Shown piece after piece: positions 1 to 64,000 of a DNA stretch of 64,000 nucleotides. Positions within the stretch are counted from its first letter, which is position 1, and every line of letters begins with the position of its first letter. The stretch comes from Nesterenkonia sandarakina. Lineage in GTDB: Bacteria > Actinomycetota > Actinomycetes > Actinomycetales > Micrococcaceae. Below the pieces are notes generated by a model that saw only the letters and a program-made list of their open reading frames with translations, searched no databases and was not told the DNA's origin. The position numbers were made by a program, and so were the translations under genes. The DNA lies in assembly GCF_013410215.1 (NCBI RefSeq), contig NZ_JACCFQ010000001.1:1240001-1304000 (forward strand). The letters run 5' to 3'.

Positions 1-3000
1 TTCAGCGGCCCGGCGGCGGTGGCCTCCTCCCCGTGCAGCAGCATCCGGGGCGCTGCCGCGGCGAGCATCGCCGCGACCCGGGACTCCGGCAGGGTGGTGT
101 CGATCGGCATCGCGACCGCGCCGGCCCGCCAGCTGCCGAGCAGGGCAGCCACGGTGTCCACGGAGCGTGGCAGGCACAGCGCCACCACATCTCCTGGCTG
201 GACCCCGTTCGCGGCGAGTCCCGCAGCGATCGTGAGGGTGCGGGTCTCGAGTTCGCCGAAGCTCAGGCTGGCCCCGGATGTGACCAGGGCGGTGGCATCG
301 GGCGCTCGGCGCACGCTCGCAGCAAGGGAGTCCAGCACTGTGGCTCTCCGGTCCTCTGGACCGGAGGCGTCCGGCCAGGGCGTCAGATCAGACGCGGTTC
401 CGGCCAGCTCGGCGTCCAGCAGCGGCCGGTCCGGGACCTGCCCGACCTCCTCCAGGAACCGCATCCAGTTCCGGATGAGGGCCTGGGCGGCACGTTCGGA
501 GAAGAGCGCCGCATTGAACTCCAGCACGCCGTCCACATCGGTGTCCTTGCCAGCGCCGGGACGCAGCGTGAAGGAGAGGTCCACCTTGGCGCTGCCGGTG
601 GTCCCTGGATCCAGCGGGGTGGCCGTGACGTTGGGCAGGTCCAGACTGAGGTCGGTGGGCTGCTCCACCGAGAGCATGGTCTGGAACAGCGGGTGGCGGC
701 CGAGTTGGCGCTCCGGGCGCACCCGTTCCACGATCTGCTCGAAGGGGACGTGTTCGTCCTCCAGCGCGGCGAGCGTCTGCTGGCGGGCCAGTGACACCGC
801 GTCGGCGAAGCTCAGCGATTCCTCGGAGAGGTCCAGACGCAGCGGCAGGGTGTTCACGAAGAACCCGATCAGCTCCTCGACGTCCGGGTCGGTGCGACCC
901 GCGGAGGGGGAGCCGATGACCACGTCCTCCCCGGCGCCGATGCGCCGCAGGTAACCGGCCAGCCCGGCAAGCCAGCCGTGGAAGCTGCTGGCGGACTGCG
1001 CGGTGGCCGCGGCGGCGACCTTCCCGGCGAGTTCCGCCGGGATGGTGAAGCGCAGCTGCCCGGCCGGCTGGCTCGCGCTCTGCGCCCGCTGCCCGTCCTT
1101 CGGCAGCGCCAGTTCGGTGGGCGCCGCGTCGAGCCGGTCCACCCAGCGCAGCAGGGCCGGGTCCTCCTCACCGCGTGCCCGGATCAGCTCCTGCAGGTGA
1201 GCTTCCCGGCGCGCCACATCACCGAACTGCACGCTCAGCGGTCGGCGCAGGGCAGTGCCTCCGCAGGCCCGGGCGGTGTAGGAGGCCGCGAGGTCGCGCA
1301 CCAGGGGCGCCAGGGAGGCGCCGTCGGTGGCGATGTGGTGCAGCACAAGCTCCAGACGCCAGGTCTGCTCCGTCTGCTCTGCTCCACCGCCTGCACTGGT
1401 CTGATCCCCGAGGTCGACCAGCGCCGCGCGCAGCGGCTTCTCCTTGCTCAGGTCGAACCCGGCGGAGATCTCCAGCGGCTCATCCCCGAGCACCCCGGAT
1501 CGGGGTTCATGCACGAGCTGCACCGGTCGGGCCTCGGCGGCAGCCGGTGCGTCGGAGCGGGACGGTGAAGCGGATCCCTGGGCGGGGAAGCTGGTGCGCA
1601 GCACTTCGTGGCGGGCCACCAGATCATCGATCGCCCCGCCCATCGCGGCGGCGTCCAGCGCTCCGCGCAGCTCCACGTGCAGGACCACGTTGTACTCAGC
1701 CGAGGAGGGGTCCAGCTGGTTCAGGAACCAGAGCCTGGACTGGCCCGCGGTCAGTGGCAGCTCCGCGCCGTCGAGGCGAGGGTGGTCCTGGACCCAGGTC
1801 TGCAACGAGCCGAGCATCTGCTCGGCAGGTGTCGAGGAGGTGTTCTCGGCCCCCGACCCTGCATCAGCGGGGGCTGGGCGCGCCCCGATGCGCAGCAGCT
1901 GCGCCGGGGTCCCGGCCTCAAAGACTGCGCGCAGCGGGATCGAGAGTCCCAGCTGCTTCTCCAGTCGGCCCACCAGGGTGACTGCGAGCAGCGAGTGCCC
2001 GCCGAGCGCGAAGAAGTCGTCGTCGAGCCCGACGCTTGGCACTCCGAGCACCTCGCTCATCACGTCGCAGACGGCCTGTTCCCGCTCCGTCTCGGGCTGC
2101 CGCGCACCTGTGGTGACCGCAGGTTCCGGAAGCGCTGCGACGTCGACCTTGCCGTGGGAGGTCAGCGGGATCTCCTCGACCCCGAGGATCCGGGTGGGGA
2201 GCATGTACTCCGGCAGCAGCCGGGAGGCGGCGGACTTCAGGTCCTCCGGGGTGCGTGAGCCGACCACCCAGGCGGCCAGCTGTGCGGTGTCCGCGCCGCC
2301 GGGGGTGACCACCCGCACGACGGCGGACTCCACGCCCTCGAGCGCGCCGAGCACGGATTCCACCTCTGCCACCTCGATCCGGTGCCCGCGGATCTTGACC
2401 TGGTCATCATCGCGACGCAGGAACTCCAGGGTGCCGTCCTGCCTGCGGCGCACCACGTCCCCGGTCCGGTACATCCGTCCGCCGGTGCTCCAGGGATCGG
2501 CGACGAACGCCGACGCGGTCTCCGCGGGGCGTCCACGATAGCCGTGCGCCTCCGAGATCCCGGAGAGGTAGAGATCTCCCTCCACGCCCGGGGGCACCAG
2601 CGCCAGCGAGGAGTCCAGCACTCGCGCGGTCAGGTTGTTGATCGGTCGACCGATATGCGGTTCGTCCCCGGTGATCGGGGTCAGCACGGAGTCCACCGTG
2701 AACTCGCTGGGGCCATAGAGGTTCCAGCCCTGGAGTCGTGGGGAGTCCGCGACGGCGCGCCAGAGCGCGGCCGAGATGGCCTCGCCGCCGAGGGCCAGCG
2801 TGAGGTCCCGGTCCTGAGCCTCGAGGGCGTCCAGCAGGCCCAGGCTGAGCAGCTGCTGGGCGTAGGACGGGGTGGTCTCCACCACGTCGATCCCGGTCGC
2901 GGGGGTCCGGTCCGCGCCGCGAGAGTCCGGGGCGGGCTCGCCGGCTCCGGTGAGCAGCCCGACGACGGCCTCGGCGTCGACGCGCTGTGCCTCCGCAGGG

Positions 3001-6000
3001 ATCACCACCGTGGTGCCGGAGACCAGCCAGAGGATCGGGTCCCAGGCGGCGTCGAAGCCCAATCCGCTCAGGTGCAGCATCCTCGGCAGCGCCGGCGCGC
3101 AGCGTTCCTGGGCCGGGCCGATCAGCCGGTGCTGGTGGTGGTCCAACACATTGCGCAATGCGCTGTGCGGCACCTGCACGCCCTTCGGTGTGCCCGTGGT
3201 CCCCGAGGTGTGGACCAGGTACGCCGCGTCCGCGGGCTGCGGAGCCGGCGGCACGGCGGCACCGGTGGGCCGTTTGAGGTCCTCAGCGCGCAGCCGCAGC
3301 AGCTCGGGGCGCTGCCGGAGCAGCTCCTGCTCCAGCCCCTGGGGGTCCGCGGCCTCGGGCAGGATCGCGGCCCGCGGCGCGGCGCTGGCGGCGATCTGGC
3401 TGATCCTGCCCACCGGGTAGCTCACGTCCACCGGGACCGCGATGGCGCCGGCGCGCAGGATTCCCAGCAGAGCGCTCAGCGCGTCGACGCTGCGCGGCAG
3501 AGCCAGCAGCACCGGCGCACCGCGTCGCACCCCTGCCTGGTGCAGGTTCGCGGCGATGGTCTCGACCTGATCCAGCAGCTCCGCGAAGCTCAGCTGGTGA
3601 TCTGCGTCCTGCAGCGCCGGGGACTCCGGATGTTGCGCAGCGGTCTGCTCCAGGGCGTGGAGAATCGTGCCGGAGGTGGCCAGCGCCGGGGCGGTGCTGT
3701 GCTCCTCGAGCCAGCTGCGGGTCTCCTCATCCACCGCGCTCAGCCCGGACAGGCGCGTCTGGGGCGCCTGCGCCATGGTGTGCAGCCCGCGCAGCAGCGT
3801 GTCCAGGATGCGCTGGGCGCTCGCGGGGGAGAACAGCGCGGCGTCATAGGCCAGGGCGAGGTGCAGCCCGCCGTCGTCGCCCGCGGGGGCGCTGACGTCG
3901 ACCATCAGGTCCGTCTTGACCCCGGCGCTGGTCATCTGGGCGGGCACGGTGATCTCCACCCCGTCCAGTTCGACCCGGGCCGGTTCGGTGTTCTGCAGGG
4001 TCAGCAGCACCTGGAAGATCGGGTGCATCTGCGCGGTGCGCGGCGGGTTCACGGCGTCGACCACCGCGTCGAAGGGGAGCTCCTGGTGCGCGTAGGCGCG
4101 GGTGTTCGCCTCGCGCACCCGCTCGAGCACCTCGGCCAGCTCGGGATCCTGGTGCAGGCGGGTGCGCAGCACCAGAGTGTTCACGAAGAACCCGACCAGC
4201 TCATCGAGCTGCGGGTCGCTGCGTCCAGCCACCGGGGTGCCCACGACGATGTCCTCCCCGGCGCCGTGCTGCTTCAGCGTCACGGCCAGCGCCGACTGCA
4301 GCACCATGAACAGGCTGGCGCTGTGACCCGCGGCCAGGCTCCGCAGCTGCGCGTGCAGGGCGGGGCTGATCTCGGCGTCGAGCTGCCCGACGCCGACCGC
4401 CGGGTCCTGCTGCAGGCTCGGGCCTGCCTCCGGATCGGCTGGGTCCTGCGACACGCTCCTCGACACATCCTGCGACGAGTCCTGGGGTGCGACACCGCGC
4501 GCGCGGTCCCGCGGCAGCGCGATCTCGGCGGGCGCGCCGTCGAGCTCGCGGCGCCAGAACTCGGCCTGCGCATGCGCCTCGCTCCCAGCATCGGAGGGAT
4601 CCCCCAGGTGCTCGCGCTGCCAGAGGCTGAAATCACTGTATTCCAGGGCGAGTTCGCCCAGGTCGGGGCGCTGACCGGCGGCGCGTGCGGCGTAGGCGCG
4701 GGACAGATCGGTGGCGAAGGGCCGCAGCGACCAGCCGTCGGAGGCGATGTGATGCATCACGGCGACCAGCGTGTGATCGGTGTCGGAGGAGCTCAGCAGC
4801 AGGCCTCGCAGCGGGGTCTCCACCGTGATGTCGAAGGGTCGTTCGGCTTCCTGAGCCACCACGTGCTCAACCCGCTCCGCCGGGACCGAGACGGCGAGGA
4901 AGGGCGGGCGCGCCGCCGATCCCGCGAGCACCTCCTGGATCGGTTCTCCCTCACGCAGCGGGAAGACGGTGCGCAGCGGCTCGTGCCGGGCGGCGACGTC
5001 AGCGAACGCCTCGCGCAGCGCGGCGGTGTCGATCAGGCCTCTCAGCTTGAGCACCACGGGGATGTTGTAGGCCGCGGACTCAGGCTCCAGGCGGTTGAGG
5101 AACCAGAGCCGGCGCTGGGTCAGCGACACCGGCAGCGTCTCGGGGTGCGCCATCCGGTGCAGCGGCGCCGGTCCGTCCGCGGACTCGCCCTGTTGCAGAC
5201 GTTCCGCCAGACCTGCCACGGTGGGGCGCTCGAACACATCCCGGACGCTGATATGAGACTCGGCGGGGGAGGAGAGGATCGAGGCAAGCTGGGTGGCCAG
5301 CAAGGAATGACCGCCCGCAGCGAAGAAGTCCTCGTCGACCCCGATGCCGTCGACGTCGAGCTTCAGCACCTCGGCGAACGCCTCGGCCACGCGCCGCTGC
5401 ATCGCGGTGCGGGGGCGCTGTGAACTTGCCGCCGCGGTGGCCTGCGGGCTCGGCAGCGCTTTGCGGTCCAGCTTGCCGTTCGGGGTGAGCGGGAAGCCGT
5501 CCAGGACCATGATGACGCTGGGCACCATATAGTCCGGCAGCGCGGCACGGAGCTGGTCCCGCATCGCATGACCATCCAGGGCGGAGGCGATCCCCGGGTT
5601 GGCGGCGGGGGCGACGTATCCGGTCAGCCGGGCGGCCGGCCCGTCGCCGTGGACCAGGGCGGCGGCCTGGCCGACTCCTGGCTGGCTGCGCAGCGCGGCC
5701 TCGATCTCGCTGAGTTCCACCCGGTAGCCGCGGATCTTGACCTGGTCGTCCATGCGGCCCAGGAAGCGCAGGGAACCGTCGCCGCGACGCCGGACGACGT
5801 CGCCTGTGCGGTACATCCTGGAGCCGTCGGCGGCGAAGGGGTCTGCCACGAAGCGCGCGGAGCTCATCCCCGGCTGCCCCACGTAGCCGCGGGCCACGTT
5901 GGTGCCGGCCAGGTAGAGCTCACCGACGGCACGGTGCGGGACCGGTTGCAGCGCACTGTCCAGGATGTAGTGCCGGCTGTTGCGCACCGAGCCGCCGATG

Positions 6001-8420
6001 TGCGGCTCGGCATCCGCGGTGATCGGTGCCACCAGGCTGTCCACCGTGGTCTCGGTGGGGCCATAGAGGTTCACGGCGTGCACGCCGTCAAGGGCGGCGA
6101 GGCGGTTCCACAGGTCAGGTCCGACCTCTTCGCCGCCGACGGCGATCACACTGGGATGGTGCCTGCGGGGGAGGGTCGCGCTGGCCTCGAAGAGACCGGT
6201 GGACAGCAGCGCCTCGGCGAAGGAGGGGGTGGTCTCGATGGAGTCGATCTCGCGCTCGCTGAGCAGCTCCGCCAGGCGCTGCGGGTCACGGCGGTCCTCG
6301 TCGCTGATCATGTGCAGCTCGTGGCCGGCGAAGAGCCACAGCAGCGGGTCCCAGGCCGCGTCGAAGGAGAGCCCGGCGGTATGGGCGACCCTGGCCCGCC
6401 GGCCGAGGCGCTCCTGGGTCGGGTCGAAGAGCTCGTCCCGGTGCTCCTGGAACAGGTTGCGCAGCGCGAGCCGCTCGACGCCCACTCCCTTGGGTCGGCC
6501 GGTGCTGCCCGAGGTGAACACCACATAGGCCAGGTCATGCTGGGACACCAGCGGAAGCGTGCTCGGGTCATCGGTGGCCCGGCGCCAGGCCTGTTCGGTG
6601 TCAGCGTCCACCGCCATGGTGGGCAGCTCCCAGTCGGCGCCCGCCGCGCGGTCCGATTCTGCCTGCGCGCGGCTGGTGAGCAGCAGCGCAGGGGCGGAGT
6701 CCTCGATCATCCCCTGGACCCGGTCGATCGGGTATTCGGGGTCCAGCGGGACGTAGGCGCCGCCGGACTTCAGCACCGCCAGCACCAGCAGCGGCAGGTT
6801 GACGCTTCGTTCGATCCGCACCGCCACCAGCGCTCCAGGCCCCACGCCGCGGTGGCGCAGGTGGTGGGCCAGCCGTGTGGAGTCCGCCTCGAGCTGAGCG
6901 AAGCTCAGCTCGCCGTCCTCGGCGAGAACTGCGCGCGCCTCGGGGTGTGCCGCTGTGGCGGCGGTGAAGGCCTGCAGCGCGGTCTCCGCCGTGATCGAGA
7001 GGTCCGGTCCCTGACCGTGGTCCAACAGGGCGGCGGTCTCCGGTGCGGCGGTGAGCGGGAGCTGTCCCACGCTGGTTCCGGGCTCTGCGGTCAGCGCCGC
7101 CGTGATCAGGGCTCGCAGCCGCTGGCCATGTTCGCGCAGCGTCTGATCGGAGTGCAGTGCGGCGTCACCCTCCAGCTGGAGGGTGGGGGTGGCTGCCTGG
7201 CTGTCGATGCCTGAGATCACGAAGGAAAGGTCATGGACCGGTCCGGTGGAGAGGATGTGCACCTTCCCCGTGGTGCTGCCGAATGTGAGGTCCGCGACCA
7301 CCGGCAGCAGGTTCACCGAGGGTCCGGCCATGCCGGACGCCCCCGGAAGGGTCTCCACCCGGAAGCGCTGGTGCCGCACCGCGGCGCGCACCGTGTCGCC
7401 GGCGGAGCCGATGATCTCGGTGATGCTGGCATCAGGGGTGATCCCTACGTGCAGCGGCAAGATGTTGGAGAGCATCGACGGCGTCGACTTCGCCACCTTG
7501 CCACGCCGGGCGGTCACCGGCAGGCCCACAGAGACCTGATCCTGGCCGGTGATCCTGGCGAGATAGACCGCGATGATCCCGACCAGGGTCTTGGGCACGT
7601 CCCGACCGAGTTCACGCAGCAGCTTCGACTGCTCGGGGTCCAGAGGCAGGCTGACCCGGACCACCTCCCGGGCAGGTCCGCTGGGGGTGCCCTCGAGTCC
7701 CTCCACCGATGCTTCGCGCTGCACCTGTTCCTGCCAGAACGCCTCATCCGCGGTGTGCTGTTCCGACGCGGCGTAGGAGTGAAGGTCCTCGAGCAGATCC
7801 TGGTGGCTCGGGAACGGAGAGTCTCGCCGCGCGGCGAGGGTGGCGAGCAGCTTCGCGACGGGCCCGCGCACGAGCCCCTGGGGGATCCGCGCGGTGAGAG
7901 CAGAGTAGACGCGCGCCAGGTAGTGCAGCGCGATCACTGCGGAGTAGCCATCCAACATGATGTGGTGCACACGCTGGAACAGCCAGTTCTCACCATCGGG
8001 GAGCTGGAAGAGCACCGCGGCGCAGAGGCTCGTGGACTCCAGTGCCCGAGCCTGCGTCATCTCCTGATCGATGCGCCGGCGCGCCTGTGCCCGGGCCGCT
8101 GCGGGGTCTGTGATCCCGGAGAGGTCCACCACGGTGAGCAGCTCGGCCGAAGGCTCGGGTCGCTGCAGCGTGGCGTAGGGGCCCTTGGCGTCCTCGGAGA
8201 AGCGCATGGACAAGGAGTCGATGTCCCGGATCGCTTTGGTCCAGGCGAGGCTCATCACCTTGGGGTCCACTGGTCCGTCCAGCTCGAGGTACTGGCCGAT
8301 CTGATACGTCGGGTTCTCCGGGTCCAGCTGCTGGGCGTACCAGATGCCGCGCTGCGCCGGTGTCAGCTCGAGTCTTGGAAGGTTCGTCGAGGTGGGTGTC
8401 GGCTGCGCGCGGTCGACCAT
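1..8420 (-). CDS. Non-ribosomal peptide synthetase, multimodular, EntF/DhbF-like first module (3' end outside window)
   Basis: An assembly-line peptide synthetase reading leftward off the window; 2806 codons are visible without a stop. Domain order by residue: condensation C1 (about 15-440, motif HHIMLDG), adenylation A1 (about 477-990, with SGSTGRPKG), carrier T1 (GGHSLLATQ near 1037), C2 (about 1087-1583, HHIASDG), A2 ([11 protein letters not shown]), T2 (GGHSLLAVT near 2140), C3 (HHIATDG) and the start of A3. C1 resembles the aryl-acid-accepting C domains that open EntF and DhbF, so a catecholate-type siderophore is the best guess. The A4 core motif of A1 and A2 reads FDAAWDP, one residue shorter than the classical FDxSVW form, so I assign no substrates. 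Start: ATG at 8418-8420 with AGGAG nine bases upstream. No thioesterase, MbtH or aryl-acid biosynthesis gene is visible. Confidence 0.95.
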
Positions 8421-8487
8421 GGGTGGTGCTCCTAGGGAAGGGGGTGAACGGGATCAGGTGTGACGGGCCGCGTGACGCGTCTGCGGC

Positions 8488-8742
8488 CTACTGCTGGAAC
8501 TGCCCGATCTGCAGATCGCTGAGCGTGTCGCCCAGGTTCAGCAGCGGCCCCTCGATCAGCGGACCGTTGATCAGGGTGAGCCCCGCCGTGGCGAACTCGA
8601 GCAGCATCCCGTTGCCGGCCAGCAGGACCAGGGCGGCCAGGGCCAAGAGGGCGGCCGCCGCTGCGGCCTGGAACGCGGTGCGCTGCTGTGCGGGGATCTC
8701 GGCGGTGGCGGCTGCGGCGGTCTGGGTGGTCAATGCGGACAT
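8488..8742 (-). CDS. Small hydrophobic protein upstream of the NRPS, function unknown
   Basis: An 84-residue protein not recognised as a family. The N-terminal 20 residues are Ala/Thr-rich and polar, residues about 22-46 form one hydrophobic segment rich in Ala and Leu, and the C-terminal part (about 50-84) is mixed and ends in GQFQQ. ATG at 8740-8742 has a strong GGAGGAG site six bases upstream; an earlier in-frame start would skip this site. It reads in the same direction as the NRPS and stops 67 bases before it, so the two may be co-transcribed. It is not MbtH: the conserved Trp and Pro pattern is missing. A membrane peptide or an assembly accessory are both guesses. Confidence 0.65.
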   Translation of the reverse strand: MSALTTQTAAAATAEIPAQQRTAFQAAAAAALLALAALVLLAGNGMLLEFATAGLTLINGPLIEGPLLNLGDTLSDLQIGQFQQ

Positions 8743-8774
8743 GACGATCTCCTCCAGGGGTTGCGGACACGAAC

Positions 8775-8807
8775 GATGAGCCCGCACCGTCAACGGCCGG
8801 GCTCATC
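8775..8807 (-). terminator. Inverted repeat, possible terminator or 5' leader hairpin
   Basis: Perfect 10-bp arms gatgagcccg (8775-8784) and cgggctcatc (8798-8807) with a 13-base loop lie between the ABC ATPase gene and the small membrane protein gene. There is no T-tract on either side. It could end the cyanate operon or be a leader structure of the small gene, whose ribosome binding site starts about 20 bases further on. Confidence 0.35.
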
Positions 8808-8891
8808 TGATGTTCGGAGCGACGCCCCGTCTGGATGGAATCTCCCTAGTGCAGCCCTGGGACGGCCGGAGGGTTCAGGGTCGGAGGACTG

Positions 8892-9704
8892 TCAATGCCC
8901 GGTGAGTGAGCTCAGCAAGAAGCTGCGCAGCTCGTGGTGCTTCGGATCCTGTTCCAGGTTCTCCACATCACGGGGACGGGAGAACGGGACGGTGATGTCA
9001 TGCACGATCCGAGCCTCGGGTCCGGCGCCCATCACCAGGATCCGGTCGGAGAGCAGCAGCGCCTCGTCCACGTCGTGGGTGACCATGATGAAGGTGCGCC
9101 TGTGCTGTTCGCACAGTTCCAGCAGCTGCAGCTGAAGCTCATGCCGGGTCAGCGCATCCAGCGCGCCGAGCGGCTCGTCGAGGAGCATGACCTTGGGCTC
9201 CAGAGCAAAGGCTCGGGCGATCCCGACGCGCTGCTGCATACCGCCGGAGAGCTGGGTGGGCCGCCGGTCTGCTGCGTGGGAGAGGTTCACCAGCTCCAGG
9301 TACTCATCGGCCAGCGACTCCAGTTCCTGCTTGCTTCGCTTCTGTCGGGGATCGGTCTCCAGTGCGAAGATCACGTTCTGCCGGGCGGACATCCAGGGCA
9401 GGAGCACGTGCTGCTGGAAGACGATGCCCAGCTCCCGGCTGGGTGCGGTGATCGGCTCTCCGGCCAGTGAGATGCTGCCTTCGTCGACGGATTCCAGACC
9501 GGCGATCATCTTCAGGATGGTGGACTTCCCGCAGCCCGAGGGTCCGATGATGGTGATGAACTCGCCTTCGTCGATGTCCACGTCCGTGGTGCCCACGATC
9601 CGCTGGAAGCCCTTCCTGCGATCAGGGAATCCCTTGGTGATGCCCTGAAGCTTCACCACCGGTTCGGTGCTGGTGCGTTCTGCGGTCAGAGTTTCGGCGC
9701 TCAT
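8892..9704 (-). CDS. cynD: ABC transporter ATP-binding protein, nitrate/cyanate (NrtD/CynD) class
   Basis: The energising subunit of the neighbouring importer, 270 residues. Walker A is GPSGCGKST (54-62), the signature is LSGGMQQR (from 152) and Walker B VMLLDEP (172-178), followed by the H-loop in VTHDVDEAL. The C-terminal stretch around VPFSRPRD is typical of nitrate/cyanate/bicarbonate importers of the taurine-nitrate-sulfonate clan. It is the last gene of the set cynS, SBP, permease, ATPase, all reading leftward, and follows the permease after a 90-base gap that carries a direct repeat. Cyanate as substrate rests on the linked cyanase gene; nitrate or sulfonate cannot be excluded from this subunit alone. 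Confidence 0.85.
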   Translation of the reverse strand: MSAETLTAERTSTEPVVKLQGITKGFPDRRKGFQRIVGTTDVDIDEGEFITIIGPSGCGKSTILKMIAGLESVDEGSISLAGEPITAPSRELGIVFQQHVLLPWMSARQNVIFALETDPRQKRSKQELESLADEYLELVNLSHAADRRPTQLSGGMQQRVGIARAFALEPKVMLLDEPLGALDALTRHELQLQLLELCEQHRRTFIMVTHDVDEALLLSDRILVMGAGPEARIVHDITVPFSRPRDVENLEQDPKHHELRSFLLSSLTGH

Positions 9705-9750
9705 GTCTGTGTCTCCTGGTTTCTCAGGCGTGGGTCTCAGGGGCGGGTGC

Positions 9751-9793
9751 TGCGAGCTCGGGCGTCACAAGCTCAGCTGTGCGAGCTCGGGCG
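9751..9793. repeat. 14-bp direct repeat just after the permease stop codon
   Basis: The word tgcgagctcgggcg occurs at 9751-9764 and 9780-9793, in the only sizeable gap inside the cyanate operon. The second copy abuts the permease stop codon (9795-9797). Function unknown. Confidence 0.6.
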
Positions 9794-9794
9794 C

Positions 9795-10673
9795 TCAGGA
9801 TTTCGGGACCAGGCGCTGCAGCTGGGCGATCGAGCGGTCGAGCAGGAAGCCGACGCCGCCGATGATCACGATGGCCACCACGATGCTGGGGGTGTTCAGC
9901 GCATTCCATTCGTTCCAGACGAAGTGGCCCATCCCGCGGCCGCCGACGATCATCTCGGCGGCCACGATCACCAGCCAGGCCGTGGAGAGCGCGGTGCGAA
10001 GCCCCGTCACGATGGCGGGCAGCGTGGCCGGGAGCAGCACCTTGAACACCCGGGTCTTGGTGTCGGTCTCCAGGGATCTCGCCAGGTCCAGGAACAGCGG
10101 GTTGACCCGGCGCACCCCGTCGATGGTGGAGACCAGGATCGGCCACAGCGCTGCCATGAAGATCACGAAGATCGCGGTCATCTGCGAATCGCGCAGCAGC
10201 GCCAGGCCCAGCGGCAGCCAGGCCAGGGGTGAGACCGGGCGCAGGATCTGGATGAACGGGTCCATGCCGTCGTGGATCACCCGGGAGGTTCCCAGCAGCA
10301 GGCCCAGCGGGACGGCGATGAGCGCGGCCAGGCCGAAGCCCAGGAGCACCCGCTGGATGGAGGCGAGCAGGTGGTAGAAGATGCCCACGTTGTTGGGCCC
10401 GTCCAGCAGGAAGGCCGTGCCGAGCATCTCCAGCAGCCGCTCCCAGGTGGCCCCAGGGGTGGGGGCGAGGCCGCCGTCGTCGAGCCCCGTGGTGGCCAGG
10501 TGCCAGATGCCGATGAACCCGAGGAAGAAGATCACGAAGAGTCCGGTGGTCTGGATCCGGTCTCGGGTGCGCTGGGCCTTCGCCCGCTGCTGCAGCGCCT
10601 CTGGGGCGCTGTGGGCGCGGGGCTGCTGGGTGGGGTCGGTGGTCTCAGCGGGCTGAGTGGTCTGGGTGCTCAT
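9795..10673 (-). CDS. cynB: ABC transporter permease, nitrate/cyanate class
   Basis: Membrane subunit of the importer, 292 residues. A polar N-terminal tail (about 1-40) precedes a first hydrophobic helix (about 43-60) and the BPD_transp_1 core, about six helices in all. The cytoplasmic coupling segment around LARSLETDTKTRVFKVLLP fits the EAA loop. The C-terminal helix with IIGGVGFLLDR is characteristic of the SsuC/TauC/NrtB group. Its ATG overlaps the stop of the upstream binding-protein gene by four bases (10670-10673), so translational coupling is likely. Family assignment is firm; cyanate as substrate is inferred from the neighbouring cyanase. Confidence 0.85.
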   Translation of the reverse strand: MSTQTTQPAETTDPTQQPRAHSAPEALQQRAKAQRTRDRIQTTGLFVIFFLGFIGIWHLATTGLDDGGLAPTPGATWERLLEMLGTAFLLDGPNNVGIFYHLLASIQRVLLGFGLAALIAVPLGLLLGTSRVIHDGMDPFIQILRPVSPLAWLPLGLALLRDSQMTAIFVIFMAALWPILVSTIDGVRRVNPLFLDLARSLETDTKTRVFKVLLPATLPAIVTGLRTALSTAWLVIVAAEMIVGGRGMGHFVWNEWNALNTPSIVVAIVIIGGVGFLLDRSIAQLQRLVPKS

Positions 10674-11917
10674 AGGTTCACCTGTTTCTCGGTCCAGGGC
10701 AAGGGGTCCGCCGGGTCGAACGTGCGTCCGATGATGGTCTCGGTCTCCCGAGGGGTGGTGTCGGCGCCGAGCGCCTCAAGGATCGGGGTCGCGGCGTCGG
10801 GGTCCAGGACCTGGCGGACCGCGGACTGGTAGTCCGCGGCCGAGTCGTAGCCGGCCGTGGGGGCGAGGTCCCAGCGCTGGAGCTGGGTCAGCGCCCAGAT
10901 CGCGTAGGACTCATGAGGGTAGGGGCGGAAGCCGATGCGGTCTTCCACGGACCGGGTGGCCCCGGTGCCGTCCTGGAACTCGCCGGTGAGCACCGCGGCG
11001 ATGACCGCGGGGTCCTGGCTGAGGAACGCGCGGCCTGCCATGGTCTCCGCCGCGGTGGCGCGGTTCTCTGCGTTGTCGGTCCACATGGCGGAGTCCCCGA
11101 TGGCCCGCAGCAGCGTGGTGTAGGTGTTCGGATGCGCGGAGGCGAACTCCTCGGCCACGGTGAAGCTGCAGCAGGGGTGCTCGTCCCAGAGCTCCTTCGA
11201 GAGCATGTGCAGGTAGCCGGCTCCGAGGGCGACGGCGCGCTGGTTGAACGGGTCCGGTGCCAGGAACCCATCGATGTCACCGACGTTGAGCGAGGCGACC
11301 ATGTCCGAGGGGCGCATCACCTGGATGCCGACGTCGTAGTCCGGGTCCAGACCGCCCAGGGCGAGGTAGTCCCGCAGCAGCAGGTTGTGTCCCGAGTAGT
11401 CGAAGGGCACCGCAATGGTCAGCCCGCGGAAGTCCTCCGCGCCGCGCACCCGGTCCATGTGCTGCGTGCCCAGCGTGATCGCCTGCCCGTTGATATTGGT
11501 GATGTAGGGCATCCGGGAGTCACGCTGACCGGCGGCGAAGTTGTGATGGATGCCCAGCGGCATCGGGCTGAGCATCTGGGTGGCGTCGAGCTCGCCGGCG
11601 ACATAGGCGATCCACAGCTCGCCCCATCCGGTGTAGCGCTGCAGCGTCACATTGAGCCCGTACTGCTCGAAGATCCCCATTGCGGCGGCGTTGATGATCG
11701 GGGAGGAGCAGGTGATCGGCACGAAGCCCAGCGTGACGTCGCGGACCTCTAGAGCCCCGGCAGGTTCCATCGCCGCGCTGAAATCGACCCCCAGCGGGTT
11801 CGTGTTCGGGGTGCCGCCGGTGGGGGTGCACCCGGCGAGCAGGCTCGCGCCCAGCGCCCCGCCGCCGAGGCTGAGCAGGTTGCGTCGAGAGAGGTGACGG
11901 TGTCCCACGGTCACCAC
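10670..11917 (-). CDS. cynA: NrtA/CynA-type substrate-binding lipoprotein, Tat signal
   Basis: Extracytoplasmic receptor of the importer, 415 residues. The N terminus has a twin-arginine motif (SRRNLL) and ends in the lipobox LLAGC, so it is probably exported folded by Tat and lipid-anchored. The body matches the nitrate/cyanate-binding NrtA family: an LGFVPITCSSP strand early on, then GELDATQMLSPMPLG, GDIDGFLAPDPFNQRA and SKELWDEHPCCSF. The start is GTG at 11915-11917, inside the last codons of cynS (7-base overlap), which ties its translation to cyanase. The linkage to cyanase argues for cyanate rather than nitrate. Confidence 0.87.
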   Translation of the reverse strand: MVTVGHRHLSRRNLLSLGGGALGASLLAGCTPTGGTPNTNPLGVDFSAAMEPAGALEVRDVTLGFVPITCSSPIINAAAMGIFEQYGLNVTLQRYTGWGELWIAYVAGELDATQMLSPMPLGIHHNFAAGQRDSRMPYITNINGQAITLGTQHMDRVRGAEDFRGLTIAVPFDYSGHNLLLRDYLALGGLDPDYDVGIQVMRPSDMVASLNVGDIDGFLAPDPFNQRAVALGAGYLHMLSKELWDEHPCCSFTVAEEFASAHPNTYTTLLRAIGDSAMWTDNAENRATAAETMAGRAFLSQDPAVIAAVLTGEFQDGTGATRSVEDRIGFRPYPHESYAIWALTQLQRWDLAPTAGYDSAADYQSAVRQVLDPDAATPILEALGADTTPRETETIIGRTFDPADPLPWTEKQVNL

Positions 11918-12363
11918 TTATAGTCGAGGAACTTGCCGTCGAAGGTCACGACGACGCGGTCTCCCTCGGGGTCGGTGCGGCGCGCGACGTTGAGCTGGAA
12001 GTTGATGGCGCTCATGATCCCGTCGCCGAACTCCTCATGGATGAGCTCCTTGATGGTCGGGCCGTAGACCATCACAGCCTCCTGGAACCGGTAGATGGTC
12101 GGATCGGTGAGGACGTCTTCGCTGAGCGGACCGCGGTAGGGCTGCATCTGCAGCGCTTCAGCGACGGCGTCATCGAGGTCGAGAAGCTCCTTGACGAGGT
12201 TGGACTGCTGCGCACTCAGCGCATGGCTGCCCAGCAGGGCGGCGGTGCTCCATTCCTTGGCCACACCCAGCTGCTCGGCGATCTGCGCCCAGCTGATCCC
12301 GGCCCGGTGACGAGCGATCCGAATGTGCTCAGCGGCGTCTCTCTTGTTGATGAACGGTTCCAT
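11911..12363 (-). CDS. cynS: Cyanate hydratase (cyanase)
   Basis: Cyanase (EC 4.2.1.104) converts cyanate and bicarbonate to carbamate and CO2; carbamate then gives ammonia and CO2, so it both detoxifies cyanate and supplies nitrogen. The 150-residue length is normal. The N-terminal half is the helical domain; the C-terminal half carries the catalytic triad known from the E. coli enzyme at R92 and E95 (YRFQE) and S118 (GDGIMSAINF). ATG at 12361-12363 follows a GGGAGG site. It is the first gene of the operon with the ABC importer and is divergent from the PAS-AraC gene. No carbonic anhydrase gene, which accompanies cynS in E. coli, is present here. Confidence 0.97.
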   Translation of the reverse strand: MEPFINKRDAAEHIRIARHRAGISWAQIAEQLGVAKEWSTAALLGSHALSAQQSNLVKELLDLDDAVAEALQMQPYRGPLSEDVLTDPTIYRFQEAVMVYGPTIKELIHEEFGDGIMSAINFQLNVARRTDPEGDRVVVTFDGKFLDYKW

Positions 12364-12422
12364 GATGAGGGCCTCCCTGGGTCGGTGGCGCCGGGCCGGT
12401 GCGGCCGCGGCGGGTGTTGTCG

Positions 12423-12452
12423 AACCTAGGGCGGTCTCACTGGCGCCACCAA
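12423..12452 (-). promoter_or_regulatory. Candidate cynS promoter
   Basis: On the minus strand a -35 TTGGTG (complement of 12447-12452) and a -10 TAGGTT (complement of 12423-12428) are separated by 18 bases, about 60 bases upstream of the cynS start. Predicted by eye only. Confidence 0.4.
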
Positions 12453-12458
12453 GGCAAT

Positions 12459-12487
12459 CTGCGCGGAGAATCCGACAATTCGCGCAG
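12459..12487. promoter_or_regulatory. Candidate operator between cynS and the AraC-type regulator
   Basis: A perfect 7-bp inverted repeat, ctgcgcg (12459-12465) and cgcgcag (12481-12487) with a 15-base spacer, lies just upstream of the candidate cynS -35 box in the divergent intergenic region. Its centre-to-centre distance is about two helical turns, suitable for a dimeric regulator such as the adjacent AraC-type protein. Inference only. Confidence 0.35.
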
Positions 12488-12570
12488 GCGGCCGGGGTTT
12501 TACGCGACCGAAATATTCGGGCATCCCCGGAGAAACAGCCCGGACCTAGGATTGTGGAACAACGTCAGCA

Positions 12571-13326
12571 ATGGTGTCGGAAAGAGGCGCTTCCCGAATG
12601 ACCTTCGACGGCGAGGGAGTCTTGCGCTCCCTCATAGACGCAGCCCCCACCCCGCTCTGGCTGATCGAGCCCGACGGCTCTGTCGCCCTGGTCAATGAGG
12701 CCGCAGCAACTGTCCTCGGCTACACCCAGGGCGCCGCGCTGGTGGGCAGGTGCAGCCACGAAGCGCTGCATCCCCGGCACGCAGATGGTTCTCCCTACCC
12801 CAAGGAGACCTGCCCGATCGTCACCGCTGCAGGAAGTGTGGGGCACAGCCACGCGGAAGAGTTCATCGATCGTCGTGGCCGGACGCTGCGCGTGCGATGG
12901 AAGCTGCGTCGGCTCCAGGGCTCGGACCACAAGCTGCTCACCTTTACCCCGCGCCAACCCTCGGGCCCGTCTGCGGTCCGGCTGGATCCCGGGGCAGGAG
13001 CTGGTTTCAGCGAGGTCAAGGCCTATATCGAATCCCACTGCCAAGAGCCCACACTCACCCCTGCCCGGGTGGCCGCGCTGGCCGGCGTCTCGCTGCGCAC
13101 CCTCCAGGCCGTGTTCGCGCAGCACAACACCTCCCCCGCCCAAGAGATCCGCCGTGCCCGTCTCAGCCGAGGCCATGAGCTGCTCCGAGCTGGGATGAGC
13201 GTGGCCGAGTCGGCGTTCTCCAGCGGATTCAACGACGTCGGAACCTTCAGCCGGGCCTATCGACGCAGCTACGGAGACTCACCGGTGGTCGCGAGGGGCC
13301 TGGTCGGGCGTCCAGAGGCAGACTGA
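12571..13326 (+). CDS. PAS-domain AraC-family transcriptional regulator
   Basis: A 251-residue protein with an N-terminal PAS-like sensor (about 10-125; LIDAAPTPLWLIEPDGSVALV is typical) and a C-terminal AraC/XylS DNA-binding domain (about 145-240) with two helix-turn-helix units, one in VAALAGVSLRTLQAVF and one in SAFSSGFNDVGTFSRAY. It is transcribed divergently from the cyanate operon and is the obvious candidate regulator; E. coli uses the LysR-type CynR instead. The start is ambiguous: ATG at 12571 lacks a clear ribosome site, while ATG at 12598 has AAGAGG about 12 bases upstream. PAS domains sense ligands, redox state or cofactors; which applies here is unknown. Confidence 0.85.
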   Translation: MVSERGASRMTFDGEGVLRSLIDAAPTPLWLIEPDGSVALVNEAAATVLGYTQGAALVGRCSHEALHPRHADGSPYPKETCPIVTAAGSVGHSHAEEFIDRRGRTLRVRWKLRRLQGSDHKLLTFTPRQPSGPSAVRLDPGAGAGFSEVKAYIESHCQEPTLTPARVAALAGVSLRTLQAVFAQHNTSPAQEIRRARLSRGHELLRAGMSVAESAFSSGFNDVGTFSRAYRRSYGDSPVVARGLVGRPEAD

Positions 13327-13560
13327 GCCAGGCCCCGGCTGGCTGAGCACGGGCCAAGGCGTCGCGGTGCTGCGACCCTGACTGACCGCCGACTTGATGG
13401 CTCCGGCGGGCAGTACAGTTGTGCGGTAAGAAGTCCCCGTCGCCTCGCCGTCTTGCACCCGAGGAGGCGGAGGCTTTGAGAGATGTCCGCACCTGAGGCC
13501 GCTCGCGCAATGACGCGCGACGTCTCGTGAGGGTCCGGCGCGAGGAAAAGCGAGAATCAC
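13326..13560. other. Intergenic region before the MMPL gene
   Basis: About 230 bases without a gene. A small hairpin (agccag 13326-13331, ctggct 13339-13344) overlaps the regulator's stop and may act in termination. The rest is GC-rich and holds no convincing promoter pair or RNA structure. Confidence 0.3.
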
Positions 13561-15816
13561 GTGACCACGAAGACCTCGGGGCGCCGCAGCTCCGCCCAAC
13601 CGCGCTGGATCCGGATCCTGATCCCCGCCATCCTGGTGCTGGTCTGGCTCGGGGTGACCGCCGTGGGTGGTCAGACCTTCGGCAAGGTCAGCGAGGTCAC
13701 CACCAATGACCAGACCACGTTCCTGCCCGCCGACGCCGAGTCCACCCGGGCGCTGGAGCTGAGCCAGGGCTTCTCCGACGACGAGTCTGTCCCGGCCACC
13801 CTGATCGGTGAGCCCGCCGGTGGGGAGGTCGACGAGCAGGCGCTCGCCGCCGTGGAGGCGCTGGTCGAGGAGATCAACACGCTTCCGGGTGTGGACCGGT
13901 CACTGCCCCCGCAGGTCTCCGAGGACGGCGAAGCCTTTCAGGTCCTGGTGCTCATGGAGGAGGCCGCCGTCGAGGACGGCGCGGTCGCGGAGCTGCGCGA
14001 TCTTGTGGACGCCGAGCTGCCCGAGGCGGAGTGGAGGACCCACGTCACCGGGCCCGCCGCGCTCTCGGATGACTTCGCCAATGCCTTCGCCGGGATCGAT
14101 GGTCTGCTGCTGCTGGTCGCGGTGATCACGGTCTTCGTGATTCTGGTGGTCGTCTACCGCTCGGTGCTGCTGCCCTTCCTGGTGCTGCTCTCCTCCATCG
14201 CCGCGCTCTCCAGCGCGATCACCGTGATCTTCCAGATGGCCAAGATGGAATGGATCACGCTCAACGGGCAGGCCCAGGGGATCCTCTCGATCCTGGTCAT
14301 CGGCGCCGCCACCGACTACTCGCTGCTGCTGGTCGCCCGGTATCGGGAAGAGCTGCTGGCCCGGGAGAACCGCTTCGAGGCACTCTGGGAAGCCTGGCGC
14401 CGATCCACCCCGGCGATCCTCGCCTCCGGGGGCACCGTGGCCGCGGCGCTGCTGTGTCTGCTCTTCTCGGATCTGAACTCCAACCGCGCCCTGGGCCCCG
14501 TGGCCAGCGCCGGCATCGTCTTCGCGATGCTCGCCACGCTGACCTTCCTGCCCGCGATGCTCGCGCTCTTCGGCCGCCCGGTCTTCTGGCCCAAGGTCCC
14601 GCACGCGCCCAAGCCCGCCGTCGAGGAGGCTCGCGCCGCGAACCCCGACCTTCAGACCCGCCGCACCCGGCACACCTCCCGGCGTCGGACGCTCTGGGCC
14701 GTGGTCGCCGAGAAGGTGCGCGCGCGTCCGCGCCTGATCTGGCTCGTGGTCACCGGGCTGCTGCTGATCTCATCGGTGGGCGTGCTCGACCTCAGGGCCG
14801 AGGGCGTCCCGCAGTCCGAACAGGTGCTGGGTCAGACCGACGCCAAGGACGGCCAGGCCATGCTCGAGGAGCATTTCGACGCCGGCACCGGAGCCCCCGC
14901 CAACGTCTTCGTCCCTGCTGATGAACTGGGTGAGGCACTGGAGATCGTCGAGGCCAGCGACGGCGTCGGAGAGGCCTACCCGGTGGCCGAGAACGGCGCG
15001 CCGACCCAGGGCGCTGCAGACGCCAACGAGGTCGACGGGTACAACCAGCTCTCGGTCACCCTCACCGACTCCGGGGACTCCCTGGAGGCGGAACGCACCA
15101 TCGGTGAGCTGCGCGAAGAGCTCAACGCGCTGGACGGGGAGGCCCTGGTCGGCGGCACCACCGCGACCCAGCTGGACACCAATGAGACCGCGCAGCGAGA
15201 CCTGGTCACGATCATCCCGATCGTGCTGCTGGTGATCCTGGCGTTCTTGATCGTGCTGCTGCGCTCGGTCACGGCCCCGCTGATCCTGCTTCTCACCACG
15301 GTGCTCTCCTTCACCGCCGCGCTGGGCAGCTCGGCGCTGGTGTTCAACTACATCTTCGGCTTCCCCGGTGCCGACCCGACGGTGCCGCTGTTCGGGTTCG
15401 TGTTCCTCACCGCGCTGGGCGTGGACTACAACATCTTCCTGGCCACCCGGGCGCGTGAGGAGACCGCCAGACGTGGACCCAAGGAGGGGCTGCTCTACTC
15501 GCTGGTCATCACCGGCGGGGTGATCACCAGCGCCGGGATCGTGCTGGCGGCGACCTTCGCCGCGCTCGGCGTGCTGCCGCTGATGTTCATGGTGCAGCTG
15601 GCGTTCCTGGTGGCCCTGGGCGTGCTGATCGATACCTTCATCGTGCGCACCCTGCAGGTTCCGGCGCTCGGGGTGGACCTGGGTCACCGCTTCTGGTGGC
15701 CTTCGAAGATCGGCAGGGACGGGCATGGGGGCAGGGATGCCGCGGCGCAGCGCGTTCCCGGAGAATCCGCAGATTCGGCAGAAGATTCCTCGGCCCCGAC
15801 GGTGCTATCCCGATAG
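13561..15816 (+). CDS. MMPL/RND-family transporter
   Basis: A 751-residue membrane transporter of the MMPL branch of the RND superfamily, proton-motive-force-driven exporters of lipids, siderophores or drugs. Two halves are visible: helix 1 (about 17-37), an extracytoplasmic domain (about 40-170), a block of five or six helices (about 175-335), a cytoplasmic linker rich in Arg, then helix (about 395-415), a second extracellular domain and a final helical block (about 545-715). GAATDYSLLLVARY and ALGVDYNIFLATRAR are the paired helix-4 motifs carrying the proton-relay Asp-Tyr. It is predicted to start with GTG. Length is at the short end of the family. Substrate unknown; the siderophore NRPS lies 5 kb away, but nothing direct links them. 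Confidence 0.9.
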   Translation: MTTKTSGRRSSAQPRWIRILIPAILVLVWLGVTAVGGQTFGKVSEVTTNDQTTFLPADAESTRALELSQGFSDDESVPATLIGEPAGGEVDEQALAAVEALVEEINTLPGVDRSLPPQVSEDGEAFQVLVLMEEAAVEDGAVAELRDLVDAELPEAEWRTHVTGPAALSDDFANAFAGIDGLLLLVAVITVFVILVVVYRSVLLPFLVLLSSIAALSSAITVIFQMAKMEWITLNGQAQGILSILVIGAATDYSLLLVARYREELLARENRFEALWEAWRRSTPAILASGGTVAAALLCLLFSDLNSNRALGPVASAGIVFAMLATLTFLPAMLALFGRPVFWPKVPHAPKPAVEEARAANPDLQTRRTRHTSRRRTLWAVVAEKVRARPRLIWLVVTGLLLISSVGVLDLRAEGVPQSEQVLGQTDAKDGQAMLEEHFDAGTGAPANVFVPADELGEALEIVEASDGVGEAYPVAENGAPTQGAADANEVDGYNQLSVTLTDSGDSLEAERTIGELREELNALDGEALVGGTTATQLDTNETAQRDLVTIIPIVLLVILAFLIVLLRSVTAPLILLLTTVLSFTAALGSSALVFNYIFGFPGADPTVPLFGFVFLTALGVDYNIFLATRAREETARRGPKEGLLYSLVITGGVITSAGIVLAATFAALGVLPLMFMVQLAFLVALGVLIDTFIVRTLQVPALGVDLGHRFWWPSKIGRDGHGGRDAAAQRVPGESADSAEDSSAPTVLSR

Positions 15817-15876
15817 GATGACCGCGGTGCACCAATGACGCTGCCGTATCTGACTTAACTCCTAAGGAGCTCACAC

Positions 15877-16899
<1,023 letters not shown>

Positions 16900-16932
16900 G
16901 CCTCACCGCCCGGCCTGCTGCGCCGGGCACCG

Positions 16933-16982
16933 ACGACGACGGCGGCCGTTCCTTCTCCGTGGAGGGCGGCCGCCGTCGTCGT
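16933..16982. terminator. Strong hairpin terminator shared by fba and the convergent SDR gene
   Basis: Perfect 16-bp arms (16933-16948 and 16967-16982, rich in acg/gtc triplets) around an 18-base loop sit between the convergent stop codons. There is no T-tract, as is common in high-GC actinobacteria. A smaller stem lies just upstream (around 16907-16927). Confidence 0.75.
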
Positions 16983-17007
16983 TGCTGGTGTTGGCTCAGT
17001 CCGAGGC

Positions 17008-17841
17008 TCAGCGGCGGAATCCGCCCTCGGTGTTGATGATCTGGCCGGTGATCCAGGAGGCCTCCTCGGTGCTCAGCCAGGCGATCAGTCGCGCCGGGTC
17101 ATCGGGCTCCCCGAAGCGGCCCAGCGGGAACATCGGGCCCAGGTCCTTCCAGAGTTCAGGGCCCACGTATCCGGTGTCCACCGGCCCTGGGTTCACGGTG
17201 TTGACCCGGATGCCGCGGCGGATCAGCTGTTCGGAGAGCGTGGCGGTGATTCCGGCGAGAGCGGCTTTGGCCGCGGCGTAGGCCACCTCACCGACCATGG
17301 GCCCCAGGCCCTGCCCGGAGGTCAGAAAGATGATCGAACCTGTGGTGCCCTCGGGGTGCTGCCGCATATAGGCCTGGGCCAGCAGGATCGAGGCACGCGC
17401 GTCCACCGCCCAGTGCTGGTCCAGCTGCGCCGCGGTGATCTCCCCGAGTGCCCCGTCCTGACCGTTCCGCGCCTGGTTGCAGACCAGCGCATCGATCGAG
17501 CCGAATGCGGAGACCGCGGCCTGCATCACCAGATCCGGGCCCTCAGGGTCGGCCAGATCCGCCTGGACATCGGCGACCCCGGCGTCACCGACCAGATGGC
17601 CGCGGACGCCGTCGAGCACCAGCGAGATGTCGTCTGCACCCCAGGGCTGTTCACGGTCATGCGGAGCGAAGTGGTGGCAGAAGACGCTGGCCCCATAGGC
17701 GGCCATCCGGCACGCGGTGGCGTAACCGATCCCCGCCTGCCGGCTCACCCCGGTGACCAGCACGTTCTTCCCACGCAGGGGGAGCGGGTCACGGGAGAGA
17801 TCGGTGGTGGGGGTGGTTTGCATGGAGTCATTGCACCACAT
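17008..17841 (-). CDS. SDR-family oxidoreductase
   Basis: A 277-residue short-chain dehydrogenase/reductase, cytosolic and NAD(P)-dependent. The cofactor motif is an expanded TG-x6-GIG (30-39), N122 lies in a NQA variant of NNAG, and the catalytic set is S175, Y188 and K192 (YAAAK). The long segment between strand 2 and strand 3 (about 55-95) is larger than usual. The C terminus ITGQIINTEGGFRR is typical of the FabG-like group, but no substrate can be named. The ATG at 17841 has GAGAGG close upstream; ATG at 17823 is an alternative start. It converges on fba across a hairpin. Confidence 0.9.
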   Translation of the reverse strand: MWCNDSMQTTPTTDLSRDPLPLRGKNVLVTGVSRQAGIGYATACRMAAYGASVFCHHFAPHDREQPWGADDISLVLDGVRGHLVGDAGVADVQADLADPEGPDLVMQAAVSAFGSIDALVCNQARNGQDGALGEITAAQLDQHWAVDARASILLAQAYMRQHPEGTTGSIIFLTSGQGLGPMVGEVAYAAAKAALAGITATLSEQLIRRGIRVNTVNPGPVDTGYVGPELWKDLGPMFPLGRFGEPDDPARLIAWLSTEEASWITGQIINTEGGFRR

Positions 17842-18043
17842 CAGACCTCTCAGCTGGAGCTGCAGCTGCGCCGTGCGAGCAGGGCAGCGAGCTCCGCGTG
17901 CACGTCGATGGTCTTCTTAAGTCGTGTCTGCGGGTCGAGGGTCAGCGCATTCCGGCGATCTGTCGCATGCCTCTGCTCCTGTCGCTTGCTGTGTCCACAC
18001 GATCAGGCAAAACGGTGGGACGAACGCGTCAAGAATCCCGAGA
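17842..18043. other. Short gap with no recognised gene
   Basis: About 200 bases between the SDR gene and the duplicated membrane protein. Several short overlapping reading frames are present but none has a ribosome site or family resemblance. Probably the SDR promoter region; no clear boxes were found. Confidence 0.3.
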
Positions 18044-18613
18044 TTATTGCGTCGCAGTGCTGCCGAGATCGCTCTCGCCACGGGGGATGGCGCCTCTGCG
18101 GGCCTGGCGCCGTCCCGCCAGGAAGCCCGTGACCAGCAGCCCGATGAGGAGGAGGAGTATTCCTCCTGCGGTGATGGCCAGGGTGGCCCCTGAGGTGCCG
18201 GGTGAATAAGTGGTGTCAGTGAGTGGCGCGTAGGCGAACCAGCCGAAGGAGGCAACAGGACGTGTCATGGTCTGGATCAGGGCGGCGATGCCGGCGATCA
18301 CAAGTCCTGCCGCGGCGACCCAGCCGAGCAACTCCCTGCGGGGTGCGCTTGGGCGTCCCGCGCGGCTCACGCGCAGCCCTGCCATGAACCCGGCCACCAT
18401 CAGGCCGAACAGCACGACGACTGACGAGACCAGGTTCAGCCTGTGCGTCATCTCAGGAGCCCCGGGTATATATGCGCCGCCGAAGAGCGGCACCGGAGCG
18501 ATATAGGCGAAGTCGGTCGAGAGGCTCCTGATGACTAAGAGTGCACCGACGCCGGTGAGCACGAGTCCCGCCGCGGCCACCCACCCGATCAGTTCCCTGC
18601 GCGAGGCTTCCAT
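18044..18613 (-). CDS. Internally duplicated four-helix membrane protein, function unknown
   Basis: A 189-residue protein made of two similar halves. Each half begins with RRELIGWVAAAGLV or RRELLGWVAAAGLV, runs through a first helix, an outward loop with an aromatic-rich FAY...P segment and a GAYIPG/TTYSPG turn, a second helix (LFGLMVAGFMAGLR versus LLIGLLVTGFLAGRR), and ends with basic residues. This predicts four helices with both termini inside. The ATG at 18611-18613 lies 25 bases inside the end of the upstream MFS gene, so it is probably the second gene of that operon. No known family recognised. Confidence 0.7.
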   Translation of the reverse strand: MEASRRELIGWVAAAGLVLTGVGALLVIRSLSTDFAYIAPVPLFGGAYIPGAPEMTHRLNLVSSVVVLFGLMVAGFMAGLRVSRAGRPSAPRRELLGWVAAAGLVIAGIAALIQTMTRPVASFGWFAYAPLTDTTYSPGTSGATLAITAGGILLLLIGLLVTGFLAGRRQARRGAIPRGESDLGSTATQ

Positions 18614-19851
18614 GCCCTGATCGTAGCGAGGCCCCCGCCGACCAGGCAGAGGCTCGCGGCCACCGCGGCCAGCACCGCCGGATTCCAGCTTCCCTGCACC
18701 AGCCCGAACCCGGCTGAGCCGACCGCCTGCCCTGTGGCGAGGGCGATGAACAGCACCGAGGTGCCCGCCCCGGCATGACCGGGCCACACGCGCCGCGCCC
18801 AGAGGATCAGCACCCCGGAGAGCGCCATGTACCCCGCGCCGAAGATCGCCATGCTGGCGTAGGCAGCCGCGCCGGAGTCCCCCAACAGCGCCCAGGCCAG
18901 GACCCCGCTGGCGACCGCGAGCACGCCGGCGGTGACGCCGAAGCCGGCAGGCTCACCCAGGCGTGTCACCAGCACTCCGGTGAAGCTGCCAAGCAGTCCG
19001 CCGGCGCCCAGCGCGATCCAGAGCCAGCCCACCTGCGCGGCGGCCACCACCTCGGACTCAGACGCCAGCAGCGGTCCGAAGGTCCAGATCAGTGCCGAGC
19101 CCGCCCCGACGACGACGGCGGCGGTGCCCGGGAGCAGCAGCTTCCGCCAGACGAGCCTCGCCGTCGTCGACGCTTGCCGATCCGGGCCCTCGCCCATGCC
19201 TGGCTGCGAGCCGCCCCCGGTGCGTGCAGCCGCACCCAGGTCCGTGCGTCCGTGGAGCGGCAGGATCACAGCCGCCGCGGCGGCGGCGGAGAGTCCGGCC
19301 ATGACCACCCAGGCTGATCCGACCGAGGGGGCGGAGAACGCCACCAGCCCAGCGCCGATCACACCCACGCCCGTGCCGGTGTTCACCACTGACTGCGCCG
19401 TGGCACGCGCCCCTCGGGCGACCACGGCGTCGATCACCGGAACCAAGGCCGGGGAGGCGAAGCCCCCGCCCATGCCTGCGATCACCACCGAGGTGATGAA
19501 GAACAGCGGCTCCGACGCCAGCGCCACCCCCAGGGACCCCAGGGTCGCGGTGCTCCCGGCAAGCACCAGCCCGGCCCGCGGCCGTCGATCCACCAGCCGG
19601 CCGGCGATCACCGCCGCGAGCGAGTAGGCCAGGAACTGGGCCGCCGCCGCAGCACCGAGCACCTCGATGAGTTCCGGCCGCTCCTGGGCCAGTCTCGGCG
19701 CGAAGAGTCCCACGCCGAAGCGCGCCATCCCATACGTCGCGGCGATCAGAAGCATTCCTGCCACCGCCACCCCGAGCCCGGATCGGTGTGCAGACGAGCT
19801 CGCGATGTCCCGCCTCGCGGGGCGGGCAGAGCGTCGAGTGGTGTCCAGCAT
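18589..19851 (-). CDS. MFS transporter, 12 helices
   Basis: A 420-residue major facilitator protein. Helices are evenly spaced from about residue 27 to 412 with a central cytoplasmic loop (about 205-235) and an A-like motif GRLVDRRPRAG after helix 2. GMARFGVGLFAPRLA in helix 1 resembles the YbfB/YjiJ-type group. It is transcribed divergently from a TetR-family gene across a 71-base region with a dyad, the usual layout of a repressed efflux pump. Substrate unknown; a drug or metabolite exporter is the best guess. Confidence 0.88.
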   Translation of the reverse strand: MLDTTRRSARPARRDIASSSAHRSGLGVAVAGMLLIAATYGMARFGVGLFAPRLAQERPELIEVLGAAAAAQFLAYSLAAVIAGRLVDRRPRAGLVLAGSTATLGSLGVALASEPLFFITSVVIAGMGGGFASPALVPVIDAVVARGARATAQSVVNTGTGVGVIGAGLVAFSAPSVGSAWVVMAGLSAAAAAAVILPLHGRTDLGAAARTGGGSQPGMGEGPDRQASTTARLVWRKLLLPGTAAVVVGAGSALIWTFGPLLASESEVVAAAQVGWLWIALGAGGLLGSFTGVLVTRLGEPAGFGVTAGVLAVASGVLAWALLGDSGAAAYASMAIFGAGYMALSGVLILWARRVWPGHAGAGTSVLFIALATGQAVGSAGFGLVQGSWNPAVLAAVAASLCLVGGGLATIRAWKPRAGN

Positions 19852-19880
19852 CGTGGTCCTCCGAAGGGTGGTCAGGCAAG

Positions 19881-19916
19881 GTATAACGAACGTTTCAGTG
19901 AAGTGAACGTTATACT
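19881..19916. promoter_or_regulatory. TetR-type operator with back-to-back promoters
   Basis: Arms gtataacg (19881-19888) and cgttatac (19908-19915) form a perfect 8-bp dyad with additional interior symmetry. The right arm contains the plus-strand -10 box TATACT (19911-19916), only six bases before the TetR start codon at 19923. The left arm supplies the mirror-image -10 for the MFS gene. Binding here would block both promoters. Confidence 0.65.
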
Positions 19917-19922
19917 ATCCTC

Positions 19923-20543
19923 ATGGCCAATCCACAGCTCACCCGGACGCGGATCCTCGACGCAGCAGAGCGGCTGTTCTTCCAGGAAGGGATCACCACC
20001 ACCGGTGTGGACCGGGCGGCGGCCGCTGCCGGGGTCTCGATCGTGACTCTGTATAAGCACTTCGGCTCCAAGGACAACCTGCTGCGTGAGATCCTCGCCC
20101 GCCGACTGCAGGACTGGAGCGCCCATTGGGAGGCGGCTGTGGAGGCGGCCGGATCACCGCGGGAACGCGTGCTCGCCATCTTCACCGGGATCGAGACCTT
20201 CCGCGCCGCAGCGGGGGAGACGCAATGGTGCTGCTTCCTCGCCACCGCCTCGGAGCGCCCGGCTCCGGCCCCGGATGCGCAGGACCCGGTCTTCGAGCTG
20301 ATCCGCCAGGACACCGCGATGGTCACCTCACGGCTGAGAACGCTGGCGGCTGAGGCCGACTGCCCCGACCCGGAGCTCGGCGCCGACTCGATCCTGCTGA
20401 TCTACAACGGTGTGCTTGCCAGTCTCCTGCGTGGGGCTCCGGCGAAACCCCTGGCCTCGGCCCGGGCTGCCGCCGGGCTGATCGTCGATACCTGGACCGA
20501 ATCCCCCGGCTCATCCTCGCCCGCTTCCTCCGCCGCGAGCTGA
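19923..20543 (+). CDS. TetR-family transcriptional regulator
   Basis: A 206-residue repressor-type protein. The N-terminal DNA-binding domain (about 5-52) has the diagnostic helix-turn-helix VSIVTLYKHFGSKDNLLREI; the rest is the helical ligand-binding domain, with WCCFLATASE in the region that often lines the pocket. It probably controls its own gene and the divergent MFS gene through the dyad between them. The -10 box lies six bases from the ATG and no Shine-Dalgarno is seen, so the transcript is probably leaderless. Inducer unknown. Confidence 0.92.
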   Translation: MANPQLTRTRILDAAERLFFQEGITTTGVDRAAAAAGVSIVTLYKHFGSKDNLLREILARRLQDWSAHWEAAVEAAGSPRERVLAIFTGIETFRAAAGETQWCCFLATASERPAPAPDAQDPVFELIRQDTAMVTSRLRTLAAEADCPDPELGADSILLIYNGVLASLLRGAPAKPLASARAAAGLIVDTWTESPGSSSPASSAAS

Positions 20544-20655
20544 GGGTGCCCTGCGTGGGAATGGGCGCTCCATCGGTAGGGTTGATCCTTGGGAAATCGT
20601 CTTCAACGGCTGCCGTCTCGGACGGCCGGACGTCCTCGAATGGTTGGAGAACCTC

Positions 20656-21072
20656 ATGAACATGTCCTCAGTCGCCCTGCGCGCCGTCCCCGGAGCCTTC
20701 ATCCTCAACGCCGGAATCGGCAAGCTCAAGCTTGACGCCGAATCCGCAGCCGGCATGCAGGGCATGGCCGCCACCGGTGTGCCTGCGGTCAAGCAGCTCT
20801 CCCCGGAGCAGTTCGGCAAGGCCCTGGCCTGGGGTGAGATCGCACTGGGCAGCGCGCTGCTGGCTCCCTTCGTGAGCAACCGGGTCGCAGGCCTGGCGCT
20901 GGGCACCTTCTCCGCGGGCATGCTGAGCATGTACTTCCGCAACGAGGGCATGACCGAGTCCGACGGCGTCCGTCCCACCCAGGACGGCACCCCGCTGGCG
21001 AAGGACGCCTGGCTCGCCGCAATCGCCATGGCGCTGGTCAGCTCCGGGAAGAAGTCCCGCAAGAAGAAGTAG
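20656..21072 (+). CDS. DoxX-like membrane protein
   Basis: A 138-residue protein with four short hydrophobic stretches (about 5-18, 55-70, 75-92, 112-125) and a very basic tail ending in KKSRKKK. The first helix followed by GIGKLK, and GEIALGSALL, resemble DoxX-type small membrane proteins, which have been linked to redox homeostasis; function here is not established. ATG at 20656 has GGAG six bases upstream and is preferred over an in-frame TTG at 20644. It stands alone and is followed by a hairpin. Confidence 0.7.
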   Translation: MNMSSVALRAVPGAFILNAGIGKLKLDAESAAGMQGMAATGVPAVKQLSPEQFGKALAWGEIALGSALLAPFVSNRVAGLALGTFSAGMLSMYFRNEGMTESDGVRPTQDGTPLAKDAWLAAIAMALVSSGKKSRKKK

Positions 21073-21083
21073 GCCGCGCTCCT

Positions 21084-21111
21084 GTGCGGGGAGACCCTTG
21101 CCTCCCCGCAC
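21084..21111 (+). terminator. Hairpin terminator after the DoxX-like gene
   Basis: Perfect 10-bp arms gtgcggggag (21084-21093) and ctccccgcac (21102-21111) with an 8-base loop, starting 12 bases after the stop codon. No T-tract. Confidence 0.6.
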
Positions 21112-21211
21112 GGGTGCCGCCAGTCGTCCCACCCGGGCGTCCCGCCCTCCGATCCCCGCATGCTGCCCTCATGTATGCCGCCCCCATGCATGCTGACCCC
21201 AGCAGAAAGCG

Positions 21212-22060
21212 ATGTGTATGACCCGCGAGAAGCTGCTCCTGCTCGATTTCGACGGCACGCTCTGCCTCGGTGACGCCCCGGTCCTCTTCTACGCCGACCG
21301 TGTCGATGCGCTGCTCGCGGAGCGCGGCCACGCCGGCAGCTCCACCGGCAGCAGCGTCCACGAGGTCATCACGCGCGCCTTCGCGGAGAACTCTCTGCTG
21401 GTTCCAGAGATCACCTACGACGACGCCGGCGCCCCGCTCACCGTGGGCAGCGAGGCCACCCACGACGACGCCAAGGCACACCCGGTGTCCTGGCCGCTGC
21501 AGGACGGCTACCAGCTGGTCCAGCTGCTCGCACGCCAAGCCGGGCTGAGCGACGTCGACTCCGGGCGCGCCTTCCGCGCGGCACGCCAGGACCTGCTGGC
21601 CCACGGGCTCCAGAACACCGATGTGCACGCCCCTGCTGGGGCGCAGGAGCTGCTCGCCGAGGCCAGGCGGCGCGCCGTCGTCGTGCTGGTGACGAACTCA
21701 CCGGCGGACGCGTTTGCGCCCTGGCTGCAGGCCCTGGGGCTCAGTGACGCCTTTGACCTGGTCATCAACGATGCCCGCAAGCCCCTCGGCATGCCTGCGG
21801 CACTCGAGCGGGCCCGGGCCGCCGGTGGGGCCGCCGCTGAGAACGGTGCCGCCGCCGCGCACCTGATCCCCCCGGAGCAGGTGCTCTCCGTGGGTGACAT
21901 CTGGGCCAACGACCTCGAGCATGTCCACTATCTCGGTGGCAGAACCGTGCTGATCGACCGGTTCGGCACCGGCCTGGGCGCCCCGGATCACCGGGTGCAG
22001 GACTTCGCGGCCCTGCCGGAGGTTCTCGACGCCTGGACGCACAGCCCGGCCACGGTCTGA
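21212..22060 (+). CDS. HAD-family hydrolase
   Basis: A 282-residue haloacid-dehalogenase-fold phosphatase. All four motifs are visible: DFDGT (motif I, nucleophile and general acid, about 12-16), VTNS (motif II, about 155), the Lys in ARKPLG (motif III, about 190) and GDIWANDL (motif IV, about 229). A cap domain occupies roughly residues 25-140. An Ala/Gly-rich insertion (about 203-220) precedes motif IV. ATG at 21212 is used; a second ATG two codons later is equally possible. Probably a phosphatase for a small phosphorylated metabolite; substrate cannot be read from sequence. Confidence 0.85.
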   Translation: MCMTREKLLLLDFDGTLCLGDAPVLFYADRVDALLAERGHAGSSTGSSVHEVITRAFAENSLLVPEITYDDAGAPLTVGSEATHDDAKAHPVSWPLQDGYQLVQLLARQAGLSDVDSGRAFRAARQDLLAHGLQNTDVHAPAGAQELLAEARRRAVVVLVTNSPADAFAPWLQALGLSDAFDLVINDARKPLGMPAALERARAAGGAAAENGAAAAHLIPPEQVLSVGDIWANDLEHVHYLGGRTVLIDRFGTGLGAPDHRVQDFAALPEVLDAWTHSPATV

Positions 22061-22167
22061 GCCGCACGTCTGCTCGGCGCACCCTGTTCATCATGTAATC
22101 TGCGTCACAGCAAGAATGCTGCTGTGTTAACAGTGCGTGACAGGTTGTCCAACGGACCGGTTCCAGG

Positions 22168-22197
22168 TTGGAGGGCGCAGAATGCGCGCCTTACAGT
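22168..22197 (+). promoter_or_regulatory. Candidate promoter and small dyad upstream of the phn operon
   Basis: Within the 286-base gap before the binding-protein gene, TTGGAG (22168-22173) and TACAGT (22192-22197) are 18 bases apart. The spacer contains a small dyad, gcgca (22175-22179) and tgcgc (22183-22187), placed where a repressor would act. No clear PHO box was found. Confidence 0.35.
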
Positions 22198-22346
22198 GAA
22201 TCGTGGAATCGCGCGAGGTCAGCCGCGAGGATGGCGCTTCGGCGCTGGTGGCCGAGCGCGGGACTCTCCGGAATTCGTCGCACTTGAGGTGTGGCGGGAC
22301 GCAGCACCGGGGCCGCCCTGCACCTTGATGAAGAGGAAATATCCCT

Positions 22347-23378
22347 ATGCGTAAGAAGACTCTGTCCACGTTCGCTCTGGCGAGCGTGCTGACGCTGACC
22401 ATGGCCGGCTGTGTGGCCGAAGAGGGCGGGACCGGCGGAGACGAGGAGGCCGAAGCCGGTGACTCCGAGGGCGCTGGCATCAGCAGCGTCGACGAGATCG
22501 TGATCGCCCTCGTCCCCTCCAACGACATCGACAACATCGTCGAGAGCGCCGAGCCGCTGGCCGAGGCGCTCAGTGACGCCCTCGACGGCTTCCCGGTCCG
22601 AGCAGAAGAGACTCAGGACTACCTCGGGGCCATCACCGCGATGCAGACCGGGGATGCTCAGGTCGTCATGTCAGGCCCCGTGGGCATGATCCAGGCCGAG
22701 GAACAGGCCGACGCCGTGCCGATCACCCAGTCGGTCCGCTACGGCTCCGACGTCTACGTGACCCAGTGGTTCACCAACGACCCGGACACCTACTGCATGG
22801 ATGAGCCCGTCGACGTCCCCGACGATGACGGCAACACCATGCTGTTCTGCAACGGCACCGATGAGGCCGAGCCAGGCGCCGTCGGCGAGGAAGCCCTCGA
22901 GCTGATCGAACAGGGCACCACGGTCTCCTACGTGGACCAGGGCTCGGCCTCGGGCTACTACTACCCGGCCACCCAGCTCAACGACCTGCTCGGCTTCGCC
23001 CCCGGTGAGGGCGATATCGACGAGCAGTTCGCGGGCAGCCACGACAACTCCGTGCTCAACGTCTACAACGACAATGCGACCATCGGCACCTCCTTCGACG
23101 ATGCCCGCGGCAACGTCGTGGAAGAGAACCCCGACGTGGGTGAAGAGGTCGTGGTCTTCGCCTGGGCCGGCCCGATCCCGAACGACGGCATCGTGGTCTC
23201 CTCCGAGTTCTCCGAAGAGGAGCAGCAGGTGCTCACCGATGCCTGGCTCGCCGTGGCAGAGGACGAGGACGGCCTGGCCGCCCTCGACGAGGTCTACGAG
23301 ATCGAGGGCATGGTCGAAGCTGATCAGGAAGCACTCGACGGGGCTCGCCAGGTCTACAACGACTTCGGCGACGAGTGA
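22347..23378 (+). CDS. phnD: PhnD-family substrate-binding lipoprotein
   Basis: Receptor of a phosphonate/phosphite/phosphate-type ABC importer, 343 residues. A short signal peptide ends in the lipobox TMAGC (C22), followed by a Glu/Gly/Asp-rich linker (about 25-46) and a PhnD-like domain: VIALVPSNDIDNIVESAEPL near the start, then SGPVGMIQAEEQ, a DQGSASGYYYP phosphonate-binding-type turn, and TSFDDARG. The mature protein is extremely acidic, as in salt-adapted bacteria. It starts an operon with PhnC and two PhnE-type permeases. No C-P lyase, phosphonatase or phosphite dehydrogenase gene is nearby, so the exact phosphorus substrate is open. Confidence 0.88.
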   Translation: MRKKTLSTFALASVLTLTMAGCVAEEGGTGGDEEAEAGDSEGAGISSVDEIVIALVPSNDIDNIVESAEPLAEALSDALDGFPVRAEETQDYLGAITAMQTGDAQVVMSGPVGMIQAEEQADAVPITQSVRYGSDVYVTQWFTNDPDTYCMDEPVDVPDDDGNTMLFCNGTDEAEPGAVGEEALELIEQGTTVSYVDQGSASGYYYPATQLNDLLGFAPGEGDIDEQFAGSHDNSVLNVYNDNATIGTSFDDARGNVVEENPDVGEEVVVFAWAGPIPNDGIVVSSEFSEEEQQVLTDAWLAVAEDEDGLAALDEVYEIEGMVEADQEALDGARQVYNDFGDE

Positions 23379-23426
23379 CCTCTAACTCCCCTTCGGAGAG
23401 GAAATAGTCCGCATTCCGTCGGCAGT

Positions 23427-23471
23427 CCGGGTGCGCAGCTCTTACGCTTGAGGCGTGAGCTGCGCACCCGG
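23427..23471 (+). promoter_or_regulatory. Intercistronic hairpin between phnD and phnC
   Basis: Perfect 15-bp arms (23427-23441, 23457-23471) with a 15-base loop that can itself pair partly. It lies 48 bases after the phnD stop and 21 bases before the phnC start. Such structures often stabilise the upstream binding-protein mRNA or partly terminate transcription, giving more receptor than ATPase. Confidence 0.65.
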
Positions 23472-23492
23472 ACCCGGCTAGGACACCAGATC

Positions 23493-24272
23493 ATGATCAC
23501 ATTCGAGAACATCGACGTTGTCTACCCCAATGGCTTCAAGGGGCTGAGCAACGTCAACCTGCAGATCAACAAGGGCGAGTTCGTGGCCATCGTGGGGCTC
23601 TCCGGCGCGGGCAAGTCCACGCTGATCCGCACGGTCAACGGGCTGGTCCCGTTCACCTCGGGCACGCTGAGAGTCGGCGAGGAGGTCGTGGACCCGCGCA
23701 GCAAGGCCAAGCTGCGCCGGCTGCGCTCCCGGGTGGGGATGATCTTCCAGTCCTTCAACTTGGTCACCAGGGTCTCCGTGCTGAACAACGTGCTGGTCGG
23801 TCGCTCTGCGGAGACGCCCACCTGGCGGTCTCTGCTGGGCTGGTACCGGGCCGAGGACAAGGAGCTGGCGTTCCAGTCTCTGGAACGCGTCGGGATCGTG
23901 GACAAGGCGTATACCCGTGCTTCCTCACTCTCGGGCGGACAGCAGCAGCGCGTGGCCATCGCCCGCGTGCTGGCCCAGGACCCCGAGGTGATCCTGGCCG
24001 ACGAGCCGGTCGCCTCCCTGGACCCGCCGACCGCGCACAAGGTGATGCGGGATCTGCGCCGGATCCAGCAGGAGCTGGGCATCACCACCATCGTGAACAT
24101 GCACCACCTGGATCTGGCCCGCAGCTACGCAGACCGGATCATCGGGATGCGCGCCGGCGAGGTGGTCTTCGACGGTCCCGTGGAGGAGGCCACCGATGAG
24201 GTCATCGAAGAGGTCTACCAGCGCTCGCTGACCGCCGAAGATGTGGCCAGCGCCGCGGCGGCCCAGGGCTGA
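23493..24272 (+). CDS. phnC: Phosphonate-type ABC transporter ATP-binding protein
   Basis: ATPase of the importer, 259 residues. Walker A GLSGAGKST (about 35-43), the PhnC-typical FQSFNLVTRVSVLNNVLVGR after the Q-loop, signature LSGGQQQR, Walker B VILADEP, and NMHHLDLARSYADRIIGMR around the H-loop, a diagnostic PhnC segment. The start chosen is ATG at 23493, where homologous PhnC proteins begin; an in-frame start at 23448 would add a basic tail encoded by the hairpin. It is followed three bases later by the first permease gene. Confidence 0.92.
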   Translation: MITFENIDVVYPNGFKGLSNVNLQINKGEFVAIVGLSGAGKSTLIRTVNGLVPFTSGTLRVGEEVVDPRSKAKLRRLRSRVGMIFQSFNLVTRVSVLNNVLVGRSAETPTWRSLLGWYRAEDKELAFQSLERVGIVDKAYTRASSLSGGQQQRVAIARVLAQDPEVILADEPVASLDPPTAHKVMRDLRRIQQELGITTIVNMHHLDLARSYADRIIGMRAGEVVFDGPVEEATDEVIEEVYQRSLTAEDVASAAAAQG

Positions 24273-24275
24273 CGC

Positions 24276-25340
24276 GTGGCCACCGCCTCCGCCGCACCCT
24301 CCACCCCCACCGAGGACCACCGATCCCCGGAAAGTCACGCACCCGCGATTCCAGTTGCGACTGCGCGCCCCGAGGCGCCCAGACCCAGCGGGCTGGTCTA
24401 CCTCGGGCTGGTCGGGCTCGCCGTCCTCGCCTTCATCTTCTTCTGGGCCACACGGGATTCCGGGAGCGTCCTGCTGATCCCGTTGGGCTTCGTGACGCTC
24501 TGGGCGCCGCTGTACCCGGTGATCGGGCTGGCCGTGATGCTGCTGACGCTGGCCTTGTGCTTCAAGGCCAAGGTCGGCACCATGGGCGCCTTCGGGGTGC
24601 TGGCCTTCATCATCATGAGCTATTGGGCCGGTTCCACGGTGAACTTCACGCTGTTGGAGATCCCCAGCCGCTGGTCCAACGTCGAGCCCCGCCTGATGGC
24701 CTTCCTGGACCCGAACTGGAGCTACATCTGGACGGTTCGGGACCAGTGGCTGATCACGATGTCGATGGCCGTGGTGGCCACGCTGGTCGGCTGCGCCATC
24801 GGACTGGTGCTGGCCATGTTCGCCTCCCCGGTCTCCAGCCCGAACAAGGGAGTCTCGCAGGCGATCAAGGCCGTGAACTCGGTGGTGCGCTCCATCCCGG
24901 ACGTCGGCTGGGCGCTGCTCTTCGTGGCCTTCATCGGCGGCACTGCCCACGGGCTGGGCCCGATGGCCGGGGTCCTGGCGCTGCTGATGTTCAACATCGG
25001 AATCGTGGCCAAGCTGCTGAGTGAGACCATCGACTCGGTGAACCCCGGACCGGTGGAAGCGGCCGACGCCGCCGGTGCGAACCTGACTCAGCGCAACCGG
25101 CTCGCGATCCTGCCCCAGGTGCTGCCGGGCTTCGTGTCCTACGGGCTCTACGTCTTCGAGCTGAACATCCGCGCCTCGGCAGCGCTGGGCATCGTCGGAG
25201 TGGGCGGCATCGGCTCGGCCATGATGCTGCAGCTGAACCGCTTCGCCTTCGAGAACGTCGCCGCCATCCTGATCGCGCTGATCGTCGTGGTGCTGCTGGT
25301 CGACATGTTCTCCATGTACATCCGGAGGAAGCTGCTGTGA
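24276..25340 (+). CDS. phnE: PhnE-type ABC permease 1
   Basis: Membrane subunit, 354 residues, GTG start three bases after phnC. An N-terminal polar, Pro-rich tail (about 1-38) is followed by three extra helices (about 40-120), then the BPD core with the coupling loop EAADAAGANLTQRNRLAILP and ELNIRASAALGIVGVGGIG, a hallmark of PhnE proteins. The extra N-terminal helices are more than in E. coli PhnE (about 260 residues). The last bases overlap the next permease gene (GTGA, 25337-25340), so the two are translationally coupled and probably form a heterodimeric channel. Confidence 0.9.
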   Translation: MATASAAPSTPTEDHRSPESHAPAIPVATARPEAPRPSGLVYLGLVGLAVLAFIFFWATRDSGSVLLIPLGFVTLWAPLYPVIGLAVMLLTLALCFKAKVGTMGAFGVLAFIIMSYWAGSTVNFTLLEIPSRWSNVEPRLMAFLDPNWSYIWTVRDQWLITMSMAVVATLVGCAIGLVLAMFASPVSSPNKGVSQAIKAVNSVVRSIPDVGWALLFVAFIGGTAHGLGPMAGVLALLMFNIGIVAKLLSETIDSVNPGPVEAADAAGANLTQRNRLAILPQVLPGFVSYGLYVFELNIRASAALGIVGVGGIGSAMMLQLNRFAFENVAAILIALIVVVLLVDMFSMYIRRKLL

Positions 25341-26407
25341 ACAAGAGACCGATCAACGCCGGGCCGGGCAGCGCCTCGCGCCCCGAGCACCAGCAGCCCG
25401 CCCAGAACTCGGAACCAGGCCAGCCGCGCTTCGCCCCGGACGCGCTGGACCGGCGCCCCGTGCGACCCTCCAGGCTCGGCTACAACGCCGGGATGCTGGC
25501 GGTGGGCATCATCTTCATCGCCGCGATCTACGGCACCGGCATGGACGCCCGCGCGCTGCTGGACCTGCCGGCGAGCATCATCCGATACGGCCAGCTCATG
25601 GCTGCCGGGGTCTTCCAGATCCCGGATGAGACCGTGGCCGGCTACTGGAGCCAGTCCTTTGACGCGATGTTCGAATCCGTGGCGATCGCCTGGGTCGGCA
25701 CCATGGTCGGCGCGCTGTTCTCCCTGCCGCTGGGCTTCATGGCGGCGCGGAACATGTCCCCGCTGCCGGTCTACGTCGTGGTCCGCTTCATCCTCTCGGT
25801 GATCCGTGCGGTGCCCGAGATCATCTTCGCCATCGCGATCATGCTCCCGCTCTTCGGTTTCGGCTCCGGCGGCGGTGGAGCCCTGGCCGGGGCCATGGCG
25901 CTGGGCATCAGCTCCATCGGCACGCTCTCGAAGCTGATCTCCGAGGCCATCGAAGCGGTCGACGGCGGTCCCCTGGAGTCCTCCCGGGCCTCGGGCAGCA
26001 ATCACCTGCAGCTGATCCGCTGGGCGGTGCTGCCCCAGGTGATGCCGGAGGTCATCGCGATCTGGCTCTACCGCTTCGAGGTCAACATCCGCGCCTCCGC
26101 GATCCTCGGTGTGCTGGGTGCCGGCGGCATCGGCTCGCTGCTCTCCACGGTCTTCGGCGCCCGCGACTGGGACCGGATCGGCATCGTGCTGGTCGTGATC
26201 ATCTTGGTGACCATGGTGGTGGATCAGATCTCCGCGTTCATCCGGCACCGCGTGATCCATGGCCCCACGGTCCGCCACGGTGGGGGAGAGCCCCAGGAGG
26301 ACGACGGCGGCGCCCCCGGTCCCGGCCCGGGCCCCGCCTCCCAGGCCGGCACATCGGTCGAGAAGGACCCGGCCCCGAAGTCGACTCGGGCCGCCGCCGG
26401 GCTCTGA
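25337..26407 (+). CDS. phnE2: PhnE-type ABC permease 2
   Basis: Second membrane subunit, 356 residues. A hydrophilic N terminus (about 1-48), a first helix near 52-66, then the BPD_transp core with SVIRAVPEIIFAIAIMLPLF, coupling loop ESSRASGSNHLQLIRWAVLP and EVNIRASAILGVLGAGGIG. The C-terminal 50 residues form a Gly/Pro/Asp-rich cytoplasmic tail not seen in typical PhnE. It is related to permease 1 by the RAS(A)-LG-VG(A)GGIG motif. This is the last gene of the importer operon; no clear terminator was seen after it. Confidence 0.9.
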   Translation: MNKRPINAGPGSASRPEHQQPAQNSEPGQPRFAPDALDRRPVRPSRLGYNAGMLAVGIIFIAAIYGTGMDARALLDLPASIIRYGQLMAAGVFQIPDETVAGYWSQSFDAMFESVAIAWVGTMVGALFSLPLGFMAARNMSPLPVYVVVRFILSVIRAVPEIIFAIAIMLPLFGFGSGGGGALAGAMALGISSIGTLSKLISEAIEAVDGGPLESSRASGSNHLQLIRWAVLPQVMPEVIAIWLYRFEVNIRASAILGVLGAGGIGSLLSTVFGARDWDRIGIVLVVIILVTMVVDQISAFIRHRVIHGPTVRHGGGEPQEDDGGAPGPGPGPASQAGTSVEKDPAPKSTRAAAGL

Positions 26408-26498
26408 CTGAGATCCTCGCTGATGGAACCGGAGGAGCCCGTGAGGGCCGCCGCGGACGGCGAATTTCGTACAGGAATCTTGGCAGTAGGATGTGCCC

Positions 26499-26921
26499 AT
26501 GAGCATCGTTGGTCAAAATTTGATGGAGCCGGAGCCCACGCTGCTCCCGGCCGAGCCCGAAGTCTCCGAATCCCTCGCCACCGGCGAGGAGCCCGTGGAT
26601 CTCGCGGCGAAGCACCCGGAGTCCTCACTGGTCTGGGCGCTGCTCGCGGAGGACGCCCTGGATCAGGGTTACACCGTGGAGGGCTACGCCTACGCCCGGG
26701 TCGGCTATCACCGAGGCCTCGATACTCTGCGTCGCTCCGGCTGGCGCGGCGCCGGGCCCGTGCCGTGGAGCCATGAGCCCAACCGCGGCTTCCTGCGCGC
26801 CCTAGGCGCCCTGGGCCAGGCAGCCGCCGCGATCGGCGAGACCGCCGAGGTGGAGCGCATCACCACGCTGCTGCGCGACTGCGACCCCTCAGCACCCGAG
26901 GCGATCAGTCGAATTCGCTGA
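26499..26921 (+). CDS. DUF3151 protein
   Basis: A 140-residue actinobacterial protein of unknown function. Recognisable segments are AAKHPESSLVWALLAEDAL, GYAYARVGYHRGLDTLRRSG and PVPWSHEPNRGFLRALGALG, which define the DUF3151 family. It is probably helical and soluble. ATG at 26499 with AGTAGGA about eight bases upstream is preferred over a GTG two codons earlier. A DUF3151 gene also lies in the fba-purA neighbourhood of Mycobacterium tuberculosis, so it is a conserved neighbour in core carbon and purine metabolism; its role is unproven. Confidence 0.88.
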   Translation: MSIVGQNLMEPEPTLLPAEPEVSESLATGEEPVDLAAKHPESSLVWALLAEDALDQGYTVEGYAYARVGYHRGLDTLRRSGWRGAGPVPWSHEPNRGFLRALGALGQAAAAIGETAEVERITTLLRDCDPSAPEAISRIR

Positions 26922-26956
26922 CCCTGCGGTGCCCACGCTGAAGGGTTGTCCCCTCG

Positions 26957-27607
26957 ATGGCTAAGCTCTACTTCCGCTACGGCGCCATGAACTCGGGCAA
27001 GTCCACCGGGCTGCTGCAGGCCGCGTTCAACTACGAGGAACGCGGCCAGCGGGTGCTGCTGGCAAAGCCTCAGGTCGACACCAAGGGCGAGGATGAGATC
27101 GTCTCCCGCCTGGGAGTGGCCCGCAATGTCGACTTCCTGATCCCGCCGCAGGCTGCGCTGCGCGAACTGGTGGCACAGCATGCGGCCGGGACCACTCCGG
27201 GAACGCTGCTCGATGACATGGAAGCCGAATCCGGGGCGCTGAACCGGCAGATCAAGCCAGTGGCCTGCCTGCTGGTCGATGAGGCCCAGTTCCTCACCCC
27301 GGCCCAGGTGGAGGACCTGCTGCGCATCGCCGTGCTCGACGACGTGCCCGTCCTGGCCTATGGCATCCGCACAGATTTTCGCACGGTGGCGTTCCCCGGC
27401 TCGGCCCGGCTGATGGACCTCGCGCACGCACTCGAGGAGCTCAAGACCATCTGCCGCTGCGGGCGCAAGGCGGTGTTCAACACGCGCCGGGCAGGGGAGG
27501 CGATCATCTTCGATGGTGATCAGGTGGCGATCGACGGAACCGACATCTGGTATGAGTCCCTCTGTGCCGCCTGCTATCTCCAGGCCTCCGGCGGCCGGCT
27601 GGGCTGA
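26957..27607 (+). CDS. tdk: Thymidine kinase, type II
   Basis: Cytosolic thymidine salvage kinase (EC 2.7.1.21), 216 residues. The P-loop GAMNSGKST (9-17) is the characteristic form of the class, LLVDEAQFL (about 109-117) carries Walker B and the lasso-preceding segment, and four cysteines (CRCG about 157 and CAAC about 203) form the structural zinc site. The Glu of DEAQ is the expected catalytic base. It lies between DUF3151 and purA, all in the same direction, and may share their transcript. Confidence 0.93.
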   Translation: MAKLYFRYGAMNSGKSTGLLQAAFNYEERGQRVLLAKPQVDTKGEDEIVSRLGVARNVDFLIPPQAALRELVAQHAAGTTPGTLLDDMEAESGALNRQIKPVACLLVDEAQFLTPAQVEDLLRIAVLDDVPVLAYGIRTDFRTVAFPGSARLMDLAHALEELKTICRCGRKAVFNTRRAGEAIIFDGDQVAIDGTDIWYESLCAACYLQASGGRLG

Positions 27608-27726
27608 GTGGCGCCGCCGAGAATGTCAGGACCAATCCCCGTATTGGTTGACGTTGGTAGGATCTACAGGGACGCCTTTGCTGCTGCGGGTGCTCCCAGA
27701 CCAGCTCAGCTCGGGAAAGGACTGCC

Positions 27727-29016
27727 ATGCCGGCCATTGTGATCGTCGGAGCCCAATGGGGCGACGAAGGTAAGGGCAAAGCCACGGACCTGCTCGGTTC
27801 ACGAGTCGACTATGTGGTGAAGCCCAATGGCGGCAACAACGCAGGCCACACCGTCGTCGTCGGCGGTGAGAAGTTCGAGCTCAAGCTCCTTCCCGCCGGC
27901 ATCCTCTCCCCGAATGCCGTCCCGGTGATCGGCAACGGCGTCGTCGTGAACCTCGAGGCGCTCTTCCACGAGATCGACGGCCTCGAAGCCCGCGGCGCGG
28001 ACACCTCCAGGCTGAAGATCTCGGCGAACGCCCACCTGGTGGCGCCATATCACCAGACCATGGACAAGGTCACCGAGCGATTCCTGGGCAAACGCGCCAT
28101 CGGCACCACCGGTCGCGGCATCGGGCCCACCTATATGGACAAGGTTGCCCGCCTCGGTATCCGAGTCCAGGACATCTTCGATGAATCCATCCTGCGGCAG
28201 AAGATCGAGGGCGCGCTCCGGCAGAAGAACGAGCTGCTGGTGAAGCTCTACAACCGCCGCGCGATCGCCGTTGATGAGATCGCTGAGTACTTCCTGGACT
28301 TCGCCGAGCGGCTGCGGCCCATGGTCGTGGACACCACCATCCTGCTCAACGACGCGCTGGATCGGGACGAAGTGGTCCTGATGGAGGGCGGCCAGGCGAC
28401 CTACCTCGACGTGGACCACGGCACCTACCCGTTTGTGACCTCGTCGAACCCGACGGCGGGCGGCGCGTCCGTCGGCTCCGGCATCGGCCCGACCCGGATC
28501 AAGCGCTCGATCGGCATCGTGAAGGCCTACACCACTCGCGTCGGTGCCGGCCCATTCCCGACCGAGCTCTTCGATGAGTGGGGGGAGTACCTGCAGAAGA
28601 CCGGCGGGGAGTTCGGGGTCAACACCGGGCGTCCGCGGCGCTGCGGCTGGTACGACGCCGTGATGGCGCGCTACGCCTCCCGGATCAACGGTTTCACCGA
28701 TTTCTTCCTCACCAAGCTCGACGTGCTCACCGGGATCGAGGAGATCCCGGTCTGCGTGGCCTATGAGGTCGACGGCGTGCGCCACGACGAGATGCCGATG
28801 ACCCAGACCGAGTTCCACCACGCGAAGCCGGTCTTCGAGAACTACCCCGGCTGGACCGAGGACATCTCCGGTGCCCGGACGCTCGAAGACCTTCCGGAGA
28901 ATGCGCGAAACTACGTGCTCGCACTCGAGAAGCTCAGCGGCTGCCGGATCTCCGGCGTCGGCGTAGGACCGGGACGCGATCAGACGATCGCGATCCACGA
29001 CCTCATCGAGGACTGA
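27727..29016 (+). CDS. purA: Adenylosuccinate synthase
   Basis: Joins IMP and aspartate using GTP (EC 6.3.4.4), the first committed step from IMP to AMP. The 429-residue length is standard. The glycine-rich loop GDEGKGK (12-18) holds catalytic D13, and H41 lies in [25 protein letters not shown] (about 127-143) and [10 protein letters not shown] near the C terminus bind IMP and GTP. The upstream region has a small dyad accaat (27631-27636) / attggt (27643-27648) next to TTGACG (27648-27653) that may be part of its control. A perfect-palindrome terminator follows. Confidence 0.98.
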
Positions 29017-29053
29017 GGCTCGCAGCGGCGCCCCCTTAGGGTGCTGGCGTTAG

Positions 29054-29097
29054 GGCGCTGGGCTGGTGAACATGTTCACCAGCCCAGCGCCTTTTTT
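29054..29097 (+). terminator. Rho-independent terminator after purA
   Basis: A perfect 38-base palindrome (29054-29091) that folds into a GC-rich stem and is followed directly by six T residues (29092-29097). This is the clearest intrinsic terminator of the window. Confidence 0.95.
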
Positions 29098-29365
29098 GCG
29101 CTCTGATGCCGGCGAGTGTCGACGCGCAACATATGAATGACATTAATTATTTTCAGAAATATTCAGTTATCACTTGACGGGCACTCTGTTGAATGGTTTG
29201 GATGGGCAACAGTGGATTGATGAGGAATCCATTTTGTTCAACAACGTCAGAGGGTATAAAGCATTCACTCGCCTCGTCTTGATGCAGCAATGGCCGTATC
29301 TGGTCACGCATGAAGCGCCGAGAGGGTATTTACGGGGCGGGGAAACCTAGCAGAGGGGATCCCGT
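29098..29365 (+). promoter_or_regulatory. AT-rich leader/promoter region of the surface-protein gene
   Basis: About 270 bases with visibly lower GC than the surroundings, especially 29125-29275. Candidate elements are TTGACG (29174-29179) with TTGGAT (29198-29203), and a TATAAA near 29256. The AGAGGGGATCC-type ribosome site precedes the ATG at 29366. The low GC may mark an acquired segment or simply a strong regulated promoter. Confidence 0.4.
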
Positions 29366-32300
29366 ATGAGGGACGCACTAAGACAAGAACCCAGGCCCAG
29401 ACCGCCCGGCCACCGGGCGCCCTGGCGACGTTGGACCGCCTACGCCTCCAGTCTGGCACTCGCCGCGGGGCTCACCATGGCAGGGACAGTGCCCGCCAGC
29501 GCTGCGCCGGAGGACGTATCCGAGGGTCTCGGCCAGTTCCTCGGTGGAGACGCGGCGGGACTGAATCTGGACGCCATCGTTGAGCTCCAGGGTGCCTATG
29601 CGGAGAATCCGAGCGGCACCAACCCTGTCTCGGCCAACCCGCTGAGCGCAGAGCTGCTGAACTCGGTCGGTGTGGACCTGGGCGGTTCATTGCAGTTGCT
29701 GGGTCCCAACGGAATTCTGCAGCTGGGCACGGTGAACCAGTTCGGTGAAGCCACCGATGAAGGCGATGCCCGAGCAGCGGCTGGCGCCGTCAGCGATCAG
29801 GGGGCGATCTCGGTGGGTGGTTCGGGAGGTTTCCCGGCCAACGCGGACCTGAACCTGACCCCGCTGCTCACCGGGACCGAGGCGGAGAGCATCCTCAGCG
29901 CGCTGAGCCTGAACCTCGGAGCTGTCTCATCCAGCGCTGAGCAGATCGACGGTGGTGCGGCCACCACCGACTATGACGTCGCCGGCGCGACGCTGAACTT
30001 CTCCAGCCCGCTGGTGGGAGCAATCTATGGGGATCTGCAGACCACCGTGGAAGAGCTTCAGACTGATGTCGCGGGCCTCTCGGAGTCCATCTCCGGCGGG
30101 CTGGCCAGCGTCGAGCTGGGTGGCGTTGCGACGCTCGACAGCGAAGTGACCGTGGTTCCGCCAGATCTCTCCGAGGTGCTCCCGGCTGAGGTCATCGGCA
30201 CCAGCAGCGGCGTGACCGTGGATCTGACCAGCGGCGCGGTCACCGTGGATCTCGCGGCGCTGCTCGCGGCCAACCCCGAGCTGCCCGACCTGAACAACCT
30301 GGGGCCGAATTCGCCTCTGCTGAGCGCTGGAGTGACCGCGGCGATCGCGGACGGCATCACCCAGGCGGTGACCGACGCGGTCTCCCCCGTGGTGGCGAAT
30401 CTTGAGAACGCGATCCAGGCAGCGAGCGTCGACGTCGATGTCACCATTGACGCTCTGCTCATCGGCGAGATCGCGGTCACCCTTGATGCCACGGTCCAGG
30501 AGCTGCTGGCAGGCGAGGCCACCGCGGTCTTCGCGGATGACCAGGAGGGCCTCGTCGAGGAACTCGTGTCAGCTCTTGGGCTGGGCAGCCCCGATGACCT
30601 CCTGAACTCGATCGTCAACGCCGTGACCGGCAGCCTCGGGTCAGCAGTCGATGGGGTCATCGATGCCGAGGACACCCTCGACGAGATCACCGGTTCGCTG
30701 GCCGCCGAGGTGGTGGGACCGGTTCTCACCCTGGTGAACGAGCTCGTCGCCGTCACAGTCAACGTCCAGCCCGCCACCGGGGACCTGGGTGGGGCTTCGA
30801 CCACGGTCCGCGCCCTCCAGATAGGGGTGCTGCCTGCGGCGCCGCTGGCCACGGTCAACCTGGCTTCCTCCACCGTGCGCGGAACAGACGTTCCAGCCAT
30901 TGGACCTTCGATCGGTGTGCAGCCTTCCGAGGTGGAGCAGGGCTCTTCCACGACTGTCACCGGTGAGGGGTTTGCTCCTGAGGAGTCGGTGACGGTGAGC
31001 ATCCCGGGTGTTGATGGTGGTGATCCGGTGGCGGTGGAGACCACGACGAACGCTGAGGGTGAGTTTGAGGTGGATCTGCCGGTGCCGGGGGATTACCCGA
31101 CCGGTGATGTTCAGGTCACGGCGGAGGGTGCGCAGTCGCAGACTCCGGCCACGGCTGGTCTGGTGGTTCTCGCTCCGGGTGAAGACGGAGACGACGATGA
31201 TGATGATGATGCCGACGCGGGGGAGTTTGATACCGCGATCGGTGTGGCGCCTTCCGAGGTGGAGCAGGGCTCTTCCACGACTGTCACCGGTGAGGGGTTT
31301 GCTCCTGAGGAGTCGGTGACGGTGAGCATCCCGGGTGTTGATGGTGGTGATCCGGTGGCGGTGGAGACCACGACGAACACTGAGGGTGAGTTTGAGGTGG
31401 ATCTGCCGGTGCCGGGGGATTACCCGACCGGTGATGTTCAGGTCACGGCGGAGGGTGCGCAGTCGCAGACTCCGGCCACGGCTGGTCTGGTGGTTCTCGC
31501 TCCGGGTGAAGACGGAGACGACGATGATGATGATGCCGACGAAGCCGAGGTGGACCCCTCGTTGGGCGTCGAGCCTGACAGCGCAGCGCCCGGTGACGAA
31601 GTCACCATCGAGGGTGATGACTTCGTGCCCGGCTCGACTGTGGACATCGTCATCACCGATGAGGACGGCGACGTCATCGGCACGATTGAAGATGTCCAGG
31701 TCGATGAGGACGGCGAGTTCAGCCAGGACTGGACGGTGCCCGAGGGCACCGATCCGGGGGATCTCACCATCATTGCTGAGGACGATGAAGGAAACAGTGC
31801 CGAGGCGATCCTCGTCATCGTTGACGGCACCGGGCCTGACGGCGACGACGGGCCCGACGGTGACAACGGGGCCGATGGCGACAACGGTGCTGGCGGCGAC
31901 GACGATGGGGCCCTCGATCCAGGGGTCTCCATCGATCCGGACGCTGCCGAACCGAGCGAGACCGTGACCATCGAGGGTGATGACTTCACCCCGGGAGGCA
32001 CGGTGATCATCGAGATCGTGGACGAGGGTGGCAACACCGTCGGGACCATCGACGATGTTCAGGTCGGTGACGATGGATCGTTCGTCGTGGACTGGACGCT
32101 CCCAGCTGACCTGTCCCCAGGTCAGCTTGTCGTCACCGCAACCGATGACGCCGGCAACGCGGGCAGCGGCATCCTCGATGTCCTGGACCGGGATGGTGCT
32201 GGCGGCGTCCGAGACGGTGACGGCGATGCCACCCCGGCAGGAGCCGGTGACGGGTCTGATCGATCCGGTGGGCTTGCCGCCACAGGCGCCACAGTGGCGA

Positions 32301-32389
32301 CCTTCGGGGTGATCGCGCTCGTGCTCACCTTGCTCGGCGCGGGCCTCTACATGGTCTCCCGTCATCGCCGTCTCGCGGAGGGAGAGTGA
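29366..32389 (+). CDS. LAXTG-anchored cell-wall protein with tandem IPT-like repeats (choice-of-anchor G type)
   Basis: A 1007-residue exported surface protein. Signal peptide 1-46 (basic start, hydrophobic core about 27-42, ASA before AAPED). Residues about 50-510 are an Ala/Leu/Val-rich, hydroxy-rich region of the choice-of-anchor G type. Four Ig/IPT-like repeats follow: units 1 and 2 (from about 515 and 624) are nearly identical, units 3 and 4 (from about 729 and 851) are diverged. Each unit ends in an Asp-rich or Gly/Asp-rich linker that may bind cations. The C terminus has LAATG (about 970), a hydrophobic helix (about 976-998) and RHRR, the signal for a class E sortase, which prefers LAXTG. 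The protein is very acidic. Role unknown; adhesion or cell-wall architecture is likely. Confidence 0.85.
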   Translation: MRDALRQEPRPRPPGHRAPWRRWTAYASSLALAAGLTMAGTVPASAAPEDVSEGLGQFLGGDAAGLNLDAIVELQGAYAENPSGTNPVSANPLSAELLNSVGVDLGGSLQLLGPNGILQLGTVNQFGEATDEGDARAAAGAVSDQGAISVGGSGGFPANADLNLTPLLTGTEAESILSALSLNLGAVSSSAEQIDGGAATTDYDVAGATLNFSSPLVGAIYGDLQTTVEELQTDVAGLSESISGGLASVELGGVATLDSEVTVVPPDLSEVLPAEVIGTSSGVTVDLTSGAVTVDLAALLAANPELPDLNNLGPNSPLLSAGVTAAIADGITQAVTDAVSPVVANLENAIQAASVDVDVTIDALLIGEIAVTLDATVQELLAGEATAVFADDQEGLVEELVSALGLGSPDDLLNSIVNAVTGSLGSAVDGVIDAEDTLDEITGSLAAEVVGPVLTLVNELVAVTVNVQPATGDLGGASTTVRALQIGVLPAAPLATVNLASSTVRGTDVPAIGPSIGVQPSEVEQGSSTTVTGEGFAPEESVTVSIPGVDGGDPVAVETTTNAEGEFEVDLPVPGDYPTGDVQVTAEGAQSQTPATAGLVVLAPGEDGDDDDDDDADAGEFDTAIGVAPSEVEQGSSTTVTGEGFAPEESVTVSIPGVDGGDPVAVETTTNTEGEFEVDLPVPGDYPTGDVQVTAEGAQSQTPATAGLVVLAPGEDGDDDDDDADEAEVDPSLGVEPDSAAPGDEVTIEGDDFVPGSTVDIVITDEDGDVIGTIEDVQVDEDGEFSQDWTVPEGTDPGDLTIIAEDDEGNSAEAILVIVDGTGPDGDDGPDGDNGADGDNGAGGDDDGALDPGVSIDPDAAEPSETVTIEGDDFTPGGTVIIEIVDEGGNTVGTIDDVQVGDDGSFVVDWTLPADLSPGQLVVTATDDAGNAGSGILDVLDRDGAGGVRDGDGDATPAGAGDGSDRSGGLAATGATVATFGVIALVLTLLGAGLYMVSRHRRLAEGE
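30923..31541 (+). repeat. Near-identical 327-bp tandem repeat inside the surface-protein gene
   Basis: The segments beginning at 30923 and 31250 match almost base for base for about 290 bases. The differences seen are one substitution (Ala versus Thr codon, around 31052 and 31379) and one GAT codon more in the first Asp run. The identity extends to third positions, so the duplication is recent or kept homogeneous by recombination. Third positions here are richer in T than in the rest of the gene. Confidence 0.9.
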
Positions 32390-32405
32390 CACCGCGCAGC
32401 GACGC

Positions 32406-32526
32406 CAGTCCACGTCAGCACGCCGTGACGGCGTGGACTGAGCGCACGGTCTAGGGCGATCCCGCGCCGCCTGATGGCGGGCAGCGCAGTGCCAGGGGCG
32501 GCCCCACCATCAGGTGGGGCCGCCCC
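32406..32526 (+). terminator. Two hairpins after the surface-protein gene
   Basis: A 9-bp stem cagtccacg (32406-32414) / cgtggactg (32432-32440) starts 16 bases after the stop codon. A stronger 14-bp perfect stem with a four-base loop follows (32495-32508 and 32513-32526). Neither has a T-tract; together they probably end the transcript. Confidence 0.7.
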
Positions 32527-32943
32527 CGCTGTTGATGGCCAGGCGCCGTGCGCGGCGCAGTACAACCGAGAATTCTCCTCCGGCGCCGGGATCATCGATC
32601 CGTTCTCCACCGAGGCGGCGCAGGAGAACGGCATCGGCGTGACTAGAGGCGATGACTATCAAGACCTCCACGTCGGTGGCGCGGGGGAGGTGATGGCGCG
32701 GTTGCGGATCCTCAGGGACCTCAGTGCCTCCCGCTGCCCTGGTGGGCGCTCGTGCTCGGCCTCGCGCTGCTTCTGCAGATGATCTGTCTCTCAAGGGCCA
32801 AGGGACGGGAAAAACCTGGCGCAGTGGCGATCAGAGATTCTTCACACTGACTCCACTCTTTTTCGCGAAGACCTCTATTCGATGTGAAGTCTGCACCGTA
32901 ATCTGATTCACACGCGCTTGTTTCTATGAAGAGGGGTCTCTCA
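32527..32943 (+). other. Non-coding region upstream of the leader ORF
   Basis: About 415 bases with no convincing gene. Short reading frames occur on both strands but lack ribosome sites and resemblance to families. The last 140 bases (from about 32800) drop in GC and probably carry the promoter of the phosphatase unit; TAATCT near 32900 is a possible -10 without a good -35. Confidence 0.3.
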
Positions 32944-32994
32944 ATGGAACATCACCGTCACCCGCGGGCTCCGAGAAGGCGTGAGCCCAGATGA
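32944..32994 (+). CDS. 16-residue leader peptide overlapping the phosphatase start
   Basis: ATG at 32944 follows a strong AGAGGGG site and opens a 16-codon frame rich in His, Arg and Pro (MEHHRHPRAPRRREPR). Its TGA (32992-32994) overlaps the ATG of the phosphatase gene (32991-32993), which has no Shine-Dalgarno of its own. This is the standard layout for translational coupling by termination-reinitiation; the Arg/Pro codons could also allow ribosome stalling. Not a known family; supported only by layout. Confidence 0.55.
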   Translation: MEHHRHPRAPRRREPR

Positions 32995-33635
32995 GGACCG
33001 AGGCTGCCAGCACCTTCAACATCTTGGTGGTCTGCACCGGGAACGTCTGTCGCTCTCCCCAGGCCGCACAGCTGCTCCAGGCCGAGGCCGAACAGGCCGG
33101 AGAACCCTGGCGCTCCACGGTGCGTATCACCAGCGCGGGGACCCGAGCCCTGGTGGGCTCGCCCATGGACGAACCCGCGGCTGCGCTGTCCAGCAAGTTC
33201 GGTGCCGCGGCCACCGAGCACACCGCCAGGCAGCTGGACACGGCGATGATCGAGGACGCCGACCTGGTGCTCTGCATGGCGCGGGAACACCGCAGCGCCG
33301 TGGTGCGCTCGGTGCCGCGGGCCTCGCGGAGGACGTTTCTGCTGACCGAGTTCGTCGACCTCCTTCAAGGCCTCCGAGAAGCCTCTGGCCGACAGCCTGA
33401 GTCCCTGCAGCCGGTCGGCGCGCCGGCGGAACTGGCAGACCAGCTGCGCCGAGGGGTGGAACGAGTCGCCGCCCAGCGCGGGATGATCCCACCCCGAGAC
33501 CCGGAGACCGTCGACGTGGTCGATCCCTACCAGCGCAGCCCCAAGATCTACCGGGAATCCGCGGAACAGGTCCGTGCGGCCATCGCTGGGATCCATCGGT
33601 CCCTGCACGCACTCACCCGGGGCGTGGCCAGATAG
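32991..33635 (+). CDS. Low-molecular-weight protein tyrosine phosphatase
   Basis: A 214-residue cytosolic phosphatase of the arsenate-reductase-like LMW-PTP fold. The catalytic loop CTGNVCRS (C15 to R21, the C-x5-R-S pattern) is intact, and the general acid Asp lies in VVDPYQRS (about 176). At 214 residues it is longer than the common 150-160; the extra length sits mainly between about 120 and 170. Such enzymes often act on bacterial tyrosine kinases that control polysaccharide export; no kinase gene is visible. Translation probably depends on the overlapping leader ORF. Confidence 0.9.
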   Translation: MRTEAASTFNILVVCTGNVCRSPQAAQLLQAEAEQAGEPWRSTVRITSAGTRALVGSPMDEPAAALSSKFGAAATEHTARQLDTAMIEDADLVLCMAREHRSAVVRSVPRASRRTFLLTEFVDLLQGLREASGRQPESLQPVGAPAELADQLRRGVERVAAQRGMIPPRDPETVDVVDPYQRSPKIYRESAEQVRAAIAGIHRSLHALTRGVAR

Positions 33636-33686
33636 CCACACCCCGCGGCCGGTGCGCCGGGGCCGGTGTGCCCGGGCCGCGCACGC

Positions 33687-34226
33687 TCAGTGGTCCAGGA
33701 TCTGCCGCTTCGCGGAGATGACGCCGGTGTTGAAGCCTGAGAGGTGCAGGTTGCCGTGGAAGCGGCCGTGCTCGATCTTGATGCAACGGTTCTGCACCGC
33801 GTTGAGCCCCGCGTCCTGGGCCAGCTGCATGGCTGACTCGGATTCGATCCCCAGCTGCGCCCAGATGGTCTTCGCGCCGATCTCAGCCGCCTCCTCCGCG
33901 ATCCCGGGGACGTCCTCGGCGCGACGGAAGATGTCCACGATGTCGGGGACCTCCGGGAGGTCCTTCAACGAGGCGTAGACCGGCTGACCCAGCACCTCCT
34001 TGAGCCGCGGGTTCACGAAGTAGACCGTGTAGCTCGAAGAGCTCAGCAGATAGGTGGCTACGAAGTAGCTGGCCCGGGCTGGCTTGTCCGACATGCCCAC
34101 GATCGCCACAGACTTCGCGCTGCGCAGCAGCTGCAGCCGGCGGGAGGGCGACGGCGCCTCCCAGCGCCCATGGGGATGTTCGGCCGTGGCGTCGTCGTCG
34201 TGCTGCAATGTCTGCTCGCTCATCAC
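33687..34226 (-). CDS. CoA-binding-domain protein (YccU type)
   Basis: A 179-residue protein formed almost entirely by a Rossmann-like CoA_binding_2 domain (about 30-165): SVAIVGMSDKPARASYFVA is the nucleotide-binding start, then VYFVNPRLKEVLGQPVYASL and WAQLGIESESAMQLAQDAGL. It lacks any catalytic domain, and the family function is not established. It is the last gene of a SAM-riboswitch-controlled unit and overlaps the metY stop by four bases (34223-34226). In that setting it may bind CoA or an acyl-CoA made by the linked acetyl-CoA synthetase, but that is inference. Confidence 0.85.
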   Translation of the reverse strand: MMSEQTLQHDDDATAEHPHGRWEAPSPSRRLQLLRSAKSVAIVGMSDKPARASYFVATYLLSSSSYTVYFVNPRLKEVLGQPVYASLKDLPEVPDIVDIFRRAEDVPGIAEEAAEIGAKTIWAQLGIESESAMQLAQDAGLNAVQNRCIKIEHGRFHGNLHLSGFNTGVISAKRQILDH

Positions 34227-35530
34227 TTGTCTCCTTCGACTGCGGTGCTCAGCGCCGTCTCCAGCGCCTGGTCAAGGTCCCAGATGATGTCATCCACATC
34301 CTCGATCCCCACCGAGATGCGGATCAGATCCTCCGGGATCCCGGCCGCGCTCATCTGCTCCGGGGAGAGCTGCTGGTGGGTGGTGGATCCCGGATGCAGG
34401 ATCAGGGTGCGCACATCTCCCACATTGGCCAGGTGGCTGGCCAGCTGCAGAGACTCGATGAACCGGGCCCCGGCCTCGCGGCCCCCGCGGATCCCGAAGC
34501 TGAACACCGAACCGACGCCCTTGGGCAGCATCTCCTTGGCCCGGTCGTGATCGGCATGGGAGGGCAGCCCGGCGTAGTTCACGTAGTCCACGCGGTCATC
34601 GGCCTCGAGCCACTCTGCGACCTTCTGGGCATTGGCCACATGCTCATCGATCCGCTGCGGCAGCGTCTCGATGCCCTGGATCAGGTTGAACGCCGCCTGC
34701 GGGCCCAGCGAGGGCCCGATGTCGCGCAGCTGCTCGGCGCGCAGCTTGGTCAGGAACCCGTACTCCCCGAAGTTGCCCCACCAGGAGAGCCCGCCGTAGG
34801 AGGCCACCGGTTCGGTCATCGCAGGGAAGTTCCCGTTGTCCCAGGGGAACGTCCCGGACTCCACGACCACCCCGCCCAGCGTGGTGCCGTGGCCGCCCAT
34901 GAACTTGGTGACCGAGTGGATCACGATGTCCGCGCCGTGTTCGAAGGGACGGATCAGGTACGGGGTGGTCAAGGTTGAGTCCACCACCAGCGGCACGCCG
35001 TGCTTATGCGCGACCTCGGAGAGTCCGCGCAGGTCAGCGATGTCCGAGCTGGGGTTCGCGACCACCTCGGTGTAGAGAACCTTGGTGTTCTCCTGCATCG
35101 CGGCCTCGTAGTCCGCCGGCTCCAGGGAGTCCACGAAGGTGGTCTCGATCCCGAACCGGCGCAGCGTGACGTCGAGCTGGGTGATGGTGCCGCCGTAGAG
35201 CTTGGAGCTGGCCACGATGTGGTCCCCGGATCCGCAGAGCGCGGCGAAGACCAGGAACTCGGCGCTCATCCCGGAGGCGGTGGCCACCGCACCGATGCCG
35301 CCCTCCAGGGAGGCTACCCGCTCCTCCAGCGCCGAGACCGTGGGGTTGCCGATCCGGGAGTAGATGTTCCCGTACTTCTGCAGCGCGAAGAGGTTCGCGG
35401 CGTCGTCGGTGTCCTTGAACACGAAGGAGGTGGACTGGTGGATGGGCACGGCACGCGATCCATAGACGGCATCGGGGACGGCCCCGGCGTGCAGGGCGCG
35501 GGTGCGGAAGCCGAACTGGCGATCGCTCAT
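34223..35530 (-). CDS. metY: O-acetylhomoserine sulfhydrylase
   Basis: PLP-dependent enzyme (EC 2.5.1.49) that combines O-acetylhomoserine with sulfide, or methanethiol, to give homocysteine or methionine. The 435 residues match the MetY subfamily. The start [11 protein letters not shown] and [17 protein letters not shown] are typical, and the PLP lysine lies in [12 protein letters not shown] (about residue 213). It sits in a SAM-riboswitch-controlled operon and is overlapped by both neighbours, so all four genes are co-translated. Its role would be to capture sulfide released by the nearby oxygenases into methionine. Confidence 0.95.
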
Positions 35531-37593
35531 GTAGCTACCTCTTCTCTCCTCGGCGCGGTTCCGCGCCGTTGGCAGATCTCTTCGATTCTCGGGACACAGG
35601 GTTCATTCTGCAGGCTCGTGGTGTCTCCCAGGGTCTCCCCGTCATGGAGCTGGGTCAGCAGCCGGCGCATGATCTTCCCGGAGCGGGTCTTGGGGACCTC
35701 CGGAACCGGGATGACGGTGCGCGGCTTCGCGACCGGGCCGATCACCTCGCCCACGTGGTGGCGCAGCACGCGCAGCAGCTCCGCCTCGGACTCACTGCCC
35801 GTGCCTCCGGCGGAGTCCAGACGCTGTTGTGCGGCGGTGGTCAGCACGGTGAAGGCGACGGCTGCGTGTCCGGTCATGGGGTCGAAGACCGGGCAGACCC
35901 CGGCCTCGACCACGTCCGGGTGGGAGACCAGCGCGGATTCGATCTCGATGGTGGAGAGTCGGTGACCGGAGATGTTGATGACGTCATCGATCCGGCCCAG
36001 GATCCAGATGTCCCCGTCGGCGTCCTTCCGCGCCCCGTCCCCGGCGAGGAACCAGCCCTGCTGCGCGTACTTCTCCCAGTAGGAGCTGAAGTAGCGTTCC
36101 GGGTCTCCCCAGACGGTCCGCGCCATCGAGGGCCCGGTGTGGGTGAGCACGATGTTTCCCTGCTCCCCGCTGGGCACCGAGTCGCCCGCCTCGTCGACGA
36201 CGGCGGCGCCCCAGCCGGGCAGCTCGCGGGTCGCCGCTCCGGGCTTGAACCTGGAATCTTCCGGGCGCGGGGAGAGCACCGTGGACCCGGATTCGGACTG
36301 CCACCAGGTGTCCACCATGGGCAGGGCAGGCTGGCCGGCGTCGTCGGTGGTGTCCCGGCCGATCTCGCGGCGGATCCAGTGCCAGGCCTCCGGGTTCACG
36401 GCCTCGCCCACGGTGCCGGCGAGCCGGATGGAGGAGAGGTCATAGTGTGCCGGGACGCCGTCGGGGAACCAGCCCATGAGTGAGCGGACCAGGGTCGGCG
36501 CGGTGTAGTAGGTGGTGACCTTGTGGCGTTCGATGATCTCGAAGTGCCGGCCCTCATGCGGGGTGTTCGGGGTGCCTTCAAAGATCACCTGGGTGGCCCC
36601 GGCCGCCAGGGGCCCGTAGATCTCATAGGTGTGTGCGGTGACCCAGGCCAGGTCGGCGGTGCACCAGTGGACGTCCTGCGTGCGCCGGGCCGGATCCGGG
36701 TGGGCGAAGAGCCGCAGATAGGTGTAGAGCGCGCCGGTGAGGTAGCCCCCGGTGGTATGCACCAGGCCCTTGGGCTTGCCGGTGGTCCCGGAGGTGTACA
36801 TGATGAACAGCTCGGTCTCGGCGTCGAAGAACTCCGGGGTGTGCTCGGTGGAGGCGGTCTCCACCACCTCGTGCCACCAGAGGTCCCGTCCGGGGGTCCA
36901 CTCCACGTCCGAGTCGGTGCGGTTGATCACCAGGACGTGTTCCAGGTTGCCGCCGTGTGCAGCGCCCGCCTCGGCGACGGCGGCATCAGCGTTGGCCTTC
37001 ACCGGCACGGCCTTGCCGCGGCGGAACTGGCCATCTGTGGTGACCAGCAGCTTCGCCCCGGTGTCCTCCACCCGGAACTTCAGCGCCTCGGCGGAGAATC
37101 CGCCGAACACCAGCGAGTGCACCGCGCCGATCCGGGCGCAGGCCAGGGTGATCACGATGGTCTCCACCAGCACCGGCAGGTAGATCACCACCCGGTCGCC
37201 ACGGGTGATGCCCATCGAGGTCAGGGCGTTCGCCGCCTGGTTGACCCGGCGGCCCAGCTCCGCGTAGCTGACGTCCTCGCGGTCCCCAGGCTCGCCCTCG
37301 AAGTGCAGCGCGATCCGCTCGCCGTGCCCGGCGGCGACGTGACGGTCCACGCAGTTCACCGCCGCGTTGAGAGTCCCGCCCTGGTACCAGGCGATCTCCG
37401 GACCGCGCCGGGTGACCGGGTTCGGTGGGGTCCAGGAGTGCGTCTGGTGCCAGGGTGCGGCCCAGTCCAACAGGTTCGCCGCCGCGGACCAGAAGGCCAG
37501 GCGCTCGTCCTCGTTCTGCGGGTCCGCCCAGGCGTGCACATCGGCGCTCAGCGGGTCAGCGGGCACCGGGGTATTCGGAAGTGGGGTCACCAA
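35527..37593 (-). CDS. acs: Acetyl-CoA synthetase
   Basis: AMP-forming acyl-CoA synthetase, 688 residues. The ATP-binding loop is YTSGTTGKPKG (about 263-273), the hinge and A8 region follows GRIDDVINISGHRLS (about 550), and the catalytic lysine lies in TRSGKIMRRLL (about 636). The pocket motif VDTWWQSESGS keeps the Trp that in Salmonella Acs limits the acyl chain to acetate, so acetate is the likely substrate. Placement between a flavin reductase and metY under a SAM riboswitch is unusual; acetyl-CoA is needed for O-acetylhomoserine, the MetY substrate, and acetate is released by MetY itself, so recycling of acetate is a plausible role. Confidence 0.92.
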   Translation of the reverse strand: MVTPLPNTPVPADPLSADVHAWADPQNEDERLAFWSAAANLLDWAAPWHQTHSWTPPNPVTRRGPEIAWYQGGTLNAAVNCVDRHVAAGHGERIALHFEGEPGDREDVSYAELGRRVNQAANALTSMGITRGDRVVIYLPVLVETIVITLACARIGAVHSLVFGGFSAEALKFRVEDTGAKLLVTTDGQFRRGKAVPVKANADAAVAEAGAAHGGNLEHVLVINRTDSDVEWTPGRDLWWHEVVETASTEHTPEFFDAETELFIMYTSGTTGKPKGLVHTTGGYLTGALYTYLRLFAHPDPARRTQDVHWCTADLAWVTAHTYEIYGPLAAGATQVIFEGTPNTPHEGRHFEIIERHKVTTYYTAPTLVRSLMGWFPDGVPAHYDLSSIRLAGTVGEAVNPEAWHWIRREIGRDTTDDAGQPALPMVDTWWQSESGSTVLSPRPEDSRFKPGAATRELPGWGAAVVDEAGDSVPSGEQGNIVLTHTGPSMARTVWGDPERYFSSYWEKYAQQGWFLAGDGARKDADGDIWILGRIDDVINISGHRLSTIEIESALVSHPDVVEAGVCPVFDPMTGHAAVAFTVLTTAAQQRLDSAGGTGSESEAELLRVLRHHVGEVIGPVAKPRTVIPVPEVPKTRSGKIMRRLLTQLHDGETLGDTTSLQNEPCVPRIEEICQRRGTAPRREEVAT

Positions 37594-37605
37594 AGGTCCT
37601 TCTGC

Positions 37606-38136
37606 TCAGCTCAGGGAGGTCAGGGTCTTGAACTCGTGCTGGTGGAAGACCAGCCCTGCAGCACCCTCGGTGAAGCCCAGGTCCAGGATCTCGAGCACGA
37701 TGATGTCGTGGTCCCCGGCGCGGACCTGGTCGTAGATCCGGGTGCGCAGCCACATCGGGACGCCGTCGAGCAGCAGCGCCGAGCCCTGGAGCTGGTAGTC
37801 CACTCCGGTGAAGCGGTTCGCCCGGTCCTTCGAGGCGATCTGTCGGCACAGTCCGTTCTGGTCGCGGCCCAGCACCGAGATGCCCAGTTCGCCTCCGCTG
37901 CGCTCAAGCTTCGGCCAGGTGGAGGAGTTGTGCTGCACCGCCAGGGTGACCAGCGGCGGGTCGAGCGAGACGCCCACCGTGAAGGTGGAGGCGATGATCG
38001 CCTCGGGTGCTCCGTCCACCTCGGCGCCCACGGCGACGATTCCCTGCGGGAACTGCGCCAGGGCATGACGCAGCGCGAAGGAATCAACGCGGGACGCGGC
38101 GGTGGGGTTTTCCAGGGTGCGTGCGGGAACAGACAT
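37606..38136 (-). CDS. Flavin reductase family protein
   Basis: A 176-residue NAD(P)H:FMN reductase of the HpaC/SsuE-like flavin reductase domain family. FPQGIVAVGAEVDGAPEAIIASTFTVGV and SLDPPLVTLAVQHNSSTWP are typical, as is the closing HEFKTL. It probably supplies free FMNH2 to the two-component oxygenases encoded in the divergent and downstream units (38574-41433 and 48431-51072), none of which has a reductase partner of its own. ATG at 38136 has GGAG nine bases upstream, inside the riboswitch 3' strand. It is the first gene of the four-gene minus-strand operon. Confidence 0.9.
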   Translation of the reverse strand: MSVPARTLENPTAASRVDSFALRHALAQFPQGIVAVGAEVDGAPEAIIASTFTVGVSLDPPLVTLAVQHNSSTWPKLERSGGELGISVLGRDQNGLCRQIASKDRANRFTGVDYQLQGSALLLDGVPMWLRTRIYDQVRAGDHDIIVLEILDLGFTEGAAGLVFHQHEFKTLTSLS

Positions 38137-38147
38137 GCAGATCAACT

Positions 38148-38228
38148 CCATCGGTCCTGGCGTTAGCACCCGGCGTGTCCGGGTTGCTGCGGCGTCTCTG
38201 AGCCAGATCTCTCAGCCGCTCGGGATGG
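38148..38228 (-). ncRNA. SAM riboswitch (SAM-I clan, short P4-less form) of the flavin reductase-acs-metY unit
   Basis: On the minus strand the 81-base element has P1 strands ccatc (38224-38228) and gatgg (38148-38152), the core CTGAGAGATCTGG, GCAGCAACCC and GGTGCTAACGCCAG segments of the SAM-I clan, and a small P3 hairpin. The P4 arm of classical SAM-I is missing, which points to the SAM-I/SAM-IV variant class. The 3' P1 strand overlaps the GGAG ribosome site (38146-38149), so SAM binding should block translation initiation. Confidence 0.88.
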
Positions 38229-38238
38229 TGACGGGTCA

Positions 38239-38267
38239 ACGCTACGCGGGCTTCCGCCGACCAGCAA
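38239..38267 (-). promoter_or_regulatory. Candidate promoter of the flavin reductase unit
   Basis: Minus-strand -35 TTGCTG (complement of 38262-38267) and -10 TAGCGT (complement of 38239-38244) with a 17-base spacer, placed so that transcription would begin just before the riboswitch. Confidence 0.5.
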
Positions 38268-38442
38268 GAATTGCTCGCACTGTGAGACGCCGGATGACAT
38301 CCGCATCGTGGGGCAGGACTCTGGGTGTCGGATGAACACACTGTCGCCCCCGGCTGTCAGGGCGCACAGCGTTCAACGATATGCACCGCCTCCCTGATGG
38401 TCGCCGCCGCGGCGGATCGCAGGTGTGCGGCGTCGTTGCGAC

Positions 38443-38473
38443 TTGACGGGTGCGTCCCTGCGCCGTCTATATT
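38443..38473 (+). promoter_or_regulatory. Candidate promoter of the first DszC-like unit
   Basis: TTGACG (38443-38448) and TATATT (38468-38473), spacer 19 bases, end 11 bases before the riboswitch P1. The 170 bases between this and the divergent promoter show no further structure. Confidence 0.5.
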
Positions 38474-38484
38474 TAGCGTCATCA

Positions 38485-38565
38485 CCATCCAGAGCGACTG
38501 AGGGATCTGGCCCGTCGACGTCGCAGCAACCCGGACACGCCGGGTGCTAACGCCAGAACCGATGG
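38485..38565 (+). ncRNA. SAM riboswitch (SAM-I clan, short P4-less form) of the first DszC-like/DmoA-like unit
   Basis: An 81-base element with P1 ccatc (38485-38489) and gatgg (38561-38565), core CTGAGGGATCTGGCCC, GCAGCAACCC, P3 with a five-base loop, and GGTGCTAACGCCAG. P4 is absent. GATGG runs directly into the GGAGG ribosome site (38564-38568) of the gene starting at 38574, which implies control of translation by P1 formation. It is a near mirror image of the minus-strand element 260 bases away. Confidence 0.9.
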
Positions 38566-38573
38566 AGGATCGA

Positions 38574-39851
38574 ATGAACATTCAACTGCCTGTGCCCCAC
38601 GATCTGCGCGAGACCATTGCCCGTGTCGGGCTGCGCGCCCTCGACCGCGAGCGCAGCCGTGAACTGGCCCGCAGCGAGGTCAGTGACCTCGTCGTGGCCG
38701 GCATCGGTCGACTGCGTCTGCCGCGCTCGGTCGGGGGATTCGGCCTGGACTGGGTGGCCAGCACGGAGATCCTGCTGGAGCTCGCCGCCCAGGACAGCAA
38801 CATCCCACAGGTGCTGCGGGGGCACTTCGCAGTGCAGGAGGACCTGCTGTGGCGGGCCGATGCCGAGTCCGATGCCGCACCCGAAGCCCGGGACCTCGTC
38901 CGGCGCTGGCTCGCGCGGATCGCGGCGGGGGAGCTGGTCGGCAACGCCTGGACCGAGCCGGGCAAGGGCGGCTTCCACCAGTCCGGCACTGTGGTCAGCG
39001 AGTCCACCGACGGGCACGTGGTCAACGGGGTGAAGTACTACACCACCGGCGCGATCTTTGCGGATTGGCTCGATGTCACCGCCAGGGACGCCGCGGGCCA
39101 CGAGCTTGCGGTGCTGATGCGCCGGGACCAGCCAGGGGTGGAGATCGACGACGACTGGGACGGCTTCGGTCAGCGCACCACCGGTTCTGGCACCGCTCGG
39201 CTGAGTGACGCCGTGGTAGAGGAGGCCGAGTTGCGCGGACTGAACGATCGGTTCCCCTACCAGACCGCGCTCTACCAGCACTTCCTGCTGATCGTGCTCG
39301 CCGGGGTCTCCGAGGCCGCCGCCCGCGATGCCGCGGCATTGCTGCATGAGCGCTCGCGGACTTTCTCCCACGCCAATACCCGCACTCCGCGCACGGATCC
39401 ACAGCTGCTCCAGGCTGTCGGAGAGATCGATGCGGTGGCGGCGCTGGCGCGGGCGCAGGTCCTCGCGACCGCGGCGAGCTTGGATGCCGCCTTCGCCGCT
39501 CGGAGCAGCACCGAGGACGCCCAGATCGAGGCCGCCAATGCGGTGGAGCTCGCCACCGGTCGTGCCCAGGTGGCGCTGCACCGCCCCGTGCTGGAGGCCC
39601 TCACCCGGATCTTCGATGTCCTGGGCGCCTCCGGGGTAAGCCAGTCGCGCAGCCTGGACCGGCACTGGCGCAACGCGCGGACTGTCACCAGCCACAACCC
39701 CTGGGTCTATAAGGCTCGGATCGCGGGGGACCACCGGGTCAACGGCACCGCACCGGTCAGGCTGTGGAGCGTCGGCGAGCCCGACGCTGCGCAGACGCCT
39801 TCGGCTGAGGTCCCGCCAGGCGCACCGGAGAAGGTCACACCGGGTGCCTGA
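38574..39851 (+). CDS. DszC/SfnB-like flavin-dependent oxygenase (acyl-CoA dehydrogenase fold), copy 1
   Basis: A 425-residue protein of the acyl-CoA dehydrogenase fold but of the reduced-flavin monooxygenase branch that includes DszC and SfnB, which act on organosulfur compounds. Visible are an N-terminal helical domain, GNAWTEPGKGG and VNGVKYYTTGA in the central barrel, WDGFGQRTTGSGT, and the family-typical DRHWRNARTVTSHNPW in the last helices. It has no reductase domain, so FMNH2 must come from a partner such as the flavin reductase at 37606-38136. It is controlled by the riboswitch just upstream and followed by the DmoA-like gene after a 178-base gap. The C-terminal 35 residues are a poorly conserved tail. 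Confidence 0.88.
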   Translation: MNIQLPVPHDLRETIARVGLRALDRERSRELARSEVSDLVVAGIGRLRLPRSVGGFGLDWVASTEILLELAAQDSNIPQVLRGHFAVQEDLLWRADAESDAAPEARDLVRRWLARIAAGELVGNAWTEPGKGGFHQSGTVVSESTDGHVVNGVKYYTTGAIFADWLDVTARDAAGHELAVLMRRDQPGVEIDDDWDGFGQRTTGSGTARLSDAVVEEAELRGLNDRFPYQTALYQHFLLIVLAGVSEAAARDAAALLHERSRTFSHANTRTPRTDPQLLQAVGEIDAVAALARAQVLATAASLDAAFAARSSTEDAQIEAANAVELATGRAQVALHRPVLEALTRIFDVLGASGVSQSRSLDRHWRNARTVTSHNPWVYKARIAGDHRVNGTAPVRLWSVGEPDAAQTPSAEVPPGAPEKVTPGA

Positions 39852-39933
39852 TCTGCCCTCCCTGGTCCGGCGCCCGGTGTAGATCCTCGAGCGCGGCCCC
39901 CACGCCCAGGCACCGATCAGCCTCTGCCCGCCG

Positions 39934-39997
39934 CGCCACTCCGTCAGACCGCCACTCCGCTATTTCGCCACATCACTATGACGCCACTCCGCCCCGC
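39934..39997 (+). repeat. Four copies of a 16-bp tandem repeat
   Basis: The word cgccactccg occurs at 39934, 39950 and 39982, with a degenerate copy (cgccacatca) at 39966, giving an exact 16-base period. It fills the gap between the DszC-like and DmoA-like genes. Nothing marks it as CRISPR or as a known operator; a repeat-driven expansion is the simplest reading. Confidence 0.6.
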
Positions 39998-40029
39998 CCC
40001 GAACGCCCGAACCCCAAGGAGAACCACGA

Positions 40030-41433
40030 ATGACCTACCCGAGAGCCGAATCCGGCAAGCGCGAGATCCTCTTCAACGCCTTCGACATGAACTGCGTGGT
40101 GCACCAGTCCCCGGGCCTGTGGCGGCACCCGGAAGACCGCGCCCGGGAGTACAACACCATCGGGTACTGGACCGAAGTGGCGCAGATCCTGGAACGCGGA
40201 CTCTTCGACGGCCTGTTCATCGCCGATGTGCTGGGCCCCTATGACGTCTTCGGCTCGAACCCGGAGGCCGCGCTGCGCTCCGGGGCGCAGATCCCGCTGC
40301 AAGATCCGTTCCTTCTGGTCTCCGCGATGGCCGCGGTCACCAAGAACCTGGGCTTCGGGATCACCGCCGGCACCGCTTACGAACACCCCTACCCCTTCTC
40401 CCGCCGCCTGGGCACCCTGGATCACCTCACCGGCGGCCGAGTGGGCTGGAACGTGGTCACCGGCTATCTGCCCTCGGCCGCGCAGAACATGGGTCAGGAC
40501 GATCAGATGGAGCACGATCGCCGCTACGACCACGCCGATGAGTACCTCGACGTGGTCTATAAGCTCCTCGAAGGCTCCTGGGAGGACGACGCCGTGCTGG
40601 CCGACAAGGCCTCAGGGGTGTTCACCGACCCGAACAAGGTGCACCGGATCGAACACCACGGCGAGTTCTTCAAGACCCCCGGGATCGGCGTGGTGGAGCC
40701 CTCCCCGCAGCGCACCCCGGTGATCTACCAGGCGGGCGCCTCCAGCCGAGGCCGCGCCTTCGCCGGCAAACACGCCGAGGCGGTGTTCATCAATCCGCCC
40801 ACCAAGGAGCTGGCCAAAGCCTCGGTGGCCAAGATCCGTGCTTCCGTGGCGGAGGCCGGACGTGACCCCTACTCGGTGCGGATCTTCGCGATGCAGACCA
40901 TCGTCACCGGTGAGGACAACGCCGCCGCGCAGGCCAAATACGAGGACCTCACCCGCTACATCGACGCCGAGGGCGGACTGGTGCTGATGTCGGGCTGGAT
41001 GGGCATCGATCTGAGCCAGTTCGACCTCGACCAGCCCATCGGAGACGTGAAGTCCAACGCCATCCAGTCCACGGTGGAGACCTTCCAGAAGGCCTCCGGC
41101 CGAGAGGACGAGGTCTGGACCGTCCGGCAGCTCGCCGAGTGGGTCGGCGTCGGCGGCTTCGGCCCGGTCATCATCGGCGACGGCCCGACCGCAGCCCAGC
41201 AGCTGATCGAGTGGCAGGAGGAGACCGATGTGGACGGGTTCAACCTGGCCTACCACATCACCCCTGGAACCTTCGAGGATGTGGTGGAGCATGTGGTGCC
41301 CGAGCTGCAGCGACTCGGCCGCTATAAGACCGAGTATGCCCCGGGCACGCTGCGCAATAAGCTCTTCGGTGCCGGAGATCACCTGCCCGCCGAGCACCAC
41401 GGCGCGCAGTTCCAGCTGCGCCGCAAGGGCTGA
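40030..41433 (+). CDS. NtaA/DmoA-family FMN-dependent monooxygenase, copy 1
   Basis: A 467-residue luciferase-like TIM-barrel monooxygenase of the NtaA/SnaA/DszA/DmoA family. FNAFDMNCVVHQSPGLWRHP, the ERGLFDGLFIADVLG strand, GTLDHLTGGRVGWNVVTGYL and the SSRGRAFAGKHAEAVFI flavin-binding part are family hallmarks, and its opening resembles dimethylsulfide monooxygenase DmoA. It requires reduced FMN from a separate reductase. Members oxidise C-S or C-N bonds; with DszC-like neighbours and SAM-riboswitch control, an organosulfur substrate is most likely. ATG at 40030 has AAGGAG upstream. A large hairpin follows. Confidence 0.9.
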   Translation: MTYPRAESGKREILFNAFDMNCVVHQSPGLWRHPEDRAREYNTIGYWTEVAQILERGLFDGLFIADVLGPYDVFGSNPEAALRSGAQIPLQDPFLLVSAMAAVTKNLGFGITAGTAYEHPYPFSRRLGTLDHLTGGRVGWNVVTGYLPSAAQNMGQDDQMEHDRRYDHADEYLDVVYKLLEGSWEDDAVLADKASGVFTDPNKVHRIEHHGEFFKTPGIGVVEPSPQRTPVIYQAGASSRGRAFAGKHAEAVFINPPTKELAKASVAKIRASVAEAGRDPYSVRIFAMQTIVTGEDNAAAQAKYEDLTRYIDAEGGLVLMSGWMGIDLSQFDLDQPIGDVKSNAIQSTVETFQKASGREDEVWTVRQLAEWVGVGGFGPVIIGDGPTAAQQLIEWQEETDVDGFNLAYHITPGTFEDVVEHVVPELQRLGRYKTEYAPGTLRNKLFGAGDHLPAEHHGAQFQLRRKG

Positions 41434-41455
41434 GCACCCACCCCAGGACGCAAAA

Positions 41456-41518
41456 TACCGGGGCTTCCGCGTCATACCTGGCAGACGGTGTGGCCGGTAG
41501 AGCGCGGAAGCCCCGGTA
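41456..41518. terminator. Bidirectional hairpin terminator between convergent sulfur operons
   Basis: Perfect 16-bp arms (41456-41471 and 41503-41518) around a 31-base loop sit between the DmoA-like gene and the convergent ABC permease gene. Flanking A residues on the plus strand mean that the minus-strand transcript ends in TTTT, so it is a better terminator for the ABC operon. Confidence 0.8.
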
Positions 41519-41542
41519 AAACGCGCGAACGGGGGAGTGGAG

Positions 41543-42379
41543 CTAGGCCCAGGTCTTCAGGGCCTTGCGCTCGAGGACCCCGAGCAGGGTGTCGGTGAGC
41601 TTGCCCAGCAGGGCCAGCAGCACGATGGCCAGCAGCAGCCGGTCGGTGCGCCCGTTGTTCTGTGATTCCGTGAGCAGGAAACCGAGTCCCTCGGCGGCGG
41701 CGAGCAGCTCGGCGGCGACCAGGAAGAGCCACGCCTGGGCCAGTCCCAGACGCAGCCCGGAGAACACGCTGGGCACCACGGCCGGCAGCTGAACGGTGCC
41801 CAGCAGCCGGATCCCGTGGAACCCGAAGGCGCGGCCGGCCTCGACCAGCTGCGCGTCCACGTGCCGCAGCGCGGAATGGATCGCGGTGAACACCGGGAAG
41901 AACGCGCCGATCGCGATCAGGATGACCTTCGAATCCTCTCCGATACCCACCCAGAGCAGCAGCAGCGGCACCCAGGCCAGCGACGGCACGGCGCGGAAGG
42001 CTCCGACCGTGGGGTTCAGCAGCTTGTCCGCGATGGAGGACAGGCCCAGCAGAGAGCCGAGCGCCAGGCCCAGGGCAGCACCGATCCCGAAGCCGATCAG
42101 CACCCGCTGCAGCGAGATCCCGACGTGTTCAAAGAGGTCGCCGGAATCGAAGAGTCCGATCCCCGCCGTGAGGACCGCCTGCGGGGGAGGCAGCTGGATC
42201 GCAGTGAAGGTGCCGGTGACCTCGGTGACCAGCCACCAGAGTCCCAGCAGCAGCACCGGGACGATGGCGCCGATCAGCAGCCCGCCACCGCGGAGTCCGC
42301 GCCGGGTGCGTCGCGCGGGCGCGCCGGAGGGTGAGTATCCAGGCTGCGCTTCTGGTGCTGCGAGAATCGTGCTGCTCAC
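41543..42379 (-). CDS. ssuC: ABC permease, sulfonate (SsuC) type
   Basis: A 278-residue membrane subunit of the taurine/sulfonate importer clan, with about six helices from residue 30 to 265. The motif FRAVPSLAWVPLLLLWVGIGEDSKVI spans helix 3 and is typical of SsuC; EAGRAFGFHGIRLLGTVQLP is the coupling loop, and LGLAQAWLFLVAAELLAAAEGLG follows. Its ATG overlaps the stop of the binding-protein gene by four bases. It is the last gene of the riboswitch-controlled ATPase-receptor-permease unit. Aliphatic sulfonates or sulfonate-like compounds are likely substrates. Confidence 0.88.
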   Translation of the reverse strand: MSSTILAAPEAQPGYSPSGAPARRTRRGLRGGGLLIGAIVPVLLLGLWWLVTEVTGTFTAIQLPPPQAVLTAGIGLFDSGDLFEHVGISLQRVLIGFGIGAALGLALGSLLGLSSIADKLLNPTVGAFRAVPSLAWVPLLLLWVGIGEDSKVILIAIGAFFPVFTAIHSALRHVDAQLVEAGRAFGFHGIRLLGTVQLPAVVPSVFSGLRLGLAQAWLFLVAAELLAAAEGLGFLLTESQNNGRTDRLLLAIVLLALLGKLTDTLLGVLERKALKTWA

Positions 42380-43452
42380 TCGTCCTCCTCGATGTCAGCC
42401 TCGTCGGCGGCGTTCTCGGTGCCCTCGGCGTCGGTGGCCTCGATGTTCTCGGCGAACTCGGTGTAGAACAGCGAGTCCAGGGCTTCGTCCACCGCCTCCT
42501 GGCTGTCCACGTCGCCGTTCTCCACGAAGAACGGTCCGGCGGCCTCCATGGCGGCGTAGACGTCCTCACCGGGCACCGGGTCCACCTCGAAGTTGGTGCG
42601 TTCGGTGATGACCGCCTCGGCGATCTCCAGCTCGATCCCGGCGTACTCGGCGAGGATCTCGGCGGTGCCCTCCGGGTTCTCGGTGGCCCATTCCCGGGCC
42701 TGTTCGTAGACGTTGACCACGATCTGCGCGACGTCGGGGTGGTTCTCCACGAAGTCTCCGGTGGCATTGATGACCGAATACGTGTTGAAGTCCACGTTGC
42801 GGTAGAGCAGCTCTGCACCCTCGGCCTCGGCGCCGGCCATGATCGGATCCAGCCCCGCCCAGGCATCGACGTCGCCGTTCTCCAGAGCCTGCCGGCCATC
42901 GGCGTGCTGCAGCGCCTGGACCTCGACGTCGTCCACGCTGAGCCCGGCCTCCTGCAGGGCACGCGCCATGAAGAAGTAGGGGTCGGTGGCCAGCGTCGCC
43001 GCGATGGAGGCGCCCTCGAGGTCCTCCACGGACTCGATGTCAGAGCCCTCCTGGGTGACCAGGGCGGACCATTCGGGCTGGTTCTCGATCAGGATCGTGT
43101 GGGTATCGGCCCCCACGGCGCGGTTCAGCAGCGCGGCCGAGCCGGCGGTGGAGCCGACATGGATGTTTCCTGCCCGCAGGTTCTCGTTCGCGCGGTTCGA
43201 ACCCTGGGACTGCACCCACTGCACGTCCACATCGAGTTCCTCGAGCTCTTCCTCCAGCCAGCCGTTCTCCAGGATGATCAGGCTCAACGGGTTATATGTG
43301 GCGAAGTCTATGTTCAGCGTCTCCAGCTGCTCACCCTCCCCGCCGTCACCGCTGCAGGCGGTGGCGAGCAGCGCGACGGCGGCGGCCATGGAGACCGCCT
43401 TCAGCGAGGTGCGAGTAGAACGGGGTGCGCGGGAAACGGCGGGGCTGGGCAT
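42376..43452 (-). CDS. ssuA: Substrate-binding lipoprotein, aliphatic sulfonate (SsuA) type
   Basis: A 358-residue receptor. Signal peptide with the lipobox LLATAC (C33), then an NMT1/SsuA-like two-lobe fold: NIDFATYNPLSLIILENGWL, GSTAGSAALLNRAVGADTHT, ALENGDVDAWAGLDPIMAGA. The C-terminal 25 residues are mainly Asp, Glu and Ala. The mature protein is strongly acidic. It follows the ATPase gene after a 212-base gap with no obvious promoter and overlaps the permease gene. Grouping with the SAM-controlled oxygenases suggests organosulfur ligands. Confidence 0.87.
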   Translation of the reverse strand: MPSPAVSRAPRSTRTSLKAVSMAAAVALLATACSGDGGEGEQLETLNIDFATYNPLSLIILENGWLEEELEELDVDVQWVQSQGSNRANENLRAGNIHVGSTAGSAALLNRAVGADTHTILIENQPEWSALVTQEGSDIESVEDLEGASIAATLATDPYFFMARALQEAGLSVDDVEVQALQHADGRQALENGDVDAWAGLDPIMAGAEAEGAELLYRNVDFNTYSVINATGDFVENHPDVAQIVVNVYEQAREWATENPEGTAEILAEYAGIELEIAEAVITERTNFEVDPVPGEDVYAAMEAAGPFFVENGDVDSQEAVDEALDSLFYTEFAENIEATDAEGTENAADEADIEEDE

Positions 43453-43664
43453 GAGGGTGGCCTTTCGGTTCTTCAGTGATGGACAAGATGTGCCGTGGTC
43501 TCAGAGGTGACTCTCCGGCGGTGTGGTGGGTCTGGCCTGCGGGGCCGGTCGGGAGGACGTGAAGTCGACCGGGTGCAGACCACGGATGGGTCGCAGTCAG
43601 GACCGGAATCCCCGGTCGCCGCAGTCCTCGAGGTCAGTGGAGCAGCTGGGGCCTGGTCGGCTGG

Positions 43665-44552
43665 TCAGTGGCTGTGTGAGTCCACGCCGAGGCCGGAGAA
43701 GAGCTCGCTGCGCAGTGCAGCCAGCTCGGCGGAGGCGCGATCCCGGGGTCGTTGCCCGGGGACGCGCAGCAGCCGTGCGATCGTGGCACCTTCGGCGGGG
43801 TCCGTGTCGGCCGGGTCCTGACCGAGCAGCAGCACCCGGTCGGCCAGTTGAAGCGCCTCATCCACGTCGTGGGTCACCAGCAGCACCGTGGTGCCTGTCT
43901 CGGCATGCAGGTCCAGCAGCAGGTCCTGCATCTTCAGCCGGGTGAGCGCATCCAGGGCGCCGAACGGCTCATCGAGCAGCAGCACACCGGGGCGTCGAGC
44001 CAGGGCGCGGGCCAGGGACGCGCGCTGCGCCATGCCACCGGAGATCTCCCGGGGCCGCAGCGATGCGCGGTCATGCAGCCCGACCAGCTCCAGGAGCTCG
44101 TCGACCCGTTCCCGGCCCTCAGCCTTGGAGAGGCTTCGCGGCAGGCCCAGGCTGACGTTCTTGTGGATCGAGCGCCAGGGCAGCAGTCGCGGCTCCTGGA
44201 ACCCGACGGCGGTGCGCTCGTCATAACGACGCACCGGAGAACCGTCGATCAGGATCTCCCCGGTGTTGCCGGTGTCGAGACCGCCGACGGCGCGCAGCAG
44301 CGTGGACTTCCCGCACCCGGAGGAGCCCAGGATCGCCAGGACCTCACCGGGAGCGATCTGCAGGCTGACATCTCGCAGCACGGTGCGCGAGTCGAAGGAA
44401 CGACCCACCGCGGAGAGCCGGACGTCGAGTGAGGTGTAGTCCCGCCGGCCGGCAGGCTGCTCCGCGGCCGGAGCGCCGGGGCGCGGGGAATCAGCGGGGC
44501 TCGCAGATGTGGCTGCGGCGGTGCCGGTCAGGGTGGAGGCAGGCGAAATCAT
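43665..44552 (-). CDS. ssuB: ABC transporter ATP-binding protein, sulfonate (SsuB) type
   Basis: A 295-residue ATPase with a non-conserved Ala/Pro-rich N terminus (about 1-38). Walker A is GSSGCGKST (about 78-86), the Q-loop reads FQEPRLLPWRSI (SsuB-typical), signature ISGGMAQR and Walker B VLLLDEPFG follow, with VTHDVDEAL as H-loop. It is the first gene of the minus-strand unit. ATG at 44552 has GGGAG nine bases upstream, overlapping the riboswitch P1 strand. Confidence 0.9.
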   Translation of the reverse strand: MISPASTLTGTAAATSASPADSPRPGAPAAEQPAGRRDYTSLDVRLSAVGRSFDSRTVLRDVSLQIAPGEVLAILGSSGCGKSTLLRAVGGLDTGNTGEILIDGSPVRRYDERTAVGFQEPRLLPWRSIHKNVSLGLPRSLSKAEGRERVDELLELVGLHDRASLRPREISGGMAQRASLARALARRPGVLLLDEPFGALDALTRLKMQDLLLDLHAETGTTVLLVTHDVDEALQLADRVLLLGQDPADTDPAEGATIARLLRVPGQRPRDRASAELAALRSELFSGLGVDSHSH

Positions 44553-44564
44553 CAGAGGTTACTC

Positions 44565-44672
44565 CCATCGATCCTGGCGGTAGCACCCGGCGAAAAGATG
44601 TCCCTTGACGAGGCATCCTTCCCTGGGTTGCTGCGGCGTCGACGAGCCAGATCTCTCGGCCGCTCGGGATGG
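44565..44672 (-). ncRNA. SAM riboswitch of the sulfonate ABC unit, long P3 and variant J3/4
   Basis: Same architecture as the other three elements: P1 ccatc (44668-44672) / gatgg (44565-44569), core CCGAGAGATCTGG and GCAGCAACCC, no P4. Two differences stand out: the P3 arm is longer (about 25 extra bases), and the normally invariant GCTAACGCC reads GCTACCGCC, an A-to-C change in the junction next to P1. The 3' P1 strand overlaps the GGGAG ribosome site (44562-44566) of ssuB. Confidence 0.83.
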
Positions 44673-44682
44673 TACGAAGATC

Positions 44683-44712
44683 AGCCTACGCCCAGGCGGG
44701 GAATCGGATCAA
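44683..44712 (-). promoter_or_regulatory. Candidate promoter of the sulfonate ABC unit
   Basis: Minus-strand -35 TTGATC (complement of 44707-44712) and -10 TAGGCT (complement of 44683-44688), spacer 18 bases, immediately before the riboswitch. Confidence 0.5.
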
Positions 44713-44756
44713 CGTGGAGTTCATCAGGTGAGATAAAACGCAACACCGGGGTCGAC

Positions 44757-44787
44757 TTGACTTCCGGGCTATGTTCACGTCTACAGT
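44757..44787 (+). promoter_or_regulatory. Candidate promoter of the metNIQ unit
   Basis: TTGACT (44757-44762) and TACAGT (44782-44787), spacer 19 bases, 12 bases before the riboswitch P1. The unusual 19-base spacing matches the promoter candidate at 38443. Confidence 0.5.
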
Positions 44788-44799
44788 GAAGATACTCAA

Positions 44800-44893
44800 C
44801 CATCCAGAGCGACTGAGAGATCTGGCTCGAAGACGTCGCAGCAACCCGGAGGGCCGCAAGGCTCCGGCCGGGTGCTAACGCCAGGACCGATGG
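44800..44893 (+). ncRNA. SAM riboswitch of the metNIQ and second oxygenase unit
   Basis: A 94-base element: P1 ccatc (44800-44804) / gatgg (44889-44893), CTGAGAGATCTGGC, GCAGCAACCC, an extended P3, and GGTGCTAACGCCAG; P4 missing. GATGG merges with the GGAG ribosome site (44892-44895) of the gene starting at 44904. It controls six genes. Confidence 0.9.
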
Positions 44894-44903
44894 AGTACGC
44901 CTC

Positions 44904-45797
44904 ATGATTTCCCTCTCCCATGTCTCGACGACCTTCGCCGCCCGCGGCAGGCAGCCGCTGACCGCGGTCGACGATGTCAGCCTGGAGGTGCCGCGCGGCA
45001 GCATCCAAGGCATCATCGGGTTCTCCGGCGCCGGCAAGTCGACCCTGCTGCGGAACATCAACCTCTTGGAACGTCCCACCTCGGGCAGGGTCAGCGTCGG
45101 AGGCACCGACCTGACCAGCCTGGATGACACCGCGCTGCGCCGGGCTCGGCATCAGATCGGCATGATCTTTCAGGGATTCAATCTCGTGAACAACCTCTCG
45201 GTCGCCCAGAACGTGGAGCTCTCACTGAAGTTCGCCGGGGTCACCAGCCGCCGGGAGCGTCAGGCCCGCGTGTCCGAGGCGCTGGAGATCGTGGACCTCA
45301 CCGAGAAGACCTCGGTCTATCCGGCCCAGCTCTCCGGGGGGCAGAAGCAACGGGTGGCCATCGCCCGCGCTCTGGCCACCAGACCCGAGGTGCTGCTCTG
45401 CGACGAACCGACCTCGGCTCTGGATCCCTTCACCACCGCGACCGTGCTGCAGTACCTCGCAGATGTCAATCGCGAGTTCGGCATCACCGTGGTGATCGTG
45501 ACCCATGAGATGGAGGTCATCAAGGCCCTCGCGGATGACGTCGCAGTCATGGAGGACGGACGCGTGGTCGAAGAGTTCCCCGCCGCGCAGCTGCGCCGGG
45601 AAGGCTTCGACCCCCAGACCTCCATCGGGAAATACCTGCTCAGCGACGGGATCACACTCGACCGCAGGTCCAACGCAGAAAGCGGGCCGGCCTCCGCGCC
45701 GCGCGTGGCATCCTCCGATCCGGACGCTGGGTCGGACGCTGATCCGGATCGGTCAGCGCAGGCCACGCTGGCTGGCTCCGTCGGGGGTGTGCGCTGA
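44904..45797 (+). CDS. metN: Methionine-type ABC importer ATP-binding protein without NIL domain
   Basis: A 297-residue MetN-like ATPase. Walker A GFSGAGKST (about 38-46), Q-loop with FQGFNLVNNLSV, signature LSGGQKQR, Walker B VLLCDEPTSALDP, and VTHEMEVIKALADDVAVME, which is characteristic of MetN. Typical MetN (about 340 residues) ends in a C-terminal NIL domain that binds methionine and inhibits transport. Here the last 55 residues are Ser/Ala/Asp-rich and low complexity, so that domain is missing and transinhibition is probably lost; the SAM riboswitch may take over control. Stop and start of metI overlap by one base. Confidence 0.9.
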   Translation: MISLSHVSTTFAARGRQPLTAVDDVSLEVPRGSIQGIIGFSGAGKSTLLRNINLLERPTSGRVSVGGTDLTSLDDTALRRARHQIGMIFQGFNLVNNLSVAQNVELSLKFAGVTSRRERQARVSEALEIVDLTEKTSVYPAQLSGGQKQRVAIARALATRPEVLLCDEPTSALDPFTTATVLQYLADVNREFGITVVIVTHEMEVIKALADDVAVMEDGRVVEEFPAAQLRREGFDPQTSIGKYLLSDGITLDRRSNAESGPASAPRVASSDPDAGSDADPDRSAQATLAGSVGGVR

Positions 45798-46465
45798 TGG
45801 ACCTCGTCATCGAACGACTGCCCGAGATCAATCAGGCCATGCTGGAGACCTTCGCGATGATCGCGGTCGCCATCCCGGTGGCGGTCCTGCTGGGCACCCC
45901 GCTGGGGATCTGGCTCTTCGTCCACGCTCCCGAGGGCCTTGCCCCGCGGCCCCGATCCCATGCTGTGGTCTCGGGGATGGTGAACATGATCCGATCCTTC
46001 CCCTTCCTGATCCTGCTCATCGCGATCATCCCGTTCACCCGGTTCGTGGTGGGGACCTCGGTGGGGACCGCCGCGGTGATCGTTCCGCTGACGATCAACG
46101 CGATCCCCTACTTCGCGCGTCTGGTGGAGCAGAACATCACCCAGCTGGGCTCCGGCGCGGTGGAGGCATCCAGGGCGATGGGCGCGACCCGCGGCCAGAT
46201 CATCCGCAATGTGCTGCTCGTCGACGCCAAACCCGGACTGATCGGGTCCATCACCATCACCACGGTCAGCTTCATCTCCTACTCGGCGATGTCAGGGCTG
46301 GTCGGCGGCGGCGGGATCGGAGACCTGGCCATCCGCTACGGCTACTACCGCTACGAGACCCCCACCATGGTCGCGGCGATCGTGCTGATGGTGCTGCTGG
46401 TGAGCCTGGTGCAGTTCACCGGCACCCGGCTCGCCCGCGCCTCAGACCGACGCATCACCGCCTAG
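45797..46465 (+). CDS. metI: Methionine-type ABC importer permease
   Basis: A 222-residue MetI-like permease with five predicted helices. NMIRSFPFLILLIAIIPFTR and EASRAMGATRGQIIRNVLL (coupling loop) are diagnostic, and SAMSGLVGGGGIGDLAIRYGY closes the core. It lies between metN and the two metQ genes. The stop codon lies inside a short tandem repeat that supplies two further in-frame stops. Confidence 0.93.
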   Translation: MDLVIERLPEINQAMLETFAMIAVAIPVAVLLGTPLGIWLFVHAPEGLAPRPRSHAVVSGMVNMIRSFPFLILLIAIIPFTRFVVGTSVGTAAVIVPLTINAIPYFARLVEQNITQLGSGAVEASRAMGATRGQIIRNVLLVDAKPGLIGSITITTVSFISYSAMSGLVGGGGIGDLAIRYGYYRYETPTMVAAIVLMVLLVSLVQFTGTRLARASDRRITA

Positions 46466-46506
46466 ACCAGCATCACTGCCTAGACCAGGGCCACCGCCTG
46501 AGCAGA
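46453..46506 (+). repeat. 18-bp tandem repeat spanning the metI stop codon
   Basis: Three tandem 18-base units (46453-46470, 46471-46488, 46489-46506; the third diverged) begin with catcac or similar and each carries a stop codon in the metI frame (TAG, TAG, TGA). The 197-base gap to metQ otherwise has only a small stem near the ribosome site. Confidence 0.65.
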
Positions 46507-46662
46507 GTCAGCTTCTGACCGCGCTTCCGCGCCACCCCGCCCCACACCACCCGCACACATCACCTGACCCCGTTCCCGGGGCCGGCGTCCGACGTCGCGC
46601 CCGGGTCCGTCCCGCACACCCTCTGGGCCCTGCGCCCAGCACGAGAAAGCAGCTTCAGAACC

Positions 46663-47535
46663 ATGACTCATCCACGCCCCAGAATCCTCTCCGGCGCAGT
46701 CCTCGCCAGCGCAGCGCTGGGCCTGACCAGCTGCGGGCTGGTGGAGGACGACTCCACGATCAGCATCGTGGTCACCGAATCCGCGCCCTTCCAGGAACCG
46801 GCAGAGATCGCCGCAGAGCTGCTCGAAGAGCAGGGCTACGAACTCGACATCACCTATATGACCGACATCGTCCAGCCCAACCAGGTGGTCAACCAGGGCG
46901 AGTACGAGGGCAACTACTTCCAGCACCTGGCTTATCTGAACAACTTCAACGCCTCGAACGACACCGCGGTGCAGCCGCTGTTCTCGGTCTACTACGCCCC
47001 GGCCGGGCTGTTCTCGCTGGAGTACGACTCGCTGGAGGAGCTCCCCGACGGGGCTGAGATCAACCTGCCGGTGGACCCCTCCAACAACGGCCGGGCGCTG
47101 CAGCTGCTGGCGGACGAGGGCCTGATCGAGGTCGACGAGAGCGTCTCGATCATCGACCTGACCCAGAACGACATCACCGAGAATCCCCGGGACTTCCGGT
47201 TCGTGGAGACCGACCAGCAGTCCGCCGCGCAGGTGCTGCCCGATGTGGACGCCGGCTTCGCCTTCGTCCGGCTGATCGCTGAGGCCGACCTCGACGTGGA
47301 GGAGACGGCGCTGAGCATCGAGGACGGCCGCGAGGAGGTGCGCACCCCATTCACCTGCGTGGTCGCCGTCGGCCCCGAGGGGGTCAGCGATGAACAGGCC
47401 CAGGCGCTGCAGGACGCATTCCAGTCCGAAGAGGTCGAACAGTGGTTCGAGGACTACCAGGGCGGGGTCATCGACTTCGAGGACTTCATCACCATCGACA
47501 ATGCCGAAGAGATCTGGACGGACTTCAGCGCATGA
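46663..47535 (+). CDS. metQ: MetQ-family substrate-binding lipoprotein 1
   Basis: A 290-residue NlpA/MetQ-type receptor. The signal peptide ends in the lipobox LTSC (C24). IVVTESAPFQEPAEIAAELL, DIVQPNQVVNQGEYEGNYFQHLAYL and INLPVDPSNNGRALQLLADEGLI are typical MetQ segments; the protein is very acidic. The first lines share a VVTE-APFQEP motif with MetQ 2. It probably binds methionine, methionine sulfoxide or a related thioether; ligand residues were not compared. Overlaps the next gene by four bases (ATGA). Confidence 0.92.
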   Translation: MTHPRPRILSGAVLASAALGLTSCGLVEDDSTISIVVTESAPFQEPAEIAAELLEEQGYELDITYMTDIVQPNQVVNQGEYEGNYFQHLAYLNNFNASNDTAVQPLFSVYYAPAGLFSLEYDSLEELPDGAEINLPVDPSNNGRALQLLADEGLIEVDESVSIIDLTQNDITENPRDFRFVETDQQSAAQVLPDVDAGFAFVRLIAEADLDVEETALSIEDGREEVRTPFTCVVAVGPEGVSDEQAQALQDAFQSEEVEQWFEDYQGGVIDFEDFITIDNAEEIWTDFSA

Positions 47536-48434
47536 GCACCTCCAGCGCCCCCACACTCTCCCGGCGTCGAGTATTGAGCGGCTCACTGGGCATGGCCGCT
47601 CTGCTCGGCGTCGGGAGCCTCACCTCCGGCTGCGGGCTGGTGGACCGGATCGGCGGTGACCGCACGCTGCGCCTTGTGGTCACCGAGAATGCTCCCTTCC
47701 AAGAGCCGACCCGGATCGCACAGCGCATCCTTGAATCCGAGGGCTGGGAGTTCGACGCCACCTACGTCACCGACATCATCCAGCCCAACCACGCGGTGAA
47801 CAACGGCGAGTACGACGTCAACTTCTTCCAGAACATCAGCTACCTGCGCCAGTTCAACGCAGACAACGACTTGGACATCGAACCGATCTTCTTCATGTTC
47901 GAGCAGCCCTCCGGGATCTACTCCGAGCAGTACGACTCACTTGAGGAGCTCCCCGACGGGGCTCAGGTCGCCCTGCCTGTGGACACTGCGAACAACGGAC
48001 GGGGGATCCGGCTGCTGGCCCGCGGCGGCCTGATCGAGATCGACGAGTCCAAACCTGTCGCCGCGCTGAGCGTGAATGACATCACCGCCAACCCCAAGGA
48101 CCTGCAGTTCATCGAGGTGGACCAGCAGTCGGTGGGCCAGATCTATTCCGACGTCGACGCCGTCTTCGGCTTCGCCCGGCTGCTGGCCGAGATCGATGTG
48201 CTGCCCGAGGAGGTGTTGATCATGGAGTCAGCCGAGGAGGCGCTGCCGTTCGCGCTCGCGGTCTGCGCGCGCCCTGGCTTCCGCGAGGAGCAGCCCGAAC
48301 GCTATCAGGCGCTGAAGTCGGCCTACCATTCGCAGCCGGTGCGCCAGTGGTACGGGGACTACCTCGACGGTCTGCTCACCCCGGCCTTCGACCGAGACAT
48401 CGACGCCGCATGGGAGCAGGTGAACGCCTCATGA
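47532..48434 (+). CDS. MetQ-family substrate-binding lipoprotein 2, Tat signal
   Basis: A 300-residue second receptor in tandem, clearly paralogous to the first (VVTENAPFQEPTRIAQRIL, DIIQPNHAVNNGEYDVNFFQNISYL, VALPVDTANNGRGIRLLA). Its signal peptide differs: it has a twin-arginine motif (SRRRVLSG) before the lipobox LTSGC, so it is probably exported by Tat, whereas copy 1 uses Sec. The ATG at 47532 overlaps the stop of copy 1. Two receptors for one MetNI importer suggest two ligands. Confidence 0.9.
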   Translation: MSTSSAPTLSRRRVLSGSLGMAALLGVGSLTSGCGLVDRIGGDRTLRLVVTENAPFQEPTRIAQRILESEGWEFDATYVTDIIQPNHAVNNGEYDVNFFQNISYLRQFNADNDLDIEPIFFMFEQPSGIYSEQYDSLEELPDGAQVALPVDTANNGRGIRLLARGGLIEIDESKPVAALSVNDITANPKDLQFIEVDQQSVGQIYSDVDAVFGFARLLAEIDVLPEEVLIMESAEEALPFALAVCARPGFREEQPERYQALKSAYHSQPVRQWYGDYLDGLLTPAFDRDIDAAWEQVNAS

Positions 48435-49651
48435 GCCGCGCAATCCCTGCAGAGCTGCTCACCCGGATCCGGGAGGGAGCCGTCGAGCGCGAGCTGGATC
48501 GGATCCTGCCCTTCGAACAGGTCGGCTGGCTCGACGACGCCGGCTTCGGCGCCCTGCGCGTCCCGGCCGAGTTCGGCGGCCCGGATCTCAGCGTCGAGGA
48601 GCTGATCCGTGAGGTGATCGCGCTGGCCGAGGCGGACTCCAACGTCGCACACCTCTACCGCGGCCACTTCGGCTTCGTGGAGTCGCTGCGCTTCCAGCCC
48701 GCGGCGATCCGCGAGCTCTGGTATGCCCGAGTGCTCAACGGCAGCACCGTGGGCAACGCCTCCACCGAGCGGAGCGGCAACGCGCTGGGCAGCCTGAACA
48801 CCCGACTGGAATCCGGCCCGACCGGGGCGGCTCTGCTGACCGGGGAGAAGCACTACTCCACCGGGACGATCTTCTCCACCTATACCCGCGTCTCGGCCGC
48901 CCAGGCAGATCAGGGGGAGGGGCGTCGGTTCGCGGTGGTGCCCACCGACGCCCCCGGGGTCACGCTGCTCGATGACTGGGACGGCTTCGGGCAGAAGCTC
49001 ACCGGCACCGGGACCACGCTGCTGGAATCGGTGGCCGTGGAGGAACTGGGCGTCCTCCAGCGCAGCCCCGGCGACCATGAGTCCGTCCACGAGGCCGCGT
49101 TCTTCCAGCTCTATCTGCTCGCCGTCCAGGCTGGCATCGCCAAGGCCGCCCTGGCCGACGCGACCTCCACGCTGGCGCGGCGCACCCGCACCTTCAACAC
49201 CTCCACCGCCGGACAGGCCTTCCGGCAGGATCCGCTGATCCAACAGGTGGTCGGGACGATGTCCTCGAAGGCCTTCGTGGCCGAGGCTGCGGTGCTAGAA
49301 GCGGCCCGCGCCGTGGACCGGGCGCTGAGCGCGGGCCTGCAGGCCGGCACCGGTGACCCGGGCTTCAGCGCCCCCGCGCCGCGCGAGATCCACGACGCAG
49401 AGATCGCCGTGGAGAAGGCCCAGATCAGCGTGCCGGACCTGGTGCTGGCCGTGACCTTGGAGCTGTTTCAGACCGCCGGTGCCTCCGCCACGGTGCGCAG
49501 CAAGGGGCTGGACCGGCATTGGCGCAACGCGCAGACCATCGCCACGCATAACCCGATCGTCTTCCGTGCCCGCTCGCTCGGGGACCATGAGATCAACGGC
49601 ACCCTGCCTCAGGGGCTCAACGCCATCGGCGAGGCCAAGGAGAAGTCATGA
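48431..49651 (+). CDS. DszC/SfnB-like flavin-dependent oxygenase, copy 2
   Basis: A 406-residue acyl-CoA-dehydrogenase-fold oxygenase, paralogous to the protein at 38574-39851: GNASTERSGN, GEKHYSTGTIFS, WDGFGQKLTGTGT and DRHWRNAQTIATHNPI correspond in order. It needs reduced flavin from a separate reductase. ATG at 48431 overlaps the MetQ 2 stop. Divergence from copy 1 across the substrate pocket suggests a different substrate; coupling to MetNIQ points to a methionine-like or thioether compound, as inference. Confidence 0.87.
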   Translation: MSRAIPAELLTRIREGAVERELDRILPFEQVGWLDDAGFGALRVPAEFGGPDLSVEELIREVIALAEADSNVAHLYRGHFGFVESLRFQPAAIRELWYARVLNGSTVGNASTERSGNALGSLNTRLESGPTGAALLTGEKHYSTGTIFSTYTRVSAAQADQGEGRRFAVVPTDAPGVTLLDDWDGFGQKLTGTGTTLLESVAVEELGVLQRSPGDHESVHEAAFFQLYLLAVQAGIAKAALADATSTLARRTRTFNTSTAGQAFRQDPLIQQVVGTMSSKAFVAEAAVLEAARAVDRALSAGLQAGTGDPGFSAPAPREIHDAEIAVEKAQISVPDLVLAVTLELFQTAGASATVRSKGLDRHWRNAQTIATHNPIVFRARSLGDHEINGTLPQGLNAIGEAKEKS

Positions 49652-51072
49652 CCATCCATTTCAACGCCTTCGACATGGTGGTGCCGGTGCATCAGTCTCC
49701 AGGACTGTGGCGACACCCGGACTCCCGCATCGAGGAGTTCGACACCCTCGAGTACTGGACCGAGCTGGCTAGGACCGTGGAACGCGCCGGATTCTCCTCG
49801 TTGTTCCTCGCCGACATCCCGGGGGTCTACGACGTCTACGGCGGCACCGCCGAGGCTGCCGCGAAGGGCGGCGTGCAGTTCCCGCTGCTGGACCCTCAGG
49901 TCATGGTGCCGGCCCTGGCTGCGGCGACGACGCACCTCGGCTTCGGGCTGACCGCCTCGGTCACCTATGAGGCCCCCTACGCACTGGCTCGGCGCCTGGC
50001 CACACTGGACCACCTCACCCGTGGACGGATCGCGTGGAACATCGTGACCAGTTACCAGGAGTCCGCAGCGCGAAACCTCGGACTCAGCGGGCAGATCCCG
50101 CACGACGAGCGCTACGACCGTGCCGATGAGTACCTCGAGGTGATGTACAAGCTCTTCGAGCACTCCCACGAGGCGGGGTCGGTGCTGGCGGACAAGTCCA
50201 CCGGGGTCTTCGTGGACCCGGAGAAGGTGCACCCGATCAGCCACCGCGGGGAGTGGTTCGATGTGCCGGGGGAGATGCTCACCCACCCGGGCCCGCAGCG
50301 CACACCGCTGCTCTTCCAGGCGGGCTCCTCAGCGCGCGGTCAGAAGTTCGCGGTGGACCACGCGGAGGCGATCTTCGTCATCAGCTCCTCACCGCAGCGA
50401 CTGGCGCACCAGGTCGCCGACACCCGGGGGAAGCTGCTCGAGGCCGGCCGGGATCCCGAGTCGGTCCGGTTCTTCGCGATGGCGACGATCATCGTGGCCG
50501 AGACCCAGGACCTGGCGCAGGCCCGACTGGCGGAGTGCCGGGACTACGTGGACACCGCCTCGGCGCTCACGCTCTTCGGCGGGTGGACCGGAGTCGACCT
50601 CTCAGGCCTGGCCGAGGACGACGTCGTCAGCGATGTGCAGACCGAGGCCAATCAGTCCGCGCTGGCGATGTTCACCAAGGACCCCGCCAAGCGCTGGACG
50701 GTCCGCGATGTCGCGGAGTTCATCTCGATCGGCGGACGCGGGCCGCTGATCGTGGGGGATCCGGTGCAGGTGGTCGATGAGCTGGTCCGCTTCCAGCAGC
50801 TCTCCGGAGTGGACGGGTTCAACATCTCGGCGGCGGTCCGGCCCGCAGACTTCGAGCGCTTCGAGACCTTCGTGACCCCCGAGCTGCGGCGCCGCGGACT
50901 GCTGCCGGAGCGCCCCCAGACACCGGTGACCCTTCGCGAGGCGCTGCTGGAGGAAGGTCCGCATCTGCGCGCGGATCATCCCGCGCCCCGCTGCGGCGCA
51001 GGAGCTCAGCGCGAGGCGCGCAGCAGGATCTCATCGGCGATCGCGCCGGCCAAGTCCCGGGACTCGCCGTAG
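49648..51072 (+). CDS. NtaA/DmoA-family FMN-dependent monooxygenase, copy 2
   Basis: A 474-residue luciferase-like monooxygenase, paralogous to the protein at 40030-41433: FNAFDMVVPVHQSPGLWRHP, FSSLFLADIPGVYDVYG, ATLDHLTRGRIAWNIVTSYQ and SSARGQKFAVDHAEAIFV. It is the last gene of the six-gene SAM-controlled unit and overlaps its upstream neighbour by four bases. The final 30 residues (after LRADH) are not family-like and overlap the convergent ATP-grasp gene by 67 bases, which suggests a lost original stop codon. Confidence 0.88.
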   Translation: MTIHFNAFDMVVPVHQSPGLWRHPDSRIEEFDTLEYWTELARTVERAGFSSLFLADIPGVYDVYGGTAEAAAKGGVQFPLLDPQVMVPALAAATTHLGFGLTASVTYEAPYALARRLATLDHLTRGRIAWNIVTSYQESAARNLGLSGQIPHDERYDRADEYLEVMYKLFEHSHEAGSVLADKSTGVFVDPEKVHPISHRGEWFDVPGEMLTHPGPQRTPLLFQAGSSARGQKFAVDHAEAIFVISSSPQRLAHQVADTRGKLLEAGRDPESVRFFAMATIIVAETQDLAQARLAECRDYVDTASALTLFGGWTGVDLSGLAEDDVVSDVQTEANQSALAMFTKDPAKRWTVRDVAEFISIGGRGPLIVGDPVQVVDELVRFQQLSGVDGFNISAAVRPADFERFETFVTPELRRRGLLPERPQTPVTLREALLEEGPHLRADHPAPRCGAGAQREARSRISSAIAPAKSRDSP

Positions 51073-51896
51073 GCAGGCAGGTGCGCTGGCCTGATGTCGG
51101 CGTCGGGGAGCACCGTGAGCACGAGCGCGTCCTCGGCGGACTCCAGGTCCGGGACCAGGAGGTCCACGGCGGCGGCGTAGAGCCCCGGCACGGCCATCAC
51201 GGCTTCCGCGGCGAGCTCATGCAGGGCATCGGGGAGCATCCCGGTGACATCGATGGTCAGCCCGCCGGAGGCCAGCTCCGCGGAGTCCTGCAGCTGCATG
51301 AGGCTGCCTTCTGCGGGCACCTGCTCCGGATCGAAGCCCCGGTCCCGCAGCCGCGACTGGACTGTGCCGGTGGGGGCCTGCCCAGGGCCGGGCACCGCCG
51401 AATCGGCCAGCAGCGCGTGCCGGGAGCGCACCCCGGCGTCGTGGAGGACCAGCTGAGCCAGGGCTGAGCGGCCATCACCGAGCACGGTGGCCGGTACTCG
51501 CAGCAGAGAGCAGCAGACCCGGTCCCCGACGACGAAGGCCCGGACCCTGCTGGGGCCCGAGGCCTCGCCTGGCGCCCGGCGGGCAATGGCCGCGTCCTCG
51601 GCGGGCAGCGGCAGCTCCTGGATCTCAAGGTGCCGGCGCAGCAGCTGCGCGTCTGCGGTGATGCGCCGGGCATGCGCGCTCACCAGGGTGGTCACCACCG
51701 AATCCATTCCGCCGACGACCACCCCGCCGAAGACGAACACCTGGCTGTTCTCCCCGACTGGTCGCAGGGTGACCCGTCGCCGGCGCAGCGCTCGCCGGAT
51801 CAGCTGATCGTGACGCGGAGCCTCGGGGTACTCGTTCAGCGATCCCGAGCCCAGGGTCTCGGCGATCAGGCGGGCGGCGAAGGTCTCAGGCGGCAT
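51006..51896 (-). CDS. ATP-grasp-domain protein, cyanophycin synthetase/GshAB-like
   Basis: A 296-residue protein that seems to be mostly an ATP-grasp ligase domain. VRAFVVGDRVCCSLLRVPATVLGDGRS (about 118-144) and GGLTIDVTGML...AAEAVMAVPGLYAAAVDLLVPDL (about 213-253) resemble the ATP-grasp part of cyanophycin synthetase and bifunctional glutathione synthetases. It lacks their partner domains (those enzymes are 750-900 residues), so it is a stand-alone or truncated ligase; amino-acid ligation is the general chemistry. A -10-like TATATC lies close to the start and no Shine-Dalgarno is seen, so it may be leaderless. Its 3' end overlaps the convergent monooxygenase gene. Confidence 0.7.
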   Translation of the reverse strand: MPPETFAARLIAETLGSGSLNEYPEAPRHDQLIRRALRRRRVTLRPVGENSQVFVFGGVVVGGMDSVVTTLVSAHARRITADAQLLRRHLEIQELPLPAEDAAIARRAPGEASGPSRVRAFVVGDRVCCSLLRVPATVLGDGRSALAQLVLHDAGVRSRHALLADSAVPGPGQAPTGTVQSRLRDRGFDPEQVPAEGSLMQLQDSAELASGGLTIDVTGMLPDALHELAAEAVMAVPGLYAAAVDLLVPDLESAEDALVLTVLPDADIRPAHLPAYGESRDLAGAIADEILLRASR

Positions 51897-51915
51897 AGGT
51901 CTCAGGATATAGGTC

Positions 51916-51955
51916 GGCCGTGGGCCCGCCCCATTCCAGGGCTGGTCCCACGGCC
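51916..51955 (-). terminator. Hairpin between the YtxH-like and ATP-grasp genes
   Basis: 9-bp arms ggccgtggg (51916-51924) and cccacggcc (51947-51955) with a 22-base loop lie 23 bases beyond the stop of the YtxH-like gene. No T-tract. Confidence 0.45.
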
Positions 51956-51977
51956 GGCGCAGCGTGTGCGCGAAGAG

Positions 51978-52427
51978 TCAGGCGGATCCGGCGGGCTTGC
52001 TGGAGGACCCTGCGCTGCCTGAGGAGGCGGCGGAGCCCGAGGTGCCGTTGGACGACTCGCGGGCCTTCTCATCCGCGGCGTCGGCCTGCTTCTCGACCTT
52101 CTCGGCTGCCTGATCGACCAGCTTCTCAGCCCCGCTGCCGGCCTTCTTCACGGCGTCCTCGGCCAGAGCGGCGGCCTCCACGGCCTTGTCGGTGACCGGT
52201 GACGCGGCGTCGTTGGCCTGCTTCTTGACCGAGTCGGTGACGGTGGAGACGTACTGCTTGGCGGTCTCTCCTGCCTTGGTGACCGTCTCCTGGACCTTGG
52301 GGTCCTTCCAGGTTTCGGCGGCGCTCTTCTTCACGGCGTTGAGGCTCCGTTCGAATTCTGCCTTGCCGCGCTTGCTGCCGATGATGTAGCCGATGGCAAC
52401 GCCGGCGCCCAGTGTGAACAGTCGCAT
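51978..52427 (-). CDS. YtxH-like small membrane protein
   Basis: A 149-residue protein. One N-terminal helix (about 2-16, LFTLGAGVAIGYIIGSKRGK) of the YtxH/DUF948 kind is followed by a long charged helical segment with heptad-like spacing (about 20-125) and a Ser/Gly/Ala-rich tail. Such proteins are membrane-anchored and stress-associated in some bacteria, with unknown mechanism. ATG at 52427 with GGAG six bases upstream is preferred over an in-frame TTG six bases earlier. Confidence 0.75.
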   Translation of the reverse strand: MRLFTLGAGVAIGYIIGSKRGKAEFERSLNAVKKSAAETWKDPKVQETVTKAGETAKQYVSTVTDSVKKQANDAASPVTDKAVEAAALAEDAVKKAGSGAEKLVDQAAEKVEKQADAADEKARESSNGTSGSAASSGSAGSSSKPAGSA

Positions 52428-52550
52428 GGTCAACTCCGTTCTGACGGTGGATGAGTCTCTCGTATGGCACGAGTCCCTCTAGAACTTAGTCTGCTTTGCC
52501 GACCGATGTCACGGCCATGACCCCTGATCGGGCCTGATTCCACCACGGGC

Positions 52551-52568
52551 TGAGCCCTGCGGGGCTCA
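52551..52568 (-). terminator. Short hairpin downstream of panD
   Basis: 7-bp arms tgagccc (52551-52557) and gggctca (52562-52568) with a four-base loop, about 135 bases after the panD stop on the minus strand. The stretch between is GC-rich and holds a direct repeat. Confidence 0.4.
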
Positions 52569-52630
52569 ACAGCGCCGGACGGCTTCTCGCCGATCACGCC
52601 CTGGTGAGGCGGATCCCTGGTCTCTGCGGC

Positions 52631-52698
52631 TCAGGTGGTCGCTGCCGCTGGGGCGAATACTGCCGCTGAGGCGAGCTCCGCAGTTCAGGTGGTCGCTG
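52631..52698. repeat. 14-bp direct repeat after the panD stop codon
   Basis: The word tcaggtggtcgctg occurs at 52631-52644 and 52685-52698; a partial copy (tcaggt) covers the panD stop at 52703-52708. Read on the panD strand, the 52685 copy places another TGA in frame shortly after the true stop. Confidence 0.55.
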
Positions 52699-52702
52699 TG
52701 GT

Positions 52703-53125
52703 TCAGGTGAGCACTGCGGTGCGCGGGTCCAGCTGGTCCACTGCGCCGGGCACGGGCTGCGCCGGGTCGTGGCCGAGCTCCACGATGCGGTTCTCGGTGT
52801 CCACATGGACCACCTGGGGCTGGTGCGCGGAGAGCTCGATGGCGTCCACGACCACGTAGGAGATCAGGATGACCAGATCCCCGGGCTGCACCAGGTGCGC
52901 GGCGGCGCCGTTGATGCCGATGACTCGGGAGCCGCGCGGTCCGGCGATGGTGTAGGTCTCCAGGCGCGCTCCGTTGGTGATGTCGACCACCTGGACCTTC
53001 TCGCCCTCCACGATTCCGGCGGCGTCGAGCAGCTCGGCATCCACGGTGATGGATCCGACATAGTGCAGGTCCGCGTGGGTCACGGTGGCGCGGTGGATCT
53101 TTCCGCCCATGACGGTCCTCAGCAT
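52703..53125 (-). CDS. panD: Aspartate 1-decarboxylase proenzyme
   Basis: Makes beta-alanine for pantothenate and CoA (EC 4.1.1.11). The 140-residue proenzyme shows the self-cleavage site YVGSIT, where cleavage between G24 and S25 creates the pyruvoyl cofactor. K9, the NGARLETY segment (about 51-58) and GINGAAAHL (about 70-78) are also family features. It stands alone here without panB or panC. The panD and P-type ATPase genes run in the same direction 46 bases apart. Confidence 0.96.
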
Positions 53126-53171
53126 GTTCGGCTCACTTTCGAAGAAGGTCGGGTGCTCATCACGTGCTCCA

Positions 53172-55739
53172 TTATCCAGCGTCCGCAGCAGGGCCGGTAT
53201 TCCCTGGTCCTGCTCGCCGGCTGGTCAGCGCCGTGACCGCTCGGCTGCCGACCTCGACCAGGCCGCAGCCCAGGATGCTGGCGACGAAGGCGGCCGCCAG
53301 CAGCTCGGCGGAGGGCATCGCGAAGAGATGATACTGCTGGGAGATCGGGACCAGCAGCACCGCGCCCAGCAGCAGGTACATCATCGCGATCAGCGCGATT
53401 CGAGGCAAGGTCAGCGGGCGCAGGGCGACGTTGAGCACCCAGAGCCCCACCGCGGTCAGGCACAGCGTCGCCGCCGTCTGGATGGCTGCGGAGGGTTCCT
53501 GCAGGTAGCGGCCGAACGCGCTGACCGTGACCACTGCGAGCACGATCGCGATCGCCGTCGGAATGGAGAAGAGCATCGAGCGGCGCAGGAACCCGGGGCG
53601 GTAGCGTCGCGGATTGGGCATCAGCGCCAGGAAGAAGGCGGGGAAGCCGATCATCAGGAAGTCCACGGTGGAGAACTGGCGGGGCAGGAAGGGGAACTCC
53701 CAGAACAGCAGCCCATAGATGAGCCCGAGCAGGATCGCGTAGGCAGTCTTGGACAGGAACAGATGCGCCACCCGCTCGGTGTTCGCGATGACCTTGCGCC
53801 CCTGTTCCAGCACCGAGGGGAGCCGGTCGAAGCGCCCGTCCAGCAGCACCATCCGGGAGACCGCCTTGGTGGCCGGTGCGCCGTCGCCCATGGCGATCCC
53901 CAGGTCTGCCTTCTTCATGGCCAGCGCGTCGTTGACCCCGTCCCCGGTCATCGCGACCACATGCCCGGCCGCCTTCAGCGCCTCCACCATGGTGCGCTTC
54001 TGCTCCGGGGAGACCCGGCCGAACACGCCATGGTGCTCCAGGACCTCGCGCAGCGCCGCAGGATCCTCGGGCAGCGTCGAGGCGTCCACGGCGTCGCCCT
54101 CCACGACCATCCCCACCTCACGGGCCACGGCGGCCGCGGTCTTGGGGGAGTCTCCGGAGATCACCTTCAGCGCGATGTTCTGCTCCCGGAAGTACTCCAA
54201 GGTGGCGTGCGCCTCGGGGCGGACGTTCTCCTTGAAGGTCAGCAGCGCCACCGGGACCATGGCCTCGGGGAGTCGGTGCCCGCGCCCCAGCGGACCGGTC
54301 CCGGTCGCGGGCAGGGGGCCTTCCAGCGGGGCGTGGGCCAGCAGCATCGTGCGCAGCCCCTGGCTGGAGAGCTCATCGGTGCGGCGCAGCAGCGCCTCGG
54401 TCTGCACCCGGGCGTCGGTGGCCCCGCCACGCAGGATCTCCGGGGCGCCGAGCACCCAGTGCCCGGCAAGACCGCCGGCGTCCTGGGCGAAGCTGACCGC
54501 GGAGAAGCGTCGAGCCGAGGAGAACTGGACCTGGCTGGCCGCGCGGTGCCGGGGCAGCGCGGTATACGGTGCGCGCAGGGCCGCTGCAGTGGCGTTGGCG
54601 CGCTCGTCGGCACCGAAGAACGCCAAGACCTGTTCCCATTCCTCGGTGCCTTCCAGCGCGGTGGACCGGGGGTCCCGACGCCGGACCGCGGGGAGTCCCT
54701 GCGGGCTCAGCGCGGTCGCACCGTGGAAGGCGATGGTGCCATCGGTGAGGGTGCCGGTCTTGTCCAGGCAGACCACGTCCACCCGGGCCAGGACCTCCAC
54801 GGCCGGCTGTTCCTGCAGCAGCACGTTCTCCTTGGAGAGACTCACCGCGGCCACGGCGAAGGCGATGGTGGTCATCAGCGCCAGCCCCTGCGGGATCATC
54901 GCGGTCACCGAGGAGACCGAGGTGAGGACGGCGTCGCGCCACTGCCCGGTCTCCCACGCGCTGCCCCAGCCGCCGAAGGCCTGCATCTGCCCGTTGAGCA
55001 CCACTGCGACGATGGGCAGCAGCACCAGCGAGAGCCAGAAGGCGATCCTCTCCATGGCTCGGCGCAGCTCGGAGTTGATCTTCTGGTACTGCTTGGCCTC
55101 GGTGGCCAGCTTCACCGCATGGGCCCGTTCGCCGACCGCGGTCACCCGGAACCGCCCGGAGCCGGCGACGACGGCGGTCCCGGAGAGCAGGCGGTCATCG
55201 CGGCGCTTGGCCACGGCGTCGGATTCCCCGGTGAGCATGGATTCGTCCACGTCGAGTCCCTCGGAGCGCAGCACCGCGCCATCGGCAGGGACCTCGTCGC
55301 CGCGGCGCAGCTCGACGACGTCGTCCAACACGATCTGCTCCCGGTGGACCTCCAGGAGCATGCCGTCGCGCAGCACCCGGACCTGGTCCTGGTGCAGCAG
55401 CGCGATCGCATCGAGTTTGCGCTTGGCGCTGTACTCCTGGAAGAGCCCGATGAAGACGTTGGCCACCGCGGCGACGGCGAAGAGCAGGTCGAGCCAGCGT
55501 CCCAGCACGATGATGGCCAGCGCGCAGATCCCGATGATCAGGTTGAACAGCGTCATCAGGTGGGTGCGCAGGATATCGGTGACCGAGCGCGAGGTGGTCC
55601 GCGGCTGGACGTTGTCCAGTCCCAGCCGGTGCCGCTCCAGCACCTGGACCGAGCTCAGCCCATCGGCTTCAAGAACCTCGGGGTCCACGGCAGACCGGGT
55701 CTCCGCTGCGTCGCGGATCGCAGTCTTCTGGGCAGCCAC
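53172..55739 (-). CDS. P-type cation-transporting ATPase, CtpE-like
   Basis: An 855-residue ATP-driven cation pump. The actuator motif TGES (about 163), phosphorylation motif DKTGTLT (about 325) and hinge TGDGVND (about 600) are intact. Helix 4 reads [12 protein letters not shown], with the P-x-G-L form found in the CtpE/P2-like group of actinobacteria, for which calcium transport has been proposed. GTG start; no Shine-Dalgarno but TAGACT eight bases upstream, so a leaderless transcript is possible. It is preceded by an anchored protein gene (55762) and followed by panD in the same direction. Ion specificity is uncertain. Confidence 0.9.
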
Positions 55740-55761
55740 AGGGGGAGAGTCTACCGGTGGG

Positions 55762-56832
55762 TCAATCGGATCCGGAGACCGCGACGATCAGCTCCTCGCC
55801 GCTGGCACCGACTTCGACGTCAAGCGCGAAGTCCACCTGGTGGCTCTCCTGGAGGCTTGCCCCGTCGTGGAAGTGCCGCGAGTCGAACCGGATCGTGGCC
55901 TGCATCTCGGTCCCCGTGATCTGCCATCCCTGATCGTCGAAGTCGAGGGTGAGCTCCTCGGGGTCCGGCATCTGCCAGCTGATCGACTCTGTGGCCACCT
56001 GATTGGGGGTATTGATGCCCATGGGGCAGCCGGCGGGCATCAGCACCTGCTGCTCCGCGCAGGAGGCCAGATAGGCCTGGACCTCCTCGTGGAGCAGCTC
56101 TTGGGCAGCCTCGGAGGCCTCCAGCTCCAGCTCGATCTGATGTGTCCGGCTCTCGCCCTGCTCGGCGGCGTCCTGGACCACCACATACCGGCTGCTCCCG
56201 ACCAGCCATTCGCTCTTCACGGCGGTCCCCACCACGGCCGGGACATAGCTGCGCAGCGTCGCGGAGTCCTCCTGAAGGTTCACCGGTTCCCCGTTGACGG
56301 TGATCGCAGCGATGCCGCCCGCCGCGGCGCCGGGCACGTCGATCTGCATCTGGGTCATCGCGGCCGCGCTGAGCTCCCAGTCATCGAAGACTCCCAGCGT
56401 GCTCTGCCGCACCGTCATCGGCAGCTGGGTCTCGAAGCTCTCGCCCGCGGCGTCGAACTGCATCAGCGCACGTCCCTGATGCTCGAGGTCCTCGCCGAAT
56501 CGGGCGTTCTCGATCCCGGCGGTGCTGCGCGCGAGCGGCTCACCGTCGAGCAGCAGGCTGTCCACGCTCTCGTCCTGCGTCGCCTCCAGCACGGAGGGGT
56601 CGAAGAAGCCCAGGGTCTCGGAGCCGCTGCCCCGGGTGATGGAGTCCCAGTACTCTTCGGCGGTGTGGCCCGGCGTGTAGATACGTTCGCTGACCTGCCA
56701 GATGGCGACCCCTCCGGCGATCAGCGCCATCACCAGTGCGGCGGCCCAGGCCACCAGCAGTCCGCGGTGCGCGGATGGACGTCCCGGAGCCTCCGGTGGG
56801 GGAGGCGGGGCGGAGTGATGGACCTGCGACAT
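55762..56832 (-). CDS. Membrane-anchored extracytoplasmic protein, function unknown
   Basis: A 356-residue protein not assigned to a family. A Pro/His-rich cytoplasmic start (about 1-23) is followed by one helix (about 25-46) and a large extracytoplasmic domain rich in Glu, Ser and Gln. Two cysteines (about 262 and 273) in ASCAEQQVLMPAGCPMG may form a disulfide. Regularly alternating hydrophobic and charged residues suggest a beta-rich fold. It lies upstream of, and in the same direction as, the P-type ATPase (22-base gap), so a role with the pump is possible but unproven. Confidence 0.75.
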   Translation of the reverse strand: MSQVHHSAPPPPPEAPGRPSAHRGLLVAWAAALVMALIAGGVAIWQVSERIYTPGHTAEEYWDSITRGSGSETLGFFDPSVLEATQDESVDSLLLDGEPLARSTAGIENARFGEDLEHQGRALMQFDAAGESFETQLPMTVRQSTLGVFDDWELSAAAMTQMQIDVPGAAAGGIAAITVNGEPVNLQEDSATLRSYVPAVVGTAVKSEWLVGSSRYVVVQDAAEQGESRTHQIELELEASEAAQELLHEEVQAYLASCAEQQVLMPAGCPMGINTPNQVATESISWQMPDPEELTLDFDDQGWQITGTEMQATIRFDSRHFHDGASLQESHQVDFALDVEVGASGEELIVAVSGSD

Positions 56833-56885
56833 GGGTTCAGCGTAGCAACGACCGGTGTGGCATCCCGAGCCTCGGGACGCTGCGC

Positions 56886-57848
56886 TCAGCCCAGCAGGGC
56901 GGCGACGAGCACCACGGTGGGAATCGCTGCGATGGTGGTCAGCAGCACGGTGTCGCGGGCGATGACCTCACCGGCCTGGTAGCGCACGGCGGTGACCAGC
57001 ACGTTCTGTGCCGTGGGCAGCGCTGCCATGACCACCGCGACGAGCACCTGGTGGTCGTCGAGGCCGAAGACGACCGCGGCCAGCAGCCAGGCCAGGACCG
57101 GGTGCAGGATGAGTTTCAGTCCCGCCGCGAGGAACACGTCACGACGCCGGCCTGTGGCCTTGTCCAGGGGGCGGCTGCCCACCAGGGAGAGGCCGAAGGC
57201 CAGCAGCATCAGCGGGATCGAGGCTCCGGCGAGGAGTTCGATGGCTTCCTGCACCGGGGTGGGGAAGCTCAGCTGCCGCCAGGAGAAGAGCAGGCCCAGT
57301 GTGGCCCCGATGATCATCGGGTTCACCGCCGACTGTCCCAGACTGCGCAGCACGGAGATCCGTGGGTGCGGGCGGACCTTCGGCATGGAACCCTGGTCGC
57401 GGGTCAGCAGGTCCAGCGCGGTGACGTAGATCGGGGTGTAGATCGCCAGCTGGAACATGATGATCGGCGCGGCCAGCGCCACATCACCGAGCACATAGGC
57501 CGCGATCGGGAACCCGAGGTTCGCGCCGTTGACCAGGGACCCGCTCATGCCGCCGATCATCAGGTCGGAGCCGGGCCGCGACTTCAGCAGCAGGAACCGT
57601 CCGATCAGCACGAAGGCCAGCAAGGTGCTCAGCGCACCGAGGGTGGCGATCAGGAACTGCGGTCCCAGCACCGCGCGCAACGAGGACTCGGAGATGGTGA
57701 CGAAGAGCAGGCAGGGCGAGGCCACGAAGAACGCGACCCGGCTCAGCGCCACCCGTGCGTCGGGACCCAGGACCCCGAACCTGCCGATGATCCAGCCGAC
57801 CGCGATGATCAGCCAGATGATGGTGAAGCCGGAGAGGACCGCGCCCAT
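56886..57848 (-). CDS. AEC-family (auxin efflux carrier-like) transporter
   Basis: A 320-residue membrane protein with about ten helices in two five-helix halves. VAFFVASPCLLFVTI in the first half and LPTAQNVLVTAVRYQ in the second are characteristic of the AEC/MleP group, which moves dicarboxylates or other organic anions. GGMSGSLVNGANLGFPIAAYVLG is the typical central segment. It stands between the anchored protein and the SseB-like gene, all on the minus strand. Substrate not determined. Confidence 0.9.
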   Translation of the reverse strand: MGAVLSGFTIIWLIIAVGWIIGRFGVLGPDARVALSRVAFFVASPCLLFVTISESSLRAVLGPQFLIATLGALSTLLAFVLIGRFLLLKSRPGSDLMIGGMSGSLVNGANLGFPIAAYVLGDVALAAPIIMFQLAIYTPIYVTALDLLTRDQGSMPKVRPHPRISVLRSLGQSAVNPMIIGATLGLLFSWRQLSFPTPVQEAIELLAGASIPLMLLAFGLSLVGSRPLDKATGRRRDVFLAAGLKLILHPVLAWLLAAVVFGLDDHQVLVAVVMAALPTAQNVLVTAVRYQAGEVIARDTVLLTTIAAIPTVVLVAALLG

Positions 57849-57937
57849 GACACCCCTCCCCGTCTTCGCAGCAGATTCAGCTCAACACTCTAGCCCCGGT
57901 GGGGCCCCGGGCCTGCCGCTGCGACGCGCGGATCAGC

Positions 57938-58396
57938 TCATGACTGGGCTTCGGCGTCCTCGGCGGGGCTGATGAAGTCGGTGCGGATCCGCTCCACGCC
58001 TTCTGCGGAGATCTGGAAGCCATGCTCCTGGCCGGCGTCGATCATCACGCCGGCTCCGGTGATGGACTGCACGATGGCGACCCCGGGGGCCTCCACGGCG
58101 TGCGGGGCGTGCTCCTTGTAGTCATCCGGGATGTTCTCGGTGGTGCTGAACAGCGCGATCAGCGGGTTGCCCTCGTTGTCCTGCAGGGTGAGCGGGTTCA
58201 CCGAACCGGTCTCGTCGTTGACCTCCTCGGGGCTGAGGAAGAAGACGCTGCTGGTCAGGAAGGTCCGGATGATCTCTCCGGCCTGGGCCTTGCCGTCCTT
58301 GCCTTCGATCAGGACCTGCTCGAGGGTGGCGGCGGAGCCGGTCGGCACATCGGTGGCGGGGGTCTGCTCGGGCTGAGTTTCAGGAGTCTCGGTCAT
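57938..58396 (-). CDS. SseB-family protein
   Basis: A 152-residue acidic protein with an SseB N-terminal-type domain (about 22-125): LEQVLIEGKDGKAQAGEIIRTFLTSSVFFLSP, PLIALFSTTENIPDDYKEHAPHAV and GVMIDAGQEHGFQISAEGV fit the family. It has no signal or helix, so it is cytosolic. SseB-like proteins are widespread in actinobacteria without a proven role. Divergent from dcd, with 90 bases between. Confidence 0.8.
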   Translation of the reverse strand: MTETPETQPEQTPATDVPTGSAATLEQVLIEGKDGKAQAGEIIRTFLTSSVFFLSPEEVNDETGSVNPLTLQDNEGNPLIALFSTTENIPDDYKEHAPHAVEAPGVAIVQSITGAGVMIDAGQEHGFQISAEGVERIRTDFISPAEDAEAQS

Positions 58397-58486
58397 GTCT
58401 CTACGCGATCACGGACGCGCGCAGAATGCAATGCGAGCGGGCCCGTCTGATCCTCCAACACCGAGGAGCTGGGGTATTTTGGGCGG

Positions 58487-59065
58487 GTGCTGCTATCTGA
58501 TCGAGACATCCGAGCCGAGATCGACGCCGAGCGGATCACCCTGGACCCGCTGGAGCTCTCGATGATCCAACCCTCCAGCGTCGATGTGCGCCTGGAGCGC
58601 ATGTTCCGGCTCTTCGACAACCACAAATACGCCCATATCGACCCGGCCGCGGACCAGCCGGAGCTGACCCGGCTGGTGGAGGTGGACCCGGAGGAGCCCT
58701 TCATCCTGCATCCCGGGGAGTTCGTGCTCGGTGCCACCTATGAGTCGGTGACCCTCCCCGACGACGTCGCAGCACGCCTTGAGGGGAAGAGCTCACTGGG
58801 TCGACTGGGGCTGCTCACCCATTCCACGGCGGGCTTCATCGACCCCGGCTTCTCCGGGCAGGTCACGCTGGAGCTCTCCAACATGGCCACGCTGCCGATC
58901 AAGCTGTGGCCGGGCTCGAAGATCGGGCAGCTCTGTTTCTTCCGGCTGACCTCCCCGGCCGAGCACGGCTATGGGGCCGGGGTGCACCAGTCGCGCTACC
59001 AGGGACAGCGTGGCCCCACCGCCTCACGCAGCCACGCGAACTTCCACCGCACGATCATCCGCTGA
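58487..59065 (+). CDS. dcd: dCTP deaminase, probably bifunctional (dUMP-forming)
   Basis: Converts dCTP to dUTP and, in the actinobacterial bifunctional type, on to dUMP. The 192-residue length is standard. [24 protein letters not shown] (about 100-123) holds the nucleotide site with the catalytic Glu and Arg/Ser, and the C-terminal [11 protein letters not shown] closes over the phosphates. GTG start at 58487; the upstream TATTTTGGGCGG may contain a -10, so the leader is short. The stop codon lies inside an 8-bp tandem repeat. Confidence 0.93.
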
Positions 59066-59099
59066 GCCGCTGATCCGCTGATTCGCTGATCCGCTGAGT
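59060..59099 (+). repeat. Five tandem 8-bp repeats over the dcd stop codon
   Basis: Units cgctgagc, cgctgatc, cgctgatt, cgctgatc and cgctgagt run from 59060 to 59099. Each has CTGA, so stops appear in several frames; the first contains the dcd stop. The array ends a few bases before the stop of the convergent MFS gene. Confidence 0.75.
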
Positions 59100-59103
59100 C
59101 GGG

Positions 59104-60477
59104 TCAGCTGCGGCTGAGCACCCGGTGCTCGCGCATCTTTGCCGGCCCGGTGGGATTGTGCACCAGCGCCAGGGTGGCCAGCCCGATGCTCAGGATCACC
59201 ACCACCCCGAGGATGATCGCCTTGTCGCTGCCGCCGGCGCTGAGGAGCAGCAGCGCGATCAGCCCGGGGGTCAGGAAGGACACGCTGCGCCCGGCCGTGG
59301 CGTAGAGGCCGAAGAGCTCTCCAGCCCGGCTGGGCGGGGCGAGCCGGGCGAGGAAGGCCCGGGAGGAGGACTGCGCCGGCCCGACGAACACGCACAGCAT
59401 CAGCCCGAAGACCCAGAAGGCTCCGGTCGGGGTGATCACGAACCCGCCCAGGCTGCGCTCGACGTCGAGGAAGTACAGCAGCCCGGCGGTCAGGATCAGC
59501 GCGATCACACAGGTGGCGATCACCCGACGCGGACCGACCCGATCATCGAACCAGCCCCCGATGAACGCCCCCAGCGCCGCCGCCACATTCCCGGCGATGC
59601 CGAAGAGCAGGATGTCTGAGGTGGTGAATCCGAAGACGGTGACGCCGAGGATCGCGCCGTAGGTGAACACCGCGGAGAGCCCGTCCCGGTAGATCGCGGA
59701 GGAGACCAGGAACCAGAAGGTGTTCCGGTCCTCGCGCCAGAGCCCGAGGATAAGTCCCAGGAGCCGGCGGTAGGACTCCAGGACGCTGACCCGCTCCTGG
59801 ACGACGTCCTGGTCTGCGGTCTTCAGCGGGGTCAGCAGCAGCGGCAGCGAGAAGATCAGGAACCAGGCGGCGGCCACTAGCGCCACGGCCCGGACATTGA
59901 CCATCTCGTCCTCGCCGAGGCCGAACAGGTGCGGCGGCTCCCCGGCGACCAGTCCGAAGTACACGATGGCCAGGATCACGATGCCACCCAGATAGCCCGA
60001 GCCCCAGCCGACCCCCGAGACCCGACCCATCCGCGGGGAGTCCGCGATGTCGGTGATCATCGAGTTGTAGTTCAGGTTCGCGAACTCGTCGAAGAGCGTC
60101 ATCGTGGCCATCAGCGTCACCCCGAGGACCAGATACGCCTGATCCGGCTTCACGAAGAAGCACGCGGCGACCAGCGCCACGACGATCAGCGTGTTGATGG
60201 CGAGCCAGCGTCGTCGTTGCCCGCCGTTGTCCGCGCGCTGCCCGATCACCGGGGCGGTGAGCGCGATGATCAGCCCGGCGATCGTGTTCGCCGTGGTCAG
60301 GTACTGCGTGCCCTGACCCCCGGGCCCGACTGCGTCGGCGATGTAGGTCCCGAAGACGAAGGTCACCATGACCGCACTGACTGTGGCGTTGCCCCAGCTC
60401 CACAGGCTCCAGACCGCGATCAGCCGCTTCTTCAACGGCTCGAGGACAGTCGCCGCGGCGGGCTCAGTGGTGCTCAT
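59104..60477 (-). CDS. MFS transporter, UMF1 (Atg22-like) type
   Basis: A membrane transporter with about 12 helices (457 residues from the chosen start). VWSLWSWGNATVSAVMVTFVFGTYI at the N terminus, DEFANLNYNSMITDIADSPRMGRVSGVGWGSGYLGG and FGLYATAGRSVSFL are typical of the UMF1 group, whose vacuolar relative Atg22 exports amino acids. ATG at 60477 is used because homologs begin shortly before the first helix; ATG at 60507 is possible. TACTAT six bases upstream and no Shine-Dalgarno again suggest a leaderless transcript. Substrate unknown. Confidence 0.85.
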   Translation of the reverse strand: MSTTEPAAATVLEPLKKRLIAVWSLWSWGNATVSAVMVTFVFGTYIADAVGPGGQGTQYLTTANTIAGLIIALTAPVIGQRADNGGQRRRWLAINTLIVVALVAACFFVKPDQAYLVLGVTLMATMTLFDEFANLNYNSMITDIADSPRMGRVSGVGWGSGYLGGIVILAIVYFGLVAGEPPHLFGLGEDEMVNVRAVALVAAAWFLIFSLPLLLTPLKTADQDVVQERVSVLESYRRLLGLILGLWREDRNTFWFLVSSAIYRDGLSAVFTYGAILGVTVFGFTTSDILLFGIAGNVAAALGAFIGGWFDDRVGPRRVIATCVIALILTAGLLYFLDVERSLGGFVITPTGAFWVFGLMLCVFVGPAQSSSRAFLARLAPPSRAGELFGLYATAGRSVSFLTPGLIALLLLSAGGSDKAIILGVVVILSIGLATLALVHNPTGPAKMREHRVLSRS

Positions 60478-60593
60478 TGCGGCATAGTAACCCTGGTTTG
60501 TTAACATAGAGAGGATTGCCGCCGCAGAACCTTGTTTTCAGGGACTCGCAGTCAGGCGTGCGAGGAGTTGATGACTGGAGAGGAGCGGGGTAC

Positions 60594-63500
60594 GTGATCA
60601 TTTGGATGCTGGCGGCGCTGTTCGCGCTGAGCATCCTGACCCCATTCCTCTTCCACCGCTTCGGCCGCCGCACCTTCTTCTTCCTCGCCGCGGTCCTGGG
60701 TGCAGCCACGATCCTGATCCTCGGCTACATCCCCTCGGTGCTCGAGGCAGACCAGTCGGCGGGCATCGGCGCGCCGAACGCGCCCCCGGCCGAGGTCATC
60801 GAGTGGATCCCGCAGTTCGGCGTGGAACTGGCCTTCCGCATGGACGCCCTCGCGCTGGCCATGTCGGTGCTGATCCTCGGCGTGGGCGCCCTGGTGATGC
60901 TCTACTGCGCGCGCTACTTCTCCGCCACGGAGCGCGCCGCCGGCCCTTTCGCGGCGCAGCTCTTCGCCTTCGCCGCCTCGATGCTCGGCCTGGTGCTCTC
61001 CGATGACCTGGTGATGCTCTTCGTGTTCTGGGAGCTCACCACGATCCTGTCCTTCCTGCTGATCGGCTTCTCGGCACACCGGATCTACGCCCGCCGCTCC
61101 GCCATCCAGGCACTCCTGGTGACCACCTTCGGCGGCCTGGCGATGCTGGTGGGACTGCTCTGGCTGGGTCAGCTCACCGGCAGCTACCGGCTCTCCGAGA
61201 TCCTCGCCGCCGCCCCGGAACTGGTCTCCGACCCGGCGACGGCGACCGCCGTGGACATCGCAGTGGCCCTGGTCCTGCTGGGCGCCCTCTCCAAATCAGC
61301 CCTGGTGCCGTTCCACTTCTGGCTGCCCGCCGCGATGGCGGCACCGACCCCGGTCTCCGCCTACCTGCATGCCGCCGCCATGGTCAAGGCCGGGGTCTAC
61401 CTGGTGGCGCGCTTCGCTCCGGGCTTCTCCGAGACCAGCTATTGGCTGCCGGTGGTGCTGGGCCTGGGGCTGCTGACCATGCTGGTCGGGGCCTGGCGGG
61501 CGCTGCGCCAGACGGACATCAAGCTGGTGCTGGCCTATGGCACAGTCTCCCAGCTGGGCTTCCTGATCATGATCAACGGGCTGGGCACCGAAGACGCGGC
61601 GCTCGCCGGACTGGCCATGCTGCTGGCCCACGGGCTGTTCAAGGCGGCGCTGTTCATGGTGGTCGGGATCATCGACCACCAGTCCGGGACTCGTGATCTG
61701 CGCCGCCTCTCCGGGCTGGCGCGGACCCAGCGGCCGCTGTTCATCGTCGCGCTGATCAGCACCGCGTCCATGGCCGGGCTCCCTCCGCTCTTCGGCTTCG
61801 TGGCCAAAGAGGTCGTCTTCGAGTCGTTCTTCAGCTACGCCGAGATCACCGCCGCCGGCTCGGTGCTGCCCTGGGGCTGGCTGGTGCTGATCGGGGTCGT
61901 GCTGGGCTCGGCGCTGACCGTGGCGTACTCCGCCCGCTTCCTCTGGGGCGCCTTCGCGACGAAGCGGGAGCCCTCCGGGGCGACGGTGCCGCCGACCGTC
62001 TTCAAGGGTCCGGTGCCCCGGGTCTTCCTGGCCGCCCCGATGATCCTCGCCAGCGCCACACTGGTCCTCGCGCTTCTCCCGCAGCCGGCGCAGGCGCTGG
62101 TCGAACCGTTCTCCACGCTGTTCGACCCGGTGGCTCCGGAGGTCGAGCCGACCTACCTCGCGCTCTGGCACGGACTGACCCCGGTGCTGGGGCTCTCCGT
62201 GCTGACCTGGGTCCTGGGCTACCTGCTCTTCCGTGCCCGGGAGCCCTTCGCCCGGTGGCAGGCCAAGGTGCCCCCGGTGTTCGACGCCGAGCGCGGCTAC
62301 CGCGCCACCGTGCGTGGAGTGGACATGCTCTCCTCCTGGGTCACGGCCCGCACCCAGCGCGGCGCGCTGGGCTGGTACCTGTTCATCATCCTGGCCGTGG
62401 CGACCCTGGTGCCGCTCTCGGTGGTCATCTTCGGCGCCCCCGGTGGGTCCGGGGTCACCGACCGTTGGGCGCTGGATTCCTACATCATCGCGGAGCAGCC
62501 GCTGCAGGTGGTCCTGGCGCTGGTCATCCTCGCCGGAGCCAGCGGGGCGATCTGGGCGCCGAAGCGTTTCATGGCGGTGCTGATGGTCTCGCTGTGCGGC
62601 TGGGGGATCGCCGGGATCTTCGCGCTGCAGGGTGCCCCGGACCTGGCCCTGACCCTGCTGCTGGTGGAGTCGATCGTCCTGGTGGTCTTCGTGCTCGCGC
62701 TGCGCAGCCTGCCGGCCGGGATCTGGACCCAGAGCCCCACCCGGTTCAAGTTCGGCCGGGCCGCTCTGGGCGTCGGCTTCGGTCTGGTCATGATGGCCGT
62801 GGCGGTGATGTCGATGAACGCCCGCACCGCGGAACCGGTCTCGGTGGAGTACCCCTGGATGGCCTATGAGGTCGGGCAGGGTGCGAACATCGTCAACGTC
62901 ACCCTGGTGGACCTGCGCGTCTGGGACACCTTCGGTGAGATCACCGTGCTCGCCGCCGCGGCCACCGGCGTCGCCTCGCTGATCTTCGTCAAGCGCCGTG
63001 ATGTGCAGCGCCGCGAGCTCCACGAGGTGCCCAGCGGCTCCGTCGGGCGGGTGCTCTCGGACAAGGCGCTCTCCCCGCGTCAGGTCCGCGAGATCAAGGT
63101 GGCCCGCTCCTTCGCCACCGTGGCGCGGGAGGCGTGGCTGGTGGCCGGGCGCACCGTGGCTCCGGAGCATCGCAGCATCGTCTTCGAGGTGATCACTCGA
63201 CTGATGTTCCACGGGATCATCATGATCTCGCTCTACCTGCTGCTGGCCGGGCACAATTTGCCCGGCGGCGGGTTCGCCGGCGGACTGCTCGCGGGACTGG
63301 CCTTCGTGCTGCGCTACCTGGCGGGTGGACGCTACGAGCTGGAGGCTGCGATCCCGTTCTCCGCCGGCGCCCTGATGGGCTGGGGCCTGGCGATCGCCTG
63401 CTTCACCGGACTGGCACCGCTGATCGCCGGTGGACAGGCCTTCCAGTCCTTCGACTTCTACCTCACGCTCCCGATCCTCGGCGAGCACCACTTCGTCTCC

Positions 63501-63668
63501 GCGATCCTCTTCGACGTCGGGGTCTACCTGGTCGTGATCGGCCTGATCGTGGACATCCTGCGCAGCCTGGGCTCGGAGATCGATGTGCGCAGCGAACGTG
63601 AAGGTCAGCGCGCGTCCACCACCGCCCACGGCATCCACGGCGAGACCTCCGCGGGGGTGGCACGATGA
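60594..63668 (+). CDS. mrpA: Na+/H+ antiporter subunit A/B fusion (MrpA-MrpB)
   Basis: The large subunit of the Mrp Na+(K+)/H+ antiporter, 1024 residues. The NuoL-like core (about 1-480) has the conserved VFWELTTILSFLLIG and LPAAMAAPTPVSAYLHAAAMVKAG segments with the proton-path Lys and Glu residues. The NuoJ-like part follows (ALQGAPDLALTLLLVE, about 675), and the C-terminal 150 residues (HGIIMISLYLLLAGHNLPGGGFAGGL onward) are an MrpB domain fused to MrpA, as in many actinobacteria. GTG at 60594 with GGAGAGGAG upstream. It begins the mrp operon, which is expected in salt- or alkali-tolerant bacteria. Confidence 0.96.
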   Translation: MIIWMLAALFALSILTPFLFHRFGRRTFFFLAAVLGAATILILGYIPSVLEADQSAGIGAPNAPPAEVIEWIPQFGVELAFRMDALALAMSVLILGVGALVMLYCARYFSATERAAGPFAAQLFAFAASMLGLVLSDDLVMLFVFWELTTILSFLLIGFSAHRIYARRSAIQALLVTTFGGLAMLVGLLWLGQLTGSYRLSEILAAAPELVSDPATATAVDIAVALVLLGALSKSALVPFHFWLPAAMAAPTPVSAYLHAAAMVKAGVYLVARFAPGFSETSYWLPVVLGLGLLTMLVGAWRALRQTDIKLVLAYGTVSQLGFLIMINGLGTEDAALAGLAMLLAHGLFKAALFMVVGIIDHQSGTRDLRRLSGLARTQRPLFIVALISTASMAGLPPLFGFVAKEVVFESFFSYAEITAAGSVLPWGWLVLIGVVLGSALTVAYSARFLWGAFATKREPSGATVPPTVFKGPVPRVFLAAPMILASATLVLALLPQPAQALVEPFSTLFDPVAPEVEPTYLALWHGLTPVLGLSVLTWVLGYLLFRAREPFARWQAKVPPVFDAERGYRATVRGVDMLSSWVTARTQRGALGWYLFIILAVATLVPLSVVIFGAPGGSGVTDRWALDSYIIAEQPLQVVLALVILAGASGAIWAPKRFMAVLMVSLCGWGIAGIFALQGAPDLALTLLLVESIVLVVFVLALRSLPAGIWTQSPTRFKFGRAALGVGFGLVMMAVAVMSMNARTAEPVSVEYPWMAYEVGQGANIVNVTLVDLRVWDTFGEITVLAAAATGVASLIFVKRRDVQRRELHEVPSGSVGRVLSDKALSPRQVREIKVARSFATVAREAWLVAGRTVAPEHRSIVFEVITRLMFHGIIMISLYLLLAGHNLPGGGFAGGLLAGLAFVLRYLAGGRYELEAAIPFSAGALMGWGLAIACFTGLAPLIAGGQAFQSFDFYLTLPILGEHHFVSAILFDVGVYLVVIGLIVDILRSLGSEIDVRSEREGQRASTTAHGIHGETSAGVAR

Positions 63669-64000
63669 CCATCAACCTGACGCTGCTGGTGCTCATGGGC
63701 GCGCTCTTCGCCATCGGCATCTACCTGCTCCTGGAGCGTTCCCTGACCCGGGTGCTGCTGGGGATCATCCTGATCTCCAACGGGGTGAACCTGCTGCTGC
63801 TGCACACCGCCGGCCGCGCCGGCCTGGCCCCGATCTACGATCCTGAGATCGCCGCCGAGGAATACCTCGACCCGCTGCCTCAGGCGCTGCTGCTCACCGC
63901 CATCGTGATCGCCTTCGCCCTGGTCAGCATCATGCTGGCGCTGATCTACCGGTCTTGGGTGTTGGCGCGTCAGGACGAGCTCGCCGATGACGAGGAGGAC
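63665..64000 (+). CDS. mrpC: Na+/H+ antiporter subunit C (3' end outside window)
   Basis: At least 112 residues of a NuoK-like subunit with three helices. RVLLGIILISNGVNLLLLH (about 29-47) and DPLPQALLLTAIVIAFA (about 78-94) are the family hallmarks. ATG at 63665 overlaps the mrpA stop by four bases. The reading frame is open at the window edge; mrpD, E, F and G are expected to follow. Confidence 0.95.
   Translation, partial: MTINLTLLVLMGALFAIGIYLLLERSLTRVLLGIILISNGVNLLLLHTAGRAGLAPIYDPEIAAEEYLDPLPQALLLTAIVIAFALVSIMLALIYRSWVLARQDELADDEED

Follow-up and report, generated by a model that had tools for sequence, protein, structure and literature searches.

What would four SAM riboswitches control when they lie together in front of genes for organosulfur uptake, oxidation and methionine synthesis, and in which chemical form would the sulfur pass from the oxygenases to methionine? 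These questions are raised by an island in the genome of a Nesterenkonia (Micrococcaceae) host, a genome of 3.02 Mb that is 99.92% complete. The analysis covered the stretch of 64,000 nt that contains the island (hereafter the window), together with the remainder of the host genome and relatives in the class.

Riboswitches of the island

A covariance scan of the whole window against all Rfam families (cmscan) returned exactly four matches above gathering (44.4 bits), all of them to SAM-I (RF00162; E-values from 3.2e-11 to 4e-7), with no other SAM class above gathering in the window. The aptamers form two divergent pairs, each aptamer standing directly 5' of the first gene of a unit, as the initial annotation had described them (Table 1). 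They lie within 6.8 kb and are the only RF00162 matches in the 3.02-Mb genome at an E-value of 0.001. With a family-specific model, whose alignment contains these four sequences, they score 83-95 bits; the aptamer of unit C, the weakest with Rfam, reaches 83.4 bits with this model, of which it is itself a part. SAM-I-IV (RF01725) was considered as an alternative class and rejected, as it matched in 0 of 21 Nesterenkonia genomes.

In each aptamer, P1 is a 5-bp helix with part of the Shine-Dalgarno (SD) sequence in its 3' strand, and the ATG follows the SD by 5-9 nt in all four leaders. As read from the leaders, the switch layout of the island is the known one of "direct translation attenuation," in which the ribosome binding site is built into the 3' side of the SAM-I P1 (Barrick & Breaker 2007, PMC2258182). 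A P1-embedded SD was dropped as a novelty because it is already present in that paper; against its available part no mechanistic difference is demonstrable for the island leaders, and the gene set differs. In a set of 117 aptamer matches, 102 of them distinct when identical leaders were entered once, an ATG opening a frame of at least 150 codons was found at +3 to +13 in 70 of the 102 (ATG starts only, with GTG and TTG left out), while eleven other 11-nt windows gave 0-7. The 3' end is GATGGAG or GATGGGAG in 87 of the 102. SD-like letters in P1 are no proof of SD use, because leaders with a start codon far downstream share the same P1 ending. In ligand-free ViennaRNA ensembles of the four window leaders, the SD letters were mostly paired whether P1 was forced or opened, so that open and closed SD states were not told apart and the folding speaks neither for nor against the mechanism.

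For the window leaders, intrinsic termination was rejected as the mechanism on the short distance from SD to ATG; no terminator-like site lies between aptamer and gene, and the sole terminator-like match in the divergent regions is upstream of aptamer B. Neither of the two divergent intergenic regions gave a promoter-like match in a sigma-70 scan. Because of the riboswitch class and the layout, shut-off by SAM is predicted, and the four RNA switches probably turn the genes off when SAM is sufficient: SAM binding would stabilize P1 and block translation initiation, and low SAM would expose the SD. Each switch reaches only the first start codon of its unit, and the later genes may follow via translational coupling or transcript stability. 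Acs, MetY, the CoA-binding protein, SsuC, MetI, MetQ2, SfnB2 and Dmo2 are closely spaced with or overlap the preceding gene; gaps of about 180-210 nt stand upstream of Dmo1, SsuA and MetQ1.

Gene content of the four units

Profile scans recovered the 15 genes that had been named, in four units behind the elements. Combined with the absence of any other RF00162 match in the genome, the aptamers and gene families bear out the proposal that genes for organosulfur uptake and oxidation, together with MetY, form a single SAM-riboswitch regulon.

Table 1. Riboswitches and genes of the island, by unit in order of transcription. Starts at 38136 (flavin reductase), 38574 (SfnB1), 47532 (MetQ2) and 48431 (SfnB2) were used, and the longest-ORF starts were set aside.
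Unit	Feature	Position	Strand	Match and details
A	SAM-I aptamer	38145..38231	-	RF00162 55.6 bits; SD GGAG at 38146-38149, GG in P1 3' strand; ATG 38136, spacing 9 nt
A	Flavin reductase (HpaC/HsaB/RutF-like)	37606..38136	-	PF01613 95.6 bits (scan from longer ORF start 38169)
A	Acetyl-CoA synthetase (Acs), AcsA family	35527..37593	-	TIGR02188 742.3 bits, cut-off 724.95
A	MetY, O-acetylhomoserine sulfhydrylase	34223..35530	-	TIGR01326 591.1 bits, cut-off 495.1
A	Small CoA-binding protein (CoA_binding_2)	33687..34226	-	PF13380 137.8 bits
B	SAM-I aptamer	38482..38568	+	RF00162 59.4 bits; SD GGAGG at 38564-38568, GG in P1 3' strand; ATG 38574, spacing 5 nt
B	SfnB/MsuC/DszC-like two-component oxygenase 1 (SfnB1)	38574..39851	+	TIGR04022 227.2 bits, under cut-off 430.9 (scan from 38544)
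B	DmoA-like FMN-dependent monooxygenase 1 (Dmo1)	40030..41433	+	TIGR03860 544.9 bits, cut-off 279.7
C	SAM-I aptamer	44562..44675	-	RF00162 45.3 bits, barely above 44.4 cut-off; SD GGGAG at 44562-44566, part in P1 3' strand; ATG 44552, spacing 9 nt
C	SsuB-like ATPase, first of unit	43665..44552	-	PRK11247 222.4 bits, under cut-off 395
C	SsuA-family binding protein	42376..43452	-	TIGR01728 202.2 bits, cut-off 163.5
C	SsuC-like permease	41543..42379	-	PRK11365 174.3 bits, under cut-off 347; PF00528
D	SAM-I aptamer	44797..44896	+	RF00162 49.9 bits; SD GGAG at 44892-44895, GG in P1 3' strand; ATG 44904, spacing 8 nt
D	MetN-like ATPase	44904..45797	+	TIGR02314 276.3 bits, under cut-off 499.7
D	MetI-like permease	45797..46465	+	PRK10782 205.5 bits, slightly under cut-off 212
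D	MetQ/NlpA-type lipoprotein 1 (MetQ1)	46663..47535	+	PF03180 178.7 bits
D	MetQ/NlpA-type lipoprotein 2 (MetQ2)	47532..48434	+	PF03180 160.2 bits (scan from longer ORF start 47442)
D	SfnB/MsuC/DszC-like oxygenase 2 (SfnB2)	48431..49651	+	TIGR04022 269.5 bits, under cut-off 430.9 (scan from 48347)
D	DmoA-like monooxygenase 2 (Dmo2)	49648..51072	+	TIGR03860 478.2 bits, cut-off 279.7

For the SsuABC-type importer, the SsuA family cut-off was reached and the equivalog cut-offs of SsuB and SsuC were missed; for the MetNIQ-type importer, the curated cut-offs of MetN, MetI and MetQ were all missed, the two lipoproteins (50% identical to one another) scoring 101.8 and 86.2 against a MetQ cut-off of 374. 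The MetN-like ATPase aligns with positions 1-240 of the 343 in TIGR02314 and matches ABC_tran, with no NIL domain found (Pfam, E 0.001). Among the oxygenases, SfnB1 and SfnB2 missed the equivalog cut-offs of SfnB (TIGR04022) and DszC (NF043015, 102.3 and 107.5 against 850), and the flavin reductase reached no NCBIfam equivalog cut-off. Transporter and SfnB matches thus lie mostly under equivalog cut-offs, and any substrate assignment would be tentative. The island MetY is the second copy in the genome, with about 50% identity to the metY adjoining metX.

Oxygenases and host sulfur assimilation

The closest solved structure to both SfnB-like proteins, which share 37% identity, is MsuC (6u76; 109 bits for SfnB1 and 110 bits for SfnB2). 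Dmo1 and Dmo2, 48% identical to one another, both find DmoA (6ak1) as their closest PDB entry, Dmo1 with 516 bits and 50.6% identity, retaining 17 of the 20 listed binding residues, and Dmo2 with 453 bits and 46.1% identity, retaining 16. They are nearer DmoA than DszA (282 and 245 bits), SsuD or SfnG in the PDB search, placing them closer to a thiol-releasing DMS monooxygenase than to DszA; the DmoA reaction, in which FMNH2 is used to split DMS into methanethiol and formaldehyde, is a prediction from sequence only. The island holds the only two proteins of the genome above the NtaA/DmoA-family cut-off, as well as its two best SfnB-family matches.

In the host genome (G000), no match was found to the sulfite/nitrite reductase domain NIR_SIR (PF01077) or to the CysH/CysD family PAPS_reduct (PF01507), so the gene set for assimilatory sulfate reduction, CysH/CysD with a sulfite reductase, was not recovered; the same searches were positive in 11 of 14 and 14 of 14 control genomes, respectively. 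Neither sulfate nor sulfite appears to be usable by the host, and no known enzyme would take any sulfite formed further. With neither match present, useful sulfur would therefore have to emerge as a thiol, sulfide or a readily reduced sulfenate.

Proposed pathway and alternative explanations

The preferred reading, held with moderate confidence, is that the island is a compact Micrococcaceae SAM-I regulon that would supply sulfur at low SAM: a C-S bond would be cut to give a thiol or sulfenate, MetY would capture this product, and Acs would recycle the acetate. When the switches are on, the MetNIQ-type and SsuABC-type ABC importers would take up small organosulfur compounds; the two pairs of SfnB/MsuC-like and DmoA-like oxygenases would, judging by their families, oxidize the imports and cleave the C-S bond, the unit A flavin reductase supplying reduced flavin to both pairs. 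The sulfur would be released in one of the three forms named above, comparable to the methanethiol of DmoA or the sulfenate of CmoJ, and the MetY of the regulon would use O-acetylhomoserine to convert methanethiol to methionine or sulfide to homocysteine. Acetate freed by MetY may then be returned by Acs to acetyl-CoA for MetX. We infer this pathway chemistry from protein families. A more specific form is put forward tentatively: a sulfite-independent, SAM-I-controlled salvage following the loss of assimilatory sulfate reduction, with DmoA-type thiol release, a dedicated MetY for one-step methionine and a dedicated Acs for acetate recycling.

The initial annotation had drawn a pathway to homocysteine in which sulfonates, sulfones and thioethers yield sulfite and then sulfide for fixation by MetY. 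Its organosulfur import and oxidation steps and its use of MetY agree with the genes found, and the SsuA-family binding protein above cut-off, the MsuC/DszC-like oxygenases and the DMS-to-sulfite route run by such enzymes in Acinetobacter baylyi (PMC13352529) all speak for it. The sulfite/sulfide step is not supported in a genome without NIR_SIR and PAPS_reduct matches, and the proximity of the Dmo enzymes to DmoA is also against it; for this host the sulfite route is unlikely. It is possible in G138 and G153, relatives that have the island and also encode CysH/CysD-family proteins together with a sulfite reductase of the double-domain type. Another relative, G089, combines the island with an absence of CysH/CysD, and G042 carries two PF01507 matches.

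A salvage of amino-acid thioethers resembling the Bacillus CmoO/CmoJ pathway would require no sulfite reductase. MetNIQ would import S-alkyl-cysteines, methionine or its oxides, the SfnB-like enzymes would form the sulfoxide and the Dmo-like enzymes the sulfenate, which thiols would reduce directly to cysteine or homocysteine, as the sulfenic acid produced by CmoJ is then reduced; MetY would serve another branch. The run of MetNI, two MetQ, SfnB2 and Dmo2, mostly overlapping in unit D, is consistent with this, as are the matches of Dmo1 (251 bits) and Dmo2 (196 bits) to YtnJ, presumably the same protein as CmoJ. DmoA is, however, much closer than YtnJ to both enzymes, the N-acetyltransferase/deacetylase used by that pathway is absent from the 15 genes, and CmoO and SfnB belong to different protein families, making this explanation doubtful. 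It is very unlikely that the oxygenases instead serve detoxification or carbon use, degrading xenobiotic thioethers or alkanes under a SAM switch that merely mirrors sulfur status: the alkane monooxygenase LadA (3b9n) and a hexachlorobenzene oxidative dehalogenase are indeed the second and third closest solved relatives of Dmo1 and Dmo2, but SAM-I control together with MetY and a MetNIQ-type importer, recurring across genera, indicates sulfur supply.

Comparison with described systems

No described system of the same composition, which the initial annotation had likewise not known, was found in the open-licence literature, a scope that limits the negative; a system of similar logic does exist. 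The closest described parallel is 'Candidatus Pelagibacter ubique' (SAR11), which lacks assimilatory sulfate reduction and depends on organic sulfur in reduced form, methanethiol among its sources; several SAM riboswitches, some of which mask the ribosome binding site, control genes that channel sulfur to methionine, metY included, and many of them lie in one genome region (PMC5069961). The classes differ, being SAM-V and SAM-II in P. ubique and SAM-I in the island, as do the phyla of the two organisms. In the available part of that report, sulfur acquisition is described as constitutive, with switches before bhmT, mmuM, metY and metX, whereas in the island the importers and oxygenases themselves are behind switches, together with an acetyl-CoA synthetase.

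Acinetobacter baylyi ADP1 shares with the island several two-component flavin oxygenases of TIM-barrel and acyl-CoA-dehydrogenase folds with one flavin reductase, and in both a small organosulfur compound is the sulfur source, as predicted in the case of the island. Its DMS assimilation ends in sulfite and then sulfide, whereas the island host seems to lack sulfite reduction; the word riboswitch is absent from the main text of that account (PMC13352529). The island also resembles DmoA/DmoB in the identity of its Dmo enzymes, in keeping most of the listed binding residues and in containing a flavin reductase; unlike DmoA/DmoB, the Dmo enzymes are accompanied by an SfnB-like oxygenase and follow a SAM switch. 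Published results count against the proposed pathway: in Acinetobacter, acyl-CoA-dehydrogenase-fold enzymes form sulfoxide and sulfone en route to sulfite, and DMS was oxidized by 0 of 9 TIM-barrel enzymes (PMC13352529); additionally, in the available part of a second report, no recombinant DmoA, the Hyphomicrobium enzyme included, made methanethiol, a working partner reductase being lacking (PMC9259527).

In a large actinobacterial family, the island ties the loss of sulfate assimilation to an organosulfur regulon under SAM switches, and its four leaders, 15 genes and one predicted end reaction form a closed set for testing. Actinobacteria would join the SAR11-like organisms living on the reduced sulfur of others and, if the thiol route is true, a single step under SAM control would turn methanethiol into methionine, with no need for sulfite reduction.

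Distribution in Micrococcaceae

A gene-neighborhood search in other actinobacteria, suggested with the initial annotation, recovered similar islands in Nesterenkonia and other Micrococcaceae genera, with the island modules recurring. The SAM-I switch family is expanded in Micrococcaceae: RF00162 gave 730 matches in 245 genomes, with a maximum of 9 per genome (E 0.001), and in the rest of the class 85 of the 89 positive genomes sampled carry a single copy. SAM-I was found in 87 of 91 Micrococcaceae genomes without a CysH/CysD match and in 117 of 154 with one. SfnB1 relatives without SAM-I exist, as no aptamer matched within the fetched stretch at 12 of the 30 named loci. Gene tallies from loci L035-L084 are biased towards the island because of how the loci were picked, L035-L064 for their resemblance to SfnB1 and L065-L084 because they surround clusters of riboswitches; the pairs L035/L068, L038/L066, L039/L067 and L041/L071 were treated as the same genomes.

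The acetyl-CoA synthetase had been given no role in the initial annotation, and acetate recycling behind MetY would fit it; if the thiol route is true, the enzyme gains an unusual anabolic partner role. It is the second copy above the family cut-off in the genome (the other, at C1:710566, scores 927 bits), and its closest PDB entry is an acetyl-CoA synthetase (2p20, 565 bits). Activation of a larger acid was set aside, the protein being above the AcsA cut-off and its acetate-pocket residues, presumably V310, T311, V386 and W414 in Salmonella numbering, looking unchanged in the alignment. Acs is the first gene after an aptamer in L042, L076, L078, L079 and L083.

Riboswitch Elements and Gene Units

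A cmscan search of the window against Rfam 15 returned four matches over gathering, every one a SAM-I element (RF00162; 59.4, 55.6, 49.9 and 45.3 bits), confirming the four elements at the positions proposed in the initial annotation, with the weakest aptamer barely above the gathering cut-off of 44.4 bits. The whole-genome search (3,017,448 bases, 2 contigs, completeness 99.92%) yielded no RF00162 match beyond these four, and SAM-I-IV had no match in 21 Nesterenkonia genomes, host genome included. The claimed 15-gene content was likewise recovered by profile matches in four gene runs, each behind one element (units A-D). Curated cut-offs were exceeded by MetY, AcsA, SsuA and NtaA/DmoA and missed by MetN, MetI, MetQ, SsuB, SsuC and SfnB, the latter being assigned at family level only. 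The stop codon of one gene overlaps the start codon of the next at Acs/MetY, MetY/CoA-binding, SsuA/SsuC, MetN/MetI, MetQ1/MetQ2, MetQ2/SfnB2 and SfnB2/Dmo2. Acs begins 12 nt after the flavin reductase, and longer gaps lie ahead of Dmo1 (178 nt), SsuA (212 nt) and MetQ1 (197 nt). Direct switch action applies to the first gene of each unit only, and we infer that control extends to the later genes. The CoA_binding_2 protein keeps the same neighbours in most Nesterenkonia islands reaching that far.

Features of the island, the host genome and related loci (window coordinates unless another sequence is named)
Feature	Coordinates	Strand	Content
Unit A		minus	flavin reductase, AcsA-family acetyl-CoA synthetase, MetY, CoA_binding_2
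Unit B		plus	SfnB/DszC-like oxygenase (SfnB1), DmoA-like oxygenase (Dmo1)
Unit C		minus	SsuB-, SsuA-, SsuC-like
Unit D		plus	MetN-like, MetI-like, two MetQ/NlpA lipoproteins (MetQ1, MetQ2), SfnB-like and DmoA-like oxygenases (SfnB2, Dmo2)
CoA_binding_2 protein	33687-34226		overlaps metY
MetN-like ATPase	44904-45797		297 aa
Nonribosomal peptide synthetase	3-8420	minus	three condensation and three adenylation domain stretches; runs off window start
Second metY and the adjoining metX	C1:1515378 and C1:1516869		full-length metY
Accessory cassette	L040 11302-17400
Corynebacterium otitidis ATCC 51513	L043 9889-11218		SAM-I element, SfnB1-like gene
Related locus (genome G023)	L023 1501-3037		SAM-I element, MetY-like protein

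In all four window leaders, P1 has GAUGG as its 3' strand with AG or GAG next, which places the Shine-Dalgarno GG inside P1, and the spacing from Shine-Dalgarno to start is 5, 9, 9 or 8 nt. Ligand-free ViennaRNA folding of these leaders left most Shine-Dalgarno bases paired whether P1 was imposed or disrupted, and did not tell an open from a closed state. Across 33 aligned family aptamers, among them the window's four, the CCAU/AUGG part of P1 (four of its five pairs) never varies, and the remaining pair is C-G in 32. Among 117 matches from 51 sources, 102 were distinct, and 87 of these terminate in GATGGAG or GATGGGAG. An ATG with an open frame of at least 150 codons lies at +3 to +13 in 70 of the 102 distinct aptamers, compared with 0-7 when eleven further windows of 11 nt, reaching as far as +134, are examined; therefore, about two thirds of the aptamers have a start at Shine-Dalgarno distance from P1. 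Other aptamers have longer leaders with an identical P1 end, and their mode of action must be different.

Sulfur Assimilation in the Host

The reading of the island as a SAM-riboswitch organosulfur regulon is supported. The proposed passage through sulfite is not supported in the host, whose genome lacks matches to both PF01077 (NIR_SIR, the siroheme sulfite/nitrite reductase domain; two first-look candidates were scored and failed) and PF01507 (PAPS_reduct: CysH, CysD). PF01077 was matched in 16 of 21 Nesterenkonia genomes and 11 of 14 control genomes, and PF01507 in 10 of 21 and 14 of 14, respectively. With neither domain matched, the host is not expected to assimilate sulfate or sulfite via known enzymes. 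Eight Nesterenkonia genomes carry a double-domain PF01077 enzyme, read as a putative sulfite reductase, with pieces of it in a further genome that is 62% complete (G252); the other positive genomes have just one such domain, within an approximately 900-codon reading frame, read as a putative nitrite reductase.

Across the family sample, in which 154 of 245 genomes are PF01507-positive, SAM-I (E 0.001) was found in 87 of 91 negative versus 117 of 154 positive genomes (Fisher p = 3e-5), and copies were slightly higher without PF01507 (median 3 vs 2, p = 0.014), in tests that take no account of relatedness, include matches scoring under the gathering cut-off and rest on a riboswitch search whose stricter filters miss weak matches. 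Among described systems, the SAM-riboswitch methionine regulon of SAR11, likewise without sulfate reduction (PMC5069961), has the closest logic. In the available portion of an RNA-regulon survey (PMC3766115), actinobacteria are represented by Corynebacteriaceae and Mycobacteriaceae only, and no description of the present regulon was found in the open-licence literature searched.

Predicted Biochemistry of the Island

The biochemical reading of the island is bold but testable. The second metY stands immediately before metX (MetX score 414.7, cut-off 500), a locus at which the whole-genome RF00162 search found no SAM-I element. The island MetY shares about 50% identity with this metX-adjacent MetY and 83-97% with its counterparts in the islands of Nesterenkonia and Garicola koreensis. 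The MetY reaction releases acetate, and the island acetyl-CoA synthetase is a second genome copy (742 bits; other copy, 927); the simplest reading of Acs beside MetY would be that the acetate is recycled for MetX. In E. coli, MetN senses methionine, and is inhibited by it, through a NIL domain; a Pfam scan of the MetN-like ATPase found no such domain, suggesting that the island's MetN-type importer may lack methionine feedback inhibition.

The only two NtaA/DmoA-family proteins over cut-off in the whole genome are both in the island (the one further hit, of 20 bits, is fragmentary), as are the two strong ones of five TIGR04022 matches. In a phmmer search of PDB sequences, Dmo1/Dmo2 were nearest to the dimethyl-sulfide monooxygenase DmoA (6ak1; 516/453 bits), followed by the alkane monooxygenase LadA (440/361), hexachlorobenzene dehalogenase (362/319) and riboflavin lyase (290/285), with DszA at 282/245 and YtnJ, which we take to be CmoJ, at 251/196 bits. 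Where they align with DmoA, Dmo1 is 50.6% and Dmo2 46.1% identical to it, and 17 and 16, respectively, of the 20 binding residues named in the available text of PMC9259527 are kept. That text describes DmoA as converting DMS to methanethiol; its own recombinant DmoA proteins, Hyphomicrobium enzyme included, gave no methanethiol, for which the reductase partner was blamed. SfnB1/SfnB2 are distant relatives of MsuC (109/110 bits) and DszC. According to PMC13352529, three of five acyl-CoA-dehydrogenase-fold enzymes of Acinetobacter baylyi convert DMS to DMSO on a route to sulfite, and in the assay used two of the three carried the oxidation further, to DMSO2; nine TIM-barrel enzymes were all inactive on DMS. 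CmoJ is described in PMC10863075 as cleaving sulfoxides to sulfenic acids, which are then reduced.

Conservation and Distribution

Nesterenkonia is placed in the Micrococcaceae by NCBI. In this family, a search at E 0.001 detected RF00162 in 204 of 245 genomes (730 matches in total), and 182 genomes exceed the cut-off; all 16 of 16 from the same genus are positive, and copies number at least two in 163 genomes, with a maximum of nine. Of 118 genomes drawn across the class, 116 lie outside the family, 89 of them positive (one copy in 85, two in 4), and none of six genomes listed from other families of the order had a match. Multiplication of the element is therefore a family feature within the sample.

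The host is assigned to Nesterenkonia, its SfnB1 protein having returned eight named Nesterenkonia records with 67-89% identity. In blast maps of 50 related loci, 23 of them combined with riboswitch maps, island modules recur, rearranged, behind SAM-I elements. Four loci (L035-L038) keep the window's gene order until they end; ten genomes from other family genera carry varying subsets of Ssu, MetNIQ, SfnB, Dmo and Acs modules near aptamers, and two loci (L082, L084) have scarcely anything beyond MetNIQ. Of 98 distinct aptamers from outside the window, 89 could be given a first gene (SsuB 19, MetN 17, SfnB1 17, FlvR 14, SfnB2 8, Dmo1 6, Acs 5, Dmo2 3; nine unassigned), a tally biased by the picking of loci either for the island or for clusters of riboswitches; Acs stands directly behind the aptamer in L042, L076, L078, L079 and L083. 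At 12 of 30 named loci found via SfnB1, the fetched stretch had no aptamer match, which counts against a strict SfnB1-SAM-I link. These include Brevibacterium, Brachybacterium, Burkholderiales, Shimwellia and Microbacterium, and also Arthrobacter gandavensis and Paeniglutamicibacter terrestris, both of Micrococcaceae genera.

In or beside some islands lies an accessory cassette (L040 and related parts of L042, L044, L070, L045, L051, L060 and L062) comprised, by Pfam on ten representatives, of a sugar-type binding protein (SBP_bac_1), permeases and divergent SfnB and Dmo copies (about 26-38% identical to the window's in Nesterenkonia loci), with an aldo/keto reductase in some loci, an arrangement suggestive of the salvage of a thioglycoside or sulfur-bearing sugar. 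In other genomes of the family, SAM-I leaders also precede TIGR04028-like ABC binding proteins at L014, L028, L032 and L033, a candidate further importer type of the family regulon with scores (339-361 bits, frames cut by locus ends) below the model cut-off of 468.5. At L023, the MetY-like protein behind a SAM-I element scores 457.5 against TIGR01326 (cut-off 495.1). Outside the Micrococcaceae, the single element in Corynebacterium otitidis lies 4 nt upstream of the ATG of an SfnB1-like gene with 58% identity.
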